Positions 1 through 64,000 of a DNA stretch of 64,000 nt are shown one piece after another; positions within the stretch are counted from its first letter, which is position 1, and each line of letters starts with the position of its first letter. The notes beneath the pieces are model-generated. The model saw only the letters and a program-made list of their open reading frames with translations. It was not told the DNA's origin and ran no database searches. A program made the position numbers and the translations under genes. The stretch is from Bacteroidales bacterium (GTDB lineage: Bacteria; Bacteroidota; Bacteroidia; Bacteroidales; UBA3824): the NCBI GenBank assembly GCA_016286055.1, contig JAEERW010000012.1:1-64000 (forward strand), written 5' to 3'.

Positions 1-55
1 GTGTTAGGCCTGCCGCTAGCGTTTATCCTGAGCCAGGATCAAACTCTCCGTTGTA
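1..55 (-). rRNA. rrs: 16S rRNA, 5' end (partial)
   Basis: Read on the minus strand, bases 47-37 give the universal 16S start motif AGAGTTTGATC followed by CTGGCTCAGGATAAACGC, the conserved 5' region of bacterial 16S rRNA. Only about 55 bases lie inside the window; the rest of the operon runs off the left edge. The exact mature 5' end is inferred from the usual distance of 7-9 bases before that motif. Confidence 0.95.
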
Positions 56-216
56 TAAATTCTTTCTTATTATCAGGGGGTCTGTGTTATCTTACTTATC
101 GTAAGGTTTCCCGTTCTTTCTTGTTCGTCACATCGTATGATGTGCTCAAACGCCTTGTGCTTCCTGTCAGTATTTTCAATGTGCGTGGCGAAGTTTCTTT
201 CTCAAATTTCGCGGTG

Positions 217-248
217 CAAAGTTAGGTAGGTTTCTGTTCTCCTCCAAA
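217..248 (-). promoter_or_regulatory. rRNA operon promoter, proximal
   Basis: On the minus strand TTTG (248-245), a 20-base spacer and TAACTTTG (224-217) match the Bacteroidota housekeeping promoter. It lies about 160 bases before the 16S start, leaving a leader for processing. Confidence 0.75.
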
Positions 249-339
249 CTTTTTATGTTTAGTTTGTGTTAAGGTTTCAAGTTTTTTTTCACTTTCAACT
301 CTTAATTTCAACGTGCGTCGTTCTTTGTTTTTGCGGGTG

Positions 340-372
340 CAAAGGTAAGGAGTTTTCTTGCCTACTTCCAAA
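340..372 (-). promoter_or_regulatory. rRNA operon promoter, distal
   Basis: A second minus-strand promoter: TTTG (372-369), a 21-base spacer and TACCTTTG (347-340). It lies about 120 bases before the proximal one; tandem promoters are typical of rRNA operons. Nothing else coding is visible between 56 and 448. Confidence 0.75.
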
Positions 373-448
373 TTTTTTGAGTGTTTTTTTTATAGTTTTA
401 ACAAAGTTTTTTTTAGGCTGTGTAAATTAGATGTTTATACAAACAAAA

Positions 449-476
449 ACTGCCGTGTTTTTGGGTACACGGCAGT
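449..476 (-). terminator. Terminator after xylA
   Basis: A perfect 10-bp stem (ACTGCCGTGT with ACACGGCAGT, 8-base loop) followed on the minus strand by a short T-rich run, 26 bases past the xylA stop codon. It separates the xylose genes from the rRNA operon downstream. Confidence 0.8.
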
Positions 477-501
477 TTAAAATATGAAAATACACTAATT
501 A

Positions 502-1815
502 CTAAGCGTACATTGCAACGATAGCTTCGTAAAGTTCTTGTTTGCCAGAAGTCTGTTTGGGTTCACCGTTCTTCTTGCCGTATTCGTAAACTTGTTCGAG
601 AGTGAGTTTGCCATTCTCGAAGTCTTTACCCATACCTTTGTCGAACGAAGCGTAACGTGCTTTTTTCATCTTCTTGTAAGGAGATTCTTCGAGCAATTTA
701 GCTGCGTTTTCAAGAGCACGAGCCATAGCGTCCATACCAGCGATGTGAGCGATGAAGATGTCTTCGAGGTCGGTAGAGTTGCGACGAGTTTTAGCGTCGA
801 AGTTTGTACCGCCGTTGCCGAGACCGCCGCCACGGATGATTTCCATCCAAGCTTGAACGAGTTCGTACTGGTCGATGGGGAACTGGTCGGTATCCCAGCC
901 GTTCTGGTAGTCACCACGGTTGGCGTCGATAGAGCCGAGCATGCCGTTGTCAACAGCAACTGCAAGTTCGTGTTCGAATGTGTGACCAGCGAGAGTAGCG
1001 TGGTTAACCTCGATGTTTACTTTGAAGTCTTTCTCCAAGCCGTGAGCTTTGAGGAATCCGATAACTGTCTCGGTGTCAACGTCGTACTGGTGTTTAGAGG
1101 GCTCCATAGGTTTGGGCTCGATAAGGAATGTACCTTTGAAACCTTTTTTGCGAGCGTAGTCGCGAGCCATTGTAAGCATAGTAGCCATGTGCTCTTTCTC
1201 ACGTTTTTGATCGGTGTTGAGAAGGCTCATGTAACCTTCGCGACCGCCCCAGAATACGTAGTTAGAAGCGCCAAGCTCGATACCAGCGTCGATGGCGTTC
1301 TTGATTTGAACGATAGCGCGGGCAACAACGTCGAAGTCGGGGTTTGTAGATGCACCGTTCATATAACGAGCGTTTCCGAATACGTTAGCAGTGCTCCAGA
1401 GAAGTTTAATACCGGTTTCTTTCTGTTTCTGTTTGAGGTAAGCAACAATTGCTTTGAGATTAGATTCGTATTCTTCGATTGAAGAACCTTCAGAAACGAG
1501 GTCTACATCGTGGAAGCAGTAGAAAGGAATACCGAGTTTTGTCATAATTTCGAAACCAGCATCGGCTTTCTTTTTGGCAATTTCAACGGCGTCTTTGCCC
1601 TCGTTCCAAGGGAATTTCTTTGTGCCACCGCCAAACTGGTCAGCACCTTCAGCACAGAGAGTGTGCCACCATGCCATTGCAAAACGCAACCAGTCTTTCA
1701 TTTTTTTGCCCATTATAACTTTTTCAGCATCATAGTAATGAAATGCCAGAGGATTTTTCGAATCTTTGCCTTCGAATTTGATTTTTCCGATTTTAGCGAA
1801 ATATTCTTTTGCCAT
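502..1815 (-). CDS. xylA: Xylose isomerase
   Basis: Converts D-xylose to D-xylulose in the cytoplasm, the entry step of the isomerase pathway. At 437 aa it has the length of the longer class II xylose isomerases. The catalytic histidine sits in FHDVD (101-105). Metal ligands are visible in EPKPMEP (233-239), NIEVNHAT (267-274), SIDANRGD (295-302) and WDTDQFP (307-313). It follows xylB by 36 bases on the same strand, and no promoter is seen between them, so the two genes probably form an operon that ends at the hairpin at 449-476. This start is the first ATG and begins the conserved N-terminus. Confidence 0.97.
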
Positions 1816-1851
1816 TTTTTTGAATATTATATTGTTAATAAATAAAATTGA

Positions 1852-3336
1852 TTACAAGATTTTTCCAAGTTTTTCTTTCCATGCTTCGTAAGCGTCGTCG
1901 TAAGCGGCTTGATTCTTAACATCTGGGTCGGTAACCTCTACCTTTTTGAGGTTGCTGAATGCCTCTTCGGGCGAAGCGTAAATACCAGCGCCGATACCTG
2001 CACCACGAGCGGCACCAATTGAACCGTCGGTGTTGAAAAGTTCGATTGCAGCACCTGTTGTGGTAGCCAAGGTGTTGCGGAATACGGGAGAATAGAACAT
2101 ATTGGCTTTGCCTGCACGGATAACCTTAGTGTCGATGCCAATAGTCTTCATAATGTCCATACCGTATTTAAACGAGAAAGCAATACCTTCCTGACCTGCG
2201 CGGTAGAGGTGAGCTGCTTTGTGGATGTTAAAGTTGAGGTTCATTACTGCGGCTCCCGGATTTTGATTTTCGAGAACACGTTCTGCACCGTTGCCAAAAG
2301 GCATGATGCTAAGGCCCTCGCTGCCGATAGGAATGCCAGCAGCAATAGTGTCCATTGCAGAATAACTTGTCATACCAGCTCCAACCTGTTTGTTGAGCCA
2401 AGAGTTGAGGATACCTGTTCCATTGATACAGAGCAGAATGCCGAGACGGTTGGTTTGAGCAGTATGGTTAACATGTGCGAAAGTGTTGACACGCGACTGA
2501 GGATCGTATTTAACCTGTTCGCTAACGCCGTAAACAACGCCCGATGTACCACCTGTAGCAGCAATTTCGCCAGGATTTAATACGTTGAGCGAGAGTGCGT
2601 TGTTGGGTTGGTCGCCGCCACGGTAGGCAACTTTGATACCTTTAACAAGTCCAAGTTCTTTAGCAGCCTGCTCGGTGAGTTCGCCCTGAACCGAGAATGT
2701 GGGAACAATCTCAGGGATAATGTCTTTGGAGAACCCATAGTAGTCTAATAAGAACTGAGCCACGCAGTTGTTTTCAAAATCCCAGAACATACCTTCTGAA
2801 AGACCGCCAACAGTAGTTTTGATTTCGCCGGTGAGTTTCATAGCGATATAGTCGCCAGGTAGCATAATCTTGAAAATTTTGCTGTAAAGTTCTGGTTCGT
2901 TGTCTTTTACCCATTTGAGTTTCGACGCAGTAAAGTTACCGGGCGAGTTGAGCAAATGTCCGAGACACTTCTGTGTACCAATTTCCTTGAGCGCGGTAGC
3001 ACCGATTCCTGCAGCGCGGCTGTCGCACCAAATAATTGCGGGACGCAAAGGATTCTGGTCCTTGTCGACAGCAACAAGACCGTGCATCTGGTACGAAATA
3101 CCAATAGCCTGAATATCGGATGGATTAACGCACGACATTCTCATAACTTCAGCGAGCGCGAGTTTGAGGTTTTCCCACCAAAGGGTAGGCTCCTGCTCTG
3201 CCCAACCGGCTTTAATAGCTGTTATTTTCATTTCCTGCTTGGGATAAAAAGCCGATCCTTCGCACTTTCCGCTTTTGGCCTCAATCAGTGATACTTTTAC
3301 TGACGAACTGCCTATGTCAAAACCTAATAGATACAT
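1852..3336 (-). CDS. xylB: Xylulokinase
   Basis: Phosphorylates D-xylulose to xylulose-5-phosphate, feeding the pentose phosphate pathway. It is a 494-aa FGGY-family kinase: the N-terminal phosphate-binding motif GFDIGSSSVK is at residues 5-14, the substrate region YQMHGLVAVD near 90, and the C-terminal-lobe ATP motif GEIAATGGTSG near 258-268. It is upstream of xylA in an apparent xylB-xylA operon. A minus-strand promoter -7 box lies at 3386-3393, giving a leader of about 45 bases. Confidence 0.96.
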   Translation of the reverse strand: MYLLGFDIGSSSVKVSLIEAKSGKCEGSAFYPKQEMKITAIKAGWAEQEPTLWWENLKLALAEVMRMSCVNPSDIQAIGISYQMHGLVAVDKDQNPLRPAIIWCDSRAAGIGATALKEIGTQKCLGHLLNSPGNFTASKLKWVKDNEPELYSKIFKIMLPGDYIAMKLTGEIKTTVGGLSEGMFWDFENNCVAQFLLDYYGFSKDIIPEIVPTFSVQGELTEQAAKELGLVKGIKVAYRGGDQPNNALSLNVLNPGEIAATGGTSGVVYGVSEQVKYDPQSRVNTFAHVNHTAQTNRLGILLCINGTGILNSWLNKQVGAGMTSYSAMDTIAAGIPIGSEGLSIMPFGNGAERVLENQNPGAAVMNLNFNIHKAAHLYRAGQEGIAFSFKYGMDIMKTIGIDTKVIRAGKANMFYSPVFRNTLATTTGAAIELFNTDGSIGAARGAGIGAGIYASPEEAFSNLKKVEVTDPDVKNQAAYDDAYEAWKEKLGKIL

Positions 3337-3385
3337 ACTTAAAATGTTTTACTTTGTTTAAAAACTACAATGCTGTTATTTACCG

Positions 3386-3393
3386 CAAATGTA
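3386..3393 (-). promoter_or_regulatory. xylB -7 promoter element
   Basis: Minus-strand TACATTTG followed by GC matches the Bacteroidota -7 element and is 50 bases before the xylB start. No convincing -33 TTTG is present, which would fit a promoter that needs an activator, but that is inference. Confidence 0.55.
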
Positions 3394-3511
3394 AGAACGT
3401 TTTTTAAATAACGAATATTTTTTCTTTAAATTTTTAAGGGGATTTTGTTATTAATTGTTAAAACGGTAAGCACCAATATGTTGCAACAGCAACCAAAATA
3501 GGGAATGGTGA

Positions 3512-3648
3512 AGAAAAAAAACGGAGTGGTGACATCACGTCGGCACTCCATTTTTGTGAACTGTATTATTAAACTGTCATTATATAAAAGGTGTATCGTA
3601 TATAACCTCCTTTTTCGGATTGAACTATAAACTTTCTGTTTTTTAATG
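3512..3648 (-). ncRNA. Candidate small RNA, unknown family
   Basis: A stand-alone transcription unit of about 137 bases lies between the divergent xylB and dynamin-like genes. It starts from a consensus minus-strand promoter (3655-3686) and ends in a GC-rich hairpin (3523-3549; GGAGTG pairs with CACTCC, with an inner GAC/GTC stem) followed by eight T. The longest ATG reading frame inside has only three codons. An AAAGGAGG stretch is present but no ORF follows it. I do not recognise the RNA family; it could also be a leader whose gene is lost. Confidence 0.6.
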
Positions 3649-3686
3649 ACGATGCAAAGATACATCGTGTTTTTGATATTTCCAAA
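3649..3686 (-). promoter_or_regulatory. Promoter of the candidate sRNA, with operator-like palindrome
   Basis: Minus-strand TTTG (3686-3683), a 20-base spacer and TATCTTTG (3662-3655) form a near-perfect Bacteroidota promoter. The palindrome ACGATG-N8-CATCGT (3649-3668) is centred exactly on the -7 box, so a bound dimeric repressor would block it. The promoter is read directly; repression is inferred. Confidence 0.7.
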
Positions 3687-3911
3687 TTTTTTAACAAGAA
3701 TTTTCAAAATAAATGATAGATTTTTTATGATTTGATTAATATATAAAAAATGATAAAGATAGAGCATATAATTAATAATATATAATTACTTATTTTATTG
3801 TTAAAATAAAAACGATTGAGTATTAGAGTTCTAATAATAAAAATTTTAAGTATGATAAAGAATTATGATAATGAAATGATATTTTTGGGAGTAAAATAAT
3901 TTTGTAGGTAC
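3687..3911. other. AT-rich intergenic stretch
   Basis: About 225 very AT-rich bases between the small-RNA promoter and the dynamin-gene promoter. I see no ORF, hairpin or repeat here. Confidence 0.6.
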
Positions 3912-3941
3912 TTGATTTTTTGCTAAAATCTCCTTAACTTG
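3912..3941 (+). promoter_or_regulatory. Promoter of the dynamin-like operon
   Basis: TTG (3912-3914), a 20-base spacer and TAACTTG (3935-3941) match the Bacteroidota promoter. The leader to the ATG at 3962 would be very short, about 15 bases. Confidence 0.6.
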
Positions 3942-3961
3942 CCGACAAAAAGACAAACACT

Positions 3962-5923
3962 ATGCAAGGCAAAAAAATAGAAAGTCTTGAAGCATTTTTG
4001 CACGAAATTGCTACCGTTTCGGAGGCACTAAAAGGCGTATCAGACGATAATATAAAGGTTTGGACCGAGGGTAAGAAACAGATAGAAAGGGCTGTGAACC
4101 AATTTTATGGCGAAAAGCATTTTATCATTGTTACAGGAATGTTGAAGGCCGGAAAATCAACCCTCATCGACCTGCTTGCACGCACCCGCAAGGCAAGTCT
4201 TGTAGGCTTTGGTGTGGATACAACGTTGCGACCTGCCGTTATCAAAATGTCGGAAACCGAACCAGAGGGATGCATCAAGGTATACTATAAGCCCGACGGT
4301 ATGGACGAAAAAACTGCTATGCAGCAACTTACCGATAGTTTGCGCGGGTTGAAAGAGTTTTCAAAGATTCCTATCAAATACGAACTCAACGATAACTATC
4401 TGCGCAAGATACTGTGCAGCAAGGTAGAAGAATCTGACAACTGCCTCAATGCCGAGCCGCTTTTGGTGATTGTAGAGGTTCCACAAAACAACGAAAGCCG
4501 CTTCTTTGCCAACGATTGCATATTGTTGGATATGCCAGGATTGGATTCTACCAACAGCGTTCAGAGCCGCGACAACGAAAAGTACAAGGCATTTTTTGAT
4601 GAGTGCGATTTGCTCCTTTTTGTGCAGAGTAGCGTTGCGCCTATCAACAAAGAGGCAGGCAAATACTTAAAATACATAGGGTTAACTCGCGACGAAAGTA
4701 CTTACAGCCTTGTGCAAAATGTGATGAACGTAAAATATTGGCAGCACGAATCAGTTACCGACAAGGAACAGCAAAACCAAACTCGCGATGGTATTAAGGC
4801 TTTTAAACAATGTCTCGACAAGGACAACGCCGAAATTAAACCATACCGTGTAAATCTTGGAATGGCTTACGATGCAATTCTCGGTAGCGACGACGACCTA
4901 AAAACCAATAAATCAGAGTTGTTGAAAGATTCGCACTTCACCGAAATGGAAGACAATCTAATTACCGACATTGCCAACAATGGAGGGTATCGTCATTTAG
5001 CCCATTGCGCCGACGTGTTGCGAAACACACTCTCTAACACCATCACCAACACCGAAAAACAAATTGAGGAGATAAAATCAAGATTATCAGAACTTTCGGA
5101 TGATGAAAAATCTTTGAAGCGGAAGATATCCAAGATTAAACGTGCATACGAGAATTATCAATTCCGCCCTATGCAATTTGCTGTAAGCGAGAATCTTATC
5201 AAAGAGATTAAAGAAAACCTCTTTAAAGAATTTGACTATATAAAATCGTCGGAAAAATACAGCGGCAAAATCACTATCCAACCCGAAGACGACAACACAA
5301 AGATTAAAGCCAAGGCAACATATCTCACCGAATTTATGAACGAATGTGGTGTATTTGCAAAAAAATACATAAGAGATTCATTTAAAGAGGCTTACTTAGA
5401 CAATCTTGTTAACAAAAACGATGTCAGCAAAAACGCTATACAACTTGCTCAGGAGGAGTTGAAGGTGGTAGCCGAAGGATTAAAAGACGATGACATATTG
5501 CTAAACACCGATATGATTTCTGCCAACGCCAACAAGATAGGCGAGTTAGACAGCACTTTTGCCTTTGCCGACTTTGACGGTGGAAGATTTGAACCTCAGC
5601 GTCCGTGGTATCTGTTCGGTTTTCAAAAAAAGATAGAATACAATCTCAACAGGATTTACGACAAGATTTTTCAACATTACTCCGCCGAACTGTCAAAACT
5701 TATTGGCAACAACAACGTTACAAAAATAATAACCACACTTTTGAAATCCGTTATCCAAGACGACCTTCAACCGCAACTCGTGGAGTGTGAAAAATCTCTT
5801 TCGCAAATGCAAGGGGTTATCGAAACGCTCAGCCGCGACGAATCGCTGCTTAAAGATGCTGTGGTAACGCTGAAATCAATGAAGTCGCCCGATGCGGAGA
5901 GCATAAAAACTATCAATAACTAA
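3962..5923 (+). CDS. Dynamin-like large GTPase
   Basis: A 653-aa bacterial dynamin-like protein. The P-loop GMLKAGKST is at 59-67, a switch I threonine pair at 87-88 (DTT) and the switch II motif DMPG at 190-193. A long, charged helical region from about 345 to the C-terminus (coiled coil near 355-400 and 610-640) resembles the stalk/trunk of membrane-remodelling dynamins. No transmembrane helix is seen in this protein; the next gene, 4 bases downstream, encodes a membrane protein, so the two are probably translated together and may act as a complex at the inner membrane. The physiological role is not known from sequence. Confidence 0.8.
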   Translation: MQGKKIESLEAFLHEIATVSEALKGVSDDNIKVWTEGKKQIERAVNQFYGEKHFIIVTGMLKAGKSTLIDLLARTRKASLVGFGVDTTLRPAVIKMSETEPEGCIKVYYKPDGMDEKTAMQQLTDSLRGLKEFSKIPIKYELNDNYLRKILCSKVEESDNCLNAEPLLVIVEVPQNNESRFFANDCILLDMPGLDSTNSVQSRDNEKYKAFFDECDLLLFVQSSVAPINKEAGKYLKYIGLTRDESTYSLVQNVMNVKYWQHESVTDKEQQNQTRDGIKAFKQCLDKDNAEIKPYRVNLGMAYDAILGSDDDLKTNKSELLKDSHFTEMEDNLITDIANNGGYRHLAHCADVLRNTLSNTITNTEKQIEEIKSRLSELSDDEKSLKRKISKIKRAYENYQFRPMQFAVSENLIKEIKENLFKEFDYIKSSEKYSGKITIQPEDDNTKIKAKATYLTEFMNECGVFAKKYIRDSFKEAYLDNLVNKNDVSKNAIQLAQEELKVVAEGLKDDDILLNTDMISANANKIGELDSTFAFADFDGGRFEPQRPWYLFGFQKKIEYNLNRIYDKIFQHYSAELSKLIGNNNVTKIITTLLKSVIQDDLQPQLVECEKSLSQMQGVIETLSRDESLLKDAVVTLKSMKSPDAESIKTINN

Positions 5924-5927
5924 AACT

Positions 5928-6890
5928 ATGAAACCGATTTTTAAACACCTTATATTATTATTGATTTTGGCGGGAGTATACTTTGCCGCCGATTTTTTAG
6001 AGAAGGGCATAATACTCAACGACATAACCCCCTACCCTGTTTTGGGTATTGTGTTTTGGGTGTTGCTGCTGTACATTGTGTTTGTGGTTGTAATTCAACC
6101 TATTATACAGTTTCGCAGATTAAAAAACATCAAATCGGTGGACGTTGACAAGGCGGCGAAAAAAATCCACAAACAACTTGAAAATCACAAATTTGAAGAC
6201 AAGGACAAGGAGGAGCATTGGCAGTCGCGAATATGGCACAGCATCAACGACGAACTTGTAACCAAGCGCGACAACGACCCAGAACGCAAGCAACGCCTCA
6301 CCGCCCTCATCGAAGAATACATCAAAACCGACAACCAACACAACGGCAAGGCAGAAAAAGCAAAAAAAATCATCAACAAATACAGTTGGAGCGCTGCCCT
6401 GTGCGTGGTTTTTAGCCGAAACAGTTTTTTAGACGGGCTTCTGATACTTTTTGCACAGTTGAATATGACTGTGGAAATTGCAAAACTCTATGGATATAAG
6501 CCGTCGCCAATATTTAACGCGCTGTGTTTCGGATGGATAGCCACCAATTCTATCATCACGGGATTGTTTTCGCAGGCGGGAGCCGAGGCTGTGGGTGACG
6601 TGTTTGCCGATTCGCTCACCAACGGCGACATCATCGAGGGCGGACTCACAAGCACCATACTCTCCAAAACAAGCGGAATGGTGGTAGAGGGTCTTGCTGC
6701 CGCCACAACTGTTTATGTTACAGGCAATATCGTGCTACTGCATCTGCAAGGTAGTCCCGAAATTAAGTTAGAAACACTATTCAGACTACGCCGCCGCGGA
6801 CGTTTGGAACTTATCAAAGAGATTCCCGCCAATGTGGCAGAAAAAATCAAAGGCGTGATGCCATCGTGGTTTGCAAAGGTTCCAGCCTAA
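5928..6890 (+). CDS. Membrane protein with DUF697/YcjF-like C-terminal region
   Basis: A 320-aa partner of the dynamin-like GTPase. Two hydrophobic helices lie near residues 5-25 and 37-62, followed by a charged cytoplasmic stretch (65-145). The C-terminal region from about 150 (FLDGLLILFAQLNMTVEIAK and TNSIITGLFSQAGAEAVGD) resembles the hydrophobic, amphipathic DUF697 domain found next to GTPases such as YcjX/YcjF. It probably anchors or recruits the GTPase. The gene begins 4 bases after the GTPase stop. Domain assignment is by eye and moderately sure. Confidence 0.6.
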   Translation: MKPIFKHLILLLILAGVYFAADFLEKGIILNDITPYPVLGIVFWVLLLYIVFVVVIQPIIQFRRLKNIKSVDVDKAAKKIHKQLENHKFEDKDKEEHWQSRIWHSINDELVTKRDNDPERKQRLTALIEEYIKTDNQHNGKAEKAKKIINKYSWSAALCVVFSRNSFLDGLLILFAQLNMTVEIAKLYGYKPSPIFNALCFGWIATNSIITGLFSQAGAEAVGDVFADSLTNGDIIEGGLTSTILSKTSGMVVEGLAAATTVYVTGNIVLLHLQGSPEIKLETLFRLRRRGRLELIKEIPANVAEKIKGVMPSWFAKVPA

Positions 6891-6920
6891 ACCTACCACC
6901 TATACCCTACCCCCACGCAT

Positions 6921-6946
6921 CCACCCAAAACCATCGGGTGGGTTTT
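6921..6946 (+). terminator. Possible terminator after the dynamin operon
   Basis: CCACCC (6921-6926) pairs with GGGTGG (6936-6941), followed by GTTTTG. The T run is short, so this is only a likely terminator, 30 bases past the stop codon. Confidence 0.45.
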
Positions 6947-7038
6947 GCCACCGTTTTTGAGTATCAACGCCACACAGTAAATGCCGTTCTGCATAGGTGC
7001 GTCGATGGTTTTCCTACAATGCGACAGAAAAGAAATCA

Positions 7039-7136
7039 AATTGCTTTCCGCAGAAAGCAAATTTTATTCAAAAATGCTTTTTGCAGAAAGCAAATTTTTA
7101 TTAATTTTGCTTTTTGTAAAAAGCATAAATTTTAGA
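7039..7136. repeat. 33-bp palindromic repeat array A, before an AAA ATPase
   Basis: Three tandem units of 32-33 bases. Each is an imperfect palindrome with TTGCTTT/AAAGCAA-type arms around a short loop and an A/T-rich flank. The array runs to within 5 bases of the ATPase start at 7141 and contains its probable promoter. The units are read in frame as an 11-residue peptide repeat on the plus strand, but no start or product supports translation. Confidence 0.85.
7080..7109 (+). promoter_or_regulatory. Probable promoter inside repeat array A
   Basis: TTTG (7080-7083), an 18-base spacer and TAATTTTG (7102-7109). Both boxes are made of repeat-unit sequence, so whatever binds the repeats would compete with RNA polymerase. 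The spacer is slightly short, so the call is moderate. Confidence 0.45.
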
Positions 7137-7140
7137 AGGT

Positions 7141-8340
7141 ATGGACGTATTATTTGACAGACAGGATATTATGCTAAGAACAACGTCGATGGATATTGTG
7201 CGTACGTTTACCAATAGCATAAATTGGTCGGCTCAGATGCTATGCATCAGAGGTGCAAGAGGTGTTGGAAAATCTACACTATTGAGACAGTATATAAAGC
7301 AAAACTTTGAAAATAAAAGTGATAAGGCATTATACTGTTCGTTAGATTGGGGATATTTTAGTCAGCACTCTATTTTGGAAGTGGCTGATAAGTTTTACAA
7401 AACTGGCGGAGAGTTGTTAGTATTAGACGAGGTACACAAATATGACAATTGGAGCCGCGAGATAAAAGAAATCTCCGAAACATATCCCACCTTAAAAGTG
7501 GTTATGAGTGGTTCGTCGCTATTGAAACTCCTTTCAGGAGATGCAGATTTATCGCGTAGATGCCGCAATTACAATATGCCAGGGCTGTCGTTTCGCGAAT
7601 ATCTGCATTTTTACAAGGGAATAACGCTAAGGTGGTACACATTGGAAGAAATTTTAACCAACTCTACGGCAATAGCAAGAGAGATAAACTCACAATGCCG
7701 TCCGTTGGAACATTTTCACAACTACCTTCAATACGGATATTACCCGTTCTATATATCAAATCCCATTGATTATTATCCACTTATAGAGCAAACCAAAAAT
7801 TATGTAATTGATGTGGAACTACCGCAGCAACGAAATGTAAATCCATCTAATTGCCGCAAAATCAAAGCACTAATTAACGTTTTGGCTCAAAATGTTCCTT
7901 TTGATGTGGATATTTCAAAACTTGCCCAATCAACATCGCTGCAACGCAACACCGTGCTCGAATATCTCAACTATCTCAACGACGCAAAACTTATAAATCT
8001 GTTGTTTAGCGACTTGGTTTCGGTAAAAAAAATGCAGAAGCCAGATAAAATTTTGCTCGAAAATCCAAATCTTCTCTATGCGCTCGCCACATCTCCTGTA
8101 AAAATAGGCACAGCACGCGAATGTTTTGCAGTTAACCAACTAAGTGTCAATCACACCGTTGAATACGGCAAACAAGAAGGAGATTTGAAAGTTGACGGCA
8201 AATACACTTTTGAGATTGGCGGCAACGGAAAGACATTCAAACAAATAGCAGGAATATCTGATTCTTACATTCTTGCAGATGATATTGAAAATCCACGCGG
8301 TAACAAAATTCCACTGTGGATGGTGGGATTTTTATACTAA
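7141..8340 (+). CDS. AAA ATPase, DUF4143 type
   Basis: A 399-aa P-loop ATPase with GARGVGKST (38-46) and Walker B LVLDEVH (93-99), an 'SGSS' sensor-like motif near 122-125, a winged-helix-like middle region and a C-terminal DUF4143-type region ending in FEIGGNGKT, which resembles a PD-(D/E)XK fold. Members are very common and variable in Bacteroidota; the function is unknown. It stands alone, preceded by its own palindromic repeat array and followed by a convergent gene. A second member with a different array is at 33519-34655. Confidence 0.8.
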   Translation: MDVLFDRQDIMLRTTSMDIVRTFTNSINWSAQMLCIRGARGVGKSTLLRQYIKQNFENKSDKALYCSLDWGYFSQHSILEVADKFYKTGGELLVLDEVHKYDNWSREIKEISETYPTLKVVMSGSSLLKLLSGDADLSRRCRNYNMPGLSFREYLHFYKGITLRWYTLEEILTNSTAIAREINSQCRPLEHFHNYLQYGYYPFYISNPIDYYPLIEQTKNYVIDVELPQQRNVNPSNCRKIKALINVLAQNVPFDVDISKLAQSTSLQRNTVLEYLNYLNDAKLINLLFSDLVSVKKMQKPDKILLENPNLLYALATSPVKIGTARECFAVNQLSVNHTVEYGKQEGDLKVDGKYTFEIGGNGKTFKQIAGISDSYILADDIENPRGNKIPLWMVGFLY

Positions 8341-8353
8341 CAAAAATTCTCCC

Positions 8354-9229
8354 CTACTTCACCACCTTATAAAACCCAGCAGGAACAGGTACTTCAAACT
8401 TCATAATCTTGCCGGTGGCAGGATGACGAAATGCGAGGGTGGCAGCGTGGAGGCAGACGCGACGGATTGGGTCGGTTTTGGCTCCATACTTAGCATCGCC
8501 AGCAACGGGACAGCCTATCTCGCTCATTTGCACGCGGATTTGGTTTTTGCGACCGGTGTCGAGGTTGAGTTTCACAAGCGAAAACTGGTCGTTGGAATTT
8601 AGCACCTCGTAGTTTGTAACGGCAAAGTCGCCGCCATTGTTGATCCACGAAGAGTGTATTTTAAGCATTTTATCCTCAGTAAGATACGATTTTATAGTGT
8701 CGCGTTTCTTGGGCGGAATGCCTTCTACCACAGCAAAATAACTGCGCTCTACCACCATATTGTTCCAATCGTTGCGGAGCATATCGCGGGCACGGAGACT
8801 TTTGGCAAACATCATTACGCCAGAGGTTTTGCGGTCTAAGCGGTGGACAACAAAAATATGAAGTCCCCTACCCTGTCGTCTTACGTGCTGATTTATAAAG
8901 TGATAGGCTGTATTTTCCTTATCTTTGTCGGTGCCCACAGATAGCAGACCTTCGCGCTTGTTTACCACAATAACATCGTTGTCTTCGTAGAGGATATTGA
9001 GGTATTTGTTTGAAAAACTACCCTTGGGGAGTTTCTGTTTGGGAAGGATACGCACCTCGTCGCCGGGTTTTAGAGCATAGTCAAAAGCCGTTGTACCAAT
9101 GCCCGAAACCACCACACGACCCGATTTGAGCATTTCGCGCACATCGGTACGACTGCGGTCGGCAAGTTTTTCAAACATAAAATCGAGCAATTTACCCTCT
9201 TTGTCGGATTTAAATACGATGTCTGCCAT
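8354..9229 (-). CDS. RluA-family RNA pseudouridine synthase
   Basis: Isomerises specific uridines in rRNA or tRNA to pseudouridine. At 291 aa it has an N-terminal S4-like RNA-binding region (about 10-70) and the RluA catalytic domain, with the signature HRLDRKTSG at 129-137 and catalytic Asp132. The later GRKNQIRVQM and GDAKYG motifs are present. It sits 6 bases downstream of the CobW-type gene on the same strand, so it is probably co-transcribed with it. The target site cannot be told from sequence. Confidence 0.92.
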   Translation of the reverse strand: MADIVFKSDKEGKLLDFMFEKLADRSRTDVREMLKSGRVVVSGIGTTAFDYALKPGDEVRILPKQKLPKGSFSNKYLNILYEDNDVIVVNKREGLLSVGTDKDKENTAYHFINQHVRRQGRGLHIFVVHRLDRKTSGVMMFAKSLRARDMLRNDWNNMVVERSYFAVVEGIPPKKRDTIKSYLTEDKMLKIHSSWINNGGDFAVTNYEVLNSNDQFSLVKLNLDTGRKNQIRVQMSEIGCPVAGDAKYGAKTDPIRRVCLHAATLAFRHPATGKIMKFEVPVPAGFYKVVK

Positions 9230-9235
9230 AATTAT

Positions 9236-10267
9236 TTAGTTTACTTTGAAACTTTCGAGATAATTTTGTATAGCCTTGCGGTCGAGTTTGCGACCAATAA
9301 ATACAAGTTTTGTAAAACGTTGCTCGCCGGGCTGCCAATCTTCGCCGTCTTCCACAAGGAAAAAGTTGCGAACACTTTGGAAAATCAACCGTTTGGGTTT
9401 GCCCGCTATGCTTAGTATTCCCTTGATACGGAACACGTTAGACGCATTATATTGCAAAACGCCTTGAATCCAATAAACAAATTTTTGTTCGTCGAGACTG
9501 CCTTCTATTGTAAATCCCTCGCTTACAATGCTGTGGCGGAATGCCTTTGCCTTGGCGGGATTTTGAGCAAACGATCCAAAATCGGCGTCCATTGCCTCAA
9601 ATTTTAAAGGTGTGGCGTTGCGAAAATCTACCACAAGTTTTTCAACATTGGCGGCGGAATATGCAAAAGTGTTGATAATGTCTACGTTAGATATGTCGGC
9701 GTGCGACACGCAATACAATTTTGCAGTGGGGTTAACGGTGCGGATAAGATTTTTAACGCGCTCGCCCTGTTCGGGAGTTACGTCCTCAATTTTGTTTAAA
9801 AGGATAATGTCGGCAACAGCAAGTTGACGGTGCACCTCGGGTTGTTCGGCGGCGCTGTCTTCGTAGGTCATAGCATCGGCAAGGCATATTACGCTGTCAA
9901 TTACAAACTTACGCTGCATTTCTTCGTAACCCACAAAGTTGTCGATAACGCCTGCGGGGTCGGCAATGCCGGTGGTTTCGATCAAAAGGTTTGAAAACGT
10001 GTATTTAGAAGTAAGCAAGTTGTTGAGCGTTTGGGCAAGACCCTCGCTAAGGTTGCAGCAGATACAGCCGTTAGAGAGTTCAATCATATTGTCGATATTG
10101 CCAACGATAAGTCCGCCGTCGATACCCACCTCGCCAAACTCGTTTTCAATTACCGCAAAACGCTTATCGCTATATTTGCGCACTATATTATTAAGGAGCG
10201 TGGTTTTGCCTGCGCCCAAAAATCCTGTAAGAATTGTTACTGGAATTTTACTTGAAGTATTGTCCAT
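9236..10267 (-). CDS. CobW/COG0523-family GTPase (metal chaperone)
   Basis: A 343-aa G3E GTPase. The P-loop GFLGAGKTT is at 15-23, the family's metal-binding motif CICC at 68-71, ETTGIADP near 98-105 and the base-specificity motif NKIE near 157-160. A CobW_C-like domain follows from about 245. COG0523 proteins insert or allocate metals, often zinc, to client enzymes; the client here is unknown. It is the first gene before the pseudouridine synthase. A -7 box TATCTTTG lies at 10319-10312 on the minus strand. Confidence 0.9.
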   Translation of the reverse strand: MDNTSSKIPVTILTGFLGAGKTTLLNNIVRKYSDKRFAVIENEFGEVGIDGGLIVGNIDNMIELSNGCICCNLSEGLAQTLNNLLTSKYTFSNLLIETTGIADPAGVIDNFVGYEEMQRKFVIDSVICLADAMTYEDSAAEQPEVHRQLAVADIILLNKIEDVTPEQGERVKNLIRTVNPTAKLYCVSHADISNVDIINTFAYSAANVEKLVVDFRNATPLKFEAMDADFGSFAQNPAKAKAFRHSIVSEGFTIEGSLDEQKFVYWIQGVLQYNASNVFRIKGILSIAGKPKRLIFQSVRNFFLVEDGEDWQPGEQRFTKLVFIGRKLDRKAIQNYLESFKVN

Positions 10268-10311
10268 TGTATTAAATATTTATTGCCGGAAACATCCCGG
10301 AAAAATCAGCG

Positions 10312-10319
10312 CAAAGATA
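10312..10319 (-). promoter_or_regulatory. -7 element for the CobW-type gene
   Basis: Minus-strand TATCTTTG followed by GC, 45 bases before the start codon. The -33 region is A/T-rich without a clear TTTG. It is divergent from the toxin-antitoxin promoter just to its right. Confidence 0.55.
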
Positions 10320-10328
10320 CAAAATGTT

Positions 10329-10359
10329 TTTGGTAATTTTGAAAAAATGAGTATATTTG
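10329..10359 (+). promoter_or_regulatory. Promoter of the VapBC-like module
   Basis: TTTG (about 10329-10332), a 19-base spacer and TATATTTG (10352-10359). Transcription would start near 10366, which rules out the upstream ATG at 10347 and selects the ATG at 10377 for the antitoxin. Confidence 0.65.
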
Positions 10360-10376
10360 ACAAAAATTTGAACGTG

Positions 10377-10613
10377 ATGAAAGAGACGAATTTAACAATC
10401 AACAGCATTATAATGATGCTGAGCGTTTTGAGCAACGAGGACAAAATCTGCGTAGCCGAGCAACTATTGCAACAGGCCAAGCCCAAAAAGCCCAAACATT
10501 CAGCCGATTACTATGCCGGGATGTGGAGCGATGAAAATTTTCCACCCATTGATGAAATGTTGGATGATTTAAAAAAGTCAAGACGTTTTAAACAAAAAGA
10601 ATGGGAACTATGA
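10377..10613 (+). CDS. Antitoxin of a VapBC-like module
   Basis: A 78-aa protein upstream of and overlapping a PIN-domain toxin. Its C-terminal half (YYAGMWSDENFP and IDEMLDDLKKSR) is rich in acidic and aromatic residues, as in antitoxin segments that wrap the toxin. A similar tail (GVWADYPEMDNIEDIIKNSR) occurs in the antitoxin at 31110-31382. The start was chosen from the promoter at 10329-10359. Its stop codon overlaps the toxin start in an ATGA, indicating translational coupling. The DNA-binding fold is not recognisable. Confidence 0.75.
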   Translation: MKETNLTINSIIMMLSVLSNEDKICVAEQLLQQAKPKKPKHSADYYAGMWSDENFPPIDEMLDDLKKSRRFKQKEWEL

Positions 10614-11026
10614 GTAAATATCTTTTAGATACTAATGTCTGTGTTTGCTTTTTGAGAAATAAATTTAAAGTTGACCAAAAAGTTAAAGCAATTGGTTTAG
10701 AAAACTGCGCCATAAGTGAAATAACTGTTGCAGAACTAAAATATGGCGAGGAATACGCTAAATTGAAAGATGGTGCAAAATTTAAAGACCAAAAATTAGA
10801 TGAATTATTTGAGGATATAACTATTTATCCCATAAAGGATGCCTTAGATTTATACGCAAAGGAAAAAGCCAGACTAAGAATAAACGGAACTCCACAAGAA
10901 GATGATTTTGATTTACTTATAGGCTGTACCGCCGTGGTTAACCAATTAGTAATGGTAACGGAAAATCACAAAGACTTCAAAAATATCCAAGGCATAGATA
11001 TTGAAAATTGGATAGTTAGGGAATAA
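10610..11026 (+). CDS. PIN-domain toxin, VapC type
   Basis: A 138-aa PIN-domain ribonuclease. Acidic active-site residues are visible in LLDTN (Asp7), TVAEL (Glu42) and the DDFD cluster (98-101); MVTEN (115-119) is the usual fourth block. VapC toxins cleave tRNA or rRNA and are held inactive by the antitoxin encoded immediately upstream. It is clearly related to the toxin at 31385-31783. The gene ends 3 bases before the convergent UbiB-like gene. Confidence 0.88.
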   Translation: MSKYLLDTNVCVCFLRNKFKVDQKVKAIGLENCAISEITVAELKYGEEYAKLKDGAKFKDQKLDELFEDITIYPIKDALDLYAKEKARLRINGTPQEDDFDLLIGCTAVVNQLVMVTENHKDFKNIQGIDIENWIVRE

Positions 11027-11029
11027 GGT

Positions 11030-12730
11030 CTACTCCCCATCTGGATTATTCCCTCTACTGCCAAATCTGTTTCTGATAGTGTAAAAAAGGAGCGAGAGAG
11101 AGAGAATCAAGGCTACGGCATATCCTACAAGGGCGGCAATTGGAAAACCAAACAGCGAATATGTGGTTTCCTGACCCATTACGGCAATGATTGACGAGCC
11201 AATGATGAGCGCGGCTATCATTACGGCATAAACCAACTTGTTGGCTGCGGTGTCGAACTTTTTAATTAAGAAACCAAGACCTGTAATACGATGATTTGCA
11301 ATCAATTCGCCCCGACGGAGTTTTTTAAGAATGAGCGAAAGTTCCAACGGAGATGTTTCCAACAAATCAGATGCCTGCGAAAGATTTTGATTGAGGCGCG
11401 ATTTGAGACGGTCGGGCGAAAGACGCTCCAAAAAGAGTTTTTTGCTAAATGGTTTTAAATATCCTGCAATGTTGAAACCACTGTAAATCGACACGGCAAC
11501 CCTTTCGGCGGCGGCAAGCGAGGTAAACGATGCCACCACTTCGCGCGGAAGCATTAGTTTGTGACGGTAGGCTATGCGCATTATGCCAAGCGAAAACTCC
11601 TGCATATAGGTGGAGGTTTCTTCCATATAATAAAGGTTGTCGGCAAGATACTGAATTTCGGTTCTAAAAGATTGATAATCATCAATTTCACCACCAACTG
11701 ATAGTTTGCGCAGACTCTCCGACAATATTCGCGAATTGCGAGCCACAAGAGCGGCGGCGGCATCGCACACAAGCATCCTTTGATCGGATGTGAGCATACC
11801 TGTGGAGGCATAGTCGGCAAACGAAACCTTGCCGTCGGGAAGTACTGAAACCACAGTAGAGCGTGGCGAGGTGTGGAAAACTCCCGTTTCTAAAAGTCCA
11901 GACACGAAGGTTTTCATAAACTTGTCGGCAGTATCGCGCGGCGACACTCCCCACGATGCAAACTCGGCAGAATTATTTACATTAATAGAATTGTAATAAT
12001 CTGTTACCAAGGTAGATACAGTGGTGTAAAGGCTATATACCTTGGGCACCACAAACGACCCCGCGCCGCTATACGCCTTGCGAAAACGTCCTATCATATT
12101 AGCCTCGTTGCGAAGGTCGAGTTCGGGGATAATGGTCTCCTCAAACAAATCTACCAACTGTTTAGGATTTGGTATTCCGTGGTTTACAAGAAAATTTTCG
12201 ATAAGCGAAACAATGTCGCGGATAAGAGTGATGTCGGTTTGCACAGAAGCCACAGCCTCAGGCACAAGTATCTTAACAGCAACATCTTCGCCCGAAATCA
12301 GTTTTGCGCGGAAAGTGCGTCCAAAGCCCTCGGCAAAAGACGGCGTGCTGTCGAAATATGTGAAAATGTTTTTGGTCTTCATTCCCGTGGCCTGTTCAAA
12401 CTGGGCAATAGCCTGCGCCTTGCCAAACGGCTCGGTAGACGACGAAATTTTGGCCAACTCGGTGATGAGCGGCTCGGGCAGAATATCAGGACGGCAGGCG
12501 AGATAGTCGGCAAACGCCACCATTGTGGGTCCCAACTCTTCCACCACCCGGCGAATGCGCTGCCAACGGTTAAGCGACGACGAATCTTTGTCGCTTACAC
12601 GGTGGTCTTTGGGCAAAAAACGTCGGAGCCCTGTTGTTTCAACAACGCCCTCAAAACCGTTTTGCAACAATATGTTCACAACCTTGCCAATGCGACCGAG
12701 GTTGCGCACCCGCCAAGCCCTAATTGCCAT
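11030..12730 (-). CDS. ABC1/UbiB-family protein, probably catalytically altered
   Basis: A 566-aa member of the ABC1/ADCK/UbiB atypical kinase family. The ATP lysine (VAVKI, Lys153) and the ELD..NEAN motif (203-211) are kept. Other family hallmarks are changed: the KxGQ motif after LGPT reads VAFAD (71-75); the HxDxHPGN loop reads HTSPRST (286-292); the DFG-like motif reads ADYA (305-308). Two transmembrane helices close the protein (about 500-555), as in UbiB. It follows two short coiled-coil genes with 2-6 base gaps. The family supports quinone or lipid metabolism; this copy may be a pseudokinase. Confidence 0.8.
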   Translation of the reverse strand: MAIRAWRVRNLGRIGKVVNILLQNGFEGVVETTGLRRFLPKDHRVSDKDSSSLNRWQRIRRVVEELGPTMVAFADYLACRPDILPEPLITELAKISSSTEPFGKAQAIAQFEQATGMKTKNIFTYFDSTPSFAEGFGRTFRAKLISGEDVAVKILVPEAVASVQTDITLIRDIVSLIENFLVNHGIPNPKQLVDLFEETIIPELDLRNEANMIGRFRKAYSGAGSFVVPKVYSLYTTVSTLVTDYYNSINVNNSAEFASWGVSPRDTADKFMKTFVSGLLETGVFHTSPRSTVVSVLPDGKVSFADYASTGMLTSDQRMLVCDAAAALVARNSRILSESLRKLSVGGEIDDYQSFRTEIQYLADNLYYMEETSTYMQEFSLGIMRIAYRHKLMLPREVVASFTSLAAAERVAVSIYSGFNIAGYLKPFSKKLFLERLSPDRLKSRLNQNLSQASDLLETSPLELSLILKKLRRGELIANHRITGLGFLIKKFDTAANKLVYAVMIAALIIGSSIIAVMGQETTYSLFGFPIAALVGYAVALILSLSLLFYTIRNRFGSRGNNPDGE

Positions 12731-12732
12731 AT

Positions 12733-13044
12733 TTAAAGACCTTTACGTTCTTCTTGCTTCATTTTGTAAAGTTTTTCGAGAATAGAAATTCTGCGGCGGA
12801 GTTTTTCAACCTCGTCGGCGTGTTCGTAACCCATTTTCTCGATAATGCGGTTAACAATTTGCTCGATAAGTTTTTCGGCATCCTTAGCCTTGTCGGATGT
12901 AAAGCGCTTAAAATCATCGAATATGGAGTTTCCCTCCTCGCGTGAGATACGGCGTTTTTCTACAAGGTCGTCTACCGATTTCTTCACTTTGTCGCCCGCT
13001 TCGTTGAGCATTTTCATTCCGAGCGACGCAAGTTTATCTATCAT
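12733..13044 (-). CDS. Short phasin-like coiled-coil protein
   Basis: A 103-aa, highly charged helical protein without a signal peptide. Residues 15-60 (KVKKSVDDLVEKRRISREEG) and 75-100 (heptad-like VEKLRRRISILEKL) suggest a phasin-like or PhaF-like fold ending in a coiled coil. It shares layout with its upstream neighbour at 13051-13383 and lies 2 bases before the UbiB-like gene, so all three are one transcript. Similar proteins sit next to UbiB-type genes in many bacteria; function is unknown. Confidence 0.7.
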   Translation of the reverse strand: MIDKLASLGMKMLNEAGDKVKKSVDDLVEKRRISREEGNSIFDDFKRFTSDKAKDAEKLIEQIVNRIIEKMGYEHADEVEKLRRRISILEKLYKMKQEERKGL

Positions 13045-13050
13045 AATAAG

Positions 13051-13383
13051 TTAGTCTAACGATGCAACAAGTTTTTCGAGAGTTTCGATACGTTTTTTGA
13101 GTTCCTCAACCTCGCTTTTGGTGGCGGGACGGAATTTGGCGATAGTTTCGCTCACCACGTCGCGGATTTTCTTTTCGGTTTCTTTTGCCTTGGAATCCAC
13201 GTTGGTAGAAAAATCGTCAACAATTTTTTTGCCCTCGTCGGCAGATATTTTGTTGCTGCTGATGAGTTCCGAAACTGCCTTTTCGAGTTTCTCCTTGGTC
13301 ATTGCGGCAAAGCCTATGCCTTGGTAAATCAGTTTCTTAATCAAACCGTCTACGCTCTCCTTGTCTTTTTCTTCTTCTTCCAT
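13051..13383 (-). CDS. Phasin-like coiled-coil protein, first gene of the UbiB-like operon
   Basis: A 110-aa helical protein beginning MEEEEKDKESVDGL. Its SSNKISADEGKKIVDDF segment parallels EKRRISREEGNSIFDDF in the next gene, and both end in VEELKKRIETLEKL-like heptads, so the two are paralogues. An upstream in-frame ATG at 13486-13488 is rejected because a -7 promoter box (13434-13427) lies between it and this start. Confidence 0.7.
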   Translation of the reverse strand: MEEEEKDKESVDGLIKKLIYQGIGFAAMTKEKLEKAVSELISSNKISADEGKKIVDDFSTNVDSKAKETEKKIRDVVSETIAKFRPATKSEVEELKKRIETLEKLVASLD

Positions 13384-13426
13384 TTTATTAATATTTATAA
13401 GGTTAAAAATCGATTTATTGTAAAGC

Positions 13427-13434
13427 CAAAGATA
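13427..13434 (-). promoter_or_regulatory. -7 element of the phasin-like/UbiB-like operon
   Basis: Minus-strand TATCTTTG, 44 bases before the start at 13383. It fixes the start of the first gene. The -33 box is not clear. Confidence 0.55.
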
Positions 13435-13497
13435 AGGATATTTTTTGAATAATGATAAAATTTTGAGAAGAAAATTCGCCGCAGCCAAGTTTATCCT

Positions 13498-14352
13498 CTA
13501 TTCGGGTTTTGCCCAAAATGCTTCGTCGTCGTGGGTTACAACATCGTTTTTGCCAATATCATAACAATCAAATTCGTTGGGTATCAGCAATATGTAACGG
13601 TCGCCACTACTTACCGAGGCAGGCTCTACGCTAAAACCGTGTTTCTCGTGCGAACAAAACCAATAAAGATTTTTTGCCCAATATGCCTTGTAATAATCTG
13701 CCGAAAACCAAACACTTTTAATAAAATGTATATCAAACTTGGTTCCGTGAGCCAAAGCCGAGCGCATTTCTTGAAGCGAAAGTGGAGTGTCGTCCTCACC
13801 GGTAATGTAGGCGCATAGGTCAGAATCGAGCATCACCCATTTGCTCATTTCGGGAATCCAAACAATGTTTACCACGTGGCAATCGTTGTCGGTGGCACTT
13901 TCGGGTCGGCATGTGATAAACCTATTGGTAATGCCGGCGGCAAAGAGCAATTCAGAATTAACAATCGAGTGCAAACGACAATTAATGCCGGGTTCCACGT
14001 TTTTAACAAACTCCCAAAGCGAAATGGCATCACGCTTTTCGGGCTGTTGATTTTGATTGCGGTGAGGAATATTGTTGGCAACAAACTGGGAAATTTTCAA
14101 TGCTTTTTCCCAAGTAGAAAGATTATCGTTGATAATAGTGTCGATGCGAAAATAATTGTAAATTTCCTTAGCGCGGTCGGCGTCGGGGGTGTAGGTAAAA
14201 TGGAGCGAATTGTCCGATCCTGTGGCATAAGTACTGTTTTTCAATAAATTAGCGTTTCGAGATTCATTTTTGGTAATGTACTCATCATCGTCCTTGCACG
14301 AAACAATGCATAATGCAGTAATAGTCAGTAATATAAGTTTTTTTGTGTTCAT
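13498..14352 (-). CDS. Transglutaminase-like lipoprotein
   Basis: A 284-aa predicted lipoprotein (signal peptide ending TALCIVSC, Cys19 from this start). A transglutaminase/protease-like core is suggested by a candidate Cys-His-Asp triad in PGINCRLHS, DCHVVNI and MLDSD (about residues 115, 149 and 166). Such secreted proteins act as peptidases or cross-linkers; the substrate is unknown. The start at 14352 gives a normal signal peptide; the upstream in-frame start at 14382 overlaps the -7 box at 14387-14380. Confidence 0.75.
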   Translation of the reverse strand: MNTKKLILLTITALCIVSCKDDDEYITKNESRNANLLKNSTYATGSDNSLHFTYTPDADRAKEIYNYFRIDTIINDNLSTWEKALKISQFVANNIPHRNQNQQPEKRDAISLWEFVKNVEPGINCRLHSIVNSELLFAAGITNRFITCRPESATDNDCHVVNIVWIPEMSKWVMLDSDLCAYITGEDDTPLSLQEMRSALAHGTKFDIHFIKSVWFSADYYKAYWAKNLYWFCSHEKHGFSVEPASVSSGDRYILLIPNEFDCYDIGKNDVVTHDDEAFWAKPE

Positions 14353-14379
14353 AATAAATGATTCTGTTGTTTGTGGCCG

Positions 14380-14387
14380 CAAAGGTA
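14380..14387 (-). promoter_or_regulatory. -7 element of the transglutaminase-like gene
   Basis: Minus-strand TACCTTTG followed by CGG, 28 bases before the start at 14352. No clear -33 box. Confidence 0.55.
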
Positions 14388-14439
14388 GGGAGAAATTTTT
14401 GGGAGAAAAAAGATTTGTGAAAATTTGCGATGCAGACCC

Positions 14440-16035
14440 TTATTTCCTCCTCAGCGACTCCACCTTCGACTTCAACGCACGGAATGTAACGTCTTCTTGT
14501 ATTGCCATGATTTTCATAATCGAGGGTTTGTCGTATTCTTTTGACGCAAGAAGTTTGTAAAAGGTTTGACGGGGATTGATGCCGGGGTATTCGTCTTCGA
14601 TTTGGGCAAGAAGGCTGAGGTCGATTGTCTTGAAATATTCAAGGAATTTTTCATAATCTTTTTTGTTCCACTGACCTGAATTGCCGCTATGGACAAAAAT
14701 ACTGTCGTAGAGGATTTTGCCGTCGTGATAAATCTCGGCGTAACGGGTTTCAATTTCGGTGATTTTGCGCTGCAAACGTTGGATTTCCTTGTCGTTTTCA
14801 TCAGATTTTTCAAGAGTGTTGAGTTCGTCGATACGGTCGCGCGACTCTTTGAGTATCTGACGGTTAATAGACAATTCGCGCTCATAACGGCGTTTCTGAA
14901 TCACCACCACAAACACCATCGCCGCCACCAATATAACAAACGCAAGCATCCAACGCTGAAAACGGTTCTGATTTTCAAGTTGTTGCAAATCAAAATCAAA
15001 CTTTTGGCTGTTTTGCGACACTTTGTAGTCGTTGACCCAATTAATAAGAATGTTTTTGATTGAGATAACCACATCAGCCATTTTCGCAGCCTTCTGATAG
15101 TCGCCGACAAGTTTGTAATGATTGTAAAACTCCTCGTATGCAATCAATTGCGGATACGAAACCGCCAATGGATTTTCCTGAAAAAACTCCTCAGCCTCGG
15201 CAGTAAGACCACGGCGAAAATACAACTTCAAAATGGCGATTTTGGCATAATCGGCGGCAAAAGATTGAGGTCTGTCGTTGAGTACTTTACGGGCATAACG
15301 CTCGCATTTTTCGGGTTCATCGTCGGCAAGAATCCACGCATAATTGCTCAGATAATAATAATCGGTGGTATCGGCAACGCAAAGACGCATATTGAGTTTT
15401 GCAGCGTCGGGGTTGCGGTCGGGATTATGGTCGATAAAAAGAAAAAACGATTTCATAATGCGTCCATAATTCTTTTCGCGCTGATTATGAGCATATTTGG
15501 CAACGGTATCGAGCAATGGCATCGCCGCCTTGCAATCAAGATTGTTGGTATTGTAACTAAGATTTACAGACGCAAGCATATATTTCAACTCGCTATTGTC
15601 CAACAATTTAATGATAGTTTCAGCCTGTTTGAGACAATAAACGCCATCGTTGTGCTGAGCGGAGATGTAGAGTTTGAGACTTTTTAAGAGCAATGAATAT
15701 GCAAGTTTCTCATAATCAGAATTTTTAACATAATAATCAATCAAATTGTTGATACGCAAAGTGTCGGTAAAAGATTTAATAGAAAACACATTGTCGTCGG
15801 TATTGTAATAATCAAAATATTCGTTCAAAAAGTTGCAGTACATACTATCAGCGTGCGACATCGGCGGATGGATTTCAGACTTATGATTGTTGAAATACTC
15901 CTGCGCCATCTTGTACTCGCCATCGTTTATCAACCCGTAAACCTTATCAAAAATAGGTTGGTTTACAGATGATTGAGTGCAAGCGACAAGGAGAAGCATT
16001 GCAACAAAAAAAGTGATATGTGAGGCGCGTATCAT
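14440..16035 (-). CDS. TPR lipoprotein/membrane protein with a C-terminal cytoplasmic domain
   Basis: A 531-aa protein. It has a signal sequence with lipobox-like LLLVAC (Cys19), an extracytoplasmic helical-repeat (TPR-like) region to about 360, one transmembrane helix (MLAFVILVAAMVFVVVI, about 369-385), a coiled coil (390-445) and a C-terminal domain near 450-531 that resembles the helix-turn-helix end of Bacteroidota TPR regulators (DUF6377-like). This layout fits a one-component membrane sensor. The lipobox conflicts with a later transmembrane helix, so the N-terminus may instead be a plain signal peptide. Confidence 0.65.
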   Translation of the reverse strand: MIRASHITFFVAMLLLVACTQSSVNQPIFDKVYGLINDGEYKMAQEYFNNHKSEIHPPMSHADSMYCNFLNEYFDYYNTDDNVFSIKSFTDTLRINNLIDYYVKNSDYEKLAYSLLLKSLKLYISAQHNDGVYCLKQAETIIKLLDNSELKYMLASVNLSYNTNNLDCKAAMPLLDTVAKYAHNQREKNYGRIMKSFFLFIDHNPDRNPDAAKLNMRLCVADTTDYYYLSNYAWILADDEPEKCERYARKVLNDRPQSFAADYAKIAILKLYFRRGLTAEAEEFFQENPLAVSYPQLIAYEEFYNHYKLVGDYQKAAKMADVVISIKNILINWVNDYKVSQNSQKFDFDLQQLENQNRFQRWMLAFVILVAAMVFVVVIQKRRYERELSINRQILKESRDRIDELNTLEKSDENDKEIQRLQRKITEIETRYAEIYHDGKILYDSIFVHSGNSGQWNKKDYEKFLEYFKTIDLSLLAQIEDEYPGINPRQTFYKLLASKEYDKPSIMKIMAIQEDVTFRALKSKVESLRRK

Positions 16036-16090
16036 TGTTTTAGTTTTCTACGACATTTACAGTAATCTTTACTACAACATTTTACAATTT

Positions 16091-16125
16091 ACACCGACAT
16101 TTACACCGACATTTACACCGACATA
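16091..16125 (-). repeat. 12-bp tandem repeat across the stop codon of the AlbA_2 gene
   Basis: Three copies of ATGTCGGTGTAA on the minus strand, the first containing the gene's last codons and stop. The same 12-mer in another frame forms the protein's linker repeat at 16298-16335. Confidence 0.9.
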
Positions 16126-17519
16126 TTAATAACCCAAGTTCCATTTTTATCAGATCCTTCACGAGCAATAATACCTTTATTTTTTAACGATGCAAAAAGT
16201 CGCTCCATTTGTCGTGTACTCATATTCAATATATTAGCCGCTTTATGCGCAGTAATTGTCGGTTCTTTTGCTATTAAATCAAGTAATTGCTGTTCGTTTA
16301 TCCCGACATTTATCCCGACATTTACACCGACATTATCATTGGAATCATTCTTTTCCGTAGTTGCATCCACAAATTTGCCGATGGTTTTTGGGAACGAAAT
16401 GGAAAAGATTCCATCCTTGCTGAAAATTGGCTCGTTGAGACCAAATTCTTTCATCAATCCTATCATACGCGGAATGCCCGAACCAACTTTTTCTACAAGT
16501 TGCATCCGAGTAAACAGACTGAATATAAATGGATTACGTGATAGGCTCTTATGTCCGAAATTTTCTGCCACTTGCGGCAATAGTCCTCCTGGATTGCTGA
16601 TTTCAACACGGTCGTCGTAAACTGCAACCACAATAGTAGCACCCGATTCGTAGTAGTCGCGATGGCTTAGGGCGTTAATCATTGCCTCTCGAAGTGCGTC
16701 AATCGGAAGTTCAAAAACTTCTTTGTGAGGACCGGCATCGTCAACAATAACACGCATTTCAATTTTTTGCATCAGCCAATCAATGGTCTATTTATATTGT
16801 TGATATACAGTGCCGTACATTCGTTTATCGTCGATTATGAAAACATTGTTGGTGCCCTTGAACAGCACGCAATGCACCCAACATTGAGGATAATGGACTT
16901 CGGGATGCGATGCAAAAAACATCACTGCACCCGCCTTGGGTTTGCCGGTGCGCTCGTCGAAACAACCAAGGTTTTCGAGGATTTGAGCGTCGTCGATGCT
17001 GCGCGAAATTTTGGCAATTCGGCAAAATGTATCGAAACATTCTTTGTCGATTTCTTGCAGTAAATCAACGTTGTAGGCAGGTGTAGCATCATAATGGACG
17101 CTGTTGCACTCTCGAAAAAAATCGAGCATCTCGTTGCGTGTGCGGAGTTTTTGGGCATTTGGACCTTGTCGGACAAAAACGCTTCCACCACAAATATAAG
17201 GCTTGTCTTTGCCTTCGGGAATGTCAATCACCCAAACCGTTTTACCCTCAATATCAGCACTATACATCTCAAAATCAATTTGAGGCGATATTTCGGTAAT
17301 TGTGTCAGAAATTGCCGAACGTTTGCTGTTGGTAATGTTACAGCCGATGATTTTGCCCTTGTCGTCAACGCCGATAAAAATAAATCCTCCGCCAGCATTA
17401 GCAAAACTGCACACCTCCTCCGACAGTTCGCGAACCTTAGCCGGAACTGCGGATTTGAAGTCCACCTTGTAGCCTTCGCCCTGCCTTATGAGGTACTGTA
17501 TGCGGTCTGCGGTAATCAT
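16113..17519 (-). pseudogene. AlbA_2/Schlafen-like ATP-binding regulator, interrupted by an amber codon
   Basis: Two ORFs in the same frame (17519-16788, 243 aa; 16772-16113, 219 aa) make one protein of about 468 codons with a single TAG at 16788-16790. The first part holds the AlbA_2 DNA-binding domain (GEGYKVDFKSA, FANAGGGFIFIGVDD); the second holds the HATPase_c_4-like domain (REAMINALSHRDYYESG) and a winged-helix tail. The intact paralogue at 50055-51473 has 472 aa. A CAG-to-TAG change (Gln-to-stop) is the simplest cause. Read-through or an independently made C-terminal half (ATG at 16772) cannot be excluded. Confidence 0.85.
16298..16335 (-). repeat. 12-bp tandem repeat encoding the NVGI/NVGV linker
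   Basis: About three copies of a 12-mer (AATGTCGGTGTA or AATGTCGGGATA on the minus strand) encode a 4-residue repeat between the ATPase-like domain and the C-terminal winged helix. A different 12-bp repeat sits at the same position in the paralogue at 50281-50328. Confidence 0.85.
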
Positions 17520-17715
17520 TTAGCATTGATTATTTGGTGCAAAGATAATCAGAATTATTGGTAAATCGAAATTAAAAATGACTTTTATTAAATTCCCCCA
17601 ACCACCTGATTCTCACCACGTAACAAAACGGCAACGCTGTTAAACTTTTCGCATCAAAATCCCTTTATATCGCTAATTATCAATTATTTATCCCGCAACA
17701 TCGGCAAAAAAAATA

Positions 17716-17748
17716 TTTGGAGGCAAGATGGTTTGGTTGTTATCTTTG
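17716..17748 (+). promoter_or_regulatory. Promoter of the serine hydrolase gene
   Basis: TTTG (17716-17719), a 21-base spacer and TATCTTTG (17741-17748), about 36 bases before the start at 17784. Confidence 0.7.
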
Positions 17749-17783
17749 CTGACAGAAATTCAAACCACTAAATCTGTAAAAAA

Positions 17784-19379
17784 ATGACAACATTTAAATC
17801 ATTTGCAATGGCACTTGTATGTGCTTTGGCGTTGGGGTCTTGCTCGCAGGCTCAGCAACAGCCGCAGTCTGTCAGCGAGAGGGTTGACAAGTATTTTGCC
17901 GAAAACCCCGACAAGTTTATGGGCTCGATTGAGATTCAGGAAAACGGCACAACCGTCTATCAGAAGTCGCTCGGATACGCCGACATCGAGAACAAAATCG
18001 CCGTAAACGCCGACACCAAATTTCGAATCGGCTCTATCACCAAGACTTTTATGTCGGTGCTGGTGTTGAAGGCGGCACAAGAGGGCAAACTCTCGCTCAC
18101 AGACCCGTTGAGCAAGTATTTCCCTGAGGCTCAAATCCCTAATGCAGAGCAAATTACGGTAGATATGCTACTCTACCACCGCAGCGGACTCCGCGATGTG
18201 GTCAACGACAAGTTCGACGAGTTTGTGACCTATTACACCAAGCCGCAGACCCGCGCACAGATGATTGAGCGCATTGCCAAGGCGGGCACCAACTTTGCGC
18301 CCGACAGCACTTTCCGCTACTGCAATTCGGGATTCATTCTCCTGACCTACATCATTGAAGACGTGTGCGGCAAGAGTTATGATGAATTACTCAACGAACA
18401 GATTATCAAACCTTTGCAACTGTCGCACACGGGCGTTTGCACCACTCCAATCAATTCTAACGAGGGTTTTGCGCAGTCGTTTAGCATTTCGGGCGAAAGG
18501 TTGGAAGAGTTTGACCCTTCGGCGGTTTTGGGTGCAGGCGCAATGTACTCCACTCCGGGCGACCTCCTGAAATTCTTCAACGCGCTCACTTCCGGCTACT
18601 TCGGCAACGGAATTTTTGAACAGATGAAGGATTTCAAGGATAATTGGGGCCGCGGACTGTTTCCAATGGATTACGGTGATTACAAGGGATTTGGACACAC
18701 GGGCGGCATCCACGGTTTTGCTGCGGTGATGATGAAAATTGACGACAAAACCATCGTTTTTTGCTCCAACAGTTCGTTTTCTGACGCTACCAACTTGATG
18801 AACGCAATTCTTGGCATCGCCCCCGAACCCAAACCACAATACATCACCCTCCCCACCGAACAACTGAAAAAATGCGAGGGTAAGTACACCTGCGAACAGT
18901 TGAAAATGGATGTCGAAATCACTTCCACAGACACTAAACTTGTGGCACAGGCAACTGGACAGCCGAGTTTTCCGCTCGATGCGATTTCCGAAACAGAATT
19001 TGAGTTCAAGGCGGCAGGGGTAAAGATGGTTTTCGACTTGGCAAAACACACGTTCACATTGCATCAACACGGCGGCGAGTTCATTTTCAAAAAGACCGGC
19101 GAGGAGGAAAAGCCACAATATCAAGCCGCTAACACCGAGCAACTAAAAAAATATGAAGGCGTTTATCATTCCAACGCTTTGGGAATGGACATCACGGTCG
19201 CTGTCAAGGACGGACAATTGACAGGTCAAGCCACAGGACAACCCTCATTTCCGCTCAACGCAACGGCAGAAAACGAATTTGAGTTCAAACCCGCCGGCAT
19301 CGTGATTCGTTTCGATGTGGATAACAACAAATTGACGCTGCGTCAGAGGGGTATGGAGTTTGAGTTGCTGAAAAAATAG
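17784..19379 (+). CDS. Class C beta-lactamase-fold serine hydrolase, lipoprotein
   Basis: A 531-aa lipoprotein (ALALGSC, Cys20). The penicillin-binding-protein/beta-lactamase fold has SITK (84-87), YCN (179-181) and HTGG (304-307) in place of KTG. Two tandem C-terminal beta domains of about 80 residues (about 360-440 and 450-531) are clear internal repeats, sharing QATGQPSFPL. Members hydrolyse peptides or esters in the periplasm or at the surface; this is not evidence for antibiotic resistance. A 70-base gap and a new promoter separate it from the peroxidase gene. Confidence 0.85.
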   Translation: MTTFKSFAMALVCALALGSCSQAQQQPQSVSERVDKYFAENPDKFMGSIEIQENGTTVYQKSLGYADIENKIAVNADTKFRIGSITKTFMSVLVLKAAQEGKLSLTDPLSKYFPEAQIPNAEQITVDMLLYHRSGLRDVVNDKFDEFVTYYTKPQTRAQMIERIAKAGTNFAPDSTFRYCNSGFILLTYIIEDVCGKSYDELLNEQIIKPLQLSHTGVCTTPINSNEGFAQSFSISGERLEEFDPSAVLGAGAMYSTPGDLLKFFNALTSGYFGNGIFEQMKDFKDNWGRGLFPMDYGDYKGFGHTGGIHGFAAVMMKIDDKTIVFCSNSSFSDATNLMNAILGIAPEPKPQYITLPTEQLKKCEGKYTCEQLKMDVEITSTDTKLVAQATGQPSFPLDAISETEFEFKAAGVKMVFDLAKHTFTLHQHGGEFIFKKTGEEEKPQYQAANTEQLKKYEGVYHSNALGMDITVAVKDGQLTGQATGQPSFPLNATAENEFEFKPAGIVIRFDVDNNKLTLRQRGMEFELLKK

Positions 19380-19395
19380 GATTGGCAGAAAATTG

Positions 19396-19425
19396 TTGCG
19401 GAATTGAAAAAATTTCCCTATCTTG
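19396..19425 (+). promoter_or_regulatory. Promoter of the glutathione peroxidase gene
   Basis: TTG (19396-19398), a 20-base spacer and TATCTTG (19419-19425), 25 bases before the ATG. Confidence 0.6.
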
Positions 19426-19449
19426 CAACCGAATTAAAACTAAAACACA

Positions 19450-20067
19450 ATGAAACACAGAATATTATCATTAACTCTTTTAATAACAATGGCGCTTGCC
19501 GCCTGCCAAAACTCTAACGATATGGAAATTTACAAATTCTCCGTAAAAGACCGCAAGGGCAACGATGTGAGCCTTGCCGACTACAAGGGTAAGGTGCTCT
19601 TGATTGTAAACACCGCCACCCGCTGCGGATTCACGCCGCAATACACCGAACTCGAAGCCCTCTACGAGAAGTATTCTGCCAAGGGTTTGGAAATCCTTGA
19701 TTTTCCCTGCAACCAATTTGGGCAGCAAGCACCCGGCACCGAGGAAGAGATTCATCAATTTTGCCAATTGAACTACAACACCAAGTTCCCGCAGTTCAAG
19801 AAGATAGAGGTCAACGGTGATAATCAGTCGCCGCTGTTTGCCTACCTGAAATCGCAAAAGGGTTTCAAGGGTTTTGACCCCAACCATCAGATAGGCAAAA
19901 TCCTCATCGATATGCTCTCGAAGGCAGACCCCAACTACGACAAGAATCCCGACATCAAGTGGAATTTCACCAAATTCCTCATCGACCGCAACGGCAACGT
20001 CATAGAGCGTTACGAACCCACAGAGGACATCAAGGTGATAGAAAAGGCTGTGGAAGGGTTGCTGTAA
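19450..20067 (+). CDS. Glutathione peroxidase-family thiol peroxidase, lipoprotein
   Basis: A 205-aa thiol peroxidase that reduces hydroperoxides. The peroxidatic cysteine is in ATRCGFTPQY (Cys59), the second conserved block FPCNQFG is at 85-91, and the Trp/Asn block is KWNFTKFL. Bacterial members usually use thioredoxin rather than glutathione. The N-terminus has a lipoprotein signal (MALAAC, Cys19), placing this copy outside the cytoplasm, which is less usual for the family. It ends at a strong terminator. Confidence 0.92.
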   Translation: MKHRILSLTLLITMALAACQNSNDMEIYKFSVKDRKGNDVSLADYKGKVLLIVNTATRCGFTPQYTELEALYEKYSAKGLEILDFPCNQFGQQAPGTEEEIHQFCQLNYNTKFPQFKKIEVNGDNQSPLFAYLKSQKGFKGFDPNHQIGKILIDMLSKADPNYDKNPDIKWNFTKFLIDRNGNVIERYEPTEDIKVIEKAVEGLL

Positions 20068-20089
20068 AACTTTGCGCCGCAATGAATTA

Positions 20090-20125
20090 ATGTGGAGTGG
20101 CAAAATTACCACTCCACATTTTTTT
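20090..20125 (+). terminator. Terminator after the glutathione peroxidase gene
   Basis: A perfect 11-bp stem (ATGTGGAGTGG with CCACTCCACAT, 8-base loop) followed by a T run, 22 bases past the stop codon. Confidence 0.85.
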
Positions 20126-20150
20126 AATATCCTTGATTTTTAATACTTTA

Positions 20151-20240
20151 ACAAAAATATGAGCCAATTTCACCCTGTTTTTTACACTTTTATGAGGATA
20201 AAAACAAGGGATTTTTACACTTTTATGAGGATAAATAATT
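20151..20240. repeat. 33-bp repeat array B, orphan
   Basis: Three units with ATGAG at 20159, 20192 and 20225, an exact 33-base period. Units two and three share TTTTACACTTTTATGAGGAT (20 bases) with a TTTTAT-GAGG-ATAAAA palindrome; the first unit is degenerate. Array B lies between the peroxidase terminator and the outer-membrane protein gene, with no ATPase nearby. Confidence 0.75.
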
Positions 20241-20282
20241 TTTTCCCCACCCCGCTCCTACCGTAAAATATCTTTACACCAT

Positions 20283-20301
20283 TGTAAAAAAAATTTACAA
20301 C
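20283..20301. promoter_or_regulatory. Palindrome before the outer-membrane protein gene
   Basis: TTGTAAA and TTTACAA flank a 5-base A run, and more TTTACA/TTTACAC half-sites lie within 40 bases. It could be an operator for the gene at 20410, but the sequence is so AT-rich that chance is possible. Confidence 0.35.
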
Positions 20302-20409
20302 CTTTACAATAGTACAAAATTACAAAATATTGATAATTAGGTGATTACCTCTTTTGGCACGGCGGATGTTTTTATTTTGGCAGTATTAACAACATAAAAC
20401 TGTAAAAAA

Positions 20410-22746
20410 ATGAAAACGATTATCGCAACAATGTTGGCCGCAGCAGTAAGTTTGCAAGTGGCTTCCGCTCAAAACATCAGCGGAAAAATTTCTAACAACG
20501 AAAACCAACCAGTGGAATTTGCTAATGTAATTCTGTTAACCGCTGATTCTACGTTTGTTACAGGTACAATTTCTGACTTTGACGGAAAATTCACGGTAGA
20601 ACGTCCCGCCAATGCACACTATATTAATATTTCGTGCATCGGTTATGAGAGTTTTTACAAAAAGATTTCAGAAGTGGCTGATTTCAACAATATTGTAATG
20701 AACAATTCGGCTGTGGAACTTCAAGAGGTAACAGTCAAAGCCATTGCCCCAAAAACTCAACTTAAAGACGGCGCAATGGTTACCAACGTGCAGGGAACCG
20801 TGCTTGCTCAAACTGGTAGCACCACACGTATGTTGGAGAATGTTCCCGGATTGATGAAGGGTCGCAGCGGTGGCTTGGAGGTGATTGGCAAAGGTTCGCC
20901 CGAAATCTATATCAACAACGTTAAGGTGCGTGATATGAACGAGTTGGAGAATATTTCGCCCGAAAACATCAAGAGCGTTGAGGTGATACAGTCGCCCGGA
21001 GCACGTTATTCTGCCGAGGTTACTTCGGTGGTTCGCATCACCACTCTCAAACCCGTGGGCGAAGGTTTCGGATTCAAAGCCGAATCTTATTGGTATCAAG
21101 GTTTCGACGACAAAAATTCCTCAATAGACGAAAAATTCGACTTTAACTACCGCAAACAAGGATTCGATATTTTTGGCGGTCTCCGTTTCGCCCGCAACTT
21201 CAAATTGGGCAATGTATCAGACATTTACACACTCAACAACTCTAACTACCATTGGGAAAACATCAACAGATTAGACCAACACGAAACTTACGACTATGCG
21301 CCTATAAATGTTGGAGTTAACTATCAGATTAACGATAAAAACTCTGTTGGCGCAAAATATACACACCACAAAGTTTTCAACCGCGACGACGAGGCGTGGA
21401 ACACAATTGACGTACTTTGCAACAATGAAAATTACGACGAGTTGAGCACTTACGTAAACACCACACAGCCAGATGATTACCAACACGAAATCAACCTCTA
21501 TTACAGTGGCAACATCGGTGGTTTTTCGGTAGATTTCAACTCTGATTTTATTTACAATCCCAAAACCAAAATCACTTACAACAGCGAATCGAGCAAAAAT
21601 TCTGAACAACGCGATTTTGCAGTTACCAACAACATTCTCAACAAGTTGTCGGCACAGAAACTCGTTCTCGGACACTCGCTCTTTGGCGGACACATCGACT
21701 TTGGCGGCGAAACTTCTTATACATACCGCACCGACGAAACTATCAGTGATGCCGACACTTACGTTCCTTCTGTTAACAGCAAGACCACTCAAAATGGCAT
21801 AGCGGCTTTTGCAGAATACAGTTACACCATTGCCCAAAAAGTTAACGTAAAAGCCGGTCTCCGCTACGAGCATATCGACCTCGACTATTACAACAACGGC
21901 GAACACGACGAAAAAGCATCACAGATTTACGACGAGTTTTTCCCATCTGTTTCGGTAGACGGAATGTTAGGCAAAATTGGTCTCCACGTGGCTTACAGCG
22001 AAAAAATCTCTCGTCCTTCGTACTATGTAATGAGCAACGCCACCTACTACGGAAGTCGTTATCTTCAACAAACCGGCAACCCCACCATCAAGCCCACAAT
22101 TATGCGTAACGCCGATTTTTCGCTCACTTACCTTTGCTTTCAGGCATCAGTAAACTACACACACCGTCAAAACGCTTACTTGCAATACCAAATGGTAAAC
22201 CCCGAACACCCCGAATCAGAAACTCTCAAATGGATCAACACCGACAAACCCACTCTTAATCTGCAACTTGCAGCACAACTTCCCATAGGCATTTACCGTC
22301 CCACAATAGCATTTATTGCTCACAAACAGTGGCTCGACGACATTGTTTCCAACGGTCAGACCATCAAACTCAGCCGTCCCTACTATGTGCTTGTGTTCAA
22401 CAACGCTGTAAACCTCAAAAGCGGATGGGCGTTTGAATTTAACACTCAAACATTCTTCAAAAACGGTCAGGAAGATTTCTTAAAGGTAACCAACAATTCG
22501 GTACAAGCAAGTTTCTATATTCATAAATCGTTCTTAAACAATGCATTGAACCTCGAAGCCGGAGTATCAAATCTTTTCCGCAACGGCAACACCGACGTAA
22601 TGCTTTACAAAGAATCTGGCTATCTTTCGCAAGAAGTTTTTGACGAAACCTCGTTCAACATTCGCCTCAAATACACCTTCAACCCCGCCAAGAGCAAATA
22701 CAAAGGCACCGGCGCAGGTAACGATGAGAAGGATAGGTTGAAGTAA
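20410..22746 (+). CDS. TonB-dependent receptor-like outer-membrane protein
   Basis: A 778-aa protein with a signal peptide (cleavage near AQNISG, 20/21), a carboxypeptidase-like beta-sandwich (about 22-105), a plug-like region (about 120-210; QSPGARYSAEVTSVVRI) and a large beta-barrel to the C-terminus (outer membrane beta-barrel family 3). Members import ligands across the outer membrane or have unknown roles; there is no SusD partner, so polysaccharide import is not implied. It is a single gene ending at a terminator. Confidence 0.82.
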   Translation: MKTIIATMLAAAVSLQVASAQNISGKISNNENQPVEFANVILLTADSTFVTGTISDFDGKFTVERPANAHYINISCIGYESFYKKISEVADFNNIVMNNSAVELQEVTVKAIAPKTQLKDGAMVTNVQGTVLAQTGSTTRMLENVPGLMKGRSGGLEVIGKGSPEIYINNVKVRDMNELENISPENIKSVEVIQSPGARYSAEVTSVVRITTLKPVGEGFGFKAESYWYQGFDDKNSSIDEKFDFNYRKQGFDIFGGLRFARNFKLGNVSDIYTLNNSNYHWENINRLDQHETYDYAPINVGVNYQINDKNSVGAKYTHHKVFNRDDEAWNTIDVLCNNENYDELSTYVNTTQPDDYQHEINLYYSGNIGGFSVDFNSDFIYNPKTKITYNSESSKNSEQRDFAVTNNILNKLSAQKLVLGHSLFGGHIDFGGETSYTYRTDETISDADTYVPSVNSKTTQNGIAAFAEYSYTIAQKVNVKAGLRYEHIDLDYYNNGEHDEKASQIYDEFFPSVSVDGMLGKIGLHVAYSEKISRPSYYVMSNATYYGSRYLQQTGNPTIKPTIMRNADFSLTYLCFQASVNYTHRQNAYLQYQMVNPEHPESETLKWINTDKPTLNLQLAAQLPIGIYRPTIAFIAHKQWLDDIVSNGQTIKLSRPYYVLVFNNAVNLKSGWAFEFNTQTFFKNGQEDFLKVTNNSVQASFYIHKSFLNNALNLEAGVSNLFRNGNTDVMLYKESGYLSQEVFDETSFNIRLKYTFNPAKSKYKGTGAGNDEKDRLK

Positions 22747-22766
22747 TAAAAAAATCAAGAATCACA

Positions 22767-22800
22767 GCCGTCAATGAAATGTTTCGTTGGCGGCTTTTTT
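22767..22800 (+). terminator. Terminator after the outer-membrane protein gene
   Basis: GCCGTCAATG-type stem paired with CGTTGGCGGC, followed by six T. It also lies just past the convergent gene at 22804. Confidence 0.8.
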
Positions 22801-22803
22801 GTG

Positions 22804-24366
22804 TTATACCACCGCCTCCACAATTTCTTTATTGCCAAATTTCAATGTCTTAACCCCCGAAACCTTGTTTTTATTGAAATTAAAACTTAACATATAGCCC
22901 TTGTTAACATGGTAATAATCAAGATATTCGGTAAGTTGTTTTTCGCCACGCTCGTTGTAGGCATCGCCGCGCCAAATTTTCATTTCAATAATGTATTGTT
23001 TGCCTAAATAATCTATAATCATATCGGTACGAGAGCGGTCGCGGGTTTCGGCCTCGATGTAATAATTTCCTGTGCCATTGATAATTGGCTTGATATAAAG
23101 CATAAAGAAACGGCGACCCTCTTCTTCCTTAAATTCAGTGTCCTTACCTCCGTAAATATCGTTGAAATGAAGAGAAAAACGTTCAAGAATTTTGTCCATT
23201 TTCAAAACTCCATCTTCCACAAACTGATTACGGTCGGTGTCGCCGTGAGTGTACATTTCGTTTTTATGCTCCTCCTCGTTGGTAAACAGGTTGTAAAGGC
23301 GGGTTTCCATTGTTCGGTTAAAAACGCGCACTTTGCCATTTACATTTTTGATAAAATTAAACATCGCAGCAAGGTTAATTACCTTGATATCAAGATTAAA
23401 CGAATACTCTTTGCCGTAGTACAAAATATCTTTTAATGTGGATTTGATTTCGGGAAAATCCTCCATTTTTTTTATCAAATCGTCAAACAGTGTATTTTTT
23501 TCGGTCAAGAGCAATTTTTCGGCTTTTAAAAAGCCTTCATAATTCCAACCAAGTTTTTTAGTATCAATCAATTGACACAATCTTGACACAAAAAACGGAT
23601 AACCAGACGAATAATCCCAAATCAACTGTGCCATTTCAGATGTATTCATGCCGGTTTTGTGGTCGGATTCGTATTCGTCAAGCATTTTTTCAATACCGTC
23701 TTTGGGCAACGACATATCCTCGTCAAACGGCACGGCAATGTTCCACGGCGAATTGTACTGATGGTCGCTATCAGGACGAACTTTGAGTTTAAGATTCTTA
23801 ATGTCGTAAACTCCGGCAAGTATAACCGACTGAAATGTAGGAATATCCATTCGGTTGAGATACTTATCGCGCAACAAACGGAGAAATTTTATAAACGATT
23901 CAAAATTGCTTGCGCTGTCCACCTCGTCGATTATCAGCACAATAGGCTTGTCGGAATGTTCGCAAATATCGGGGATAAACTCGTCTAAAACATTAAATTT
24001 TATAGTTTCTGTTGCTGCATTATGTTCAACTATCTTATTAATAGCGTTTTTAACATAATCGTTAAGGTTAGTTACACTTCTTAATTTAAGTCGCAAACTA
24101 TCCACAAAAAAATAAGCCAATGATTCTTCGGATGCGAATTCTGTTTCACCCATCCGTTCAAAACTTATCGAAAACACTACATAATCATTACACAATCGCT
24201 TAGCCAAATGGTAAAGCGTAGTTGTCTTGCCATATTGACGCCCACGGTTGATGGTGATATATTTACCTTTGACAACATATTCTTCTATGTCGTCAATTCT
24301 TTTGGTGAAGTTCACCATATAATGTAACTGTGGGTAACAAATCCCCGTTGTGTTAAATTCGCGCAT
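22804..24366 (-). CDS. AAA ATPase with C-terminal PD-(D/E)XK-like nuclease domain
   Basis: A 520-aa protein. GRQYGKTT (42-49) is the P-loop and VLIIDEVD (143-150) the Walker B. The C-terminal domain has SRTDMIIDYLGKQYIIEMKI, in which D..E-x-K matches a PD-(D/E)XK nuclease core. The promoter -7 box at 24398-24391 makes the ATG at 24366 the start, not the earlier one at 24393. It sits beside the Gabija-like genes at the left edge of the accessory region. Function is unknown. Confidence 0.75.
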   Translation of the reverse strand: MREFNTTGICYPQLHYMVNFTKRIDDIEEYVVKGKYITINRGRQYGKTTTLYHLAKRLCNDYVVFSISFERMGETEFASEESLAYFFVDSLRLKLRSVTNLNDYVKNAINKIVEHNAATETIKFNVLDEFIPDICEHSDKPIVLIIDEVDSASNFESFIKFLRLLRDKYLNRMDIPTFQSVILAGVYDIKNLKLKVRPDSDHQYNSPWNIAVPFDEDMSLPKDGIEKMLDEYESDHKTGMNTSEMAQLIWDYSSGYPFFVSRLCQLIDTKKLGWNYEGFLKAEKLLLTEKNTLFDDLIKKMEDFPEIKSTLKDILYYGKEYSFNLDIKVINLAAMFNFIKNVNGKVRVFNRTMETRLYNLFTNEEEHKNEMYTHGDTDRNQFVEDGVLKMDKILERFSLHFNDIYGGKDTEFKEEEGRRFFMLYIKPIINGTGNYYIEAETRDRSRTDMIIDYLGKQYIIEMKIWRGDAYNERGEKQLTEYLDYYHVNKGYMLSFNFNKNKVSGVKTLKFGNKEIVEAVV

Positions 24367-24390
24367 AATGATCAAATATAAAATTCCCGC

Positions 24391-24398
24391 CAAAGATA
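24391..24398 (-). promoter_or_regulatory. -7 element of the ATPase/nuclease gene
   Basis: Minus-strand TATCTTTG followed by GCG, 25 bases before the start at 24366. Confidence 0.6.
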
Positions 24399-24514
24399 AA
24401 AAAAATATCCGAAAAGCGAAACGGAGGATACTATTCTTATCATTGGAAAAGTAAAAAAAAGTGTGTTTAGTCTACACAATAAAATCAACACGGAATCACT
24501 AATATATAATTAAA

Positions 24515-26407
24515 TTAAATTGGGATGACATTGTCGTCCCCAAACCATTCTTGTGCCTTTGATAAAACACTTGCAGATGGCTTATGGAAAAAAACAGCCA
24601 AATTTTCTTTTGTGCGAGTGCAACATACGTAAAATAATTTGCGTGAACGTTGTATGGTTGACGAATTACTTAGTTCACGTTGTGATGCCGTGAACATATT
24701 TTCAAAATTATAGTTATTCCATCCGCCATTGTCGAGAATAACCAAAACATTGTCGAACTCTGTTCCTTTTGTCTTGTGTTGAGTTGAAAACGGTGTCATA
24801 CCCTCCAAATATTTATAAAGAGCCTGAACTTCGGTATATGGCACATCCATTACTCTTTCATAAACATATAAATTTCGAGTTTGATATTTTTCCAGTTTTT
24901 CGTCTTTTCTTACTATTCCAAGTACATCTGCCAAATCAATAATCTCTCCAATAGTTTTTTCTCCAACATTTACTAATTGGTTGATAGATTGATGAAGGAC
25001 TCGTCTATCTGAAATAGAGTTTATCTTTTTCTCTGTAACTTTTAAAAATTCATTAACATTACCTGATGAATACAAATAAATGCATCTTTCTATGTTCATT
25101 AAATGGGTTACCAAATCAGAACGTTTGGAACCGGTTTTACTGTTTTCATCTTCGTCCTGTTTTTTATCATCAATTAATTGATCTGCACTAACATACATTT
25201 TTACAAAATCATCAAAAACAAATTCTAATGCGTGATTATAAAGAGCCTGATTATTGTTAATATAAACCTGCATTTGACGAGTCGGTGGGATTTGCTCGCC
25301 CAACTCTTGAATAACTTGATTAAATGTTTTCTCCTCGGTACTGATATTATGTTCTTTCACGAAATCTTTTACTCTATCTCTATATTTTAGAACACCATCA
25401 TCTCCATGAATTTCCATCAGCATCGGGAAACCAGCCTTTCCTGCAATTAGTTTGTGAGTAAGATTAAGTTCTTTTGTTTTTTGAGAATTATCAAAAGACC
25501 AATTTTCGTTGTCTTGCAGATAATTACGCACATCATCTATCGTAAAATCATCTGATTGAGTGTACAAAAAAATCACTCGTCCTATTTTTAATTGACCGTC
25601 ATCAGTTCTATTTGTTGAATCTATATCATCGGCTTGATGTTGTTGCAACCCATCAAATCTAATTCTGTTAGCAAGATCTATGACGAGTTTGGGAGAACGA
25701 TAATTCTGTTCTTTTTTTACTTCATAAACCGTTTCATTCTGTATGTATGATTTAAGATCACCAATACCAGTAGGATAAATGGCTTGCATTGAATCACCAA
25801 AGAAACCCAGACAGAGTGGACGGTTCTTATATCCACTAAGTGTATCAAGCAATGTTGAAATAACTAATGGGCTTGTATCTTGATACTCATCAATAAAAAT
25901 AAAAGGATAAGAACCTTTTACAATTGCACATAATTTCGGATAGTGAGCAAACATATATTGAGCAACTTTCAACACTTCGTCATGTGATATAATGCCATCA
26001 TGCAGCCTCACATATTCCTTATATTTGATAGGTATTAAATCTCCGTCGTGAACAAAAAAATCAGAATCAATAGGAATACTTAGATTGGTGTATGTTTTTA
26101 TATTCTCTGTATTAATTAATTTCAAAAGCGAATCTCGCAATTCATTTTGGAAATTGCCAATACAATCCCAAAGAAAATCGTGAATAGTAGAAACACGAAG
26201 ATGTGTATCATTTACACGACTTTCAATCTCTCTTACCGCAGCATTAGTATATGTTATGCAGGCTATCAAAGAGGTTGGATATTCTGCAATAACACGCTTA
26301 ATCACTTGCACCAATGTATAAGTCTTACCACTGCCAGCACCTCCACTTAAAAGAAAGTGGTGTCCGGAATAGATATGTTGCATTATTTGTTCTAACTCCT
26401 CAGCCAT
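24515..26407 (-). CDS. gajB: GajB-like UvrD/Rep superfamily 1 helicase (Gabija)
   Basis: A 630-aa SF1 helicase. Motif I GGAGSGKT (22-29), motif II DEYQD (173-177), a QNYRSP-type motif IV near 239-244, HKTKGTEF (motif V) and YVCCTRTKENL (motif VI) are in order. It overlaps the upstream OLD-family nuclease gene by 16 bases, indicating coupled translation. An OLD nuclease followed by a UvrD-like helicase is the two-gene layout of Gabija anti-phage systems, in which GajB senses DNA ends or consumes nucleotides and activates GajA. It is longer than the roughly 500-aa type member. Confidence 0.8.
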   Translation of the reverse strand: MAEELEQIMQHIYSGHHFLLSGGAGSGKTYTLVQVIKRVIAEYPTSLIACITYTNAAVREIESRVNDTHLRVSTIHDFLWDCIGNFQNELRDSLLKLINTENIKTYTNLSIPIDSDFFVHDGDLIPIKYKEYVRLHDGIISHDEVLKVAQYMFAHYPKLCAIVKGSYPFIFIDEYQDTSPLVISTLLDTLSGYKNRPLCLGFFGDSMQAIYPTGIGDLKSYIQNETVYEVKKEQNYRSPKLVIDLANRIRFDGLQQHQADDIDSTNRTDDGQLKIGRVIFLYTQSDDFTIDDVRNYLQDNENWSFDNSQKTKELNLTHKLIAGKAGFPMLMEIHGDDGVLKYRDRVKDFVKEHNISTEEKTFNQVIQELGEQIPPTRQMQVYINNNQALYNHALEFVFDDFVKMYVSADQLIDDKKQDEDENSKTGSKRSDLVTHLMNIERCIYLYSSGNVNEFLKVTEKKINSISDRRVLHQSINQLVNVGEKTIGEIIDLADVLGIVRKDEKLEKYQTRNLYVYERVMDVPYTEVQALYKYLEGMTPFSTQHKTKGTEFDNVLVILDNGGWNNYNFENMFTASQRELSNSSTIQRSRKLFYVCCTRTKENLAVFFHKPSASVLSKAQEWFGDDNVIPI

Positions 26408-28503
26408 AGTAACCCCTCCTTAATATATGTAGGAACTTGCCATGTATTTCCCTCTTTTTCAGCAAGAATCAAATTAATTGCTAATGCAGCCTTGCTTTCA
26501 ATTCCATTTGCTGCCAAATTATATGGGTTTTGGTCATTTTTGAAAGTTGACAAAGCGTCTGCGTTTAGTGCTGTTTCGTCGATATCGCTTTGTTTTATAA
26601 AATCAGCATTTAATTTGAAAAAATCATCTTCAAAACTGCGGGGTTGATAATCGCCTTCTTTCGTTTGAAAACAAACCATCATATTACCGTCTTCATCACA
26701 GGACATTTTATTATCAGCATCATTCCAACTAAAAAGTTTATCCTTTGGCAATAATCTCATATAAAATGCAACATCACAATTATTATTAAAATAATGCTTC
26801 AATGCAGCATTTGAGGTAACATAGAGATTCCCTTCTTCATATTGACATTTTTTGTGATGTCCTTCGGGCGAACAAATGTCAATATCAGTAATTACCAACA
26901 TTTTCGTTAGTCCAATAAAATGAAAAAATTTTTCAAAAATGTGAGAGTGTGCTCCGACTGGTAAAACAGAGATTTTTTGCGACAAAAGACCTAATTCTCC
27001 ATTAGATTCATCAGGTTTCTGTTCGTCATCAATTTTTTTCATCATCAATGGTAGTAAAATACGTTCAGTATCACCTTCTATAAATACTGCCTTATCGGCA
27101 AAAAATAACTCGCTATTCATCACTGTAAGATACTGTTTCAGAAATCTATAAGCATTATCGTCATCTTCATACATTTTTGCTAAATCTTGTAAATTTTTGG
27201 ATATCACACAATTACTAAAATCTGAGCGTTTTAAATACTTAATGGCTTTAAAATCATCACAATTGGCGACAATATGCGAAGAGTGTGTTGTTATGATTGA
27301 TTGTAGCGTGGATTTAACTCCGTTTTTCCCGACTATTCCATCACCAAGCAATTTCTTTATATTTCTAATAAAGACATATTGCATTTGTGGGTGTGTATGA
27401 GCCTCCGGCTCTTCAATAATAAGTAAGTTAATATCGGCAGGTCTACGATTTGTTACACGCTTCATTCGTTCAACAATCAACTTAATCTCAAAAATCATAG
27501 AAATCAAGTTCATATAACCGAGTCCGTTATAATTTTCAGGCAAATCTCGCTGACTGTGTTCGTAAACAACCGTTGTGTTACCTTTTAAAAGTTCACGATG
27601 CCTAAGTGTTGAAACTACTTTAATCAAAGTTTCTTGTTTCCGCATACCACCTAGGTCGCCAATAGTCTTTATTATATTGTCAAAAATATTACTATATATT
27701 TTTGTTAGTTCTTGATCTGTTTCTTTTAATCTTGCAATAAATTGTTCTCGTGTATCTGCATTGGATTCGTCTTCACCTTGTACATCGTATAATTTTGATG
27801 TTTGCTCCGAAAGGGTATGGTCTGCGTCTTTATTATCGACACCACGCCGTGCACTAATATATTCAAAATTTATAACATCATCTAAATGGAAACCTTGAAG
27901 TCCATCCAACTTTATAAAACGGTTTTCATTAAGAACCATATCTTGTTTTTCAACATGTACAGATTTGCGCACAATCTGAAAATATTTGGAGTGATTTGCA
28001 TTCATAAACTCTCGTTTATCAAACTTTGTTTCAGAATTTTCATTTTGGTGCGTTGCTGTAAATTTGGATTTAACATGATTATAGTCTGTAATCAAACGTG
28101 AATAACAGTTATAATCAAGTTGGTAGTCAAACCCAATGGCAAAATAATTATTGCCATCTTCAAGATTAGTGAGTATCTTATTCCCAATATTATCAAGACT
28201 ATCAGAATCTGAGAATTCTGCAATCAAACGAAGTGAAATCCCTATTGATTGATAATCTTTTTCTTCCAGTTGTGGTTGCTCCAATATATCTTCAATTTCT
28301 TTTTGGAAATCTAGGTTAAAATCATTATATTGGAATTTTCTTGTCCGTTCTTTGCCGCTGTTAATAAACTTATCAAGAACGATTAGCAACGATGTCTTAC
28401 CCACATTATTCTTACCAACAATGAGGGACAAATCGGGTTGCAAGTCGATTACGAAGTCTTTTAACAGACGAAAATTTTTGACACGTATTTGCTTTATTAC
28501 CAT
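26392..28503 (-). CDS. gajA: GajA-like OLD-family ATPase/TOPRIM nuclease (Gabija)
   Basis: A 703-aa class 2 OLD protein. The ABC-type ATPase has GKNNVGKTS (30-38), a signature-like NGLGYMN (326-332) and Walker B LLIIEEPEAHTHP (360-372). The TOPRIM nuclease has FIEGDTE (474-480) and TDID (539-542), the acidic metal-binding residues. In Gabija, GajA cuts DNA when nucleotide levels fall during phage infection. It is the first gene of the pair and is driven by the promoter at 28524-28554. Family assignment is firm; the Gabija label rests on gene order. Confidence 0.82.
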   Translation of the reverse strand: MVIKQIRVKNFRLLKDFVIDLQPDLSLIVGKNNVGKTSLLIVLDKFINSGKERTRKFQYNDFNLDFQKEIEDILEQPQLEEKDYQSIGISLRLIAEFSDSDSLDNIGNKILTNLEDGNNYFAIGFDYQLDYNCYSRLITDYNHVKSKFTATHQNENSETKFDKREFMNANHSKYFQIVRKSVHVEKQDMVLNENRFIKLDGLQGFHLDDVINFEYISARRGVDNKDADHTLSEQTSKLYDVQGEDESNADTREQFIARLKETDQELTKIYSNIFDNIIKTIGDLGGMRKQETLIKVVSTLRHRELLKGNTTVVYEHSQRDLPENYNGLGYMNLISMIFEIKLIVERMKRVTNRRPADINLLIIEEPEAHTHPQMQYVFIRNIKKLLGDGIVGKNGVKSTLQSIITTHSSHIVANCDDFKAIKYLKRSDFSNCVISKNLQDLAKMYEDDDNAYRFLKQYLTVMNSELFFADKAVFIEGDTERILLPLMMKKIDDEQKPDESNGELGLLSQKISVLPVGAHSHIFEKFFHFIGLTKMLVITDIDICSPEGHHKKCQYEEGNLYVTSNAALKHYFNNNCDVAFYMRLLPKDKLFSWNDADNKMSCDEDGNMMVCFQTKEGDYQPRSFEDDFFKLNADFIKQSDIDETALNADALSTFKNDQNPYNLAANGIESKAALAINLILAEKEGNTWQVPTYIKEGLLWLRS

Positions 28504-28523
28504 AAACTATAAGTTTTTTATTG

Positions 28524-28554
28524 CAAAGATAAGACATAATCAACAAAAATGCAA
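28524..28554 (-). promoter_or_regulatory. Promoter of the Gabija-like pair
   Basis: Minus-strand TTG (28554-28552), a 20-base spacer and TATCTTTG (28531-28524), 21 bases before the gajA-like start. Confidence 0.7.
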
Positions 28555-28604
28555 TAGCACAGGAAGTAAATGACCAAACCAATAATTATTTAGTGAAAAA
28601 TCTT

Positions 28605-28612
28605 TATCTTTG
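28605..28612 (+). promoter_or_regulatory. -7 element of the small NTPase gene
   Basis: TATCTTTG, 26 bases before the ATG at 28638. It is divergent from the Gabija promoter. Confidence 0.55.
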
Positions 28613-28637
28613 AATTCACAACTAAACATAATTAACC

Positions 28638-29150
28638 ATGCTCATTCTTATTACCGGCGCATCATACACAGGCAAAACGCTTTTGGCGCAGCGATTGCTC
28701 GAAAAATATAAATTTCCATACCTATCAATCGACCATCTAAAAATGGGTTTGATTCGTAGCGGCAACACCACGCTTACTCCCGAAGACGATGATGCCCTCA
28801 CCGCTTATCTTTGGCCTATCGTCAGCGAAATAATGAAAACCGCTATCGAAAACAACCAAAACCTTATTGTAGAAGGATGCTATGTGCCCTTTGATTGGCG
28901 GCGCGATTTTGATGCAAACTATTTACAATCAATACGTTTCATCTGTCTTGTAATGACCGATAATTATATACTCCATCATTTTGAAGACATCAAAACCCAT
29001 TGCTCCGACATCGAACATCGTCTCTACGGCGCAGATTGCACCATCGAAAGTCTCAAACGCGACAATCAAAAGTACCTAAACGGTTTTAAATCCGCCGGCG
29101 AAGATGTGGTAATGATTGACGATGAATATCCATTATCTGGAATTTTGTGA
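28638..29150 (+). CDS. Small P-loop NTPase/kinase-like protein
   Basis: A 170-aa protein beginning MLILITGASYTGKT, with the P-loop GASYTGKT at 7-14, and a fold resembling AAA_33/adenylate-kinase-like small kinases. LIVEGCYVP near 76-84 is probably the second strand. The substrate is unknown. Its last codons (Gly-Ile-Leu-stop, GGAATTTTGTGA) form the first copy of the repeat array at 29139-29216, so the reading frame ends inside a repeat unit. Confidence 0.65.
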   Translation: MLILITGASYTGKTLLAQRLLEKYKFPYLSIDHLKMGLIRSGNTTLTPEDDDALTAYLWPIVSEIMKTAIENNQNLIVEGCYVPFDWRRDFDANYLQSIRFICLVMTDNYILHHFEDIKTHCSDIEHRLYGADCTIESLKRDNQKYLNGFKSAGEDVVMIDDEYPLSGIL

Positions 29151-29216
29151 TTTTTCGGGGTAAAACAGGTGGAATTTTGTGATTTTTTAAGCAAAAATAG
29201 CCGGAATTTTGTGATT
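29139..29216. repeat. 32-bp repeat array C, at the 3' end of the NTPase gene
   Basis: GGAATTTTGTGATT occurs at 29139, 29171 and 29203, an exact 32-base period, with partly similar A/T-rich sequence between. The first copy supplies the stop codon of the NTPase gene. Palindromic character is weaker than in arrays A and D. Confidence 0.75.
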
Positions 29217-29334
29217 ACCTATTATCATACCTCTTAAAATCAATTACTTAATAAATAATCCCTATTTCCTCACCTTTTTGCTCAAAAAATATATGCTTTG
29301 GAGGATTGAATCGGGTGTGTAATAGAAAAAATAC

Positions 29335-29342
29335 TATATTTG
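29335..29342 (+). promoter_or_regulatory. -7 element of the carboxylesterase gene
   Basis: TATATTTG followed by CC, 29 bases before the ATG at 29371. No clear -33 box. Confidence 0.5.
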
Positions 29343-29370
29343 CCTTCAAAATAACAAACACATTAATGAT

Positions 29371-30861
29371 ATGAAAAAATTACTTTTTCTTGCTCTTGGC
29401 GCAATGATGATGGCATCGTGCGCTACGCAAACACAACAAAACACTTGCACCAACAACAACCCCGTGCTGACTATCGAAGGCGGTCAGGTTCAGGGCGTTA
29501 ACACTGAAAAAGAGGGCGTTATTGTTTATAAAGGAATTCCCTACGCCGCTCCTCCGATTGGCGAAAACCGTTGGCGTGCTCCTCAGCCAGTAGTGCCGTG
29601 GAAAGGCGTTAAGGTGTGCGACAGTTTTGGTCATCCTGCATTTCAAGGCGCACATTACAACGGCGGATACACCACCGAATGGGGCTACGGCGACGAAAAG
29701 GCTTACAGCGAAGATTGTCTCTACCTCAACGTTTACACCAAGGCGTCGGCTCAGCCCGAAAAGAAACTCCCCGTGGCTATTTGGATTTTTGGCGGCGGAC
29801 TGCGGGAAGGCTGGGGCTCTGAACCCGAATTCGACGGTCAAGAATGGGCTGCCAAAGACGTGGTTTTGGTAACGTTCAACTACCGCGTGGGTCCGTTCGG
29901 ATTTTTTGCGCATCCCGAAATTTCAGCCGAAGACCCCGCTCACGCCACTGGCAACTGGGGCACTCTCGACCAAATAGAGGTGATGAAATGGGTGAAGAAA
30001 AACATCGCACAGTTTGGCGGCGACCCCGAAAACGTTATGATTTTTGGTCAGAGCGCAGGCGGACGTAGCACCAAATTCCTCTCCTCATCGCCCCTCACCA
30101 AAGGTCTGTTTAACAAGGCTGTAATAATGAGCGCAAGCGGATTGCAGAAGCCATTACCCAAGGAAGAAGCCGACAAATTGCCCGCATTTTTCCGTCAGAG
30201 CCAACTTACCCTTGCCGAGGCTGAGGCTCAGATTAAAGAAGTTTGCGATTGGGCTAACTTAAAGACTCTCAAAGACCTACGAGCCGCTTCTACCGAAGAA
30301 ATCTACGCCCTCGGACCTATGTATACTCGTGTAACAGGCAAACGCAGTTGCTTAAACGCCGGTCCGATAGCACCTTACGTCGACGGATATGTTCTTCCAA
30401 AGGCTTTTGACGATGCCTGCATTGCCAACGAAATTGCCGACGTGCCTTATATGATTGGCTGCACGCTCAACGACCCCGGAAATATGGCTGACCAAATTGT
30501 GGATTTCTGTCTCAACCGTCAGGAAAACAACGGCAAGGCGTGGGCATATCAGTTTGCCCGTTCCCTACCCGACGACGGCAGCCATCCCGAGGACTACCTC
30601 AAAGGCGCGTTCCACTCGTCAGACCTCTGGTATGTGTTTAAATCGTTGAAACACTGTTGGCGTCCGTGGACTCAGGGCGATTGGGACTTGTCGGAACGTA
30701 TGCTCACCGCTTGGAGCAACTTTGCCAAATACTCCGACCCCAACGGCGCTAACGGCGGCGACTGGAAACCATACACATCTGAGAACAAACAGTTTATGCG
30801 TTTCAAATTAGACGAAAAAGATGCAGAGGCTTCCTCGCTCGGCGAACCTATGAAACCGTAA
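29371..30861 (+). CDS. Type B carboxylesterase-family lipoprotein
   Basis: A 496-aa alpha/beta-hydrolase with a lipoprotein signal (MMMASC, Cys17). Family motifs EDCLYLNVY (114-122) and the nucleophile elbow FGQSAGG (225-231, Ser228) are present, as is the histidine block GAFHSSDLW. The usual acid motif (GxxxDEG) reads LNDPG, so the catalytic acid is not where expected. It hydrolyses esters outside the cytoplasm; the substrate is unknown. It ends at a terminator that is part of a 90-bp direct repeat. Confidence 0.85.
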   Translation: MKKLLFLALGAMMMASCATQTQQNTCTNNNPVLTIEGGQVQGVNTEKEGVIVYKGIPYAAPPIGENRWRAPQPVVPWKGVKVCDSFGHPAFQGAHYNGGYTTEWGYGDEKAYSEDCLYLNVYTKASAQPEKKLPVAIWIFGGGLREGWGSEPEFDGQEWAAKDVVLVTFNYRVGPFGFFAHPEISAEDPAHATGNWGTLDQIEVMKWVKKNIAQFGGDPENVMIFGQSAGGRSTKFLSSSPLTKGLFNKAVIMSASGLQKPLPKEEADKLPAFFRQSQLTLAEAEAQIKEVCDWANLKTLKDLRAASTEEIYALGPMYTRVTGKRSCLNAGPIAPYVDGYVLPKAFDDACIANEIADVPYMIGCTLNDPGNMADQIVDFCLNRQENNGKAWAYQFARSLPDDGSHPEDYLKGAFHSSDLWYVFKSLKHCWRPWTQGDWDLSERMLTAWSNFAKYSDPNGANGGDWKPYTSENKQFMRFKLDEKDAEASSLGEPMKP

Positions 30862-30874
30862 CACACCATAATTA

Positions 30875-30964
30875 AATACAACAAAAAAGCCTTTCACTCT
30901 TGCTTGGTGAAGGGCTTTTTTGATTTACATAATCAACCTAATTCTGCCATCCTCTTTTACAAAA
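30875..30964. repeat. 90-bp direct repeat, left copy
   Basis: Bases 30875-30964 match 31787-31876 with only three differences. The repeat holds a terminator hairpin and the last 12 or so codons (minus strand) of the HARE-like gene at 31837. The two copies enclose an 822-bp segment with a toxin-antitoxin module. Confidence 0.92.
30883..30921 (+). terminator. Terminator after the carboxylesterase gene
   Basis: AAAAGCCTTTCAC pairs with GTGAAGGGCTTTTTT. The hairpin is symmetric and can stop transcription from either side. Confidence 0.85.
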
Positions 30965-30965
30965 A

Positions 30966-31050
30966 CAACTAATGATTCAAGCGTTGATAAACAGATAGAT
31001 GCATTGGTTTTAACAGCGGAGAAAATAAAGGTGGTGAAAGTGAAAAAATA
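30966..31050 (+). pseudogene. Possible 3' remnant of a DNA methylase-like gene
   Basis: An open plus-strand frame ends VDKQIDALVLTAEKIKVVKVKK followed by TAA (piece shown in two parts: VDKQIDALV, LTAEKIKVVKVKK). It resembles the 'IDxLVYxLYGLTxEEIxIVE' tail common in N6-adenine methylases of restriction systems, with five residues missing. Only about 27 codons are left, so the match is weak. Confidence 0.25.
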
Positions 31051-31052
31051 AA

Positions 31053-31084
31053 TTTGGCAAATAAAAATTTTAATTGTATTTTTG
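31053..31084 (+). promoter_or_regulatory. Promoter of the second PIN toxin module
   Basis: TTTG (31053-31056), a 20-base spacer and TATTTTTG (31077-31084). Transcription would start near 31091, which selects the ATG at 31110 and not the upstream start at 31086. Confidence 0.7.
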
Positions 31085-31109
31085 AGTGTTGAATCAAACT
31101 CATAGAATT

Positions 31110-31382
31110 ATGTATACAAACACATACAAGGCAGATTACAACACAGCCGAAAACTATTTCAAGTTTTTGAACCCGTTGAGCGACAGTATCAAACTTTGTT
31201 TGCTGAAAATGCTAACGGATTCGTTGGTTGTTGCCCCTACACAAACCGAAGAAAAGAAAAAAACTTCATTGTCGAAACTTTTCGGTGTATGGGCAGACTA
31301 TCCCGAAATGGATAACATCGAAGATATCATCAAAAACAGCCGCACAAACGGACATCTACGTCAAACTGCATCCTTTGATTGA
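31110..31382 (+). CDS. Antitoxin of the second PIN toxin module
   Basis: A 90-aa protein two bases upstream of a PIN toxin. The segment GVWADYPEMDNIEDIIKNSR parallels GMWSDENFPPIDEMLDDLKKSR (read as two pieces) in the antitoxin at 10377-10613, and LSDSIKLCLLKML parallels LSNEDKICVAEQLL. The N-terminus probably gives dimerisation or DNA binding, and the tail blocks the toxin. The start is chosen from the promoter. Confidence 0.72.
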   Translation: MYTNTYKADYNTAENYFKFLNPLSDSIKLCLLKMLTDSLVVAPTQTEEKKKTSLSKLFGVWADYPEMDNIEDIIKNSRTNGHLRQTASFD

Positions 31383-31384
31383 CT

Positions 31385-31783
31385 ATGAAAAAATATCTTT
31401 TGGACACCAACATCTGTATTTTCTATCTGAAAGGGATGTACGAATTGAATAAGAAAATAGAAAAAGTCGGACAAAAAAATTGTTTCATTTCCGAAATAAC
31501 AGTGGCTGAGTTGTTGTATGGTGCATACCATAGCAAAAGTAAAAAGCACATTTCAGAAGCACGTCAATTTATTGAGGAGTTTACGGTCATACCCTTTGCA
31601 GGACTTGCTGATGATTTTGCCAAACAAAAGGATATGCTCACAGACAAGGGGCAGATGATTGACGATTTCGATATAATGATTGGTGTGTCTGCTCTCAAAC
31701 ACGGCTGTATAATGGTAACTGAAAACATCAAGCATTTTTCAAGAATAGATAGCCTTGATATTGAGAATTGGATCAATAGATAA
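31385..31783 (+). CDS. PIN-domain toxin, VapC type
   Basis: A 132-aa PIN ribonuclease. Acidic sites are in LLDTN (Asp7), TVAEL and DDFDIMIG; MVTEN follows. It shares LLDTN-C-I, ISEITVAEL, DDFD-IG and DIENWI with the toxin at 10610-11026, so the two are paralogues. An alternative start (TTG at 31379) adds two residues; the ATG at 31385 was preferred. The module lies between the 90-bp direct repeats. Confidence 0.88.
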   Translation: MKKYLLDTNICIFYLKGMYELNKKIEKVGQKNCFISEITVAELLYGAYHSKSKKHISEARQFIEEFTVIPFAGLADDFAKQKDMLTDKGQMIDDFDIMIGVSALKHGCIMVTENIKHFSRIDSLDIENWINR

Positions 31784-31786
31784 AAT

Positions 31787-31876
31787 AATACAACAAAAAA
31801 GCCTTTCACTCTTGCTGGGTGAAGGGCTTTTTTGTTTTACATAATCAACCTAATTCTGCCATCCTCCTTTACAAAA
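31787..31876. repeat. 90-bp direct repeat, right copy
   Basis: Matches 30875-30964 with three substitutions. Here the repeat continues into the intact HARE-like gene, so this copy is the original junction and the left one its partial copy, or the reverse of an insertion. Confidence 0.92.
31794..31833. terminator. Bidirectional terminator between the PIN toxin and HARE-like genes
   Basis: The same hairpin as at 30883-30921. It lies 10 bases after the toxin stop and just before the end of the minus-strand gene at 31837. Confidence 0.85.
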
Positions 31877-32043
31877 GTTTCGCGGTGGCGCATAATAACG
31901 GCATAAACCTGCTGAATAGTAACAGGTTTGCCATCTTTACGCTTATGCAGACCGCGGGCATTAATCATATCAGTGATTTGCTCCACCCTCAGCCCGTGCC
32001 CACCTGAGGCTATAAGATAAACGATTGCTTCTACAAGGGACAT
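31837..32043 (-). CDS. Stand-alone HARE-HTH-like winged-helix protein
   Basis: A 68-aa protein. Its pattern (SLVEAIVYLIASGGHGLRV, EQITDMINARGL, GKPVTIQQVYAVIMRH, FVKEDGRIRLIM) matches the HARE-HTH winged helix found fused to nucleases, RNA polymerase delta and chromatin proteins. Here it stands alone. It probably binds nucleic acid. A near-perfect promoter lies upstream at 32078-32109. Assignment is by eye. Confidence 0.55.
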   Translation of the reverse strand: MSLVEAIVYLIASGGHGLRVEQITDMINARGLHKRKDGKPVTIQQVYAVIMRHRETFVKEDGRIRLIM

Positions 32044-32077
32044 TTTATTATTTACTTTAACAATTCTATTCTGCTAA

Positions 32078-32109
32078 CAAAAATAAAAATAGATTACCAA
32101 ATGTGCAAA
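32078..32109 (-). promoter_or_regulatory. Promoter of the HARE-like gene
   Basis: Minus-strand TTTG (32109-32106), a 20-base spacer and TATTTTTG (32085-32078), 35 bases before the start codon. Confidence 0.7.
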
Positions 32110-32394
32110 AAAAGATGGATTTGGTAAAAAATTGATGAGATTTAAATATTGACCCTTTTTTAAAAGTCAAGTGTTTTATTATTTTTTTGAAGTGGTGAGG
32201 GTTTATATATATTTAAGGTGTGGTTGTTTTTCTCGCTTTCAGCCTACGGACATTACTACGATAAATATCGGTACTAATGCTTTAAACTTGATGTTTGTTG
32301 ATATTTTCAAAAATAGTATATTTTTACCTTCGGTTTGATACAATCCTTTTCTTAATTTCCTATCATTATGCAATTTACAATCCCACAAAAAAAA
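32110..32394. other. Non-coding stretch
   Basis: About 285 A/T-rich bases between the HARE-like promoter and the flavoprotein terminator. A TTGAC/GTCAA inverted pair lies near 32149-32170 and a promoter-like TTTG-N19-TATATTTT near 32297-32328 on the plus strand, but no gene follows. Nothing else is recognisable. Confidence 0.5.
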
Positions 32395-32434
32395 CTCCGA
32401 ACCTAACGCCTATTTTTATTCGTTAAGTTCGGAG
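32395..32434 (-). terminator. Terminator after the Tat flavoprotein gene
   Basis: A 14-bp stem with one mismatch (CTCCGAACTTAACG with CGTTAGGTTCGGAG on the minus strand) followed by eight T at 32393-32386. Confidence 0.85.
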
Positions 32435-32471
32435 GTTAGTGTATTATGATGTAAAAATTTAAGGTCTACCC

Positions 32472-33254
32472 CTACCTCACAAAATTCATCATCTGCCACT
32501 TTTCCCTTTCGGGGAATTTGGCGGTGCCGGTGGCAAATTGTTTGAGCATATATGCCATATTGTCGGCGAGGGTGCGCATTGTTTGGAGACCTTCGGTATC
32601 TTGCGACACTTCACCTTCGGCGGCGCCATAACCAATGTTCCAATATTGCGATGTAACTATCGGCATATTAAGCATTTGAAACGGCATCTGCAAGGCTTGG
32701 AACGCTGCGGTGGCTCCTCCCCTACGGCATACGGCTACGGCTGCGGCTGGTTTGCCCTGCATATTGGCTCCTCCGGCGTAACACATACGCTGAACCACTG
32801 AGAGAACCTGTCCGGCGGGCTGTCCGTAATATACCGGCGAACCCACTACCACGGCGTCGCACTCGCTCATTTTGGCAATAATCTCGTTGCAAACGTCGTC
32901 GTCGAAAACACATTTGCCGAGACCCTTGGCGTGACACTGTCCGCAAGCCACACAGCCACGTACAGGACGGTTGCCCACGCCCACAATCTCGCTTTCGATA
33001 GAGTGCTTTTTCAGTTGTGCGGCTATCTCGCTCAGAAGGGTGAAGGTGTTGCCGTTGCGCCGTGCACTGCCGTTGATTAACAGCACTTTAAGGTTGTTGA
33101 TATTAACGCCTGCCGCCTCGGCGCACGATGCAAGAGCGCTTGTGCCCACCGATGCTACTGCGGCTGTGGCTGCCACTGCGCCAATACGTTTGATGGCGTC
33201 GCGGCGTGATATGTTTTCGTCGTTGTTTGCTTGAATGTTGTTTTGATTGTCCAT
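32472..33254 (-). CDS. Tat-exported NADPH-dependent FMN reductase/iron-sulfur flavoprotein
   Basis: A 260-aa protein with a twin-arginine signal (SRRDAIKRIG, Arg17-Arg18, then a hydrophobic A-rich stretch to about 48). The flavodoxin-like fold begins KVLLINGSARRNGNT. Four cysteines in CVACGQC and GKC (101, 104, 107, 115) resemble the iron-sulfur flavoprotein cluster site. Export of a flavoprotein through Tat, which carries folded cofactor-loaded proteins, is consistent. The electron partner is unknown. Confidence 0.85.
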   Translation of the reverse strand: MDNQNNIQANNDENISRRDAIKRIGAVAATAAVASVGTSALASCAEAAGVNINNLKVLLINGSARRNGNTFTLLSEIAAQLKKHSIESEIVGVGNRPVRGCVACGQCHAKGLGKCVFDDDVCNEIIAKMSECDAVVVGSPVYYGQPAGQVLSVVQRMCYAGGANMQGKPAAAVAVCRRGGATAAFQALQMPFQMLNMPIVTSQYWNIGYGAAEGEVSQDTEGLQTMRTLADNMAYMLKQFATGTAKFPEREKWQMMNFVR

Positions 33255-33357
33255 TTTTTTATCACTTTTAAATTAAATATTCGGGGGCAAGGTAATAAAA
33301 AAAATCAAGTGTTGTATGTGATATTTTCTACTGATTATTTTATGAAACAAAAATCCT

Positions 33358-33454
33358 CTACTTGGGATTTTCCTTTAAAATCCAAAGTAGTACTTGCGAT
33401 TTTCAATCAAAATCCAAAGTAGCACTTGCGATTTTCCTTTAAAATCACAAGTAG
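33358..33454. repeat. 32-bp palindromic repeat array D, before an AAA ATPase
   Basis: Three units (33358-33390, 33391-33422, 33423-33454), each an imperfect palindrome with CTACTT..GATTTT and AAAATC..AAGTAG arms around a 5-base loop. The array stops directly before the -33 region of the ATPase promoter. The sequence is unrelated to array A, but size and plan match. Confidence 0.88.
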
Positions 33455-33456
33455 AA

Positions 33457-33488
33457 TTGTTGTTTTTTAGAAAAAAGGATTATATTTG
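33457..33488 (+). promoter_or_regulatory. Promoter of the second DUF4143-type ATPase
   Basis: TTG (33457-33459 or 33460-33462), an 18-21 base spacer and TATATTTG (33481-33488), 31 bases before the ATG at 33519. Array D abuts it. Confidence 0.65.
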
Positions 33489-33518
33489 CAGTGGCAATAA
33501 ATTATAAAAAATGCGACT

Positions 33519-34655
33519 ATGCTAAATCGTATATTACAAATTAACAACGAATTAGAGTCGAGTATATTTTTACTTGGCGCACGTCAGACAGGCAAAAGCA
33601 CTGTGCTTAGGCAGCAATTATCCAACGCAACGTTTATCGACCTTCTGGATTCAGATGTCAGGGAGCGACTCAAACGCCGTCCGGGATTGCTCTACGATAT
33701 GCTCATCGACCTTCCTGATGAATCAGTGGTGGTGATTGACGAGATTCCAGAAGTTCCCGAACTGCTCAACGAAGTGCATCGTCTCATCACACAGAAAAAC
33801 CATCGTTTTGTACTATGCGCATCGTCGGCTCGCAAACTCAAACGCAAAGGGCACAACACCCTCGGCGGACGAGCATATCCTGTCTATTTTTTCCCGTTGG
33901 TGAGCGCGGAAATTCCCGATTTCGACATCGACAAGGCGGTTACATACGGAATGTTGCCACCGCACTACCTTGCCGCCAATCCACCAAGGATGCTGTCGGC
34001 GTATATCGATATTTACATTAAGGAAGAAATCAAGGAGGAGGCTCTCGTAAGAAATTTAAAAGCGTTTCAACGTTTTTTGGAAGTGGCTGCAATTTGCGAT
34101 GGAGAGATAATCAACAGCAACAATATTGCCCAAGATTGCGCCGTGAGTGCCACCACTGTCAATTCGTATTTCGACATTTTGGAAGACACTCTCATCGGTT
34201 ATCGAATTCCTGCATACACCAAAGTGATTCAGCGCAAAGTGGTACAAGCGCCCAAATTCTACTATTTCGACGTGGGCGTTGCCAACCATCTTTTGCACCG
34301 CACACAATTGCGACGCGGCACTCCCGAATATGGTCACGCTTTTGAACATCTTGTGATTCAAGAAATTATGGCGTATTTAAAATACACTCACAGTCAGGAA
34401 TCATTGTCGTATTGGCGCACATACACAGGCATAGAGATTGACGCGGTAATAGGCGACGCGCGGGTGGCAATTGAGATAAAATCGGCTGAGGAAATTCTTA
34501 CAAAACATATCAAAGGTCTTAAAGCCTTTGGCGAAGAACATCCTCAGAGCCGTAGAATAGTGGTATCGCTCGATATTTTCAACCGACGTATGGGCGAGAT
34601 AGAATGTCTTTTTGTAAAAGATTTTTTCAAACTCCTATGGCAAGGCAAAATTTAA
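33519..34655 (+). CDS. AAA ATPase, DUF4143 type
   Basis: A 378-aa P-loop ATPase. GARQTGKST (20-28) and VVVIDEIPEV (70-79) are Walker A and B. The C-terminal DUF4143 region (about 195-378) includes FYYFDVGVANHLL and a PD-(D/E)XK-like GIEIDAVIGDARVAIEIKS, where D, E-x-K fit a nuclease core. Function is unknown. Its gene stands behind its own palindromic array, like the ATPase at 7141. The nitroreductase gene follows after 44 bases and could share the transcript. Confidence 0.82.
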   Translation: MLNRILQINNELESSIFLLGARQTGKSTVLRQQLSNATFIDLLDSDVRERLKRRPGLLYDMLIDLPDESVVVIDEIPEVPELLNEVHRLITQKNHRFVLCASSARKLKRKGHNTLGGRAYPVYFFPLVSAEIPDFDIDKAVTYGMLPPHYLAANPPRMLSAYIDIYIKEEIKEEALVRNLKAFQRFLEVAAICDGEIINSNNIAQDCAVSATTVNSYFDILEDTLIGYRIPAYTKVIQRKVVQAPKFYYFDVGVANHLLHRTQLRRGTPEYGHAFEHLVIQEIMAYLKYTHSQESLSYWRTYTGIEIDAVIGDARVAIEIKSAEEILTKHIKGLKAFGEEHPQSRRIVVSLDIFNRRMGEIECLFVKDFFKLLWQGKI

Positions 34656-34699
34656 TTCTAACATTTATATTAATTTATAACATTTAAACTTCACTAATT

Positions 34700-35338
34700 A
34701 TGTACAAAAAAATGATTATCTGCGCGGCTATCGCGCTTATGGCTTCGGCTTGCTGCAATAATGAGGGAAACTCTTGCGGCAAAGAATCTGCAAATTCGGG
34801 CAACGGCGTTTCGTTTGAAGAGGTGCTCAAAACCCGCCGCAGTATTCGCAGTTACGATTCGTCGAAAACAATTTCGGAGGAAGAGGTGCGCCAACTGCTC
34901 ATAGCCACTCAGGAGGCTCCGTCGTGGGCTAACCAACAGCCTTCGAAGTATTACGTGGCTATCGGCAAGGAGAAATTAGAGGCTGTGCAAAACCTTGTGG
35001 GCGGCAACAAAGACCGCATCAAAAATGCTCCTGTGCTGATTGTCTGCACTTTTGAAAAAGGCAAGTCGGGATTTTTCCAAGGCAACCCCGCCAACGAATT
35101 GGGCGACTATTGGGGCGCTTACGACAATGGACTCAGCAACTGCTACTTGATTTTGCAGGCTCGTGCTATGGGTTTTGACACTTTGATTATGGGAATGCGC
35201 GAAAGCGACAAACTTCGCGAACTCTTTGCAATTCCCCCCGAGGAGATGGTTACGGCTGTTATTTCGCTTGGCTACCGCTTAGGCGAACCTAAACAACCGC
35301 AACACCGTCCGCTCGACGAGGTTGTTAAATTCTTTTAG
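34700..35338 (+). CDS. Nitroreductase-family lipoprotein
   Basis: A 212-aa FMN-dependent nitroreductase-like protein with the N-terminal FMN motif RRSIRSY, PSWANQQP and the C-terminal VISLGY-GEP block. A lipoprotein signal (LMASAC, Cys18) places it outside the cytoplasm, unusual for an NAD(P)H-dependent enzyme, so the in vivo electron donor is unclear. It ends at a strong terminator. Confidence 0.85.
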   Translation: MYKKMIICAAIALMASACCNNEGNSCGKESANSGNGVSFEEVLKTRRSIRSYDSSKTISEEEVRQLLIATQEAPSWANQQPSKYYVAIGKEKLEAVQNLVGGNKDRIKNAPVLIVCTFEKGKSGFFQGNPANELGDYWGAYDNGLSNCYLILQARAMGFDTLIMGMRESDKLRELFAIPPEEMVTAVISLGYRLGEPKQPQHRPLDEVVKFF

Positions 35339-35390
35339 AGTTTTTATCAACGAATTAAACTAAGGTAACGAATAATTACCTTTAAAAATA

Positions 35391-35421
35391 AAAAAGGCAA
35401 CCTTAAAAGTTGCCTTTTTTT
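35391..35421 (+). terminator. Terminator after the nitroreductase gene
   Basis: AAAAAGGCAAC pairs with GTTGCCTTTTT around a TTAAAA-type loop, followed by T. It may also serve the convergent GH31 gene. Confidence 0.85.
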
Positions 35422-35453
35422 ACGAATTGAACGAATAATAATGTAATAATAAT

Positions 35454-37847
35454 TTATAAATTAATGGAAATTTCTTGACCGTCGTACTCTACGGCGGTCT
35501 TTTCTTTTGTGCCAACTTTTTCTATGAAAAATGTGCGTTTTTGCAACATTCCTTTAAAACTACCTTCACGTTTTTTAATTGTGAGTTTCTGAGCCTTTTG
35601 GTTCCACACAAACGTTATGGTGGCAAAATCGCCCCGTTCGTAATTATAATTGTCGTTTTCGTCTTCATAAAGAGCAAAAACGCAGTCTTTGCCGGGGTAA
35701 ATTTTCATAGTTATTGAATCGCGGCTCTGCTCAATGGTGTTTTGTGCTGGCTGTGCAAAAGGTATTATGCTGCCGGCTTTTACAAAAAACGGTGTTTGGG
35801 CAATAGTGGTGGGCACTTTTACAGTTTGGCCGCCGGCGTAGAGTTGGTCGGTCCAATAGTAATACCAGTTGTCGCCTTTTGGCAGGTATTTATCGGCGGT
35901 TTTCTTTACAGAAAAATCTACCGAGGGATAGGACTTTGCGTTGCCGGTTTCTTGTTTGTTCCAGCCAGTCATTTCGTCTATCTTAATAATCTTTTCCTCA
36001 GTGTATTGCGGCGACACTACGGGGGCTGCAAGGATAGATTTTCCAAACATAAACTCATCGGCAAGGCGGAGAGTTTTTGGGTCGTTGGGGTAATATGCAA
36101 ACAATGGCATCATATAACTTGCATCGTTTTTAGTAACGTCAAATGCCAATGAATAAATATAAGGCAAAAGTCTATAACGCAGATTGATAGTAGATTCAAT
36201 AGCATCATAAATTGGTTCGCCTTTTGAGCCAAACTGGTATATTTCTCTTGGAGTGTCGGCACCGTGCGAACGGAACACAGGATTAAACAGTCCGTACTGC
36301 ATCCATCGCACGTAAAGTTCTTGAAACTGAGGATTTTTTGCTCCCGAAGCCGCGCCAAGCACATTATACGAACCAGAGAAAAATCCGCCTATATCTGTAT
36401 TGAAGTTTGGATTTCCTGTAAGCGTAAAGTTCAATCCTGCGGGAATTTGTTTGCGGAGCATATCCCACGATGAAGCCACGTCGCCACTCCACATATTTGA
36501 GCCGTAACGTTGCTGACCTGCATACGACGAACGTGTCATTATAAAAACACGCTGATTTTCTGAAACTTTGCGTTGGTTTTGGTAAATTCCGCTAACAGTG
36601 GCAAGGGGGAATGCATTACGCATTTTGCGAAACGAACCAAAACCTGTGGGGAACTCATAATCCTCGTCGGTGGGATAAAAACAGTCGGGGTCGGTAGAAT
36701 CCATCCACCAAGCGTCAATGCCGTAGTCAAAGAGTTTTTTGAGGTATTTCCAATAAATATCTTTTGATTTTTGAGGGAAAGGATTGTACACTCTAACGCC
36801 AGACGGATAATCCATTACGGGCGGCCAAATGTGCGAAATTCCGCTTTGAGGCCAAGTGCCGAAGGTAAAGAGGAGGTTGTCTTTTTCTAACTCTTTAAAC
36901 TGCATTGTCATAGGTCCGAAACTTGCCCAAATCGAAATCATAATGTGAGCATTCATATCGTGGATACGCTTTATCATTCCTTTGCCATCGGGAAAACTCT
37001 CTGACAGGAAGTCCATTGCATTCCACAGATAATTGTTACCCCAATATTGCCAATCTTGAATAATGCCGTCGAGAGGCACGCCAAGAGTGCGGTATTTTTC
37101 TACCACGCCGATAATTTCGTCTTGCGATTTGTAGCGTTCCTTACTCTGCCAATATCCAAAAGTCCAGAGCGGAAACATCGGCACCTTGCCCGAAAGTTGA
37201 CGCATTAATGCAATTACACCGTCGGGATTGCCGCCGTACATAAAATAATAGTCGATAACGTCGCCAGCCTCGCCTTCAAGGGTCATTATGGAATTTTTTT
37301 CGGAGTATTTTCCCCGCGAATAGTTGTCCCAATAGATTCCCCAGCCTTTTATCGACTGTATAACATTCTGAAAATCTTCGAGATTACTCTGTTCAATGAG
37401 GGTTTCGGTGTTGTTGCGTTCAAGTTTGCCGTTTTGGATTGTTCCCACGCCGTAAACTGTTTCGTTGGCAGCAAGTTTAAACGATTGCGAAATCTTAAAA
37501 CTTCCCTTGTCGGTGCCGGAGGTTATGGGCGAAAACGAGAACGAACCCTCGTCTAATAGTTTTCCGCCCTTGATACCAGAGAACGACACTTTGCCGTTGT
37601 TATCCACAGTAACTTTAAGTTTGGCGGATTGATAGGTGGTTACTCCGCCCGATTGCGACTGCTTTACAGCCACATTTTGCGGTTCAAGAATTACCACGAG
37701 GCTCGGTTGCGCTCCCGCAGAGTTGGTAGGAGTTTTGGTAACACGCACAATATCAGGCGTATAAAATGTGATTTTTACATCGGTGTTTTGGGCAGAAAGA
37801 TTTGCCGCAAACAAAAAAATTGCAATAAGTGATAGAAGTCTTTTCAT
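35454..37847 (-). CDS. GH31 glycoside hydrolase, probably alpha-xylosidase
   Basis: A 797-aa secreted GH31 enzyme. The nucleophile block is AWWMDSTDPD and the acid/base block WSGDVASSWDML; the N-terminal beta-sandwich (about 20-230) and distal C-terminal domains are of normal size. The DST/DATxP(D/E) form of the nucleophile block is seen in alpha-xylosidases acting on xyloglucan or xylo-oligosaccharides, so this is favoured over alpha-glucosidase. The start at 37847 gives a clean signal peptide (MKRLLSLIAIFLFAANLSAQ); the upstream in-frame ATG at 37991 would not. Confidence 0.85.
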   Translation of the reverse strand: MKRLLSLIAIFLFAANLSAQNTDVKITFYTPDIVRVTKTPTNSAGAQPSLVVILEPQNVAVKQSQSGGVTTYQSAKLKVTVDNNGKVSFSGIKGGKLLDEGSFSFSPITSGTDKGSFKISQSFKLAANETVYGVGTIQNGKLERNNTETLIEQSNLEDFQNVIQSIKGWGIYWDNYSRGKYSEKNSIMTLEGEAGDVIDYYFMYGGNPDGVIALMRQLSGKVPMFPLWTFGYWQSKERYKSQDEIIGVVEKYRTLGVPLDGIIQDWQYWGNNYLWNAMDFLSESFPDGKGMIKRIHDMNAHIMISIWASFGPMTMQFKELEKDNLLFTFGTWPQSGISHIWPPVMDYPSGVRVYNPFPQKSKDIYWKYLKKLFDYGIDAWWMDSTDPDCFYPTDEDYEFPTGFGSFRKMRNAFPLATVSGIYQNQRKVSENQRVFIMTRSSYAGQQRYGSNMWSGDVASSWDMLRKQIPAGLNFTLTGNPNFNTDIGGFFSGSYNVLGAASGAKNPQFQELYVRWMQYGLFNPVFRSHGADTPREIYQFGSKGEPIYDAIESTINLRYRLLPYIYSLAFDVTKNDASYMMPLFAYYPNDPKTLRLADEFMFGKSILAAPVVSPQYTEEKIIKIDEMTGWNKQETGNAKSYPSVDFSVKKTADKYLPKGDNWYYYWTDQLYAGGQTVKVPTTIAQTPFFVKAGSIIPFAQPAQNTIEQSRDSITMKIYPGKDCVFALYEDENDNYNYERGDFATITFVWNQKAQKLTIKKREGSFKGMLQKRTFFIEKVGTKEKTAVEYDGQEISINL

Positions 37848-38005
37848 ATATTTAATTTTAAACATTACAAATAGTGCCCACAAATATAGCGTTTTTTTGC
37901 AAATCAGACTGCTTTTGAAGTTTTTTTTAAAACAAAAAAAATCCGCCTTCACGTATTCACTACGCAGGCGGATATATGTAAAAAAGGGCAATGTATTATA
38001 AATGA

Positions 38006-38809
38006 TTACTTGGGATGTTCGGTTTTAACATACTCGGTTTCATACACTTGAATATTCTTCATAGCCGAAAAATATCCAAGGCAGGTAACATCGGGATTTG
38101 AGCATTTAAAAATCGGCGAAGGATTCATATTGTCGATTTGCAGGCCGTAGAGATAGTTGTAGGTTTCGTAGTCGATTGTCATAATTTCGAGACGCATTTT
38201 GTCGCCGCTATTAACAATCATCTCCTCGTCCATCTCCATATCTGAGTCGTAATAGAGGCTCATAGTGCAGGGGAACTCGCCCTTGCCGCTGATAGTGCCC
38301 CAAGCGTAGATTTTGCCGTTTCGCCAAATATCCACACGCACATATTTTTCTACGGTGTCGGGATTGTCGATTATCTTAAACTGCCAGCACTGCATCCAAT
38401 CCATCAACTCTGCCCAAATAAACTCAGGCTCGGTGGTAACAACGGGTTCGTTAACAGTGGAAACTGCGGTGTAGGTAAGTCCATCGTTCTTTACTTCAAG
38501 AGTGTATTTGTGACCGGGCAAAACTTGGATATTGCTGGCGGGGCGATAAAAACCATCGCTATTAAATTCAAGTTCGGTGGCAGTACCGTCGTCGGCAATT
38601 ATGCGCACAGATTCGCATTTCATACCGGGAGTCTTCACCGAGTCGGTCATATTGCGGGTGCGGGTAAATTTCACCTCGGTTTTGTCGCTTGTAAGAATGC
38701 CCTCGATAACTGGCAGCGGGTCTATCTCGTGATAGTCGAGGTCAATTTCCTTTTCGCACGAGGCAAAAACTGTGATGGCTGCTGCCAATGTATATATTAA
38801 TTTTTTCAT
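38006..38809 (-). CDS. DUF4249 lipoprotein
   Basis: A 267-aa lipoprotein (TVFASC, Cys18) beginning EKEIDLDY after the cysteine, the usual start of DUF4249 proteins. These are encoded downstream of TonB-dependent receptors in Bacteroidota and are thought to be surface partners, as here (receptor at 38861-41152). The ligand is unknown. Confidence 0.82.
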   Translation of the reverse strand: MKKLIYTLAAAITVFASCEKEIDLDYHEIDPLPVIEGILTSDKTEVKFTRTRNMTDSVKTPGMKCESVRIIADDGTATELEFNSDGFYRPASNIQVLPGHKYTLEVKNDGLTYTAVSTVNEPVVTTEPEFIWAELMDWMQCWQFKIIDNPDTVEKYVRVDIWRNGKIYAWGTISGKGEFPCTMSLYYDSDMEMDEEMIVNSGDKMRLEIMTIDYETYNYLYGLQIDNMNPSPIFKCSNPDVTCLGYFSAMKNIQVYETEYVKTEHPK

Positions 38810-38818
38810 CGTAATTTC

Positions 38819-38860
38819 AAATTATCAATTGTGAATTGTGAATTATGAATTGTCAATTAC
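38819..38860. repeat. AATTGTGAATT-type short direct repeats
   Basis: Four tandem variants of an 11-base unit (AATTGTGAATT, AATTATGAATT) fill the gap between the TonB receptor and DUF4249 genes. Such low-complexity runs are frequent in Bacteroidota intergenic DNA. Confidence 0.6.
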
Positions 38861-41152
38861 TTAAAACTTAATCGTGTACGTTACCGACGGAATAATGCCG
38901 AAGAGCGATGTTTGAACAGCCTTGGTGCCCGACGGTTTGGTGTCGTCGTTTTTAAACTTAATCATATACGGGTTGTAATGATTGTAGAGGTTGTACACGC
39001 CGAAACTCCAAATTCTTGTGTAGTTGGGACGCTCTTTGGTGTTGTTGATACCCACGTCTAAGCGGTGGTAGGCCGGTGCGCGGTAACCGTTGCGCTCGTT
39101 GTAGTAGTTGAGAGTCCAGTTAACAGCCTCGTATTTTGCGCTTGGAGCGGTGAGAGCCTGTCCCGAGGTGAAGACCCAAGTGGCAGAAAGGTCCCATTTG
39201 TGATTCAAGCGATACATTCCAACAATTGAAATATCGTGACGGCGGTCGTTGGATGCTGTGTACCAATCGTTGTTGTTGATACCGTCGATTTTGTTTTCTA
39301 CCCAAGAGAGCGTGTACGAAAACCATCCAGTAAAGTCGCCGAGGTTTTTCTTAACGTAAAACTCTGCACCGTAAGCCCTTCCTTCGCCACGCAGCACAAT
39401 GCGCTCCATCTCCACAGCCGAGGCAAGGTCTTTGCCATCTTTGTAGTCGTAAACGTTGTCGATTTGCTTGTAGTAGCCTTCGAGCGAAAATTCGTACATT
39501 TTGTCCTTAGTTTCAGCCATATAGCCTGCGCTTATCTGGTCGGCAATCTGCGGTTTAATAATATTGCTAACCATCATTGCTCGACTTATAGGCGACGAAA
39601 GTCCGTTGTCGAGCACAAATTGCAGATTCTGAGTGGTGCGGCAGTAACCAGCCTTAATGCTCTGATGGTCGGTGAGTTGCTGTTTGATGCTAAAACGCGG
39701 CTCAATAGAGAGGTTCTGTTTTACCACCTCACCTTTTTTGAAGTGAAGAGTGTCGATGATTTCGCCAAGATCGTCGATATTGTAGAACGGAGCACCGCCC
39801 AAAGCATCGAAAATAACGCCCCTTACGCCAACCGAAAATTCAAGACCGAAATCAGTCCGCCAATCGCCCGAAATCCAAGCAGAATATTCGTTGGCATCGC
39901 GGAGTTCGCGCTCGGTAACATTTTGGTAACTCCATTCAAGCGATTTTAGGTTGATATGGTCAAACTGGAAACCCACATTAATTTTCTGTTTTTCGGTGGG
40001 GTTGATAAGGATGTTTTCGCGGATGGCGTGGTGACGGTTGTAAGAGTTAGCCGCATTGTTCATACCAAGCACGTCGATATACTCTTTGTATCCGTAGTCG
40101 CTGTAAATGAGCGATGTTTTAGCGCTTACGTGCTGCGAAAAATTATGCTTAAAGTCGAATGCAGCGGCGGTGTTGCCCCAATGCATAGCAGCCACGTCGT
40201 CTTTCATTACCATATTGTCGCGTCCACGGAAAAACATTACGTTGATAACTCCGTTTTTGTAAGGTTTTGCGGTAACTTTGGCGTTAACGTCGTAGAAATT
40301 AATGGTATAGTCTTTCCATTTTTTTGTGGGTTTAAGAAAAATCTCAAAATAAGTGCGACGTGCGGCAAGGAAAAACGAAGCCTTATCTTTAACAATAGGA
40401 CCGTCGAACGAAAATTTCGACGACAAAAGACCAATGGAGGCATTCAAGCCGTAGTTTTCCATATCGCCGCTGCGGGTGCTGATGTCGAAAATCGAAGCCG
40501 ACGCGCCGCCAAACTGAGCCGGAATTGCACCTTTATATAATGATGCGTTGGTGAGCGCCTCGTCGTTGAATGTGGAGAAAACGCCCATCAAGTGTCCTGC
40601 GTTGTAGATAGCGGCATTGTCTAAGAGTATAAGGTTTTGAGTGGCATTGCCTCCGCGCACTTGAAAACCGCACGAACCGTCGCCCTCGCTCTTAACGCCG
40701 GGGAGCAGTTGGATAGATTTAATAACGTCGCGCTCGCCCATAAGAGCAGGCACTTTTGCCATCTCGGACATTTGGATATTTTCTACGCCGATAATCACAT
40801 TGTCGGTGCGGCTGCGACCGTGCTTAGCCGTTACCTGCACTTCGGCAAGTTCGGTGGTTTCTTCTTCCATTTTAACAGAAACCTTGTCGGCAGATGAGTT
40901 GAAAGTTTGTTCAAACGCTGCGAAACCTACGCAGTTGAATTGCAGAGTGGCGGGCACTTGCTTTACCTTCAAGATAAAATTGCCCTCGGAATCAGAAATC
41001 GTTCCGTTAGTAGTACCTTTTTCAGCAACCGAAACAAACGGAAGCCTGTTGCCCTGTTCGTCGGTAATCACTCCTTGGATTTTTGCTGACTGTGCCGCTG
41101 CCATCAGCGGCATCAGCAAAACGAGTAATAGTAAGATTTGCTTCATCTTCAT
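38861..41152 (-). CDS. TonB-dependent outer-membrane receptor
   Basis: A 763-aa receptor. It has a signal peptide (LLMPLMAAAQ), a carboxypeptidase-like domain (24-105; IQGVITDEQGNRLPFVSV), a plug domain (about 115-220; VMGxRDVIKSIQLLPGV-like) and a 22-strand-type barrel ending in a terminal aromatic (YTIKF). With the downstream DUF4249 lipoprotein it forms an uptake pair for an unknown ligand. Either of two starts (residue 1 or 3, both ATG) is possible. Confidence 0.88.
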   Translation of the reverse strand: MKMKQILLLLVLLMPLMAAAQSAKIQGVITDEQGNRLPFVSVAEKGTTNGTISDSEGNFILKVKQVPATLQFNCVGFAAFEQTFNSSADKVSVKMEEETTELAEVQVTAKHGRSRTDNVIIGVENIQMSEMAKVPALMGERDVIKSIQLLPGVKSEGDGSCGFQVRGGNATQNLILLDNAAIYNAGHLMGVFSTFNDEALTNASLYKGAIPAQFGGASASIFDISTRSGDMENYGLNASIGLLSSKFSFDGPIVKDKASFFLAARRTYFEIFLKPTKKWKDYTINFYDVNAKVTAKPYKNGVINVMFFRGRDNMVMKDDVAAMHWGNTAAAFDFKHNFSQHVSAKTSLIYSDYGYKEYIDVLGMNNAANSYNRHHAIRENILINPTEKQKINVGFQFDHINLKSLEWSYQNVTERELRDANEYSAWISGDWRTDFGLEFSVGVRGVIFDALGGAPFYNIDDLGEIIDTLHFKKGEVVKQNLSIEPRFSIKQQLTDHQSIKAGYCRTTQNLQFVLDNGLSSPISRAMMVSNIIKPQIADQISAGYMAETKDKMYEFSLEGYYKQIDNVYDYKDGKDLASAVEMERIVLRGEGRAYGAEFYVKKNLGDFTGWFSYTLSWVENKIDGINNNDWYTASNDRRHDISIVGMYRLNHKWDLSATWVFTSGQALTAPSAKYEAVNWTLNYYNERNGYRAPAYHRLDVGINNTKERPNYTRIWSFGVYNLYNHYNPYMIKFKNDDTKPSGTKAVQTSLFGIIPSVTYTIKF

Positions 41153-41182
41153 CTCAATATCTATTATTTAATTTTTACGCCG

Positions 41183-41212
41183 CAAAGATATATCGCCCTA
41201 TATGCAACCCAA
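41183..41212 (-). promoter_or_regulatory. Promoter of the TonB receptor/DUF4249 operon
   Basis: Minus-strand TTG (41212-41210), a 19-base spacer and TATCTTTG (41190-41183), 31 bases before the start. Confidence 0.7.
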
Positions 41213-41264
41213 TTGCAAAATGCGGAATAGTTTAAAAAGTTTTTACATAATTCGGAAAAATCAT

Positions 41265-41272
41265 TATTTTTG
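41265..41272 (+). promoter_or_regulatory. -7 element of the radical SAM/Nudix gene
   Basis: TATTTTTG, 30 bases before the ATG at 41302; divergent from the TonB promoter. The -33 box is unclear. Confidence 0.45.
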
Positions 41273-41301
41273 CAAAAACAACCATTAACACTTTATATAA
41301 T

Positions 41302-43113
41302 ATGAATTGCAGAGACATTTTTGAACGCGGAATCAAGTTTCATCATTATTGCAACACCGCTTACCCATTGCGGGCTAACTCATTGGCTCAGTACGAATTG
41401 CACAATGAACAGGATATTTACAACTGTGTAAAACAAAACATCGAATCGCTCGACGAAATTTGCCTTTATGTGCATGTGCCTTTCTGTCAGGCGCGATGCA
41501 AGTTTTGCGAATACGTGGTGCTCAACCATCCCGAGGAGGGCGATACCGACAAATATGTGGCTCACCTTTTAAAAGAGATTGAACTTTACCGACAAATTAT
41601 AAAAGACAAGCCCATAGTGGGTTACGACCTCGGTGGCGGCACTCCGTCGTATCTTTCGATCGAAAACCTTCAACAAATCACCGACTCTATCAAGCGGTTC
41701 AATCTTATGCCCGGAATGTATCTGAGCGTTGAAACCACTCCCGTTATTGCCGCCAAAGACCTTGATAAAATAAAGGCTATCAGAGAGATGGGCTACAACC
41801 GCATATCAATGGGATTTCAAACCGTATCCCCTGCCCTATTGGAATCGCTCGGTCGCGAGGGTTCAAAATCTATCTACGAAAAAGCCGTTGAAAACATACG
41901 CAAAGCAGGGTTCGACCGCCTGAATATCGACCTTATGTACGGTTTTCTCAACCAATCTGACGAGGATTTTGCCAACACCATTAAATATACCATTGCGCAG
42001 GGTCCAGAATTTATCACCCTTTACCGCAACCGCTACAAAGGCACAAAACTCGAAGCCGAATCGCAAGGCGTAACGCTCTATAAGGTTAACCGTCAATACG
42101 ATATAGCATACCGCTTGCTCAAAGAGGCGGGCTACATTGCCAACAACGGCAAAAACACTTTCAGCAAGATTCCAGGCGATATGGGCACATCGTCGTACCT
42201 TACCAAAAGGGTTATCGACGCCACTTCGTACATCGGCTTTGGACTTGGCGCTCAGTCGTTTGTGGGCAATTATCTGGCTTACAACCTCGGCTGCGACAAT
42301 CACAAGTTAGACAAATATTTCGCCTACATCGACCGCGGAGCATTGCCAATCAACGACATAGCCGATATGCCGCTTGCCGAAGTGCGTGCAAAGGCTATTT
42401 CGGTGATGTTTTACTTCGGTTTTATTTCGATGAAGGCATACAAAAAACGCTTCAACGAGGATTTCCGCGAGGTTTACAAGGCGCAGATTAAATTCTTGAA
42501 AGACAATTACTTGATGGATTTTATCGACGACGACACTTTTATGCTCACCGACTACGGAGCCGCCCACCTCTACGGCATTATTCCGCTATTTTACAGCGAA
42601 CGAAGCATCAAGGAGATGTTTGCAATGTCGGACCGTTGGCTCAACGATGCCAAAGGCGAAACCATCTATCTCGAAAAATACGACCGCAAAAAGTTCGACG
42701 CTCCTTCGGTAGCCGTTGACCTATTGGTATTTAACCAAGACCAAACAAAAATTCTCCTCATCAACCGCGCCGAGCATCCATACGTTAACAAACTTGCGCT
42801 TCCCGGCGGCTTTTACAAGCCCGACGACCTCTCGCTTGAATATGCCGCCAGTCGCGAACTCTTGGAGGAGACCTCGGTATCGATTGACATCACCCCGCGC
42901 AACCTCATCAAAGTAACCTCCACCAAAGGTCGCGACCCCCGTGGCTGGGTTATCAGCGTGGCATACAAAGTAACCGTTGACGAAACCACCGTAAAACCCC
43001 TCGCCAACAGCGACGCCATCTACGCCAACTTTGTAGACCTCAGCGCCTTAAAGAAAGAGGATTTGGCCTTCGACCATTGGGAGATAATCGAATACGCAAA
43101 GGAGAGGGAATAG
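41302..43113 (+). CDS. Radical SAM (HemW/HemN-like) and Nudix domain fusion
   Basis: A 603-aa protein. The N-terminal two-thirds (about 50-440) is a coproporphyrinogen-oxidase-like radical SAM protein with the cluster motif CQARCKFC (Cys62, 66, 69) and YDLGGGTPSYL. A C-terminal domain (about 465-600) is Nudix-like, close to the NrtR/ADP-ribose type (LPGGFYKPDD, then AASRELLEET), with a slightly shifted Nudix box. The radical SAM part may act on a tetrapyrrole or be HemW-like; the fused Nudix may hydrolyse or sense a nucleotide. I do not know an experimentally described protein with this fusion. Confidence 0.8.
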   Translation: MNCRDIFERGIKFHHYCNTAYPLRANSLAQYELHNEQDIYNCVKQNIESLDEICLYVHVPFCQARCKFCEYVVLNHPEEGDTDKYVAHLLKEIELYRQIIKDKPIVGYDLGGGTPSYLSIENLQQITDSIKRFNLMPGMYLSVETTPVIAAKDLDKIKAIREMGYNRISMGFQTVSPALLESLGREGSKSIYEKAVENIRKAGFDRLNIDLMYGFLNQSDEDFANTIKYTIAQGPEFITLYRNRYKGTKLEAESQGVTLYKVNRQYDIAYRLLKEAGYIANNGKNTFSKIPGDMGTSSYLTKRVIDATSYIGFGLGAQSFVGNYLAYNLGCDNHKLDKYFAYIDRGALPINDIADMPLAEVRAKAISVMFYFGFISMKAYKKRFNEDFREVYKAQIKFLKDNYLMDFIDDDTFMLTDYGAAHLYGIIPLFYSERSIKEMFAMSDRWLNDAKGETIYLEKYDRKKFDAPSVAVDLLVFNQDQTKILLINRAEHPYVNKLALPGGFYKPDDLSLEYAASRELLEETSVSIDITPRNLIKVTSTKGRDPRGWVISVAYKVTVDETTVKPLANSDAIYANFVDLSALKKEDLAFDHWEIIEYAKERE

Positions 43114-43160
43114 AAGATTTTTTGAAAAGTGCAGTTTTAGGCAAAATCAAAAAAAATGAT

Positions 43161-43168
43161 TAACTTTG
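43161..43168 (+). promoter_or_regulatory. -7 element of the AbiEii-type module
   Basis: TAACTTTG, 37 bases before the antitoxin start at 43206. No clear -33 box. Confidence 0.5.
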
Positions 43169-43205
43169 TTGACAGCAATGTAATATTAACTTAAAAACCA
43201 AGACA

Positions 43206-43526
43206 ATGCTATATTTCTCTGATTATAAAGAGCATAGCGATTGCAAGATAAATCCGTCGCTATTGTGGGAATACGAAACCGATGGTTTCGACTACGATGC
43301 TATGCGCAATATTGTGGTGCAGAGAGTATTGGAACGCGGATGGAAGGAAGACTATTATGCAATGTTCAATTTATACGGTTATAGGGCTGTACGTCAAACG
43401 ATTAAAGACATACCGTATATGAACGACAAAGATATGAATTTTGCCTGCCGCGTGTTTAATCTCAAAAAGGAGGATTTAAAATGTTACAAGAACAAACAAT
43501 CAAAGCCTCAACTTTGGAACTCCTAA
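43206..43526 (+). CDS. Putative antitoxin upstream of an AbiEii-type toxin
   Basis: A 106-aa protein of unknown fold, resembling DUF6922-type proteins that precede nucleotidyltransferase toxins in Bacteroidota (SLLWEYETDGFDYDAMRNIVVQRVLERG, given here in pieces: SLLWEYETDGFDYD, AMRNIVVQRVLERG). It overlaps the toxin gene by 46 bases. The toxin's Shine-Dalgarno (AAGGAGG, 43467-43474) is inside its coding sequence, so translation is coupled. Confidence 0.65.
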   Translation: MLYFSDYKEHSDCKINPSLLWEYETDGFDYDAMRNIVVQRVLERGWKEDYYAMFNLYGYRAVRQTIKDIPYMNDKDMNFACRVFNLKKEDLKCYKNKQSKPQLWNS

Positions 43527-44119
43527 AAAGGCTTATGGCGGACAGTGCGTTGAAAGATTTTTATCTTGTTGGCGGCACGGCACTTGCGTTGCAGATTGGG
43601 CATAGAATCAGCGTAGATTTAGATTTGTTTTCTACCAATGCTTTTGACAATGAACAAATGCGGGAGTATTTGGAGAGCGAATACGGATTCCGCACCGATT
43701 TTATGTCCCTCAATACGCTCAAAGGAGAAATTGACGATGTTAAAATTGACTGTATAATGCATAGATACAAATGGTTAGATACATTTACAGACAATGGGAT
43801 ACGGCTCGCAGGAATAAAAGACATTTGCGCAATGAAACTTAATTCAATAGCGGGGAACGGCACTCGAATCAAAGATTTCATTGATTTGGCGTATTTGTCG
43901 GAACATTATTCGCTTAGGCAAATGTTGAATTTTTTTCAAGAAAAATACGACGCCAACCCCGTAATGGTGCTCAAAGCCGTTACCTTTTTCGACGAAATCA
44001 ATTATAACGAGCCAATAAAACTCTGCAACATCAAGAAACTCAATTGGAAAAAAATTGAGAAACGTTTGTTGGAAATGTCAAAGTTTATGGACAAAAGATT
44101 TTCAGAAGCCCCGTTGTAG
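43481..44119 (+). CDS. AbiEii/AbiGii-family nucleotidyltransferase toxin
   Basis: A 212-aa toxin-type nucleotidyltransferase. Motif GGTALALQIGHRISVDLDLF (31-50) holds the GG-T/S-x and D-x-D catalytic residues (Asp46, Asp48). Family members (AbiEii, MenT) add nucleotides to tRNA acceptor stems or related targets and work in phage abortive infection. The ATG at 43481 is preceded by a strong Shine-Dalgarno, rare in this genome. Confidence 0.88.
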   Translation: MLQEQTIKASTLELLKRLMADSALKDFYLVGGTALALQIGHRISVDLDLFSTNAFDNEQMREYLESEYGFRTDFMSLNTLKGEIDDVKIDCIMHRYKWLDTFTDNGIRLAGIKDICAMKLNSIAGNGTRIKDFIDLAYLSEHYSLRQMLNFFQEKYDANPVMVLKAVTFFDEINYNEPIKLCNIKKLNWKKIEKRLLEMSKFMDKRFSEAPL

Positions 44120-44197
44120 GATAATTATTGATAGTATTTATTCATCCCTTTTGTGAATATGAATGTAATACAATTGCTATGTGTATGCTATATCATT

Positions 44198-44237
44198 AAA
44201 AAAACTCCACTACACAAGGTTGCACAGCGGAGTTTTT
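44198..44237. terminator. Bidirectional terminator after the AbiEii module
   Basis: AAAAACTCC (44200-44208) pairs with GGAGTTTTT (44229-44237) with a partly paired inner region. It serves both the toxin gene and the convergent 73-aa gene. Confidence 0.75.
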
Positions 44238-44256
44238 GATAACAACTATTGGATAA

Positions 44257-44478
44257 TTAATCCAACGCTCTGTAAGTAAAGTCGCCTTGATTACAACAGG
44301 CTTTCGTGTAGTCAAAACCATAAATACGCATATAGGCATCTTTGATTTCCGCAGCACCATTGTAAAATGGCGAGGCAGTGTTGACTTTTGTGGTAACGGT
44401 AACTCTCATTTCAGGAGAGAGTATAGTACCATTGGTGCGTTTAATACGCTTTGGAATTATTTCAAATATTCTTGACAT
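44257..44478 (-). CDS. Small conserved-looking protein of unknown function
   Basis: A 73-aa protein (SRIFEIIPKRIKRTNGTI, LSPEMRVTVTTKVNTASPF, IKDAYMRIYGFDYTKACC). It is compact and beta-rich, without signal or membrane segment. The text resembles short Bacteroidota proteins often found in mobile or phage-like regions, but I cannot name the family. It ends at a shared terminator; the gap to the next gene is 29 bases, so it may be the last gene of that transcript. Confidence 0.65.
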   Translation of the reverse strand: MSRIFEIIPKRIKRTNGTILSPEMRVTVTTKVNTASPFYNGAAEIKDAYMRIYGFDYTKACCNQGDFTYRALD

Positions 44479-44507
44479 TGTAATATATTTTAATAACCAT
44501 CACTATT

Positions 44508-45740
44508 TTAAAAGCCTAACGGACTTTGATAGTTAGTTCCGTTTTCTCTTTTTTCTGTTTCATATATACTTTTATCATCGCTATTATTTTTCCATTCTCT
44601 AAACTTGTACAAATAACCGCCCATTAGTGCAAGAGTTATTATGATAGTCCACCATGGCAATGGTGCGATGATTGTTATCATTATTGCTGTAAAAATTGCG
44701 AAAAATCCGTACTGAAATATTTTTGCTCCACCACCAAATAACCCTGTACAATAATACCATGTCAATGGAACGGTTAAAAACAGCCATCCCCAACCATTAC
44801 GAAATGCTAAATAATTATAACCCAATGTAATTACAGTAAACACAACCTTGATAATAATAGGTATATCTTCACTAAACGCCAAAACGTCTGATTGTTGCTT
44901 TAATAGACGTTCTTGTAAGTCTGATAATTGATTCACTAAATTGTTATCGTATGCTTTATTGTTTTTAATTTCGTTTAAATGCCGTGAATTACGTTCAATT
45001 TGTTGGAATAGATTAAAATAACTATTTGATAGTTTTACATATTTATTTACTTTCGCATGGTTCAACAATATTTGCGATTCTTGTATTTCTTGATTTAACC
45101 ATTTTAAATTCATTTCTGTTCGCTCTCTGGTAGCATCTTCGTTGATTTTTGCAATATACGAATAACATTCATTAAATATGGTATCTATTTGTGCTTTCAA
45201 TTTACTTAATGCATCTTTTTGCCAATCTGTATATTTATGGGACACAAGGTTGGCATTATAATCGTTGCAAAAGTCTTTATGCATTTTAATAAGTTGTTGA
45301 AAAGCATTATCTCTCTGATAACTCTTCGCTGATGCTTTTATGTTATCAATCTGAGGTGGAGTTATGGATATTATTTTTAACAATTTATCTCGTAGTTTTG
45401 CAAATTCCTCATTCTCTGCCTCGTCTTCTGATACGCCATTGTCTTCTGTGTTATCAGTAAAGAAAGCCGAAAAAATCTCTGTTAGTTTACCTTCATCGAA
45501 TCCCAAATTCGATGATATATGTGCAATTAACTCGTTAGCCTTATTAATATCGCATGTTTGAACTGCATTTAATATATGTGCGCCGTAGTTTTCGGCATAT
45601 ATCTGTTTTAAGATATTTTTGGCGTAAGGCATATCTTCAAATGCCTGATAGTCGTCTAATAGGTTTACGAACCTTGACTCTTTCAAGATTTCAATTCCGA
45701 AATCGTTGATTACTTTTTGTATTGCTACATCTAATTTCAT
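44508..45740 (-). CDS. Coiled-coil membrane protein of unknown function
   Basis: A 410-aa protein from the ATG at 45740. The N-terminal domain (KVINDFGIEILKESRFVNLLDD, about 8-60 in pieces; FEDMPYAKNIL) is a recurring Bacteroidota module with no known function. A long helical, coiled-coil region (115-300) follows, then three hydrophobic helices (about 305-395). An upstream in-frame start at 45812 falls inside an inverted repeat and is not used. Confidence 0.65.
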   Translation of the reverse strand: MKLDVAIQKVINDFGIEILKESRFVNLLDDYQAFEDMPYAKNILKQIYAENYGAHILNAVQTCDINKANELIAHISSNLGFDEGKLTEIFSAFFTDNTEDNGVSEDEAENEEFAKLRDKLLKIISITPPQIDNIKASAKSYQRDNAFQQLIKMHKDFCNDYNANLVSHKYTDWQKDALSKLKAQIDTIFNECYSYIAKINEDATRERTEMNLKWLNQEIQESQILLNHAKVNKYVKLSNSYFNLFQQIERNSRHLNEIKNNKAYDNNLVNQLSDLQERLLKQQSDVLAFSEDIPIIIKVVFTVITLGYNYLAFRNGWGWLFLTVPLTWYYCTGLFGGGAKIFQYGFFAIFTAIMITIIAPLPWWTIIITLALMGGYLYKFREWKNNSDDKSIYETEKRENGTNYQSPLGF

Positions 45741-45793
45741 TTCTTTAAATTTTAATGTTAGGATATTGAGTTTTTTTCTATTAGAATTGATAT

Positions 45794-45826
45794 GATTATT
45801 TGTCCATAACAAATAATCGTTATGGA
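45794..45826. promoter_or_regulatory. Two overlapping, mutually exclusive inverted repeats
   Basis: GATTATTTGT (45794-45803) pairs with ACAAATAATC (45809-45818), and TCCATAAC (45803-45810) pairs with GTTATGGA (45819-45826). The two stems share bases and cannot form at once. They lie 55-85 bases before the start at 45740 and may be an RNA switch or operator. Confidence 0.55.
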
Positions 45827-45929
45827 GATAAATGCTTAATAATTAGGTTAAAATATATTTTTCTCATACTATGCGCATTTTGAAGCCTTTGTTATCTGGT
45901 TTCAGGAGTACGGGCAATAGGCGGAGCAT

Positions 45930-46082
45930 AAAAAAGGCGTGGACTAACGACTTTATCCACACCTTAGGCTCCTGAGAATTGCCCGTTCTTACAGATAAGT
46001 CAAGCCCACGCTAATGCGCGAGCATTTACAGACTTATTCGTGTAAGAACATTTTACCATAAATTTTCTCAGGATTTAAGGTG
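45930..46082 (-). ncRNA. ssrS: Probable 6S RNA
   Basis: A rod-like RNA on the minus strand. The closing stem is CCTTA + TCCTGAGAA (46080-46065) with TTCTCAGGA + TAAGG (45978-45962). An internal bubble separates it from GTTCTTAC/GTAAGAAC and ATAAGTC/GACTTAT stems and an apical GCTCGCGC/GCGTGGGC stem with wobble pairs. That single long hairpin with a central bubble is the 6S plan (an open-promoter mimic that binds RNA polymerase). It ends in a terminator hairpin (GGTGTGGA/TCCACGCC, then six T, 45963-45930). The G-U wobbles pair only on the minus strand, which fixes the strand. Family call is by structure only. Confidence 0.65.
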
Positions 46083-46188
46083 TTTTCCGAATAAATAGCA
46101 AACGCTAAATTATTATCAATATGTTATTTATCTATTTTGCAACGGTTGCCCGATGCTTTTTCCCATTGTTTATGTTTTTAAGTTTTGG

Positions 46189-46219
46189 TAAAGGTACGAA
46201 TAGATTTTTATAATGTCAA
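46189..46219 (-). promoter_or_regulatory. Promoter before the 6S-like RNA
   Basis: Minus-strand TTG (46219-46217), a 20-base spacer and TACCTTTA (46196-46189). It would give a 5' extension of about 100 bases before the 6S closing stem, so either the RNA is processed or a nearer promoter is used. Confidence 0.5.
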
Positions 46220-46248
46220 GCGTGGAGAAAAGTTTTTTTGAGAAATTT

Positions 46249-46346
46249 TATAATTCCCCAAACTTGCCATTTTTAGCCAACTTTGGGGAATTATAGTGTT
46301 ATAATTCCCCAAAGTTTGTTTTTTTGGGCAACTTTGGGGAATTATA
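46249..46346. repeat. Pair of 47-bp palindromes
   Basis: Two units (46249-46295 and 46300-46346), each an imperfect palindrome with TATAATTCCCCAAA and TTTGGGGAATTATA arms. They lie between the 6S-like promoter and the EcsC-like gene terminator. No ATPase gene is adjacent. Confidence 0.85.
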
Positions 46347-46350
46347 AAAC

Positions 46351-46403
46351 AACGAAATCGGTCGCTAAGCCTCAATTTTTGATACTTAGCGACCGATTTC
46401 GTT
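46351..46403 (-). terminator. Long perfect hairpin after the EcsC-like gene
   Basis: AACGAAATCGGTCGCTAAG (46351-46369) pairs perfectly over 19 bp with CTTAGCGACCGATTTCGTT (46385-46403), 15-base loop. It is 41 bases past the EcsC-like stop. The T run is weak, so it may act as terminator, RNA stabiliser or binding site. Confidence 0.6.
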
Positions 46404-46443
46404 AAAATGATTATTAGTTAATATACTGATTTTAAAATAAATG

Positions 46444-47163
46444 CTAAAAATTCTCAATCGCCCCTTCCTCATTGTACTTAATGAGTTTTTGCTGCATTGC
46501 AAGGGCGGATTTTTTGAAGCCGGAGTAGGTGAGACCGCCGGAGATTAAGCCACCAAGAAGGGGAACCGCCTTGCCAAGGAGATTGGCCGCCGAACGTTTG
46601 GTGAGATTTTCGCCAAGCGAAGTAACTATCTTTTTGGCTACTTGAATGATAACGGTTTTCATAAGGTACTCGATAAATTCGCGTCCCGATTTTTTCCAAG
46701 CATTGTCGATAATGGTTTGCACCACCTTGTCGGTGTCGGAAACGCCAAGCATAAAGCCAAGACACAGAAGGACACTGCTCTGACGGTATTCGTCGTTGGT
46801 GTCGGCAAGTCCGTGAAAATTAACGCCGTATAGATAAGCCAACTTTTGCGACAGGGCAATGTAGTAGCCGAGATTTTGAGCAATGTCGGGAGCGGCAGCC
46901 ACAAGTCCCCACGGACCACCGGGCAATCCCGCAGCAAACGAGAGTGCCGATGTTTGCCAAAGATCGTTGGTGATAATCTTGTCGGCAATAAAGTTTATCT
47001 CGTTTATACCGAGTGCCTTAACGGGATTTGAGAGAAACAAAGCCTGCTGAGCCTCGCTCGCATTTTTTTTGTAGTTGAAGAGCACGTTGCGAAGAAACGC
47101 CTCGCGGTTGATACGGGTTTGCGGATTGTCTACCGCTTTGAGAATTATTGATTTTATATCCAT
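46444..47163 (-). CDS. EcsC-like protein
   Basis: A 239-aa protein resembling the EcsC family: LPGGPWGLVAAAPDIAQ and GYYIALSQKLAYLYG are typical. It has amphipathic and hydrophobic helices (about 85-125 and 190-225) and is probably membrane-associated. The role is unknown. The start at 47163 (MDIKSIIL) is preferred because a -7 box lies upstream near 47197 on the minus strand; the longer frame from 47262 would cross it. Confidence 0.6.
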   Translation of the reverse strand: MDIKSIILKAVDNPQTRINREAFLRNVLFNYKKNASEAQQALFLSNPVKALGINEINFIADKIITNDLWQTSALSFAAGLPGGPWGLVAAAPDIAQNLGYYIALSQKLAYLYGVNFHGLADTNDEYRQSSVLLCLGFMLGVSDTDKVVQTIIDNAWKKSGREFIEYLMKTVIIQVAKKIVTSLGENLTKRSAANLLGKAVPLLGGLISGGLTYSGFKKSALAMQQKLIKYNEEGAIENF

Positions 47164-47269
47164 AGTGCATAAAGTTTTATCGATAGTATAGTTGCAAATA
47201 TAATCAAAAAATGTACTGAGGAGGATGGATTTTTTTGATAATTTTGTGCCGTAATTGGGCAAAAATCAT

Positions 47270-47277
47270 TACATTTG
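47270..47277 (+). promoter_or_regulatory. -7 element of the AraC-type regulator gene
   Basis: TACATTTG, 22 bases before the ATG at 47299; divergent from the EcsC-like gene. Confidence 0.5.
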
Positions 47278-47298
47278 TAGGAAAGAAAAAGGGCAAAT

Positions 47299-48300
47299 AT
47301 GTTTAAATCTATTGTAAAATGCGGGGACGCTAACCCCGTTTCTATGGTAATGCCGTCGGCGGGAGATATCAAGGGCAATCCCGACACTATATTTTCTAAC
47401 GAAATGACTATCCGCGACGGCTGTGCATTATCCACAAGGGTGGCTATCCACAACCAAACTTTGGTGATGTACAATAGTTACTATGCCCGAAAGGCTTGCA
47501 CGATAGAAAACAGCCGCACCGACCAAAAGGCTCTGGTGTTTTCGGTGATAACAAGCGGCAAAACTTGCGAGGTTATCAACGGACAGCAAGTAGAGCACGG
47601 CGTAGGGTCGGTGAATATGGGCATAATGTCGCCCGAAAGCATCCACATAATGCACCTTGCCGAGGAGTGCAGGTTTGAGAAAATTAGCGTTATGATGTCG
47701 GAATGTGATTACCAAAAGTACAACGAAATGTATCCGGTAATTTTTTCAGGATGGGCTAAGTACTTTGCAGAAGCCAAGCCGTATGTTAGCGAGGTAGACG
47801 ATTCGGAGGGCAAAATTCTCGAAGCCGCCCGCGAACTGCAAAACTCAGTTTTTTCGCACTCTATTAATCCGCATTACGTTGAGGGATTGATTGTTGAGTG
47901 CATAGTTAATTCCTACTACCGACGTCACCACAAACCTCTGCCCGATAGTTACTCCGTATGCCGCAAGATTTTTAAAGCCAGAGATGTGCTCACCGAAAAT
48001 TTTCAAAACCCTCCTACCCTACGCGAACTTGCCGCATCTGTGGGCACCAACGAATGTACGCTCAAAAAGGTATTTAAACAGATGTTTTCGATAACGGTTT
48101 TCGACTATCTCAACGACCTGCGTATGAACAAGGCGGCACGTCTGCTTGCCGACGGCGACAGCGCAATCAACGACATTGCCCAAGATTTGGGATTTTCGTC
48201 GCAAAGCCATTTTACCACCTCGTTTCGCAAACGTTACGGCCTCACTCCCAAAGAGTTTCGCGAAGGCAAACGCGAACTTATCGACCTAAAAGAAAAATAA
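47299..48300 (+). CDS. AraC-family transcriptional regulator
   Basis: A 333-aa regulator. The C-terminal DNA-binding domain (about 225-325) has two helix-turn-helix units: TLRELAASVGTNECTLKKVF and INDIAQDLGFSSQSHFTTSF, ending in RYGLTPKEFR. The N-terminal 220 residues form an unrecognised ligand-binding domain. The target genes are unknown; it faces away from the sugar genes, and the nearest downstream gene is a small secreted protein with its own promoter. Confidence 0.93.
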   Translation: MFKSIVKCGDANPVSMVMPSAGDIKGNPDTIFSNEMTIRDGCALSTRVAIHNQTLVMYNSYYARKACTIENSRTDQKALVFSVITSGKTCEVINGQQVEHGVGSVNMGIMSPESIHIMHLAEECRFEKISVMMSECDYQKYNEMYPVIFSGWAKYFAEAKPYVSEVDDSEGKILEAARELQNSVFSHSINPHYVEGLIVECIVNSYYRRHHKPLPDSYSVCRKIFKARDVLTENFQNPPTLRELAASVGTNECTLKKVFKQMFSITVFDYLNDLRMNKAARLLADGDSAINDIAQDLGFSSQSHFTTSFRKRYGLTPKEFREGKRELIDLKEK

Positions 48301-48359
48301 AAAATAGATTTTTTAACCTTTTTTAAGAAATCACACAATAGCAATTATTTTTTTATAAC

Positions 48360-48367
48360 TACATTTG
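48360..48367 (+). promoter_or_regulatory. -7 element of the small secreted protein gene
   Basis: TACATTTG, 86 bases before the ATG. The leader contains a CAATGTG/CACATTG inverted pair (48367-48373 with 48411-48417). Confidence 0.5.
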
Positions 48368-48453
48368 CAATGTGGATAATAGGTTTTGTACGACACTGTC
48401 AACCATTTTTCACATTGTAATAAACATAATCTAATTAATTAAAATTAAAACAA

Positions 48454-48942
48454 ATGAAAAAACAATTATTACTTATTATCGGTTTATTGCTGTCATTCAG
48501 CACTATATCACAAGCACAAAAAATTGCATCTGGTGCACTTGAAAATCTTGTAGGCAAAAGCAAATTTCAAATAGTGTTTGATTATTCTGGAACAAAAATC
48601 GGCAAAACCGATAAGACTGTTGACGACTTGCTCGCCAGCAAATCAAACTTTGCCAAAGACAAAGAGAAAGAGGAACGCTTTTTTATTGGCTCTGTTGAAG
48701 ACGACACAAAAAGCCTTGCACAAGTAGCTAAAGACATTGAAAACCCCGATGCTATCATCACCATCGCATTAACTAGCATGAAAGACGATTTGGAAAAACC
48801 GCGTTTCAAAGCCATTATTGCTGACCCAAGCGGTTCTGAACTGGTTACTATCGAAGGTATTGAAGAAGAAGACTTCAATGATGCTGGACACACTTTTGGT
48901 GACTTTCTCCACAAACTGTTGAAAAAAGCAAATAAGAATTAG
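48454..48942 (+). CDS. Secreted protein of unknown function
   Basis: A 162-aa protein with a clear signal peptide (MKKQLLLIIGLLLSFSTISQAQ, cut about 22; shown here as MKKQLLLIIG plus LLLSFSTISQAQ). The mature part is charged and soluble (FQIVFDYSGTKIGKTD, EERFFIGSVEDD). I recognise no family. A terminator follows. Confidence 0.7.
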   Translation: MKKQLLLIIGLLLSFSTISQAQKIASGALENLVGKSKFQIVFDYSGTKIGKTDKTVDDLLASKSNFAKDKEKEERFFIGSVEDDTKSLAQVAKDIENPDAIITIALTSMKDDLEKPRFKAIIADPSGSELVTIEGIEEEDFNDAGHTFGDFLHKLLKKANKN

Positions 48943-48964
48943 TAAATTCCAAACATTAATACAT

Positions 48965-48998
48965 AAAAAAAGGGAGTTATTCAAACTCCCTTTTTTTA
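48965..48998. terminator. Bidirectional terminator
   Basis: AAAAAAGGGAGT pairs with ACTCCCTTTTTT around a short loop. It ends the secreted protein gene and, from the other side, the esterase-regulator-kdgK transcript. Confidence 0.88.
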
Positions 48999-49014
48999 TA
49001 TAAAAGCTAAATAC

Positions 49015-50049
49015 TTATCTACTAACCCTTCCTGATGCGTCGCCCGACATAAGTTTTTCAACTTCGGCAACGGATACGCGGTTGTAGTCGCCATAGATGG
49101 TATGTTTGAGGCACGATGCAGCAACGGCAAAGTTGAGGGCTTTTTGGTCGTCGCCGGTAAAGGTTTGAAGGCCATAGATTAAGCCGCCCATAAACGAATC
49201 GCCACCGCCTACACGGTCTACAATGTGAGTGATTTGGTATTCGGGTGATTTAAAGAGAGTTTTGCCATCGTAGAGCACGCCTGCCCAATTGTTGTGGTTG
49301 GCATTGATGCTGCTGCGGAGTGTGGTGATAACTTTCTTGGCGTTGGGGAAACGTTTCATAATCTGCTGCGACACCGAAAGATATGCCTCGGCAACAACCT
49401 TTCCGCCTTCGATATTAACACCTTCGGGCTTAATGAGGAGGGCTTTTTCGGCATCTTCCTCGTTGCCAAGGATAACGTCGCAATATTTAACGAGTTCGGG
49501 CATCACCTCGTCGGCGCGTTTGCCATATTTCCAAAGGTTTTTGCGATAGTTGAGGTCGCAAGAAACTGTTATGCCGAGTTCTTTTGCTACTTTGAGAGCC
49601 TCCAAGCAAACATCAGCTGCACCTTGCGAAATAGCCGGAGTAATGCCTGTCCAGTGAAACCAACCTGCGCCGTTGAAAACTTTTTTCCAATCTATCATTC
49701 CGGTTTTGATTTCCGAAACAGCCGAATGAGCACGGTCGTAAATCACCTTAGACGCACGGCTAACTGCACCAGTTTCAAGGAAATAGATACCGATACGGTC
49801 GCCACCGAAAATTACGTCGTTGGTGTCAACTCCAAAACCGCGAAGTTCGCGCAGGCACGCTGCTGCAATGTCGTTTTGGGGCAGACGGGTTACAAAACTA
49901 ACGGGAATACCGTAGTTGGCAAGGCTTACTGCCACGTTGGCCTCGCCGCCGCCGAATGTGGCGTTGAAACTGCTCGACTGCAAAAACCTCTCGTATCCGG
50001 GCGCAGCCAAGCGGAGCATTATCTCTCCAAATGTTACTGTCTTTTTCAT
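49015..50049 (-). CDS. kdgK: 2-keto-3-deoxygluconate kinase (PfkB family)
   Basis: A 344-aa sugar kinase. GGGEANVAVSLA (33-44) is the PfkB substrate/lid region and DRVGGGDSFMGG the anion hole and catalytic base block. It phosphorylates KDG to KDPG in hexuronate catabolism. The PfkB fold is certain; the KDG preference rests on overall likeness and on the nearby uxaC. The gene begins 5 bases after the stop of the AlbA_2 regulator. Confidence 0.87.
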   Translation of the reverse strand: MKKTVTFGEIMLRLAAPGYERFLQSSSFNATFGGGEANVAVSLANYGIPVSFVTRLPQNDIAAACLRELRGFGVDTNDVIFGGDRIGIYFLETGAVSRASKVIYDRAHSAVSEIKTGMIDWKKVFNGAGWFHWTGITPAISQGAADVCLEALKVAKELGITVSCDLNYRKNLWKYGKRADEVMPELVKYCDVILGNEEDAEKALLIKPEGVNIEGGKVVAEAYLSVSQQIMKRFPNAKKVITTLRSSINANHNNWAGVLYDGKTLFKSPEYQITHIVDRVGGGDSFMGGLIYGLQTFTGDDQKALNFAVAASCLKHTIYGDYNRVSVAEVEKLMSGDASGRVSR

Positions 50050-50054
50050 TATAA

Positions 50055-51473
50055 CTAATTCTTATCTAATGTTTTATTAATATACTGTTTTCCTTTTTCG
50101 GTAAGATAATATTTCTGTGTAGGACTCTTGGGCGAATCAGGCTGCGTCATTGCTATCAAACCCGAATGCAACGCAGGATTTAAGTAATCATATAAAAATG
50201 TAGGTCTATGAATTAAATCAAGACACAACATAATTTCACCCCTCGTCATTTTACCGTCAATTACACTAAGCAACCTTTTTACTTGTTCGGTTACTTGTTC
50301 GGTTACTTGTTCGGTTACTTGTTCGGTCTGACCACTTACTTGGTCACTAACTTGGTCTCTCGGTTTAACTTTCCAAGCCGTAACAACAACTCCGCCAGAC
50401 ATCTGCTTCCATTCAGGGGCAGGCAGTCCATAGTCGGCAAACATTTTCATAACGCGGCGGATACCTGAGCCATATTTTTCTATTTCGCCCATCTCTTTGA
50501 AAATGTCGGCAATCTGCTTATTTCTTGGCAATGAGCGGTAATTATTTGTCATTAAATCATTTACCGAAATCTCTTCGGGAAGGACTCCGGGGTTGAAAAA
50601 CTCAATACGGTCAGGAAATATCTTGACAATAGAATCGGCTGTGGAACGGTAATCGCGATGGACAATCATATTCAATACAATCTCGCGAATTGCGTCCAAA
50701 GGATAATCCCAGCGTTGAATGTTCTCAGTTTGGTAAGGGACTATCTCGATTGCCATATTGATATGCTTTTTTACATAATCCATCACATCGTCCACCTGCG
50801 ACACAAGGCAGTTTTTTAAACGCGAAGAATCCTTGATAATTATGCCGTCGGAATCCTGAAAAAATCCAAGTTCCACGGTTGTCATAATATCCTCGTGCGC
50901 CTTAAACAACAGATAGCCGCCAAAGGTGATGTTGTTGCCACTAAGGAAATCCTTTTTGCGCAAAAAATCTGACGGCGACTCATCGATGGTAATGCCGCGC
51001 CGACGCATTTTATCGATACAAAACTGAACTTTGGCAAAATCAAGGTCGCTGATTGTGTGCTCATTGTCGATATAAAAGTCCCAACTTGAATTTTTGGTGC
51101 GCAATATCGCATTTGAAATTTCTAACACCGTCATCAAATGGTTGCTGTTGGTCTGACGGACATAATAGCGGCCTTTTATGGAGACCGGCTTCACGGGATA
51201 CTCCTGAACCGACAAAACCACAATTTTTTTACCCTCGTGGTCAACAACTTCCACATCGGGGATTATCGACGGCTCGGTCTTCTGCTTAACATCGTTGAGC
51301 CATTTCTGAACAGTCTCTTTGCCCAACCTGACACCGCATACCGACCCGTCGTCGCCCATTCCTACATAAACATTGCCGCCCTTGGCATTGGCAAACGCTA
51401 CAAGGGCAACAATTACATCGTCGGAAAACGACTGCTTAAACTCAGTTTTAATATCCTCCTTTGTGGGCAGCAT
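50055..51473 (-). CDS. AlbA_2/Schlafen-like ATP-binding transcriptional regulator
   Basis: A 472-aa protein. It has an N-terminal AlbA_2 domain (about 5-120; EFKQSFSDDVIVALVAFANA in pieces, KGGNVYVGMGDDG), a HATPase_c_4-like region (REIVLNMIVHRDYRSTAD, GSGIRRVMKMF) and a C-terminal winged helix (about 405-470). A variable 4-residue VTEQ linker precedes the winged helix. It lies between the esterase gene and kdgK in one minus-strand unit and may regulate it. It is the intact paralogue of the broken gene at 16113-17519. Confidence 0.85.
   Translation of the reverse strand: MLPTKEDIKTEFKQSFSDDVIVALVAFANAKGGNVYVGMGDDGSVCGVRLGKETVQKWLNDVKQKTEPSIIPDVEVVDHEGKKIVVLSVQEYPVKPVSIKGRYYVRQTNSNHLMTVLEISNAILRTKNSSWDFYIDNEHTISDLDFAKVQFCIDKMRRRGITIDESPSDFLRKKDFLSGNNITFGGYLLFKAHEDIMTTVELGFFQDSDGIIIKDSSRLKNCLVSQVDDVMDYVKKHINMAIEIVPYQTENIQRWDYPLDAIREIVLNMIVHRDYRSTADSIVKIFPDRIEFFNPGVLPEEISVNDLMTNNYRSLPRNKQIADIFKEMGEIEKYGSGIRRVMKMFADYGLPAPEWKQMSGGVVVTAWKVKPRDQVSDQVSGQTEQVTEQVTEQVTEQVKRLLSVIDGKMTRGEIMLCLDLIHRPTFLYDYLNPALHSGLIAMTQPDSPKSPTQKYYLTEKGKQYINKTLDKN
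50281..50328 (-). repeat. 12-bp tandem repeat encoding the VTEQ linker
   Basis: Four copies of a 12-mer (acttgttcggtt on the plus strand) encode VTEQ on the minus strand, with more degenerate units (SDQV, SGQT) before it. Frame-neutral copy-number change would alter linker length. Confidence 0.9.
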
Positions 51474-51484
51474 CTACAAAACTA

Positions 51485-53467
51485 TTACTCAATCATCGAA
51501 AATGGCATAGCAGGCAGGCCGTCTTTGTTGTAGAAATTGAGGCTGCCGGGGTTGTCGGCCCAAGCGTAACGCACTGCTATCGGGTTCTTTACTTTTTTGG
51601 ACGAAACCTTCACCTCGTTGCCCGAGATAACGGCATCAGCCCAAAAATACTTGCCGTCCTCGCCACAGAGGGCAAATCCGCGGAGGGGCTTGTTGTCGCG
51701 AGAAACAAGTCCGCCGCCAATGTTGTCGAACGTTATAGAAACCGTGTTGCCAAATACCGAAACGTGGTTTGCCACAGGACCTTGCGCCACAACGTTTTTG
51801 CCGTAGACATTTTTCTGAGCCATCAACGAAATACGCTCTGCCACAGGCTGTTTTGCAAGCGGGTGAATGTCGTTCCATTCGCCAAGGTCGATAGTGCAGA
51901 CGCAGTATGTGTTGGGAGTGTCGTCGGCAATGCGTTTCTGAATTTCGCGCATATTAGCCCAGCCGCCGTTCGAGGGGTCTTTTTCCTGCTCCAAAAAGAG
52001 AGGCAACTGCACAATCATCACGGGGAAATCGAATCCGAAACGTCCGCGCCAGTCGCTGATAAGGGTCTGCATCAAGAAATAATACTCCTCGTAACGCTCC
52101 ACGTTGCTTTCGCCCTGATACCAAATCATACCTTTGAAATTATATCCCAAAAGCGGGGCAATCATAGCGTTGTAAAGTCCGGCGGGCTTGTATTGGAAGA
52201 AAGTTGTCTCCTTGGGAGGAACGCCCTCTGCGCCAAGTTTGAAACTCCATTTGCCCGAAATATCGAGAGTGTCGCCGCTGAAATCGATGATATAATCCTT
52301 GTCGGCAACGAATCCGCCGTTTGAGCCGTTGCTAATCATACGCACGGCAATGGTGTTTTCGCCCTCTTTGAGCACACCGTCGGGAATATCATAGCGGCGC
52401 GGAGGATATTGATAACCAGTGGTGCCCACCTGAGTGCCATTGATATAGATAATGTCGGAATCCACAATCACGCCCATAATCAGCATCGCTTTTTTGGCGG
52501 CTTGCTCGGCGGTAACTTTTATCTTGCGTTCAAACCATACCACACCGCTCTTAAACTTTAATTTGGTGTCGGCAATGCGGCAGGGGACGTTCACAGTCTT
52601 CCATTTTTTGAGGTCGGTGTCGGGATTTTTCCAATCTTCCTGCACGCCGAGGTCGATGTTCTGATAGTTCTCGTACCATTTTTGCTCAGCCTCGCGGTCG
52701 GCTTTCTTGATGTTGTTCACGTAGTTGTCGTCTTTGCAACGCTGCAACTCGTCGTAATAAGGCTTAAACTCTTTGAGCCTCTCTTCGCTAATCCAAGCCT
52801 CGGCGGGCGAACCTCCCACGGCAGAAACTATCATTCCCACAGGCACATCGAGTTTTTCAACCAAGTCTTTGGCGTAGAAATATGCGATAGACGAAAACTC
52901 GCGGATATTTTCGGGACAAGCCTTTTTCCACTGAGGACTGCCGATAAGGGTGTCTAACGGATTTTTGAAATAAGGCACTTTCGACACCTCAAAATAGCGG
53001 ATACGGTCGTTGGCTGAGTTTTCGATAACGCCCGGATATTTCCAGTAGACGCGTCGGATGGGCAATTCCATATTGCTCTGACCGCTGCACAGCCACACCT
53101 CGCCTATCATCACATCGCGCACGGTGTCGGCATAATTATACCAGAGCGAATCCACCTTGTGCGGACGGTTGTATTTGATAGCCAAATCGTAAGGACCGCC
53201 AGCATCTTGTTTGGGCAATGTAACGCGCCATTTGCCAGTGCTGTCGGTAACGCCCGAAGCCGAAGAGCCATTGAGCGAAACTGTTACCTCCGAACCTTCG
53301 GTGGCAAATCCCCAGATATTGAGGTCGGTATCGCGCTGCAAAACCATTCCGTCGGAAATCAAGGCAGGCAACGCATATTTAGGATCCTTGTGCGGTGCGT
53401 CGGGCTCGTTGCTGCACGATGCCAACAACATCGCCGACGATATTAAAATAATTGATGATGCTTTCAT
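51485..53467 (-). CDS. Sialate-O-acetylesterase-type lipoprotein esterase (probable xylan/sugar acetylesterase)
   Basis: A 660-aa lipoprotein (MLLASC, Cys18). The SGNH/SASA fold has the nucleophile block CSGQSNMELP, WYQGESN and the DIHPLAK acid/histidine block. An inserted beta-sandwich (about 275-400; WFERKIKVT, INGTQVGTTGY) is like a GH2 sugar-binding domain. Members deacetylate sialic acid or xylan; the xylan genes around it favour deacetylation of xylan or its oligosaccharides. Confidence 0.87.
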   Translation of the reverse strand: MKASSIILISSAMLLASCSNEPDAPHKDPKYALPALISDGMVLQRDTDLNIWGFATEGSEVTVSLNGSSASGVTDSTGKWRVTLPKQDAGGPYDLAIKYNRPHKVDSLWYNYADTVRDVMIGEVWLCSGQSNMELPIRRVYWKYPGVIENSANDRIRYFEVSKVPYFKNPLDTLIGSPQWKKACPENIREFSSIAYFYAKDLVEKLDVPVGMIVSAVGGSPAEAWISEERLKEFKPYYDELQRCKDDNYVNNIKKADREAEQKWYENYQNIDLGVQEDWKNPDTDLKKWKTVNVPCRIADTKLKFKSGVVWFERKIKVTAEQAAKKAMLIMGVIVDSDIIYINGTQVGTTGYQYPPRRYDIPDGVLKEGENTIAVRMISNGSNGGFVADKDYIIDFSGDTLDISGKWSFKLGAEGVPPKETTFFQYKPAGLYNAMIAPLLGYNFKGMIWYQGESNVERYEEYYFLMQTLISDWRGRFGFDFPVMIVQLPLFLEQEKDPSNGGWANMREIQKRIADDTPNTYCVCTIDLGEWNDIHPLAKQPVAERISLMAQKNVYGKNVVAQGPVANHVSVFGNTVSITFDNIGGGLVSRDNKPLRGFALCGEDGKYFWADAVISGNEVKVSSKKVKNPIAVRYAWADNPGSLNFYNKDGLPAMPFSMIE

Positions 53468-53493
53468 TTTAGGTATGAATTATGTTTTTCCTT

Positions 53494-53631
53494 TTAATAA
53501 TTTCGTAAATGTATTTCTTTCACACCTTCCAAAAGCGTGTTTAGAAAGTGCAGCAACAAGGGTTTGCTTATCTCCTGTCCGAAGACAATCTTGAAGCCAA
53601 CATCGGTGAAAGGGTTTACAAAGCGTCCCAT
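53494..53631 (-). pseudogene. N-terminal fragment of an Rpn/PD-(D/E)XK transposase-family gene
   Basis: A 45-codon frame begins MGRFVNPFTDVGFKIVFGQE and continues ISKPLLLHFLNTLLEG, which is the hallmark start of the Rpn/PDDEXK_2 family, normally about 300 aa, then stops at TAA. Nothing of the nuclease core remains. It starts 28 bases after the -7 box of the promoter at 53659-53690, and so lies in the leader of the esterase gene. Confidence 0.75.
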
Positions 53632-53658
53632 AATATGAATGAGTTTTTTTGTTTAGTG

Positions 53659-53690
53659 CAAAGATAGGGATTGTGTTTGAAAAATACAAA
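53659..53690 (-). promoter_or_regulatory. Promoter of the esterase/regulator/kdgK unit
   Basis: Minus-strand TTTG (53690-53687), a 20-base spacer and TATCTTTG (53666-53659). The leader to the esterase start at 53467 is about 185 bases and carries the Rpn fragment. Confidence 0.75.
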
Positions 53691-53729
53691 AAAATAAAAT
53701 AAATCGGTTCATAATACATTCTTCTTTCT

Positions 53730-53762
53730 AAAAAAGGGAGAGAACCCTCATTCTCTCCCTTT
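53730..53762 (-). terminator. Terminator after uxaC
   Basis: AAAGGGAGAGA pairs with TCTCTCCCTTT, followed by a T run on the minus strand, 22 bases past the uxaC stop. Confidence 0.88.
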
Positions 53763-53783
53763 AATTATCTATTGTGTAAACAA

Positions 53784-55184
53784 TTAAAATCTAAAATATT
53801 CCTTTGCATTTCGGTAGCAGATGTCGCTTACCATATTGCCAAGGAGGTTGATATCGTTGGGGAGTTCGCCGTTTTCTACGTCGGTGCCAAGGATGTTGCA
53901 GAGTATGCGGCGGAAATATTCGTGACGAGGATATGAGAGGAAACTGCGGCTGTCGGTCAACATTCCGACAAAACGGCTCAGCAAACCGTGGCAACTCAGA
54001 CAGTTGAGTTGTTTTTCGATACCGTCTTTCTGATCCAAAAACCACCAAGCCGAACCCCACTGCATTTTGCCGGGCACGCTGCCGTCTTGAAAATTGCCTA
54101 TCATTGTGGCAAACACTTCGTTGTCGGCAGGATTAATATTGTAAAGTATGGTTTTGGCAAGTTGGTCGGTAGAATCCATTTTGTCTAAAAATCTTGCCAT
54201 ACTCTGTGCTTGCGAAAAATCGCCGATGCTGTCGAAACCGGTGTCGGGACCCAGCGATGTAAGCAAACGGGTATTGTTGTTGCGGATAGGTCCGGCGTGG
54301 AATTGCTGCGTCCAACCTTTTTTATGCACCTGAACGGCAAAACGATAGAGTGCTGCGCTCTTAAATTTGAGAATTTCCTCGGCGGTAAGGCTGTAACCTG
54401 TGCGCACTTTTTGGAAAATGTTTTCGATTTCGGCATCAGAATACGATTCGGAATAGAGAAAATCCAAACCAAAATCTGCCAAACGGCAACCGCAATCGTG
54501 AAAATGGTCGATACGGCGGTCTAAGGCATCAAACAGCGCGTTAAACGAATTGATTTCTACTCCCGAAACCTCAGCCAACTTGGTGATATAAGCATTGTAA
54601 GCCTTAGGGTCAGATACTTCCGAAGCCTTGTCGGGTCGCCAAGCGGGCAGCACTTTGATTGGGCAGTCGCTGTTTTTGATTTGGATATGATATTCAAGTG
54701 AATCCACAGGGTCGTCGGTGGTGCAGAGTGTGTCTACATTCATTTTTTTGAGCAATCCCCATACGCGGAAATCATCTTGCGAAAGCATTTCGGAGGTTTT
54801 TGCCCAAATTTCGTCGGCAGAATCGGGATTCAAAAGAATATCGATGCCGAAATAATCTTTGAGTTCGAGGTGAGTCCAATGATATAGCGGATTGCGGAGA
54901 GCATAGGGCACAGTTTGCGACCAAGCCTTAAATTTTTCGTAATCGGTGCCGCTGCCGGTAACAAATTTTTCATTGATACCATTGGCACGCATAGCACGCC
55001 ACTTGTAATGGTCGCCATAGAGCCACGCCTGAGCAATATTGTCGAATTTGTGGTTTTCGGCAATCATCTTGGGCGAAAGATGGCAGTGATAGTCGATAAT
55101 CGGCTGATTTTTGGCAAACTGATGATATAGAGTCTGCGCAGTCTTATTTTTTAATAAAAAATTATCTGTTATAAATGTTTTCAT
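53784..55184 (-). CDS. uxaC: Glucuronate isomerase
   Basis: Converts D-glucuronate to D-fructuronate (and galacturonate to tagaturonate). At 466 aa it has the family's usual length. The metal-site-like IIDYHCHLSP (29-38), LYGDHYKWRAMR and WTQQFHAGPIRNNNTR blocks are present. It is 5 bases downstream of the hexuronate-type transporter gene and ends at a strong terminator. The following enzymes (fructuronate reductase, mannonate dehydratase) are not in the window. Confidence 0.96.
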   Translation of the reverse strand: MKTFITDNFLLKNKTAQTLYHQFAKNQPIIDYHCHLSPKMIAENHKFDNIAQAWLYGDHYKWRAMRANGINEKFVTGSGTDYEKFKAWSQTVPYALRNPLYHWTHLELKDYFGIDILLNPDSADEIWAKTSEMLSQDDFRVWGLLKKMNVDTLCTTDDPVDSLEYHIQIKNSDCPIKVLPAWRPDKASEVSDPKAYNAYITKLAEVSGVEINSFNALFDALDRRIDHFHDCGCRLADFGLDFLYSESYSDAEIENIFQKVRTGYSLTAEEILKFKSAALYRFAVQVHKKGWTQQFHAGPIRNNNTRLLTSLGPDTGFDSIGDFSQAQSMARFLDKMDSTDQLAKTILYNINPADNEVFATMIGNFQDGSVPGKMQWGSAWWFLDQKDGIEKQLNCLSCHGLLSRFVGMLTDSRSFLSYPRHEYFRRILCNILGTDVENGELPNDINLLGNMVSDICYRNAKEYFRF

Positions 55185-55189
55185 AGAAT

Positions 55190-56629
55190 TTATTTAACAA
55201 TCGGTTTGTATTTTGGCACTAAGGTCTTCATAATAACCCACGCAATTAGGTAAGCCACAGCACAATAGCAGAACACCATCATATATGCGGCGGGTTTGCC
55301 CGTTACGCCAAAGAATGTGAATCCGTCGCCAAGTTCCTCAGCGTGCGTAAATAGTTTTCCAGAGCATTTGTTGATTGCAAACGAACAAAGTCCGCCGAAC
55401 AAAGTGCCTATACCAGTGATAGTTGCAATGGCAGATTTGGGGAACATATCGCCAATGGTAGAATAGAGGTTGGCCGACCAAGCCTGATGACCCGCACCAG
55501 CGAGACCAATTATTATGCAAGGCCACCAAACCGAAGTACTTGCCAAGGGCTGAGCAAACATTGCAAAGATTGGCAAGAATGCGAAAATGAGCATCGCCCT
55601 CATACGTCCGGCGTAAGGATCCATACCAAGACGCTCTACAAATATCTTGGGCAGATAGCCGCCTACAATCGACACCGCCGTAACGATAGCGTAGAGAATG
55701 AAAATCAGCAACTGACCCATTGTAGATGTGGACGGATAGCCAAGTTCGGAGAAGTATGCCGGCGCCCAAAAGAGGAAAAACCACCAAACGCCGTCGGTCA
55801 TAAACTTGCCAACGATAAACGCCCAAGTCTGACGATATTTAAAGCAATCGAGAATCGAGAATTTAGGGCCGTCGCTGTCGGCATTTGCGTCGGAAGCCTT
55901 AGCCTCGTTAGCCTTGTCGGATTCGATGTAAGCAAGTTCGGCTTGGTTTACGTGCCTGCTTTTCGACGGTGCAGAATAAAGCCAGAGCCATAATCCCGCC
56001 CAGATAAAGCCGATAGAACCGATGATGATGAACGCCATCTCCCAGCCCATACTCTTAGCCAAAAGAGGAATGGTAAGCGGAGCAGCAAGTGCGCCCACAG
56101 ATGCTCCTGCGTTGAAAATCGAGGTGGCGTAAGCGCGGTCTTTCTTGGGGAAATATTCAGCGGTAACTTTAATAGCCGCAGGGAAGTTGCCCGCCTCGCC
56201 GGTGGCAAGTATAATGCGGCAGCCAAGAAACAGCCAAACACTGATGGTAGACACCGTCAATGCTATTTCAGAGCCTTTTTCGATAGCGCGGAGAGCCTCC
56301 ACATTGTCAACGCCAGCAAGCGACATTGTAGTAACACCGCAGGCAGCGTGAAGGCACGCGCCCACCGACCAAATTACAATAGCCCAAATGTAGCCCTTTT
56401 TGGTACCCATCCAGTCGATAAATTTGCCAGCAAAGAGCGAAATCACCGCGTAAAAAATTGAGAAAACGGCAGTTATGTTGCCATAATCATTGTCGTTCCA
56501 ATGGAAGTCGAGGGCGATAAAGTCTTTCCACGTAAGAGAAAGCACCTGACGGTCGAGATAATTCACCGTTGTTGCCACAAAGAGCAACGAACAAATCACC
56601 CAGCGGAATTTAGTCATTCTATCTGACAT
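55190..56629 (-). CDS. MFS transporter, hexuronate (ExuT-like) type
   Basis: A 479-aa major facilitator with 12 predicted helices. NYLDRQVLSL near 23-32 is the anion:cation symporter/ExuT signature, and the motif FAGKFIDWMGTKKG (62-75) is the loop 2-3 signature. It probably imports glucuronate or aldouronates by proton symport. It stands between the GH43 lipoprotein and uxaC genes in one operon. Confidence 0.88.
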   Translation of the reverse strand: MSDRMTKFRWVICSLLFVATTVNYLDRQVLSLTWKDFIALDFHWNDNDYGNITAVFSIFYAVISLFAGKFIDWMGTKKGYIWAIVIWSVGACLHAACGVTTMSLAGVDNVEALRAIEKGSEIALTVSTISVWLFLGCRIILATGEAGNFPAAIKVTAEYFPKKDRAYATSIFNAGASVGALAAPLTIPLLAKSMGWEMAFIIIGSIGFIWAGLWLWLYSAPSKSRHVNQAELAYIESDKANEAKASDANADSDGPKFSILDCFKYRQTWAFIVGKFMTDGVWWFFLFWAPAYFSELGYPSTSTMGQLLIFILYAIVTAVSIVGGYLPKIFVERLGMDPYAGRMRAMLIFAFLPIFAMFAQPLASTSVWWPCIIIGLAGAGHQAWSANLYSTIGDMFPKSAIATITGIGTLFGGLCSFAINKCSGKLFTHAEELGDGFTFFGVTGKPAAYMMVFCYCAVAYLIAWVIMKTLVPKYKPIVK

Positions 56630-56695
56630 AGCACCTCCCGCTTAAAAGTGTTAAAATATTGATTTTCATTTAAGTAAAAATTAGTAGAGTAAATA

Positions 56696-58435
56696 TTAAT
56701 CTTCTTCTTGTGAACCGTAAATGCCGATAAAATCACCCGAAAACGCATGATTGTTGGGTTTGTTGACATTCATATAATCTGTCGACATTTCATCTGTAAG
56801 TATCTGCCAATCATCATCTTCGTCGAAACGGTATTTAACAGTAAATGTCTCATCTTTATAATTATCGATATTTAGGCAAATACGTCCATGAAAACTATCG
56901 GTGATGTCACATTCAGCCACTAACACATTATCGAGAGTTTCGTTGAGTACTACTTTTTTAAGACGAAGCACAATTTTTTCTCCGCTTCTTGTAACGCCAT
57001 ATTGCATGGTGTTTCTATCGCCGAGAAACATTGCAAGTCCTGCAAATTCGTGATCAGTTTCGGGCATAAAGTCCATAACTGTACCGAACGAAAACCTATT
57101 GTTAAGCACTCTCAGGGCGAGGAATCCACAGTGGCGAACACTTCGGAAATTGTTGATTTCCAAAGGAATATTAATACCTTCTTTGCCATTTGGGAACAAT
57201 GCCGTGCCAATAGGCGTGCGCAAAAACGACCAGTATCGTGAAAGGGTGTCGGAGTAAAAATGCTCGTTCATCTTGATGTTAGCGTGAGGGATAAAGCGTC
57301 GATCTTGACTGTAACTTGTACCCGCAAAAGGAGTTTCAATAACACGGGGAAGTGGTTCGTTGTGTTCAACAACGGTAGGCCATCCATCCTCAGTCCATTT
57401 AACAGGCATCAAGAATGTCTCTTTGCACATAAAGTTGCCATTAAACTCATCCTCGCGCATGGCTTGGAAAATTACGTACCAGCGGCCGTCGGCAAGTTCG
57501 ATATAATCGGCGTGACCCACACATGAAATCTGGTTTGGCTTGCGTTCGAGATAACGCTGTGTTAGGTTTGGATTGTGCTCATAATGCTCATAGGGTCCAA
57601 GAATAGTGTTAGAGCGGTAAATGCAAGATGCAAACCATTTGCCGAGACTACCGCCCTCCGAAGCCGAAAGGTAGTAATAACCCTCGTGTTTATACATGTG
57701 GGGAGCCTCCAACCATCCAGGACGTTGTGTAATGTCGTGTCCGCCTTCAAGTATTGCATGACGTTCTCCTATTGTAGCGCCATTATCAAGGTCAAACTCC
57801 TGTATATATATCACCTTAAATCCATCGTAAGGCGGGTCGTAACTGGGATCGCCCTGATAAATAAGGTATGTTTTGCCATCATCATCAAAAAATAGGGTTG
57901 CGTGAATACCCAATACGCCAAACACATACTGCGGATTTGTCCATGTACCAGCAGGATCTTTGGCAGAAATTATAAAGTGTCCGCCACCGCCAACAAAAGT
58001 GCCTGAGATATAAAACATATCGCGCTCCTCATTGTAACGTATAGTTGGAGGATAGATGCCCTCGTTGCTACGTAGCGAGGAGTTGAGATACTGTTGTTCG
58101 GTGGGCAGTGCAAAATTAATCAGTTCCCAGTTTACCAAATCGGTGCTGTGATAAATGGGGATGGCAGGATACATCGAAAACGTAGCCGACGCCATATAAA
58201 AGTCGTTACCCTTGCGGCAGATGCTTGTGCCGGGATGCGAACCCTGCAATATAGGATTCCACATTTTGCCAGGGGTAAGAAGAGTGGAGTCGAAATAAGA
58301 ATCGCTACCCTCGTAGGTAAAATTTTTGAAAAATGCCTGTCCAGGGCGGATAGTGTAGTTAGAGTAACAACCCCAAAATGCAGTTACTACAAGCAACAAC
58401 AATAGTCGCGTCTTTTTTATAATCATTTTTCTCAT
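56696..58435 (-). CDS. GH43-like lipoprotein lacking catalytic aspartates
   Basis: A 579-aa protein with a five-bladed GH43-like N-terminal domain and a C-terminal beta-sandwich (about 375-575). The usual 'PDPSI' base motif reads SHPGTSI and the 'IDPSLFFDDDG' motif reads IHATLFFDDDG, so both catalytic Asp positions are replaced (Gly and His). The acid Glu block GWLEAPHMYK is kept. It may be inactive, sugar-binding or changed in mechanism. The signal ends TAFWGC, a weak lipobox. The start at 58435 was chosen to give a short signal peptide. Confidence 0.75.
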   Translation of the reverse strand: MRKMIIKKTRLLLLLVVTAFWGCYSNYTIRPGQAFFKNFTYEGSDSYFDSTLLTPGKMWNPILQGSHPGTSICRKGNDFYMASATFSMYPAIPIYHSTDLVNWELINFALPTEQQYLNSSLRSNEGIYPPTIRYNEERDMFYISGTFVGGGGHFIISAKDPAGTWTNPQYVFGVLGIHATLFFDDDGKTYLIYQGDPSYDPPYDGFKVIYIQEFDLDNGATIGERHAILEGGHDITQRPGWLEAPHMYKHEGYYYLSASEGGSLGKWFASCIYRSNTILGPYEHYEHNPNLTQRYLERKPNQISCVGHADYIELADGRWYVIFQAMREDEFNGNFMCKETFLMPVKWTEDGWPTVVEHNEPLPRVIETPFAGTSYSQDRRFIPHANIKMNEHFYSDTLSRYWSFLRTPIGTALFPNGKEGINIPLEINNFRSVRHCGFLALRVLNNRFSFGTVMDFMPETDHEFAGLAMFLGDRNTMQYGVTRSGEKIVLRLKKVVLNETLDNVLVAECDITDSFHGRICLNIDNYKDETFTVKYRFDEDDDWQILTDEMSTDYMNVNKPNNHAFSGDFIGIYGSQEED

Positions 58436-58464
58436 CAAACAAAGCATTAAAAATTAAAATAAAA

Positions 58465-58505
58465 GGGAGACCGTCGCGTCAGACATACAACCGCGACGGT
58501 TTCCC
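58465..58505 (-). terminator. Hairpin between the two GH43 genes
   Basis: GGGA + ACCGTCGCG pairs with CGCGACGGT + TCCC, followed by TTTTATTTT on the minus strand. It may end or attenuate the first gene's transcript. Confidence 0.8.
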
Positions 58506-58519
58506 ATTATAGCATAAGG

Positions 58520-59563
58520 CTACTTGTCTAAGCCTTCAATAGTCAGAATCTTGCCGTCCTTATCGTATTGCAGTTCACAAACTTTAAGGCTGCGGAGCCA
58601 TGTCTTGCCCTCAGAGGGAACACAATCGTGGTGGAAGAGATACCATTTGCCTTTGTATTCGGCAATGGCGTGGTGTGTGGTCCATCCTACTACAGGGGTG
58701 AGTATTACGCCCTGATAGGTAAACGGACCATAGGGATTGTCGCCAATGGCGTAGCAGAGCATGTGGCTGTCGCCGGTGGAGTAGGAGAAATAGTACTTGC
58801 CGTTGTACTTGTGCATCCACGATGCCTCGAAGAAACGGTGCGGGTCGCTTGCTTTGAGCGGTTTGCCGTCTTTGTCAACAACAAGCACGCGGCGGGGAGC
58901 CTCGGCAAATTGAAGAACGTCGTCGCTCATTTTAACAACAAAACTTGGAAGAGCGGGCATGTCGGGTTTTGAAAAAAGTTCGCCGTTGCGTGTGGGCTCG
59001 GCACCCATATCTACAAGACTGTTTTCGTCGCCGTGTTTGCCGTGGATAGGAGCGAAGCCGGGTTCAAAAGGCTGCCACCATTGGAGTTGTCCGCCCCAAA
59101 GACCGCCAAAATATGTGTAAATAGTTCCATCGTCGTCTTTAAAAGCGCAGGGGTCGATAGAGAACGAACCGCGGATAGGCTGAGGCTGAGGAACGAACGG
59201 ACCTTCGGGCTTGTCGGCTACTGCCACGCCAAGGCGGAACACGCCGTCGTATCCCTTACCAGAGAATATGTAGTAGTATTTACCGTTTTTCTCAACCACA
59301 TCGCTGTCCCAAAGTTGTTTTTCAGCCCACGGAACATCTTTTACATCGAAGATTACACCATGGTCGTTGACATTGCCTGTCATCGGGTCGCCATCGATTG
59401 AAAGTGCATGATAATCCTTCATTTGGAAGTGTCCGCCATCGTCATCCTCTTCGGCGTGAGCCTCCCAGTCGTGCGAGGGGTAGATGAAAATTTTGCCGTT
59501 GAAAACGTGAACAGCGGGGTCTGCCATATAGTCGGCAGGAAACAGATATCTTTTCTGTGCCAT
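58520..59563 (-). CDS. GH43 beta-xylosidase/arabinofuranosidase, cytoplasmic
   Basis: A 347-aa single-domain GH43 enzyme without a signal peptide. The base Asp is in YMADPAVHVF, the pKa-modulating Asp in SIDPCAFKDDDG and the acid Glu in FFEASWMHKY, so the catalytic set is complete. It probably cleaves imported xylo-oligosaccharides to xylose for XylA/XylB. It is the first gene of the minus-strand run leading to the GH43-like lipoprotein, transporter and uxaC. Confidence 0.9.
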   Translation of the reverse strand: MAQKRYLFPADYMADPAVHVFNGKIFIYPSHDWEAHAEEDDDGGHFQMKDYHALSIDGDPMTGNVNDHGVIFDVKDVPWAEKQLWDSDVVEKNGKYYYIFSGKGYDGVFRLGVAVADKPEGPFVPQPQPIRGSFSIDPCAFKDDDGTIYTYFGGLWGGQLQWWQPFEPGFAPIHGKHGDENSLVDMGAEPTRNGELFSKPDMPALPSFVVKMSDDVLQFAEAPRRVLVVDKDGKPLKASDPHRFFEASWMHKYNGKYYFSYSTGDSHMLCYAIGDNPYGPFTYQGVILTPVVGWTTHHAIAEYKGKWYLFHHDCVPSEGKTWLRSLKVCELQYDKDGKILTIEGLDK

Positions 59564-59613
59564 ATTGGTAATTGGTTAAAAAATTAAAGTTCGTACTGAG
59601 TTTTAAATTACGA

Positions 59614-59645
59614 CAAATTTAAGGATATAAAATGAAAACAACAAA
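59614..59645 (-). promoter_or_regulatory. Promoter of the GH43 gene
   Basis: Minus-strand TTTG (59645-59642), a 20-base spacer and TAAATTTG (59621-59614), 51 bases before the start. Confidence 0.7.
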
Positions 59646-59722
59646 AACCGCCAAAGTTTTTTTAGCGATTTTAGTTGTTTTTTGTCAATAAATAATAATC
59701 AAGAGGATTAGCGCCTCATTTA

Positions 59723-61540
59723 TCAAATATTAAAATATGCCACAGTCTTTTTGAGGTTTTCGCTTTCGACAGCAAGAGTTTGGCTCGATGACGAAAGTTC
59801 CTCTGCCGACGATGAATACTGCTGCGTGATTTCGTTTAACTGACGTACTGCATTATTGATTTGCGCAATGCCAGTGGTCTGTTCCTTGCTTGCCTCGGCT
59901 ATCTCGCGCACAAGCATAGCGGTTTTTTCTATTTCAGGAAGAATGTTGGTGAGCAGTTGCCCTGCGTCTTCGGAAATTCTTACGCCCTCTTTGCTCACTT
60001 TGTCGATTTCGGCGGCGGCTGTGGCACTGCGTTCGGCAAGTTTGCGCACCTCGGCGGCTACCACGGCGAAACCTTTGCCGTTTTCGCCAGCACGTGCTGC
60101 CTCTACTGCGGCGTTGAGTGCAAGTATGTTGGTTTGGAATGCTATCTCGTCGATAATTGAAATCTTGGCTGCAATATCTTTCATTGCCGTTACCGAACGC
60201 ATACTTGCCTCGCTACCTTCGCGAATACTTTCGAGTGCCTTCTGCGCTATTTTTTCGGTTTGACGTGCGTTTTGGTTGTTTTGCTCTATCGAGGCGCTCA
60301 TCTGCTCTACCGACGTAGAAACCTGCTCTGCCGAGGCTGCCTGCATTGTGGCTCCACGGCTCATCATATCTGAGGCGTTTGACATTTCGCTACTGCTCTG
60401 ATAGATATTGTCGGCACCAGATATAATGTTAGAAACCACAGTTTTAAGGTTTTGGTTCATAGTGTTCAACTGATTTGCCATCTCAGAAAATTCGTCGCCG
60501 GTGTTGATTTCTACATTGGCAGTAAGGTCGCCCTCGGTGATGCGCTTGATGCCTTCAACAGATTTTTTGATGGGGTTGATGGTGTTGCGGGTCATTGCCA
60601 CTATTAGTATAATGCAAATTGCAATTGAGGCTATAAGCAATATTACCATAAGAGTTTGACTCTTGGTCATACGCTGATTGAGGCTCATTATAATGTTGCT
60701 GACCTCTTGCGACTGCCGTTCGTTAAACTGTTTTTCTAATTCGAGCACCTCGTTGCTTATCACACCCGCCTTGGCATTGTTGGCGGTAACAAGAGCCATT
60801 AGTTCGTAATATTTTTTGGTTTTTTCCGAATAGGTCTGTGTGGCGCCGAGCATCTCTTTCATTGTAGCGGCTTGACCAATTTCGGGAGCAAATTTTGCCA
60901 CTTGCTTAAAGAGTTCTGTTGTGCGTGTAATAGCCTGCTGTATAAGGTTCTGGTCGGAGATTGTGCCTTTCGACACGTCTACGAGGTGAAGCAAATCCGA
61001 AAGAGTTTTGAGCCTTTGAGCCGATTCTCTTGCGTTGTTTTTGTTGATGTGGGCTATCACCGCCTGCTGCATTTTGTGGATGTTTGGGAAAAAATAAGTC
61101 TCTTTCAATTGGTCCATCTCGTCGTGAATAGAGCGCATATCGTTGGCAAGTGCTATATTATTGTGTATTATAGTGTTGTAACGAGCCGATTTGGCTATCA
61201 TCGAATCCACAGCCACAAGGTCGTCGCCCGAAACACGCTGCTTGATTTCGTTAAAACAGTTCATAACCGTTTTGAGATACTCGATTGCCGACAGACGGCG
61301 TGCCTCGTCGTGAGTGGTGATGAAAATTTGAACGTCGGATAATCCAAGCAATGTGTTCTGATAGGCAAGATTGCCCCAATCTTTGGTGGGTATGGCCTTT
61401 TCAAAAAACATTTGAGCACTGTTTTTGGAACTGCTCATAATAAAAATCGCCATCACAATAGCGAAACCTGTAAGTAGAAGTATTAATCCAAATTGTAGAG
61501 TAATTTTTCGTGCTACCGAATGATTCTTTAAGTTTGTCAT
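59723..61540 (-). CDS. Methyl-accepting chemotaxis protein
   Basis: A 605-aa transmembrane receptor. TM1 is at about 14-32, a helical ligand-binding region at 33-290 (four-helix-bundle type), TM2 at about 293-313 and HAMP at 314-368. The signalling domain contains the conserved hairpin tip [19 protein letters not shown] and the [16 protein letters not shown] block. No CheR-tether pentapeptide is seen at the C-terminus. No che or motility gene is in the window, so the output is unclear. Confidence 0.93.
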
Positions 61541-61637
61541 TTTAAGTTATTTACAATACTAATGATAATATTAATAATATCAATACAAATACCTTGCAAA
61601 TTTATAATAAAAAATAAAATAATTAGCATTAGCATAT

Positions 61638-61682
61638 AAAAAAAAATAGGCAGGCGTAAAAAAAGCAGCCTGTCTATTTTTT
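61638..61682 (-). terminator. Terminator after the GH10 xylanase gene
   Basis: AATAGACAGGCTGC-type stem (minus strand) pairs with GCCTGCCTATT, with flanking A and T runs, 43 bases past the xylanase stop. Confidence 0.85.
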
Positions 61683-61724
61683 ATTACCAATTAAAGAATA
61701 GAAAATTTCAATCTCAGAATATCA

Positions 61725-63011
61725 TTACTTTTTTTCGTCGCAATTCTGCAAGAATGGTTTCAGGTTGTAATCGCGGTCAAAGAGCAATGGATATTCATGA
61801 CGGCCTTTTACGGGGAAATCGTTTTTCCACGAGTCGCCATCGCATACGCCCCACGCTGTTACACGGGTTATTACATCGGAATGTTTTTCAAAGAGTTTCA
61901 AAAACATATCCATGCGTTGGTTCCAAATATTTGAAATAGAGTCGGGCAGTGCCACCGGATAAGGCGACAACTGCGAAAGCATAAAGTGCATACGTGTAAT
62001 AACGCTGTCGGGATATTCTCCGGCAAATTTAGCCTTAAAATCTTCAACCGGCGCAACCTTGATTTTGTCGAAACTTACGTTGGCAGGATCACCGCTCAAA
62101 AGTCCCTTGTCGAGAGCCTTGCTTACAATGGTGCCAATGCGGAGGGTGTCGCCAATGTTTGAGCTGCTACTCATGGTTGGCAAAGCCGACATATCCCACT
62201 CGGTAACCATAACGTTAACACCTGTGGAAGCAAATTTCATCATACTTGTTTCGTATTCGTTGATATCGGGATAATCCATTCCAACATGAGTTTGCATACC
62301 CACGCCGTCGATTCGCAATCCCTTAGCTTTCAACGATTTTACAAGATTTACAATAGCATCTGCCTTGGGAGCAAGCGACATCGAATAGTCGTTGTAATAA
62401 AGTTCAGCGTCGGGGTCGGCTTCGTGTGCACATTGAAACGCCCATGGGATAAATTCCTCGCCCATAATCTGATAGAGCGGACTATTACGATAAGAGCCAT
62501 CGTCTAAGATAGCCTCGTTGACAACGTCCCAACCTTTTACACGGCCTTTGTAACGACCCACAACGGTGTAGATATGGTCTTTGATGCGTTGTTTGAGAGT
62601 GTCGGCAGATACTAGTGTGCCGTTGTTATCAACAAAAAACCACGGAGCCACTTGCGAATGCCAAACAAGGCAATGACCGATGATAAACATTCCGTTTTTT
62701 TCGCCTAGTTCTACAAACTTATCAGGCACTGCGAAATTGTAGCGATTCTGCTCGGGATGTATTTCCTCGTTTTTCATGCAGTTTTCGGCAACAATAGAAT
62801 TAAAGTGTTTTAATACAGTGGCTTGACCCAACGAATCAGCTCCGGTAATCTGAGCCTCGTTGATTGCCACGCCAATATAAAACTTACCGTTGAAACGCTC
62901 CTTAAGTGGAGTAGGTTCTTTTTCAGTGGGTTGCGCACCCTGTTTGCAAGCAGCAGTTAAAGCCAATGCTGTTATTACCATTAAAGGTAATGCTTTTGAT
63001 TTAAGATTCAT
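61725..63011 (-). CDS. GH10 endo-1,4-beta-xylanase, lipoprotein
   Basis: Cleaves the xylan backbone at the cell surface or in the periplasm. A 428-aa single-domain GH10 enzyme: VWHSQVAPWF is a subsite block, WDVVNEA holds the acid/base Glu and VTEWDMS the nucleophile Glu. The signal ends LALTAAC, so it is a lipoprotein. The start at 63011 follows the -7 box at 63069-63062; the longer frame from 63110 is excluded by it. It is a single gene between terminators. Confidence 0.95.
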   Translation of the reverse strand: MNLKSKALPLMVITALALTAACKQGAQPTEKEPTPLKERFNGKFYIGVAINEAQITGADSLGQATVLKHFNSIVAENCMKNEEIHPEQNRYNFAVPDKFVELGEKNGMFIIGHCLVWHSQVAPWFFVDNNGTLVSADTLKQRIKDHIYTVVGRYKGRVKGWDVVNEAILDDGSYRNSPLYQIMGEEFIPWAFQCAHEADPDAELYYNDYSMSLAPKADAIVNLVKSLKAKGLRIDGVGMQTHVGMDYPDINEYETSMMKFASTGVNVMVTEWDMSALPTMSSSSNIGDTLRIGTIVSKALDKGLLSGDPANVSFDKIKVAPVEDFKAKFAGEYPDSVITRMHFMLSQLSPYPVALPDSISNIWNQRMDMFLKLFEKHSDVITRVTAWGVCDGDSWKNDFPVKGRHEYPLLFDRDYNLKPFLQNCDEKK

Positions 63012-63061
63012 AGGTGTAAAATTACAAAAATTAGTGATGTATGATGTCCTTTTTTCGAGGG

Positions 63062-63069
63062 CAAAGGTA
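63062..63069 (-). promoter_or_regulatory. -7 element of the GH10 gene
   Basis: Minus-strand TACCTTTG followed by CCC, 51 bases before the start at 63011. The -33 box is not clear. Confidence 0.55.
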
Positions 63070-63140
63070 AAAAAAAGAAATAATTTGAAGGTAATAACAA
63101 TAAAAAACACTATTTTAGCAACGGATTAAAAATATACGAT

Positions 63141-63419
63141 ATGGAACCAAACGGAACAGCGGAATTACAAACCGCAATCATACGCAAAATATTGAGTCTC
63201 TATGACTTTAACATCTTAAAACAATTGCTGACTTCGTTAGACAACTACACCAACGAAGATGGTAATTTTCCAGATTTTGGCCCTCATTCTATCGAAGAAG
63301 CATATCATTCAGTAGCCGAAGCCGAACAACAGTTTGCCAAAGGTAACTATAAATCAAACGAGGAAGTTTTAGCAAAAATCAAACAAAAATACAGTAGCAA
63401 TGATAATTGTTTGGTCTAA
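63141..63419 (+). CDS. Antitoxin of a ParE/RelE-type module
   Basis: A 92-aa protein overlapping the toxin gene by 20 bases. The N-terminal half is helical (IIRKILSLYDFNILKQLLTS) and may form the dimer, and the C-terminal part (AYHSVAEAEQQFAKG, NEEVLAKIKQKY) the toxin-binding segment. I do not recognise the DNA-binding fold. Identity comes from position and overlap. Confidence 0.7.
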   Translation: MEPNGTAELQTAIIRKILSLYDFNILKQLLTSLDNYTNEDGNFPDFGPHSIEEAYHSVAEAEQQFAKGNYKSNEEVLAKIKQKYSSNDNCLV

Positions 63420-63714
63420 AAAAGCCGAAGACAAATTAGATACTTATCTTACTTACTGCCAAGAAAACTACGGCGATAAGGTTACAAATGATAAAATCAA
63501 TAACTTAGAAAAATTATTATCTCGCCTATCAATGTTTCCTGAGATGGGGTTTGTAGAGCCTATTTTGAAAGACAAGAAACCTAATTACAGAGCATATATC
63601 TTTGATAAAAGGCTAAAACTCATATATTATATCGACAATAAAAACACTATCATAAAGATTGCAGACATTTGGAATAACAAACAAAATCCAAATAACTTAA
63701 AGAAAGATTTATAA
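63400..63714 (+). CDS. RelE/ParE-superfamily toxin
   Basis: A 104-aa RelE/ParE fold protein: MIIVWSKKAEDKL, MGFVEPILKDKK, YRAYIFDKRLKLIYYID and IIKIADIWNNKQNP follow the family's strand-helix-strand plan, with the final aromatic/N-rich block typical of ParE-like toxins. Whether it poisons ribosomes or gyrase is not decidable here. It is followed directly by the 42-bp repeat array. Confidence 0.85.
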   Translation: MIIVWSKKAEDKLDTYLTYCQENYGDKVTNDKINNLEKLLSRLSMFPEMGFVEPILKDKKPNYRAYIFDKRLKLIYYIDNKNTIIKIADIWNNKQNPNNLKKDL

Positions 63715-63726
63715 AAAAAACTACCC

Positions 63727-64000
63727 TTTGTTACCATTTTGCAAAAATGTTGAGATGCTAACATAACGTTTGTTACTATCTCCCGAAAATCTTGAAATCA
63801 AAAAAAACTGTTTGTTACTATCTCCCGAAAATCTTGAAGTCCTAACATAACGTTTGTTACTATCTCCTAAAAATCTTGAAATCAAAAAACACCCATACTT
63901 TTTCATTTCGCAAAAATGTTGAGACGCTAACATAACGTTTGGTAGCATCTCCTGAAAATCTTGAAGTCAAAAAAAAACTGTTTGTTACAATCTCCCGAAA
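63727..64000. repeat. 42-bp tandem repeat array E, runs off the window
   Basis: Units begin TTTGTTAC (or TTTGGTAG) at 63727, 63769, 63811, 63853, 63938 and 63981. Most are 42-43 bases; one is joined to a diverged copy (85 bases). Tails alternate between ATCAAAAAAAACTG and GTCCTAACATAACG. There is no unique spacer. The 42-base period keeps a minus-strand frame open with a 14-residue repeat (SRFSGDSNK core). Confidence 0.9.

Follow-up and report, generated by a model that had tools for sequence, protein, structure and literature searches.

The window, that is, the whole stretch of 64,000 nucleotides analysed here, contains two genes for DUF4143-type ATPases, called A and D, and several short arrays of repeated units (Table 1). 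Two of these arrays are located just in front of the ATPase genes. The remaining arrays have no such gene beside them in the window.

Table 1. Position of the arrays, promoter-like boxes and ATPase genes in the window.
Feature	Position	Strand	Description
Array A	7039..7136	+	Three 33-bp units with dyad symmetry, directly 5' of ATPase A
TAAATTTT (-7-like) box			Last unit of array A extends into the box
ATPase A	7141..8340	+	399 aa; AAA_14, winged helix, DUF4143-like C-terminus
TATTTTTG (-7-like) box	20152..20159	-	Box of the presumed lost gene of array B; by eye
Array B	20181..20235	-	Two intact units, 33 bp apart; orphan
Array C	29139..29216	+	Three units 32 bp apart, non-palindromic; orphan
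Array D	33358..33454	+	Three palindromic 32-bp units, 5' of ATPase D
TATATTTG (-7-like) box	33481..33488	+	Box of ATPase D; by eye
Segment missing from G004	33509..34682	.	G004 retains array D and promoter
ATPase D	33519..34655	+	378 aa; AAA_14, winged helix, DUF4143; Pfam, model
Array E	46248..46346	-	Two palindromic units 51 bp apart; orphan in the window

The four arrays described by the initial annotation, A to D, are all present where it had placed them. Tandem Repeats Finder identifies A (7038-7134, 33 bp, 2.9 copies), C (29137-29216, 32 bp, 2.5 copies) and D (33359-33454, 32 bp, 3.0 copies), and array B is not among its output for the window. Array B has two exact 22-bp copies, at 20181-20202 and 20214-20235. 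No intact third unit of B was found in the window; the sister genome G004 has three units at the B locus. The description of the units as palindromic at all four loci is half right, since strong inverted repeats are seen only in A (11/13) and D (12/13), with only 8/10 in B and no inverted repeat found in C. No structured RNA was matched in the window by Rfam at the gathering threshold. Array E, with an inverted repeat of 13/13, is a fifth array that was absent from that annotation.

The proposed DUF4143 type applies to ATPase D and, less firmly, to ATPase A. ATPase D has a Pfam DUF4143 domain with the residues E306-x-D308 and E319-x-K321, and the C-terminus of ATPase A is DUF4143-like, its 23.9 bits being under the Pfam cut-off of 28.1; the AAA_14 domain of A is above the cut-off. 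In the structure models, the winged helix covers residues ~235-306 in A (pLDDT 91.0) and ~180-249 in D (pLDDT 91.3). In the alignment, no canonical E-x-D/E-x-K motif was found in the C-terminus of A and no PD-(D/E)XK motif in the A-type proteins.

A Pfam search of the whole genome identifies 40 DUF4143-type genes. This list is incomplete: an A-type gene (C23:272016-273200) is listed outside it, and the ATPase relative at locus L043, which carries a 52-bp array, is also missed. Tandem Repeats Finder arrays with a period of 28-40 are present within 260 bp upstream of 25/40 ATPase genes, against 1/311 control genes. A core-free test, defined as a best 20-mer self-match of at least 17/20 at a lag of 20-56 in the 220 bp upstream, finds an array in 36 of the 39 ATPase genes that can be scored (C36_223696 is truncated at a contig end) and in 6/311 controls. 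Two of the six passing controls flank the unlisted ATPase at L043, one is an apparent dispersed repeat (L042), one a short-period repeat (L046) and one a weak A/T-rich match; the last (L047), a palindrome present twice at a spacing of 32 bp with no ATPase behind it, is unexplained. The arrays are real and are linked to the ATPase genes far beyond chance. Chance or low complexity as their source is rejected by both comparisons.

The units are nearly private to each gene. A unit matches the upstream region of another gene at 17/20 or better in only 5/1260 ordered pairs, two of which represent one shared intergenic region. The variable half of the unit is 92% alike within an array, compared to 40% between loci. 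This bears out the proposal that each ATPase has its own repeat. The units are mostly spaced by 32-33 bp; in this genome, a 23-bp spacing is found in two sister genes and a 51-53 bp spacing in C32_4051, C24_26026 and C36_28510. As a strict subfamily marker, spacing holds among the subfamilies of this genome but fails across phyla, because the proteins behind 23-bp arrays in Rhizobium and Sulfitobacter have as their nearest match in this genome C24_419302, a gene with a single palindrome.

Arrays at most homologues were expected from the initial annotation, and this is the case within the genus, where they are found for 11/14 A-type genes, 13/17 D-type genes and 28/29 genes of a further clade, clade R. 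It is also the case for clade R in named genomes (57/77), but not for the A- and D-types in other families, of which only 1/14 and 1/4 pass the array test, the rest having single palindromes or nothing. A Thermus DUF4143 gene that is up 6.6-fold when plasmid and Argonaute are both present (PMC4406477) carries a single palindrome instead of an array.

Comparison of non-syntenic relatives indicates what is shared along with the array. In 29/41 pairs, array and gene are the only homologous parts, with no flanks and no other gene; the spacers diverge and the units stay alike. For the relatives of array A, homology starts at its first unit. Array and gene would be inherited and moved as one module, and loss of the coding part would leave an orphan array behind. 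Judging from these genome comparisons, arrays B and C are such orphans, in line with their earlier description as sites left by an ATPase gene that was lost or moved. G004 carries, at its syntenic B locus, an ATPase gene directly to the left of the array and reading leftwards, and the TATTTTTG box stretch falls between the array and the ATPase start. The unit of array C is present in eight genomes and adjoins an ATPase in three of them (G010, G011 and G002). A counterpart of array E adjoins a PF01637/DUF4143-type ATPase in G012. At the junction where the ATPase D segment is missing from G004, a few bases of sequence are shared. As an empty-site test for A, G004 is uninformative about gain or loss, since array and gene are at the same place there and only the left flank differs.

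The position of the sites relative to the promoter was analysed mainly in clade R. A core-using detector finds arrays at 90/104 clade-R loci, but also at 10/311 controls, and 85 of the 90 arrays have a 33-bp spacing. The sites overlap the gene's own promoter: among the 76 clade-R loci with a -7 box, this box lies 19-21 bp (modulo 33) from the core G of the unit in 62, and overlap is seen by eye in A and D. In 5/9 upstream regions examined (loci labelled Clostridia, kin and Treponema), the unit has a -35-like box on one side and a -10-like box on the other. The PD-(D/E)XK-type residues of clade R are nearly invariant (D381 and K396 in 92/92, E379 in 91 and E394 in 89); among the proteins of this genome, the motif is present in 22/40 (23 regex matches, one of them false, in ATPase A).

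Covariation between protein and unit was determined on 92 clade-R loci. Eight loci of a 44%-identical sister clade, the partial loci L148, L149 and L192 and the own-gene loci L113 and L127 (duplicates) and L137 (partial) were removed first, followed by loci with a pair identity below 15/23 and those whose protein does not exceed 400 aa. Residue 372 covaries with unit position 9 (z 14.5), residue 373 reaches z 9.1, and residues 374-376 covary with unit positions 11, 10 and 7. K372 occurs with G at position 9 in 27/30 loci, T372 with A in 25/34 and D372 with C in 8/8, while T375 occurs with T at position 10 in 6/6. The covarying residues belong to a loop beside the PD-(D/E)XK motif and to the putative winged helix, and the two strongest signals connect neighbouring loop residues with neighbouring unit positions. 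Values of z 5-7 are also obtained for residues outside these two elements (136, 188, 177, 419, 359 and 21). The proposed pairing of unit and ATPase is supported by this covariation, but the tree-aware test alone is not significant: for the best pair it gives ~7 independent pairs, of which 4.9 agree and 0 oppose (median p 0.0625), and it is weaker for base A (4.1/0.1) and base C (1.1/0.1). Among 31 held-out loci, which include apparently mis-anchored units (L263, L275, L295 and L296) and apparent copies of one virus (L281-L284 and L285-L286), the residue rule was right in 21 and copying from the nearest relative in 20; where the two differed, the score was 3 to 2. That protein and DNA vary together suggests that an ATPase reads its own sites and controls its own gene.

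We consider it probable, at roughly 70%, that each array serves the ATPase gene behind it as a private operator, read by the ATPase itself. The winged helices in both models, the Cdc6/Orc1 fold match of A and the 6.6-fold rise of the Thermus gene speak for this reading; the single palindrome of the Thermus gene and the A- and D-type homologues outside the genus, most of which fail the array test, speak against it. The overall interpretation of the initial annotation, with an own repeat per ATPase, pairing (in clade R) and orphans B and C, is supported. From the promoter geometry we infer autoregulation by the ATPase; direct binding, repression, the trigger, cleavage and a role in defence are predictions. 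In clade R, the two covarying elements, loop and putative winged helix, would between them read two parts of the ~20-bp unit. The units follow each other at intervals of roughly three helical turns (two or five turns in a small number of subfamilies), which would place several protomers on one face of the DNA. Since a unit overlies the promoter, the bound ATPase most likely would repress its own gene, with release by some trigger such as, perhaps, foreign DNA.

Other explanations have to be weighed against this autoregulatory operator. The ATPase might be an initiator resembling Orc1/Cdc6 and the array its private origin, so that the module is, or descends from, the origin of a mobile replicon. 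The first PDB match of ATPase A in Foldseek is indeed Cdc6/Orc1 on origin DNA (E 1.1e-7), the module is mobile, and units flank C24_78061 on both sides, as repeats do in a few cases among the haloarchaeal Orc/Cdc6 genes, which have adjacent family-specific repeats (PMC3528665). The TM-score of that match is only 0.31, however, and ~40 copies in one chromosome, with arrays in register with promoters, make an origin improbable. It is quite improbable, too, that the array is a cleavage or recombination target of the ATPase-nuclease, either as a mobile element's left terminus or as a site to exclude or move rival copies. The near-invariant nuclease-type residues of clade R, the relatives sharing array and gene without flanks, and the presence or absence of genes with arrays remaining would fit such a target; on the other hand, no clear terminal repeats or target-site duplications were seen at the few boundaries read by eye, the motif is present in little more than half of the proteins of this genome and not in the A-type, and several absences delete the coding sequence and spare the array, like a plain deletion.

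A separate regulator reading the arrays, with the ATPases merely as its regulated genes, would agree with arrays embedded in promoters, and co-inheritance could explain part of the covariation, given the outcome of the tree-aware test. But a single factor could not read ~36 unrelated units, the strongest signals fall on neighbouring residues and neighbouring positions, and the homology of non-syntenic relatives includes no other gene, which renders this regulator distinctly improbable. The arrays may also be promoter DNA that was duplicated in tandem, is neutral and persists through copy-number change, with nothing to read it. Array length does differ between orthologues; the strong enrichment at the ATPase family, units that stay alike as spacers diverge, and the nearly constant spacing in clade R make neutrality highly improbable.

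The private operator can be extended to a broader proposal, which we regard as unlikely on balance although plausible. The ATPases and their arrays would form portable, orthogonal pairs of protein and DNA address, and an occupied address would silence a DNA-guarding ATPase-nuclease until foreign DNA or rival copies titrate it away. The nuclease-side loop and the winged helix would then read a private DNA code (K372 for G and T372 for A at position 9, T375 for T at position 10). If true, a genome could contain ~40 independent sensors, and selection for non-overlap would drive the addresses apart.

Several known systems share part of these features. Archaeal Orc1/Cdc6 proteins likewise combine an AAA-type ATPase with a winged helix, have many paralogues and resemble A in fold, at the weak TM-score given above; their family-specific repeats lie mainly upstream of each gene (PMC3528665). 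Here, in contrast, the arrays are tandem, helically spaced and inside the gene's own promoter, many ATPases have a putative PD-(D/E)XK-type domain, and Pfam assigns AAA_14 and DUF4143; phmmer against PDB sequences found no convincing solved relative and no Orc1/Cdc6 match for A or D. In autoregulated toxin-antitoxin operons, many paralogues each repress their own promoter via their own operator, with frequent gain and loss. The ATPases share the many paralogues, the frequent gain and loss and, as predicted, the own operators; they differ in having one gene instead of two, an AAA-type ATPase and tandem, helically spaced units.

A further likeness is to the PADLOC candidate models PDC-S01 and PDC-S27, which are matched by 8/8 proteins scanned (to PDC-S01, 6.5e-28 for ATPase A and 7.2e-55 for ATPase D; clade R 1.5e-94; C32_4051 2.2e-194 to PDC-S27). 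In the accessible parts of PMC12988326 and PMC13356809, these are candidate single-gene defence systems with an ATPase fused to a PD-(D/E)XK-superfamily domain, for which antiviral activity is not demonstrated there and a private operator array is not mentioned. PDC-S01 is ranked fourth in frequency among the defence systems of prokaryotes, and most candidates of this kind still await validation (PMC12988326); in a rumen survey, no individual locus was more frequent (PMC13356809). The largely open-access literature covered on DUF4143, COG1373, PDC-S01 and ATPases with repeats upstream in their own promoter gave no description of such arrays.

The ATPase family is large and so far unexplained, and a DNA-binding role driven by ATP is putative. 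With a predicted private operator before nearly every such gene, genome sequence alone could reveal the likely DNA ligand of each ATPase. Residues that are candidates for specificity can be named, and binding, repression and release could be assayed together. The ATPases may also provide a naturally occurring collection of DNA-reading domains that appear to be orthogonal. Finally, arrays alone can expose unlisted family members, as happened once, at L043.

Tandem Repeats Finder (TRF) recovered three of the four repeat arrays marked in the initial annotation (A, C and D), and array B consists of two exact units, 33 bp apart. Palindromic units had been ascribed to these arrays; A and D do contain clear inverted repeats, B and C do not. 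TRF also revealed a fifth array, E.

Coordinates of the arrays, genes and neighbouring features (window positions unless another locus is named)
Feature	Positions	Strand	Remark
Array A	7039-7136		
ATPase A	7141..8340	+	
Array B	20181-20235		
AAA-type ORF	22804-24393		other family; weak PD-(D/E)XK match; no TRF array in front
Array C	29139-29216		
PIN-domain ORF	31086-31783		between arrays C and D, behind a small ORF; perhaps a toxin-antitoxin pair
Array D	33358-33454		
Segment missing in G004	33509-34682		
ATPase D	33519..34655	+	
Array E	46248-46346		spacing 51 bp
Longer repeat cluster	63727-64000		42/84-bp period, continues past window end; two small ORFs ahead resemble a toxin-antitoxin pair by eye
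Additional ATPase	L043 7274-8725		
Palindromic copies	L047 ~9256-9307		
Units behind C24_78061	L029 2499-2605 (own genome C24:77798-77904)		

The genome holding the window (4.18 Mb, 36 contigs) has 40 matches to DUF4143 (PF13635) in a Pfam search, of which 34 exceed the curated cut-off and six, ATPase A included, fall short of it. This list is incomplete, as a further A-type gene (a homologue of ATPase A) and one further relative exist in the same genome. When the surroundings were read by eye, an array was seen close to the promoter before nearly every listed ATPase gene, each with its own. TRF arrays (period 28-40, at most 260 bp upstream) precede 25 of 40 ATPase genes versus 1 of 311 control genes, sampled from this genome in twenty 20-kb stretches. 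With a core-free score (a 20-mer upstream matching itself at 17/20 positions or more, lag 20-56), the figures are 36/39 versus 6/311. The association of arrays with ATPase genes is real and strong, and no description of it was found in the literature searched.

Of the three genes missing the core-free test, C24_419302 has an inverted repeat of ~31 bp by eye, C24_492319 a TRF array at 33 bp, and C14_11619 a 32-bp TRF array inside the N-terminal extension of the called ORF, whose start codon was probably set too early. Two of the six control passes flank an unlisted gene in locus L043. This additional ATPase, 48% identical to C32_4051, was missed by the PF13635 search and revealed by its own 52-bp array. 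At locus L047, two palindromic copies, 32 bp apart, precede a gene for an 1188-aa protein, by eye not an ATPase of DUF4143 type.

Arrays upstream of homologues were expected in relatives, and this holds widely in clade R, the largest ATPase clade (query C26_162342), where the 17/20 test is passed by 28/29 loci in the search of relatives and by 57/77 in named genomes. The latter are mainly gut and rumen Bacteroidales, and the set takes in Segatella copri, Prevotella conceptionensis, Ruminococcus flavefaciens and Eubacterium ruminantium. Passing loci number 14/21 for D-type homologues and 12/28 for A-type homologues with at least 120 bp upstream. Kinship narrows the range that can be claimed for both types: the expectation stands within the genus (A-type 11/14, D-type 13/17) and largely fails in other families (1/14 and 1/4). 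Six of ten plasmid homologues, hand-picked from two listings, also pass (Bacteroides uniformis, Segatella hominis, Agathobacter rectalis, Segatella copri DSM 18205, Rhizobium and Sulfitobacter); Vescimonas scores 16, and Thermus, Acinetobacter and B. thetaiotaomicron 14. Together, these counts indicate an association that is wide in clade R and strong in the genus, not universal.

Array and gene also appear to form one portable module. An all-against-all comparison gave 41 pairs at 75-93% DNA identity with enough flank, and 13 more without flank. Homology covers array plus gene only in 29 of the 41, takes in common flanks in seven, ends inside the gene in four and stops short in one; these counts are not independent, because several pairs reuse the same loci. 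In the 29 pairs, the homology starts 121 bp upstream of the start codon (median) and stops 4 bp short of the stop codon's end (median). Among the 17 pairs whose array was scored, 12 have the 5' edge of homology at most 10 bp from the array edge.

The proposal that B and C are orphan arrays, left after their ATPase gene was lost or moved, is borne out by relatives holding an ATPase beside the same units. Six genomes carry the B unit, and in two of them (the sister genome G004, and G010) the retrieved locus includes an ATPase; the C units occur in eight, with an adjoining ATPase in three. At the B locus, G004 carries 1,314 bp extra in exactly this spot, and in it lies an ATPase with 55% identity to C9_38425; in G017, which is colinear with the window, the ATPase is likewise absent. 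The direction of change is inferred at all these loci; at B, the degenerate third unit favours loss. Array E occurs in five genomes, next to a complete ATPase in G012 and an incomplete one in G007, with none in G000 and G017; in G002 the contig edge ends the locus. At the D locus, G004 keeps array and promoter without the gene-bearing segment, and at C27_60291 it retains one unit without the remainder of the module.

Unit spacing in the window's genome is mostly 32-33 bp. It is 23 bp for two sister genes, C23_197947 and C35_284129, and 51-53 bp for C32_4051, C24_26026 and C36_28510; such spacings correspond to roughly two, three or five turns of DNA. In clade R, unit pairs are alike at 16/23 positions or more in 90 of 104 loci, 85 of which have a spacing of 33; the core-based detector for this clade also fires on 10/311 controls. 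The arrays are largely private. When one 20-mer per array was compared with the upstreams of other genes, only 5/1260 ordered pairs matched at 17/20 or better, two of them representing a single shared intergenic region. In clade R, two units of one array share 92% identity in the variable half; from locus to locus the value drops to 40%.

Several loci depart from the simple arrangement. The upstream of C30_23862 (L026) holds a 20/20 copy of the unit of its paralogue C27_138965, which may be a further orphan or a site acted on in trans. At L021 (own C23:1-7500), two ATPase genes lie head to head with both different arrays in one intergenic region. Two unit types occur within one array upstream of the ATPase at L120 and L121, as if specificity were changing over. 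C24_78061 has an array in front and, immediately after its stop codon, three more copies of its own unit; the two flanking arrays share one orientation.

The promoter geometry looks like that of an operator. The clade-R unit core is close to TTTTGnG. TAnnTTTG is the Bacteroidota -7 form, and such boxes were seen at many promoters here. In clade R, 76/92 loci have such a box at most 75 bp from the start; in 62 of the 76, its distance to the core G is 19-21 bp (modulo 33), so that the gene-proximal unit overlies the expected -33 element. Among nine examined upstreams labelled Clostridia, kin or Treponema, five (L203, L214, L216, L221 and L222) have the unit between TTGAC(A/G) and a -10-like box.

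The simplest reading, to which we give a probability of about 0.7 based on this genome and clade R, is that the array would serve as an autoregulatory operator. Repression is likelier than activation since the unit covers the promoter. A Thermus DUF4143 gene is up 6.6-fold when plasmid and Argonaute are both present, according to PMC4406477, which may hint at release of repression; this gene has one palindrome, and no array was found upstream. By PADLOC models, each of the eight ATPases scanned is a PDC-S01 or PDC-S27 protein; these candidate single-gene defence systems are described in PMC12988326 as fusions of an ATPase to a member of the PD-(D/E)XK superfamily. The closest parallel to repeats that stand beside each gene and are private to it is haloarchaeal Orc/Cdc6 with ORBs (PMC3528665), a likeness at the level of protein and repeat and not a claim of membership.

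Covariation between unit bases and protein residues was determined for 92 clade-R loci (effective number 66) by mutual information with average-product correction, over 22 unit positions and 470 protein columns. The top-ranked pair is residue 372 with unit position 9 (z 14.5), and residue 373 comes second (z 9.1); for residues 374, 375 and 376, the partners are positions 11, 10 and 7 (z 5.0-6.4). K372 goes with G at position 9 in 27/30 loci, T372 with A in 25/34 and D372 with C in 8/8; T375 goes with T at position 10 in 6/6. Residues 370-376 lie directly N-terminal to an E379-x-D381 motif. Residues 253-281, taken by alignment for a putative winged helix, pair chiefly with positions 13-19, also 9 and 11 (z 4-6.4); residues elsewhere (136, 419, 188, 177, 359 and 21) reach z 5-7 too.

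This residue-base association is strong, and the tests only suggest that it is independent of ancestry. With a tree built without the loop, G at position 9 gave seven independent pairs, of which a mean of 4.9 agree and 2.1 do not differ, with 0 in opposition (median p 0.0625); for A or C at this position, the result is weaker. Of 31 held-out loci, the residue rule predicted 21 correctly, the nearest relative 20. Where the two differ, the rule leads 3 to 2, and 3 to 0 where the nearest relative is below 90% (n=25). The association offers a putative recognition code as a testable prediction.

In both structure models (mean pLDDT 91.0 for A, 91.3 for D), a P-loop domain is followed by helices and strands interpreted as a winged helix (A 235-306, D 180-249) and after that by a mixed sheet; in D this sheet carries the invariant E306, D308, E319 and K321. 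When Foldseek compared A with the PDB, the Cdc6/Orc1 heterodimer bound to origin DNA came first (E 1.1e-7, TM 0.31) and an archaeal Walker-type ATPase second. Nuclease-type residues are kept in at least 89/92 clade-R proteins, whereas no canonical nuclease motif was found in the alignment of A-type proteins. From this difference, DNA reading may be a general property and cleavage may be confined to some subfamilies.
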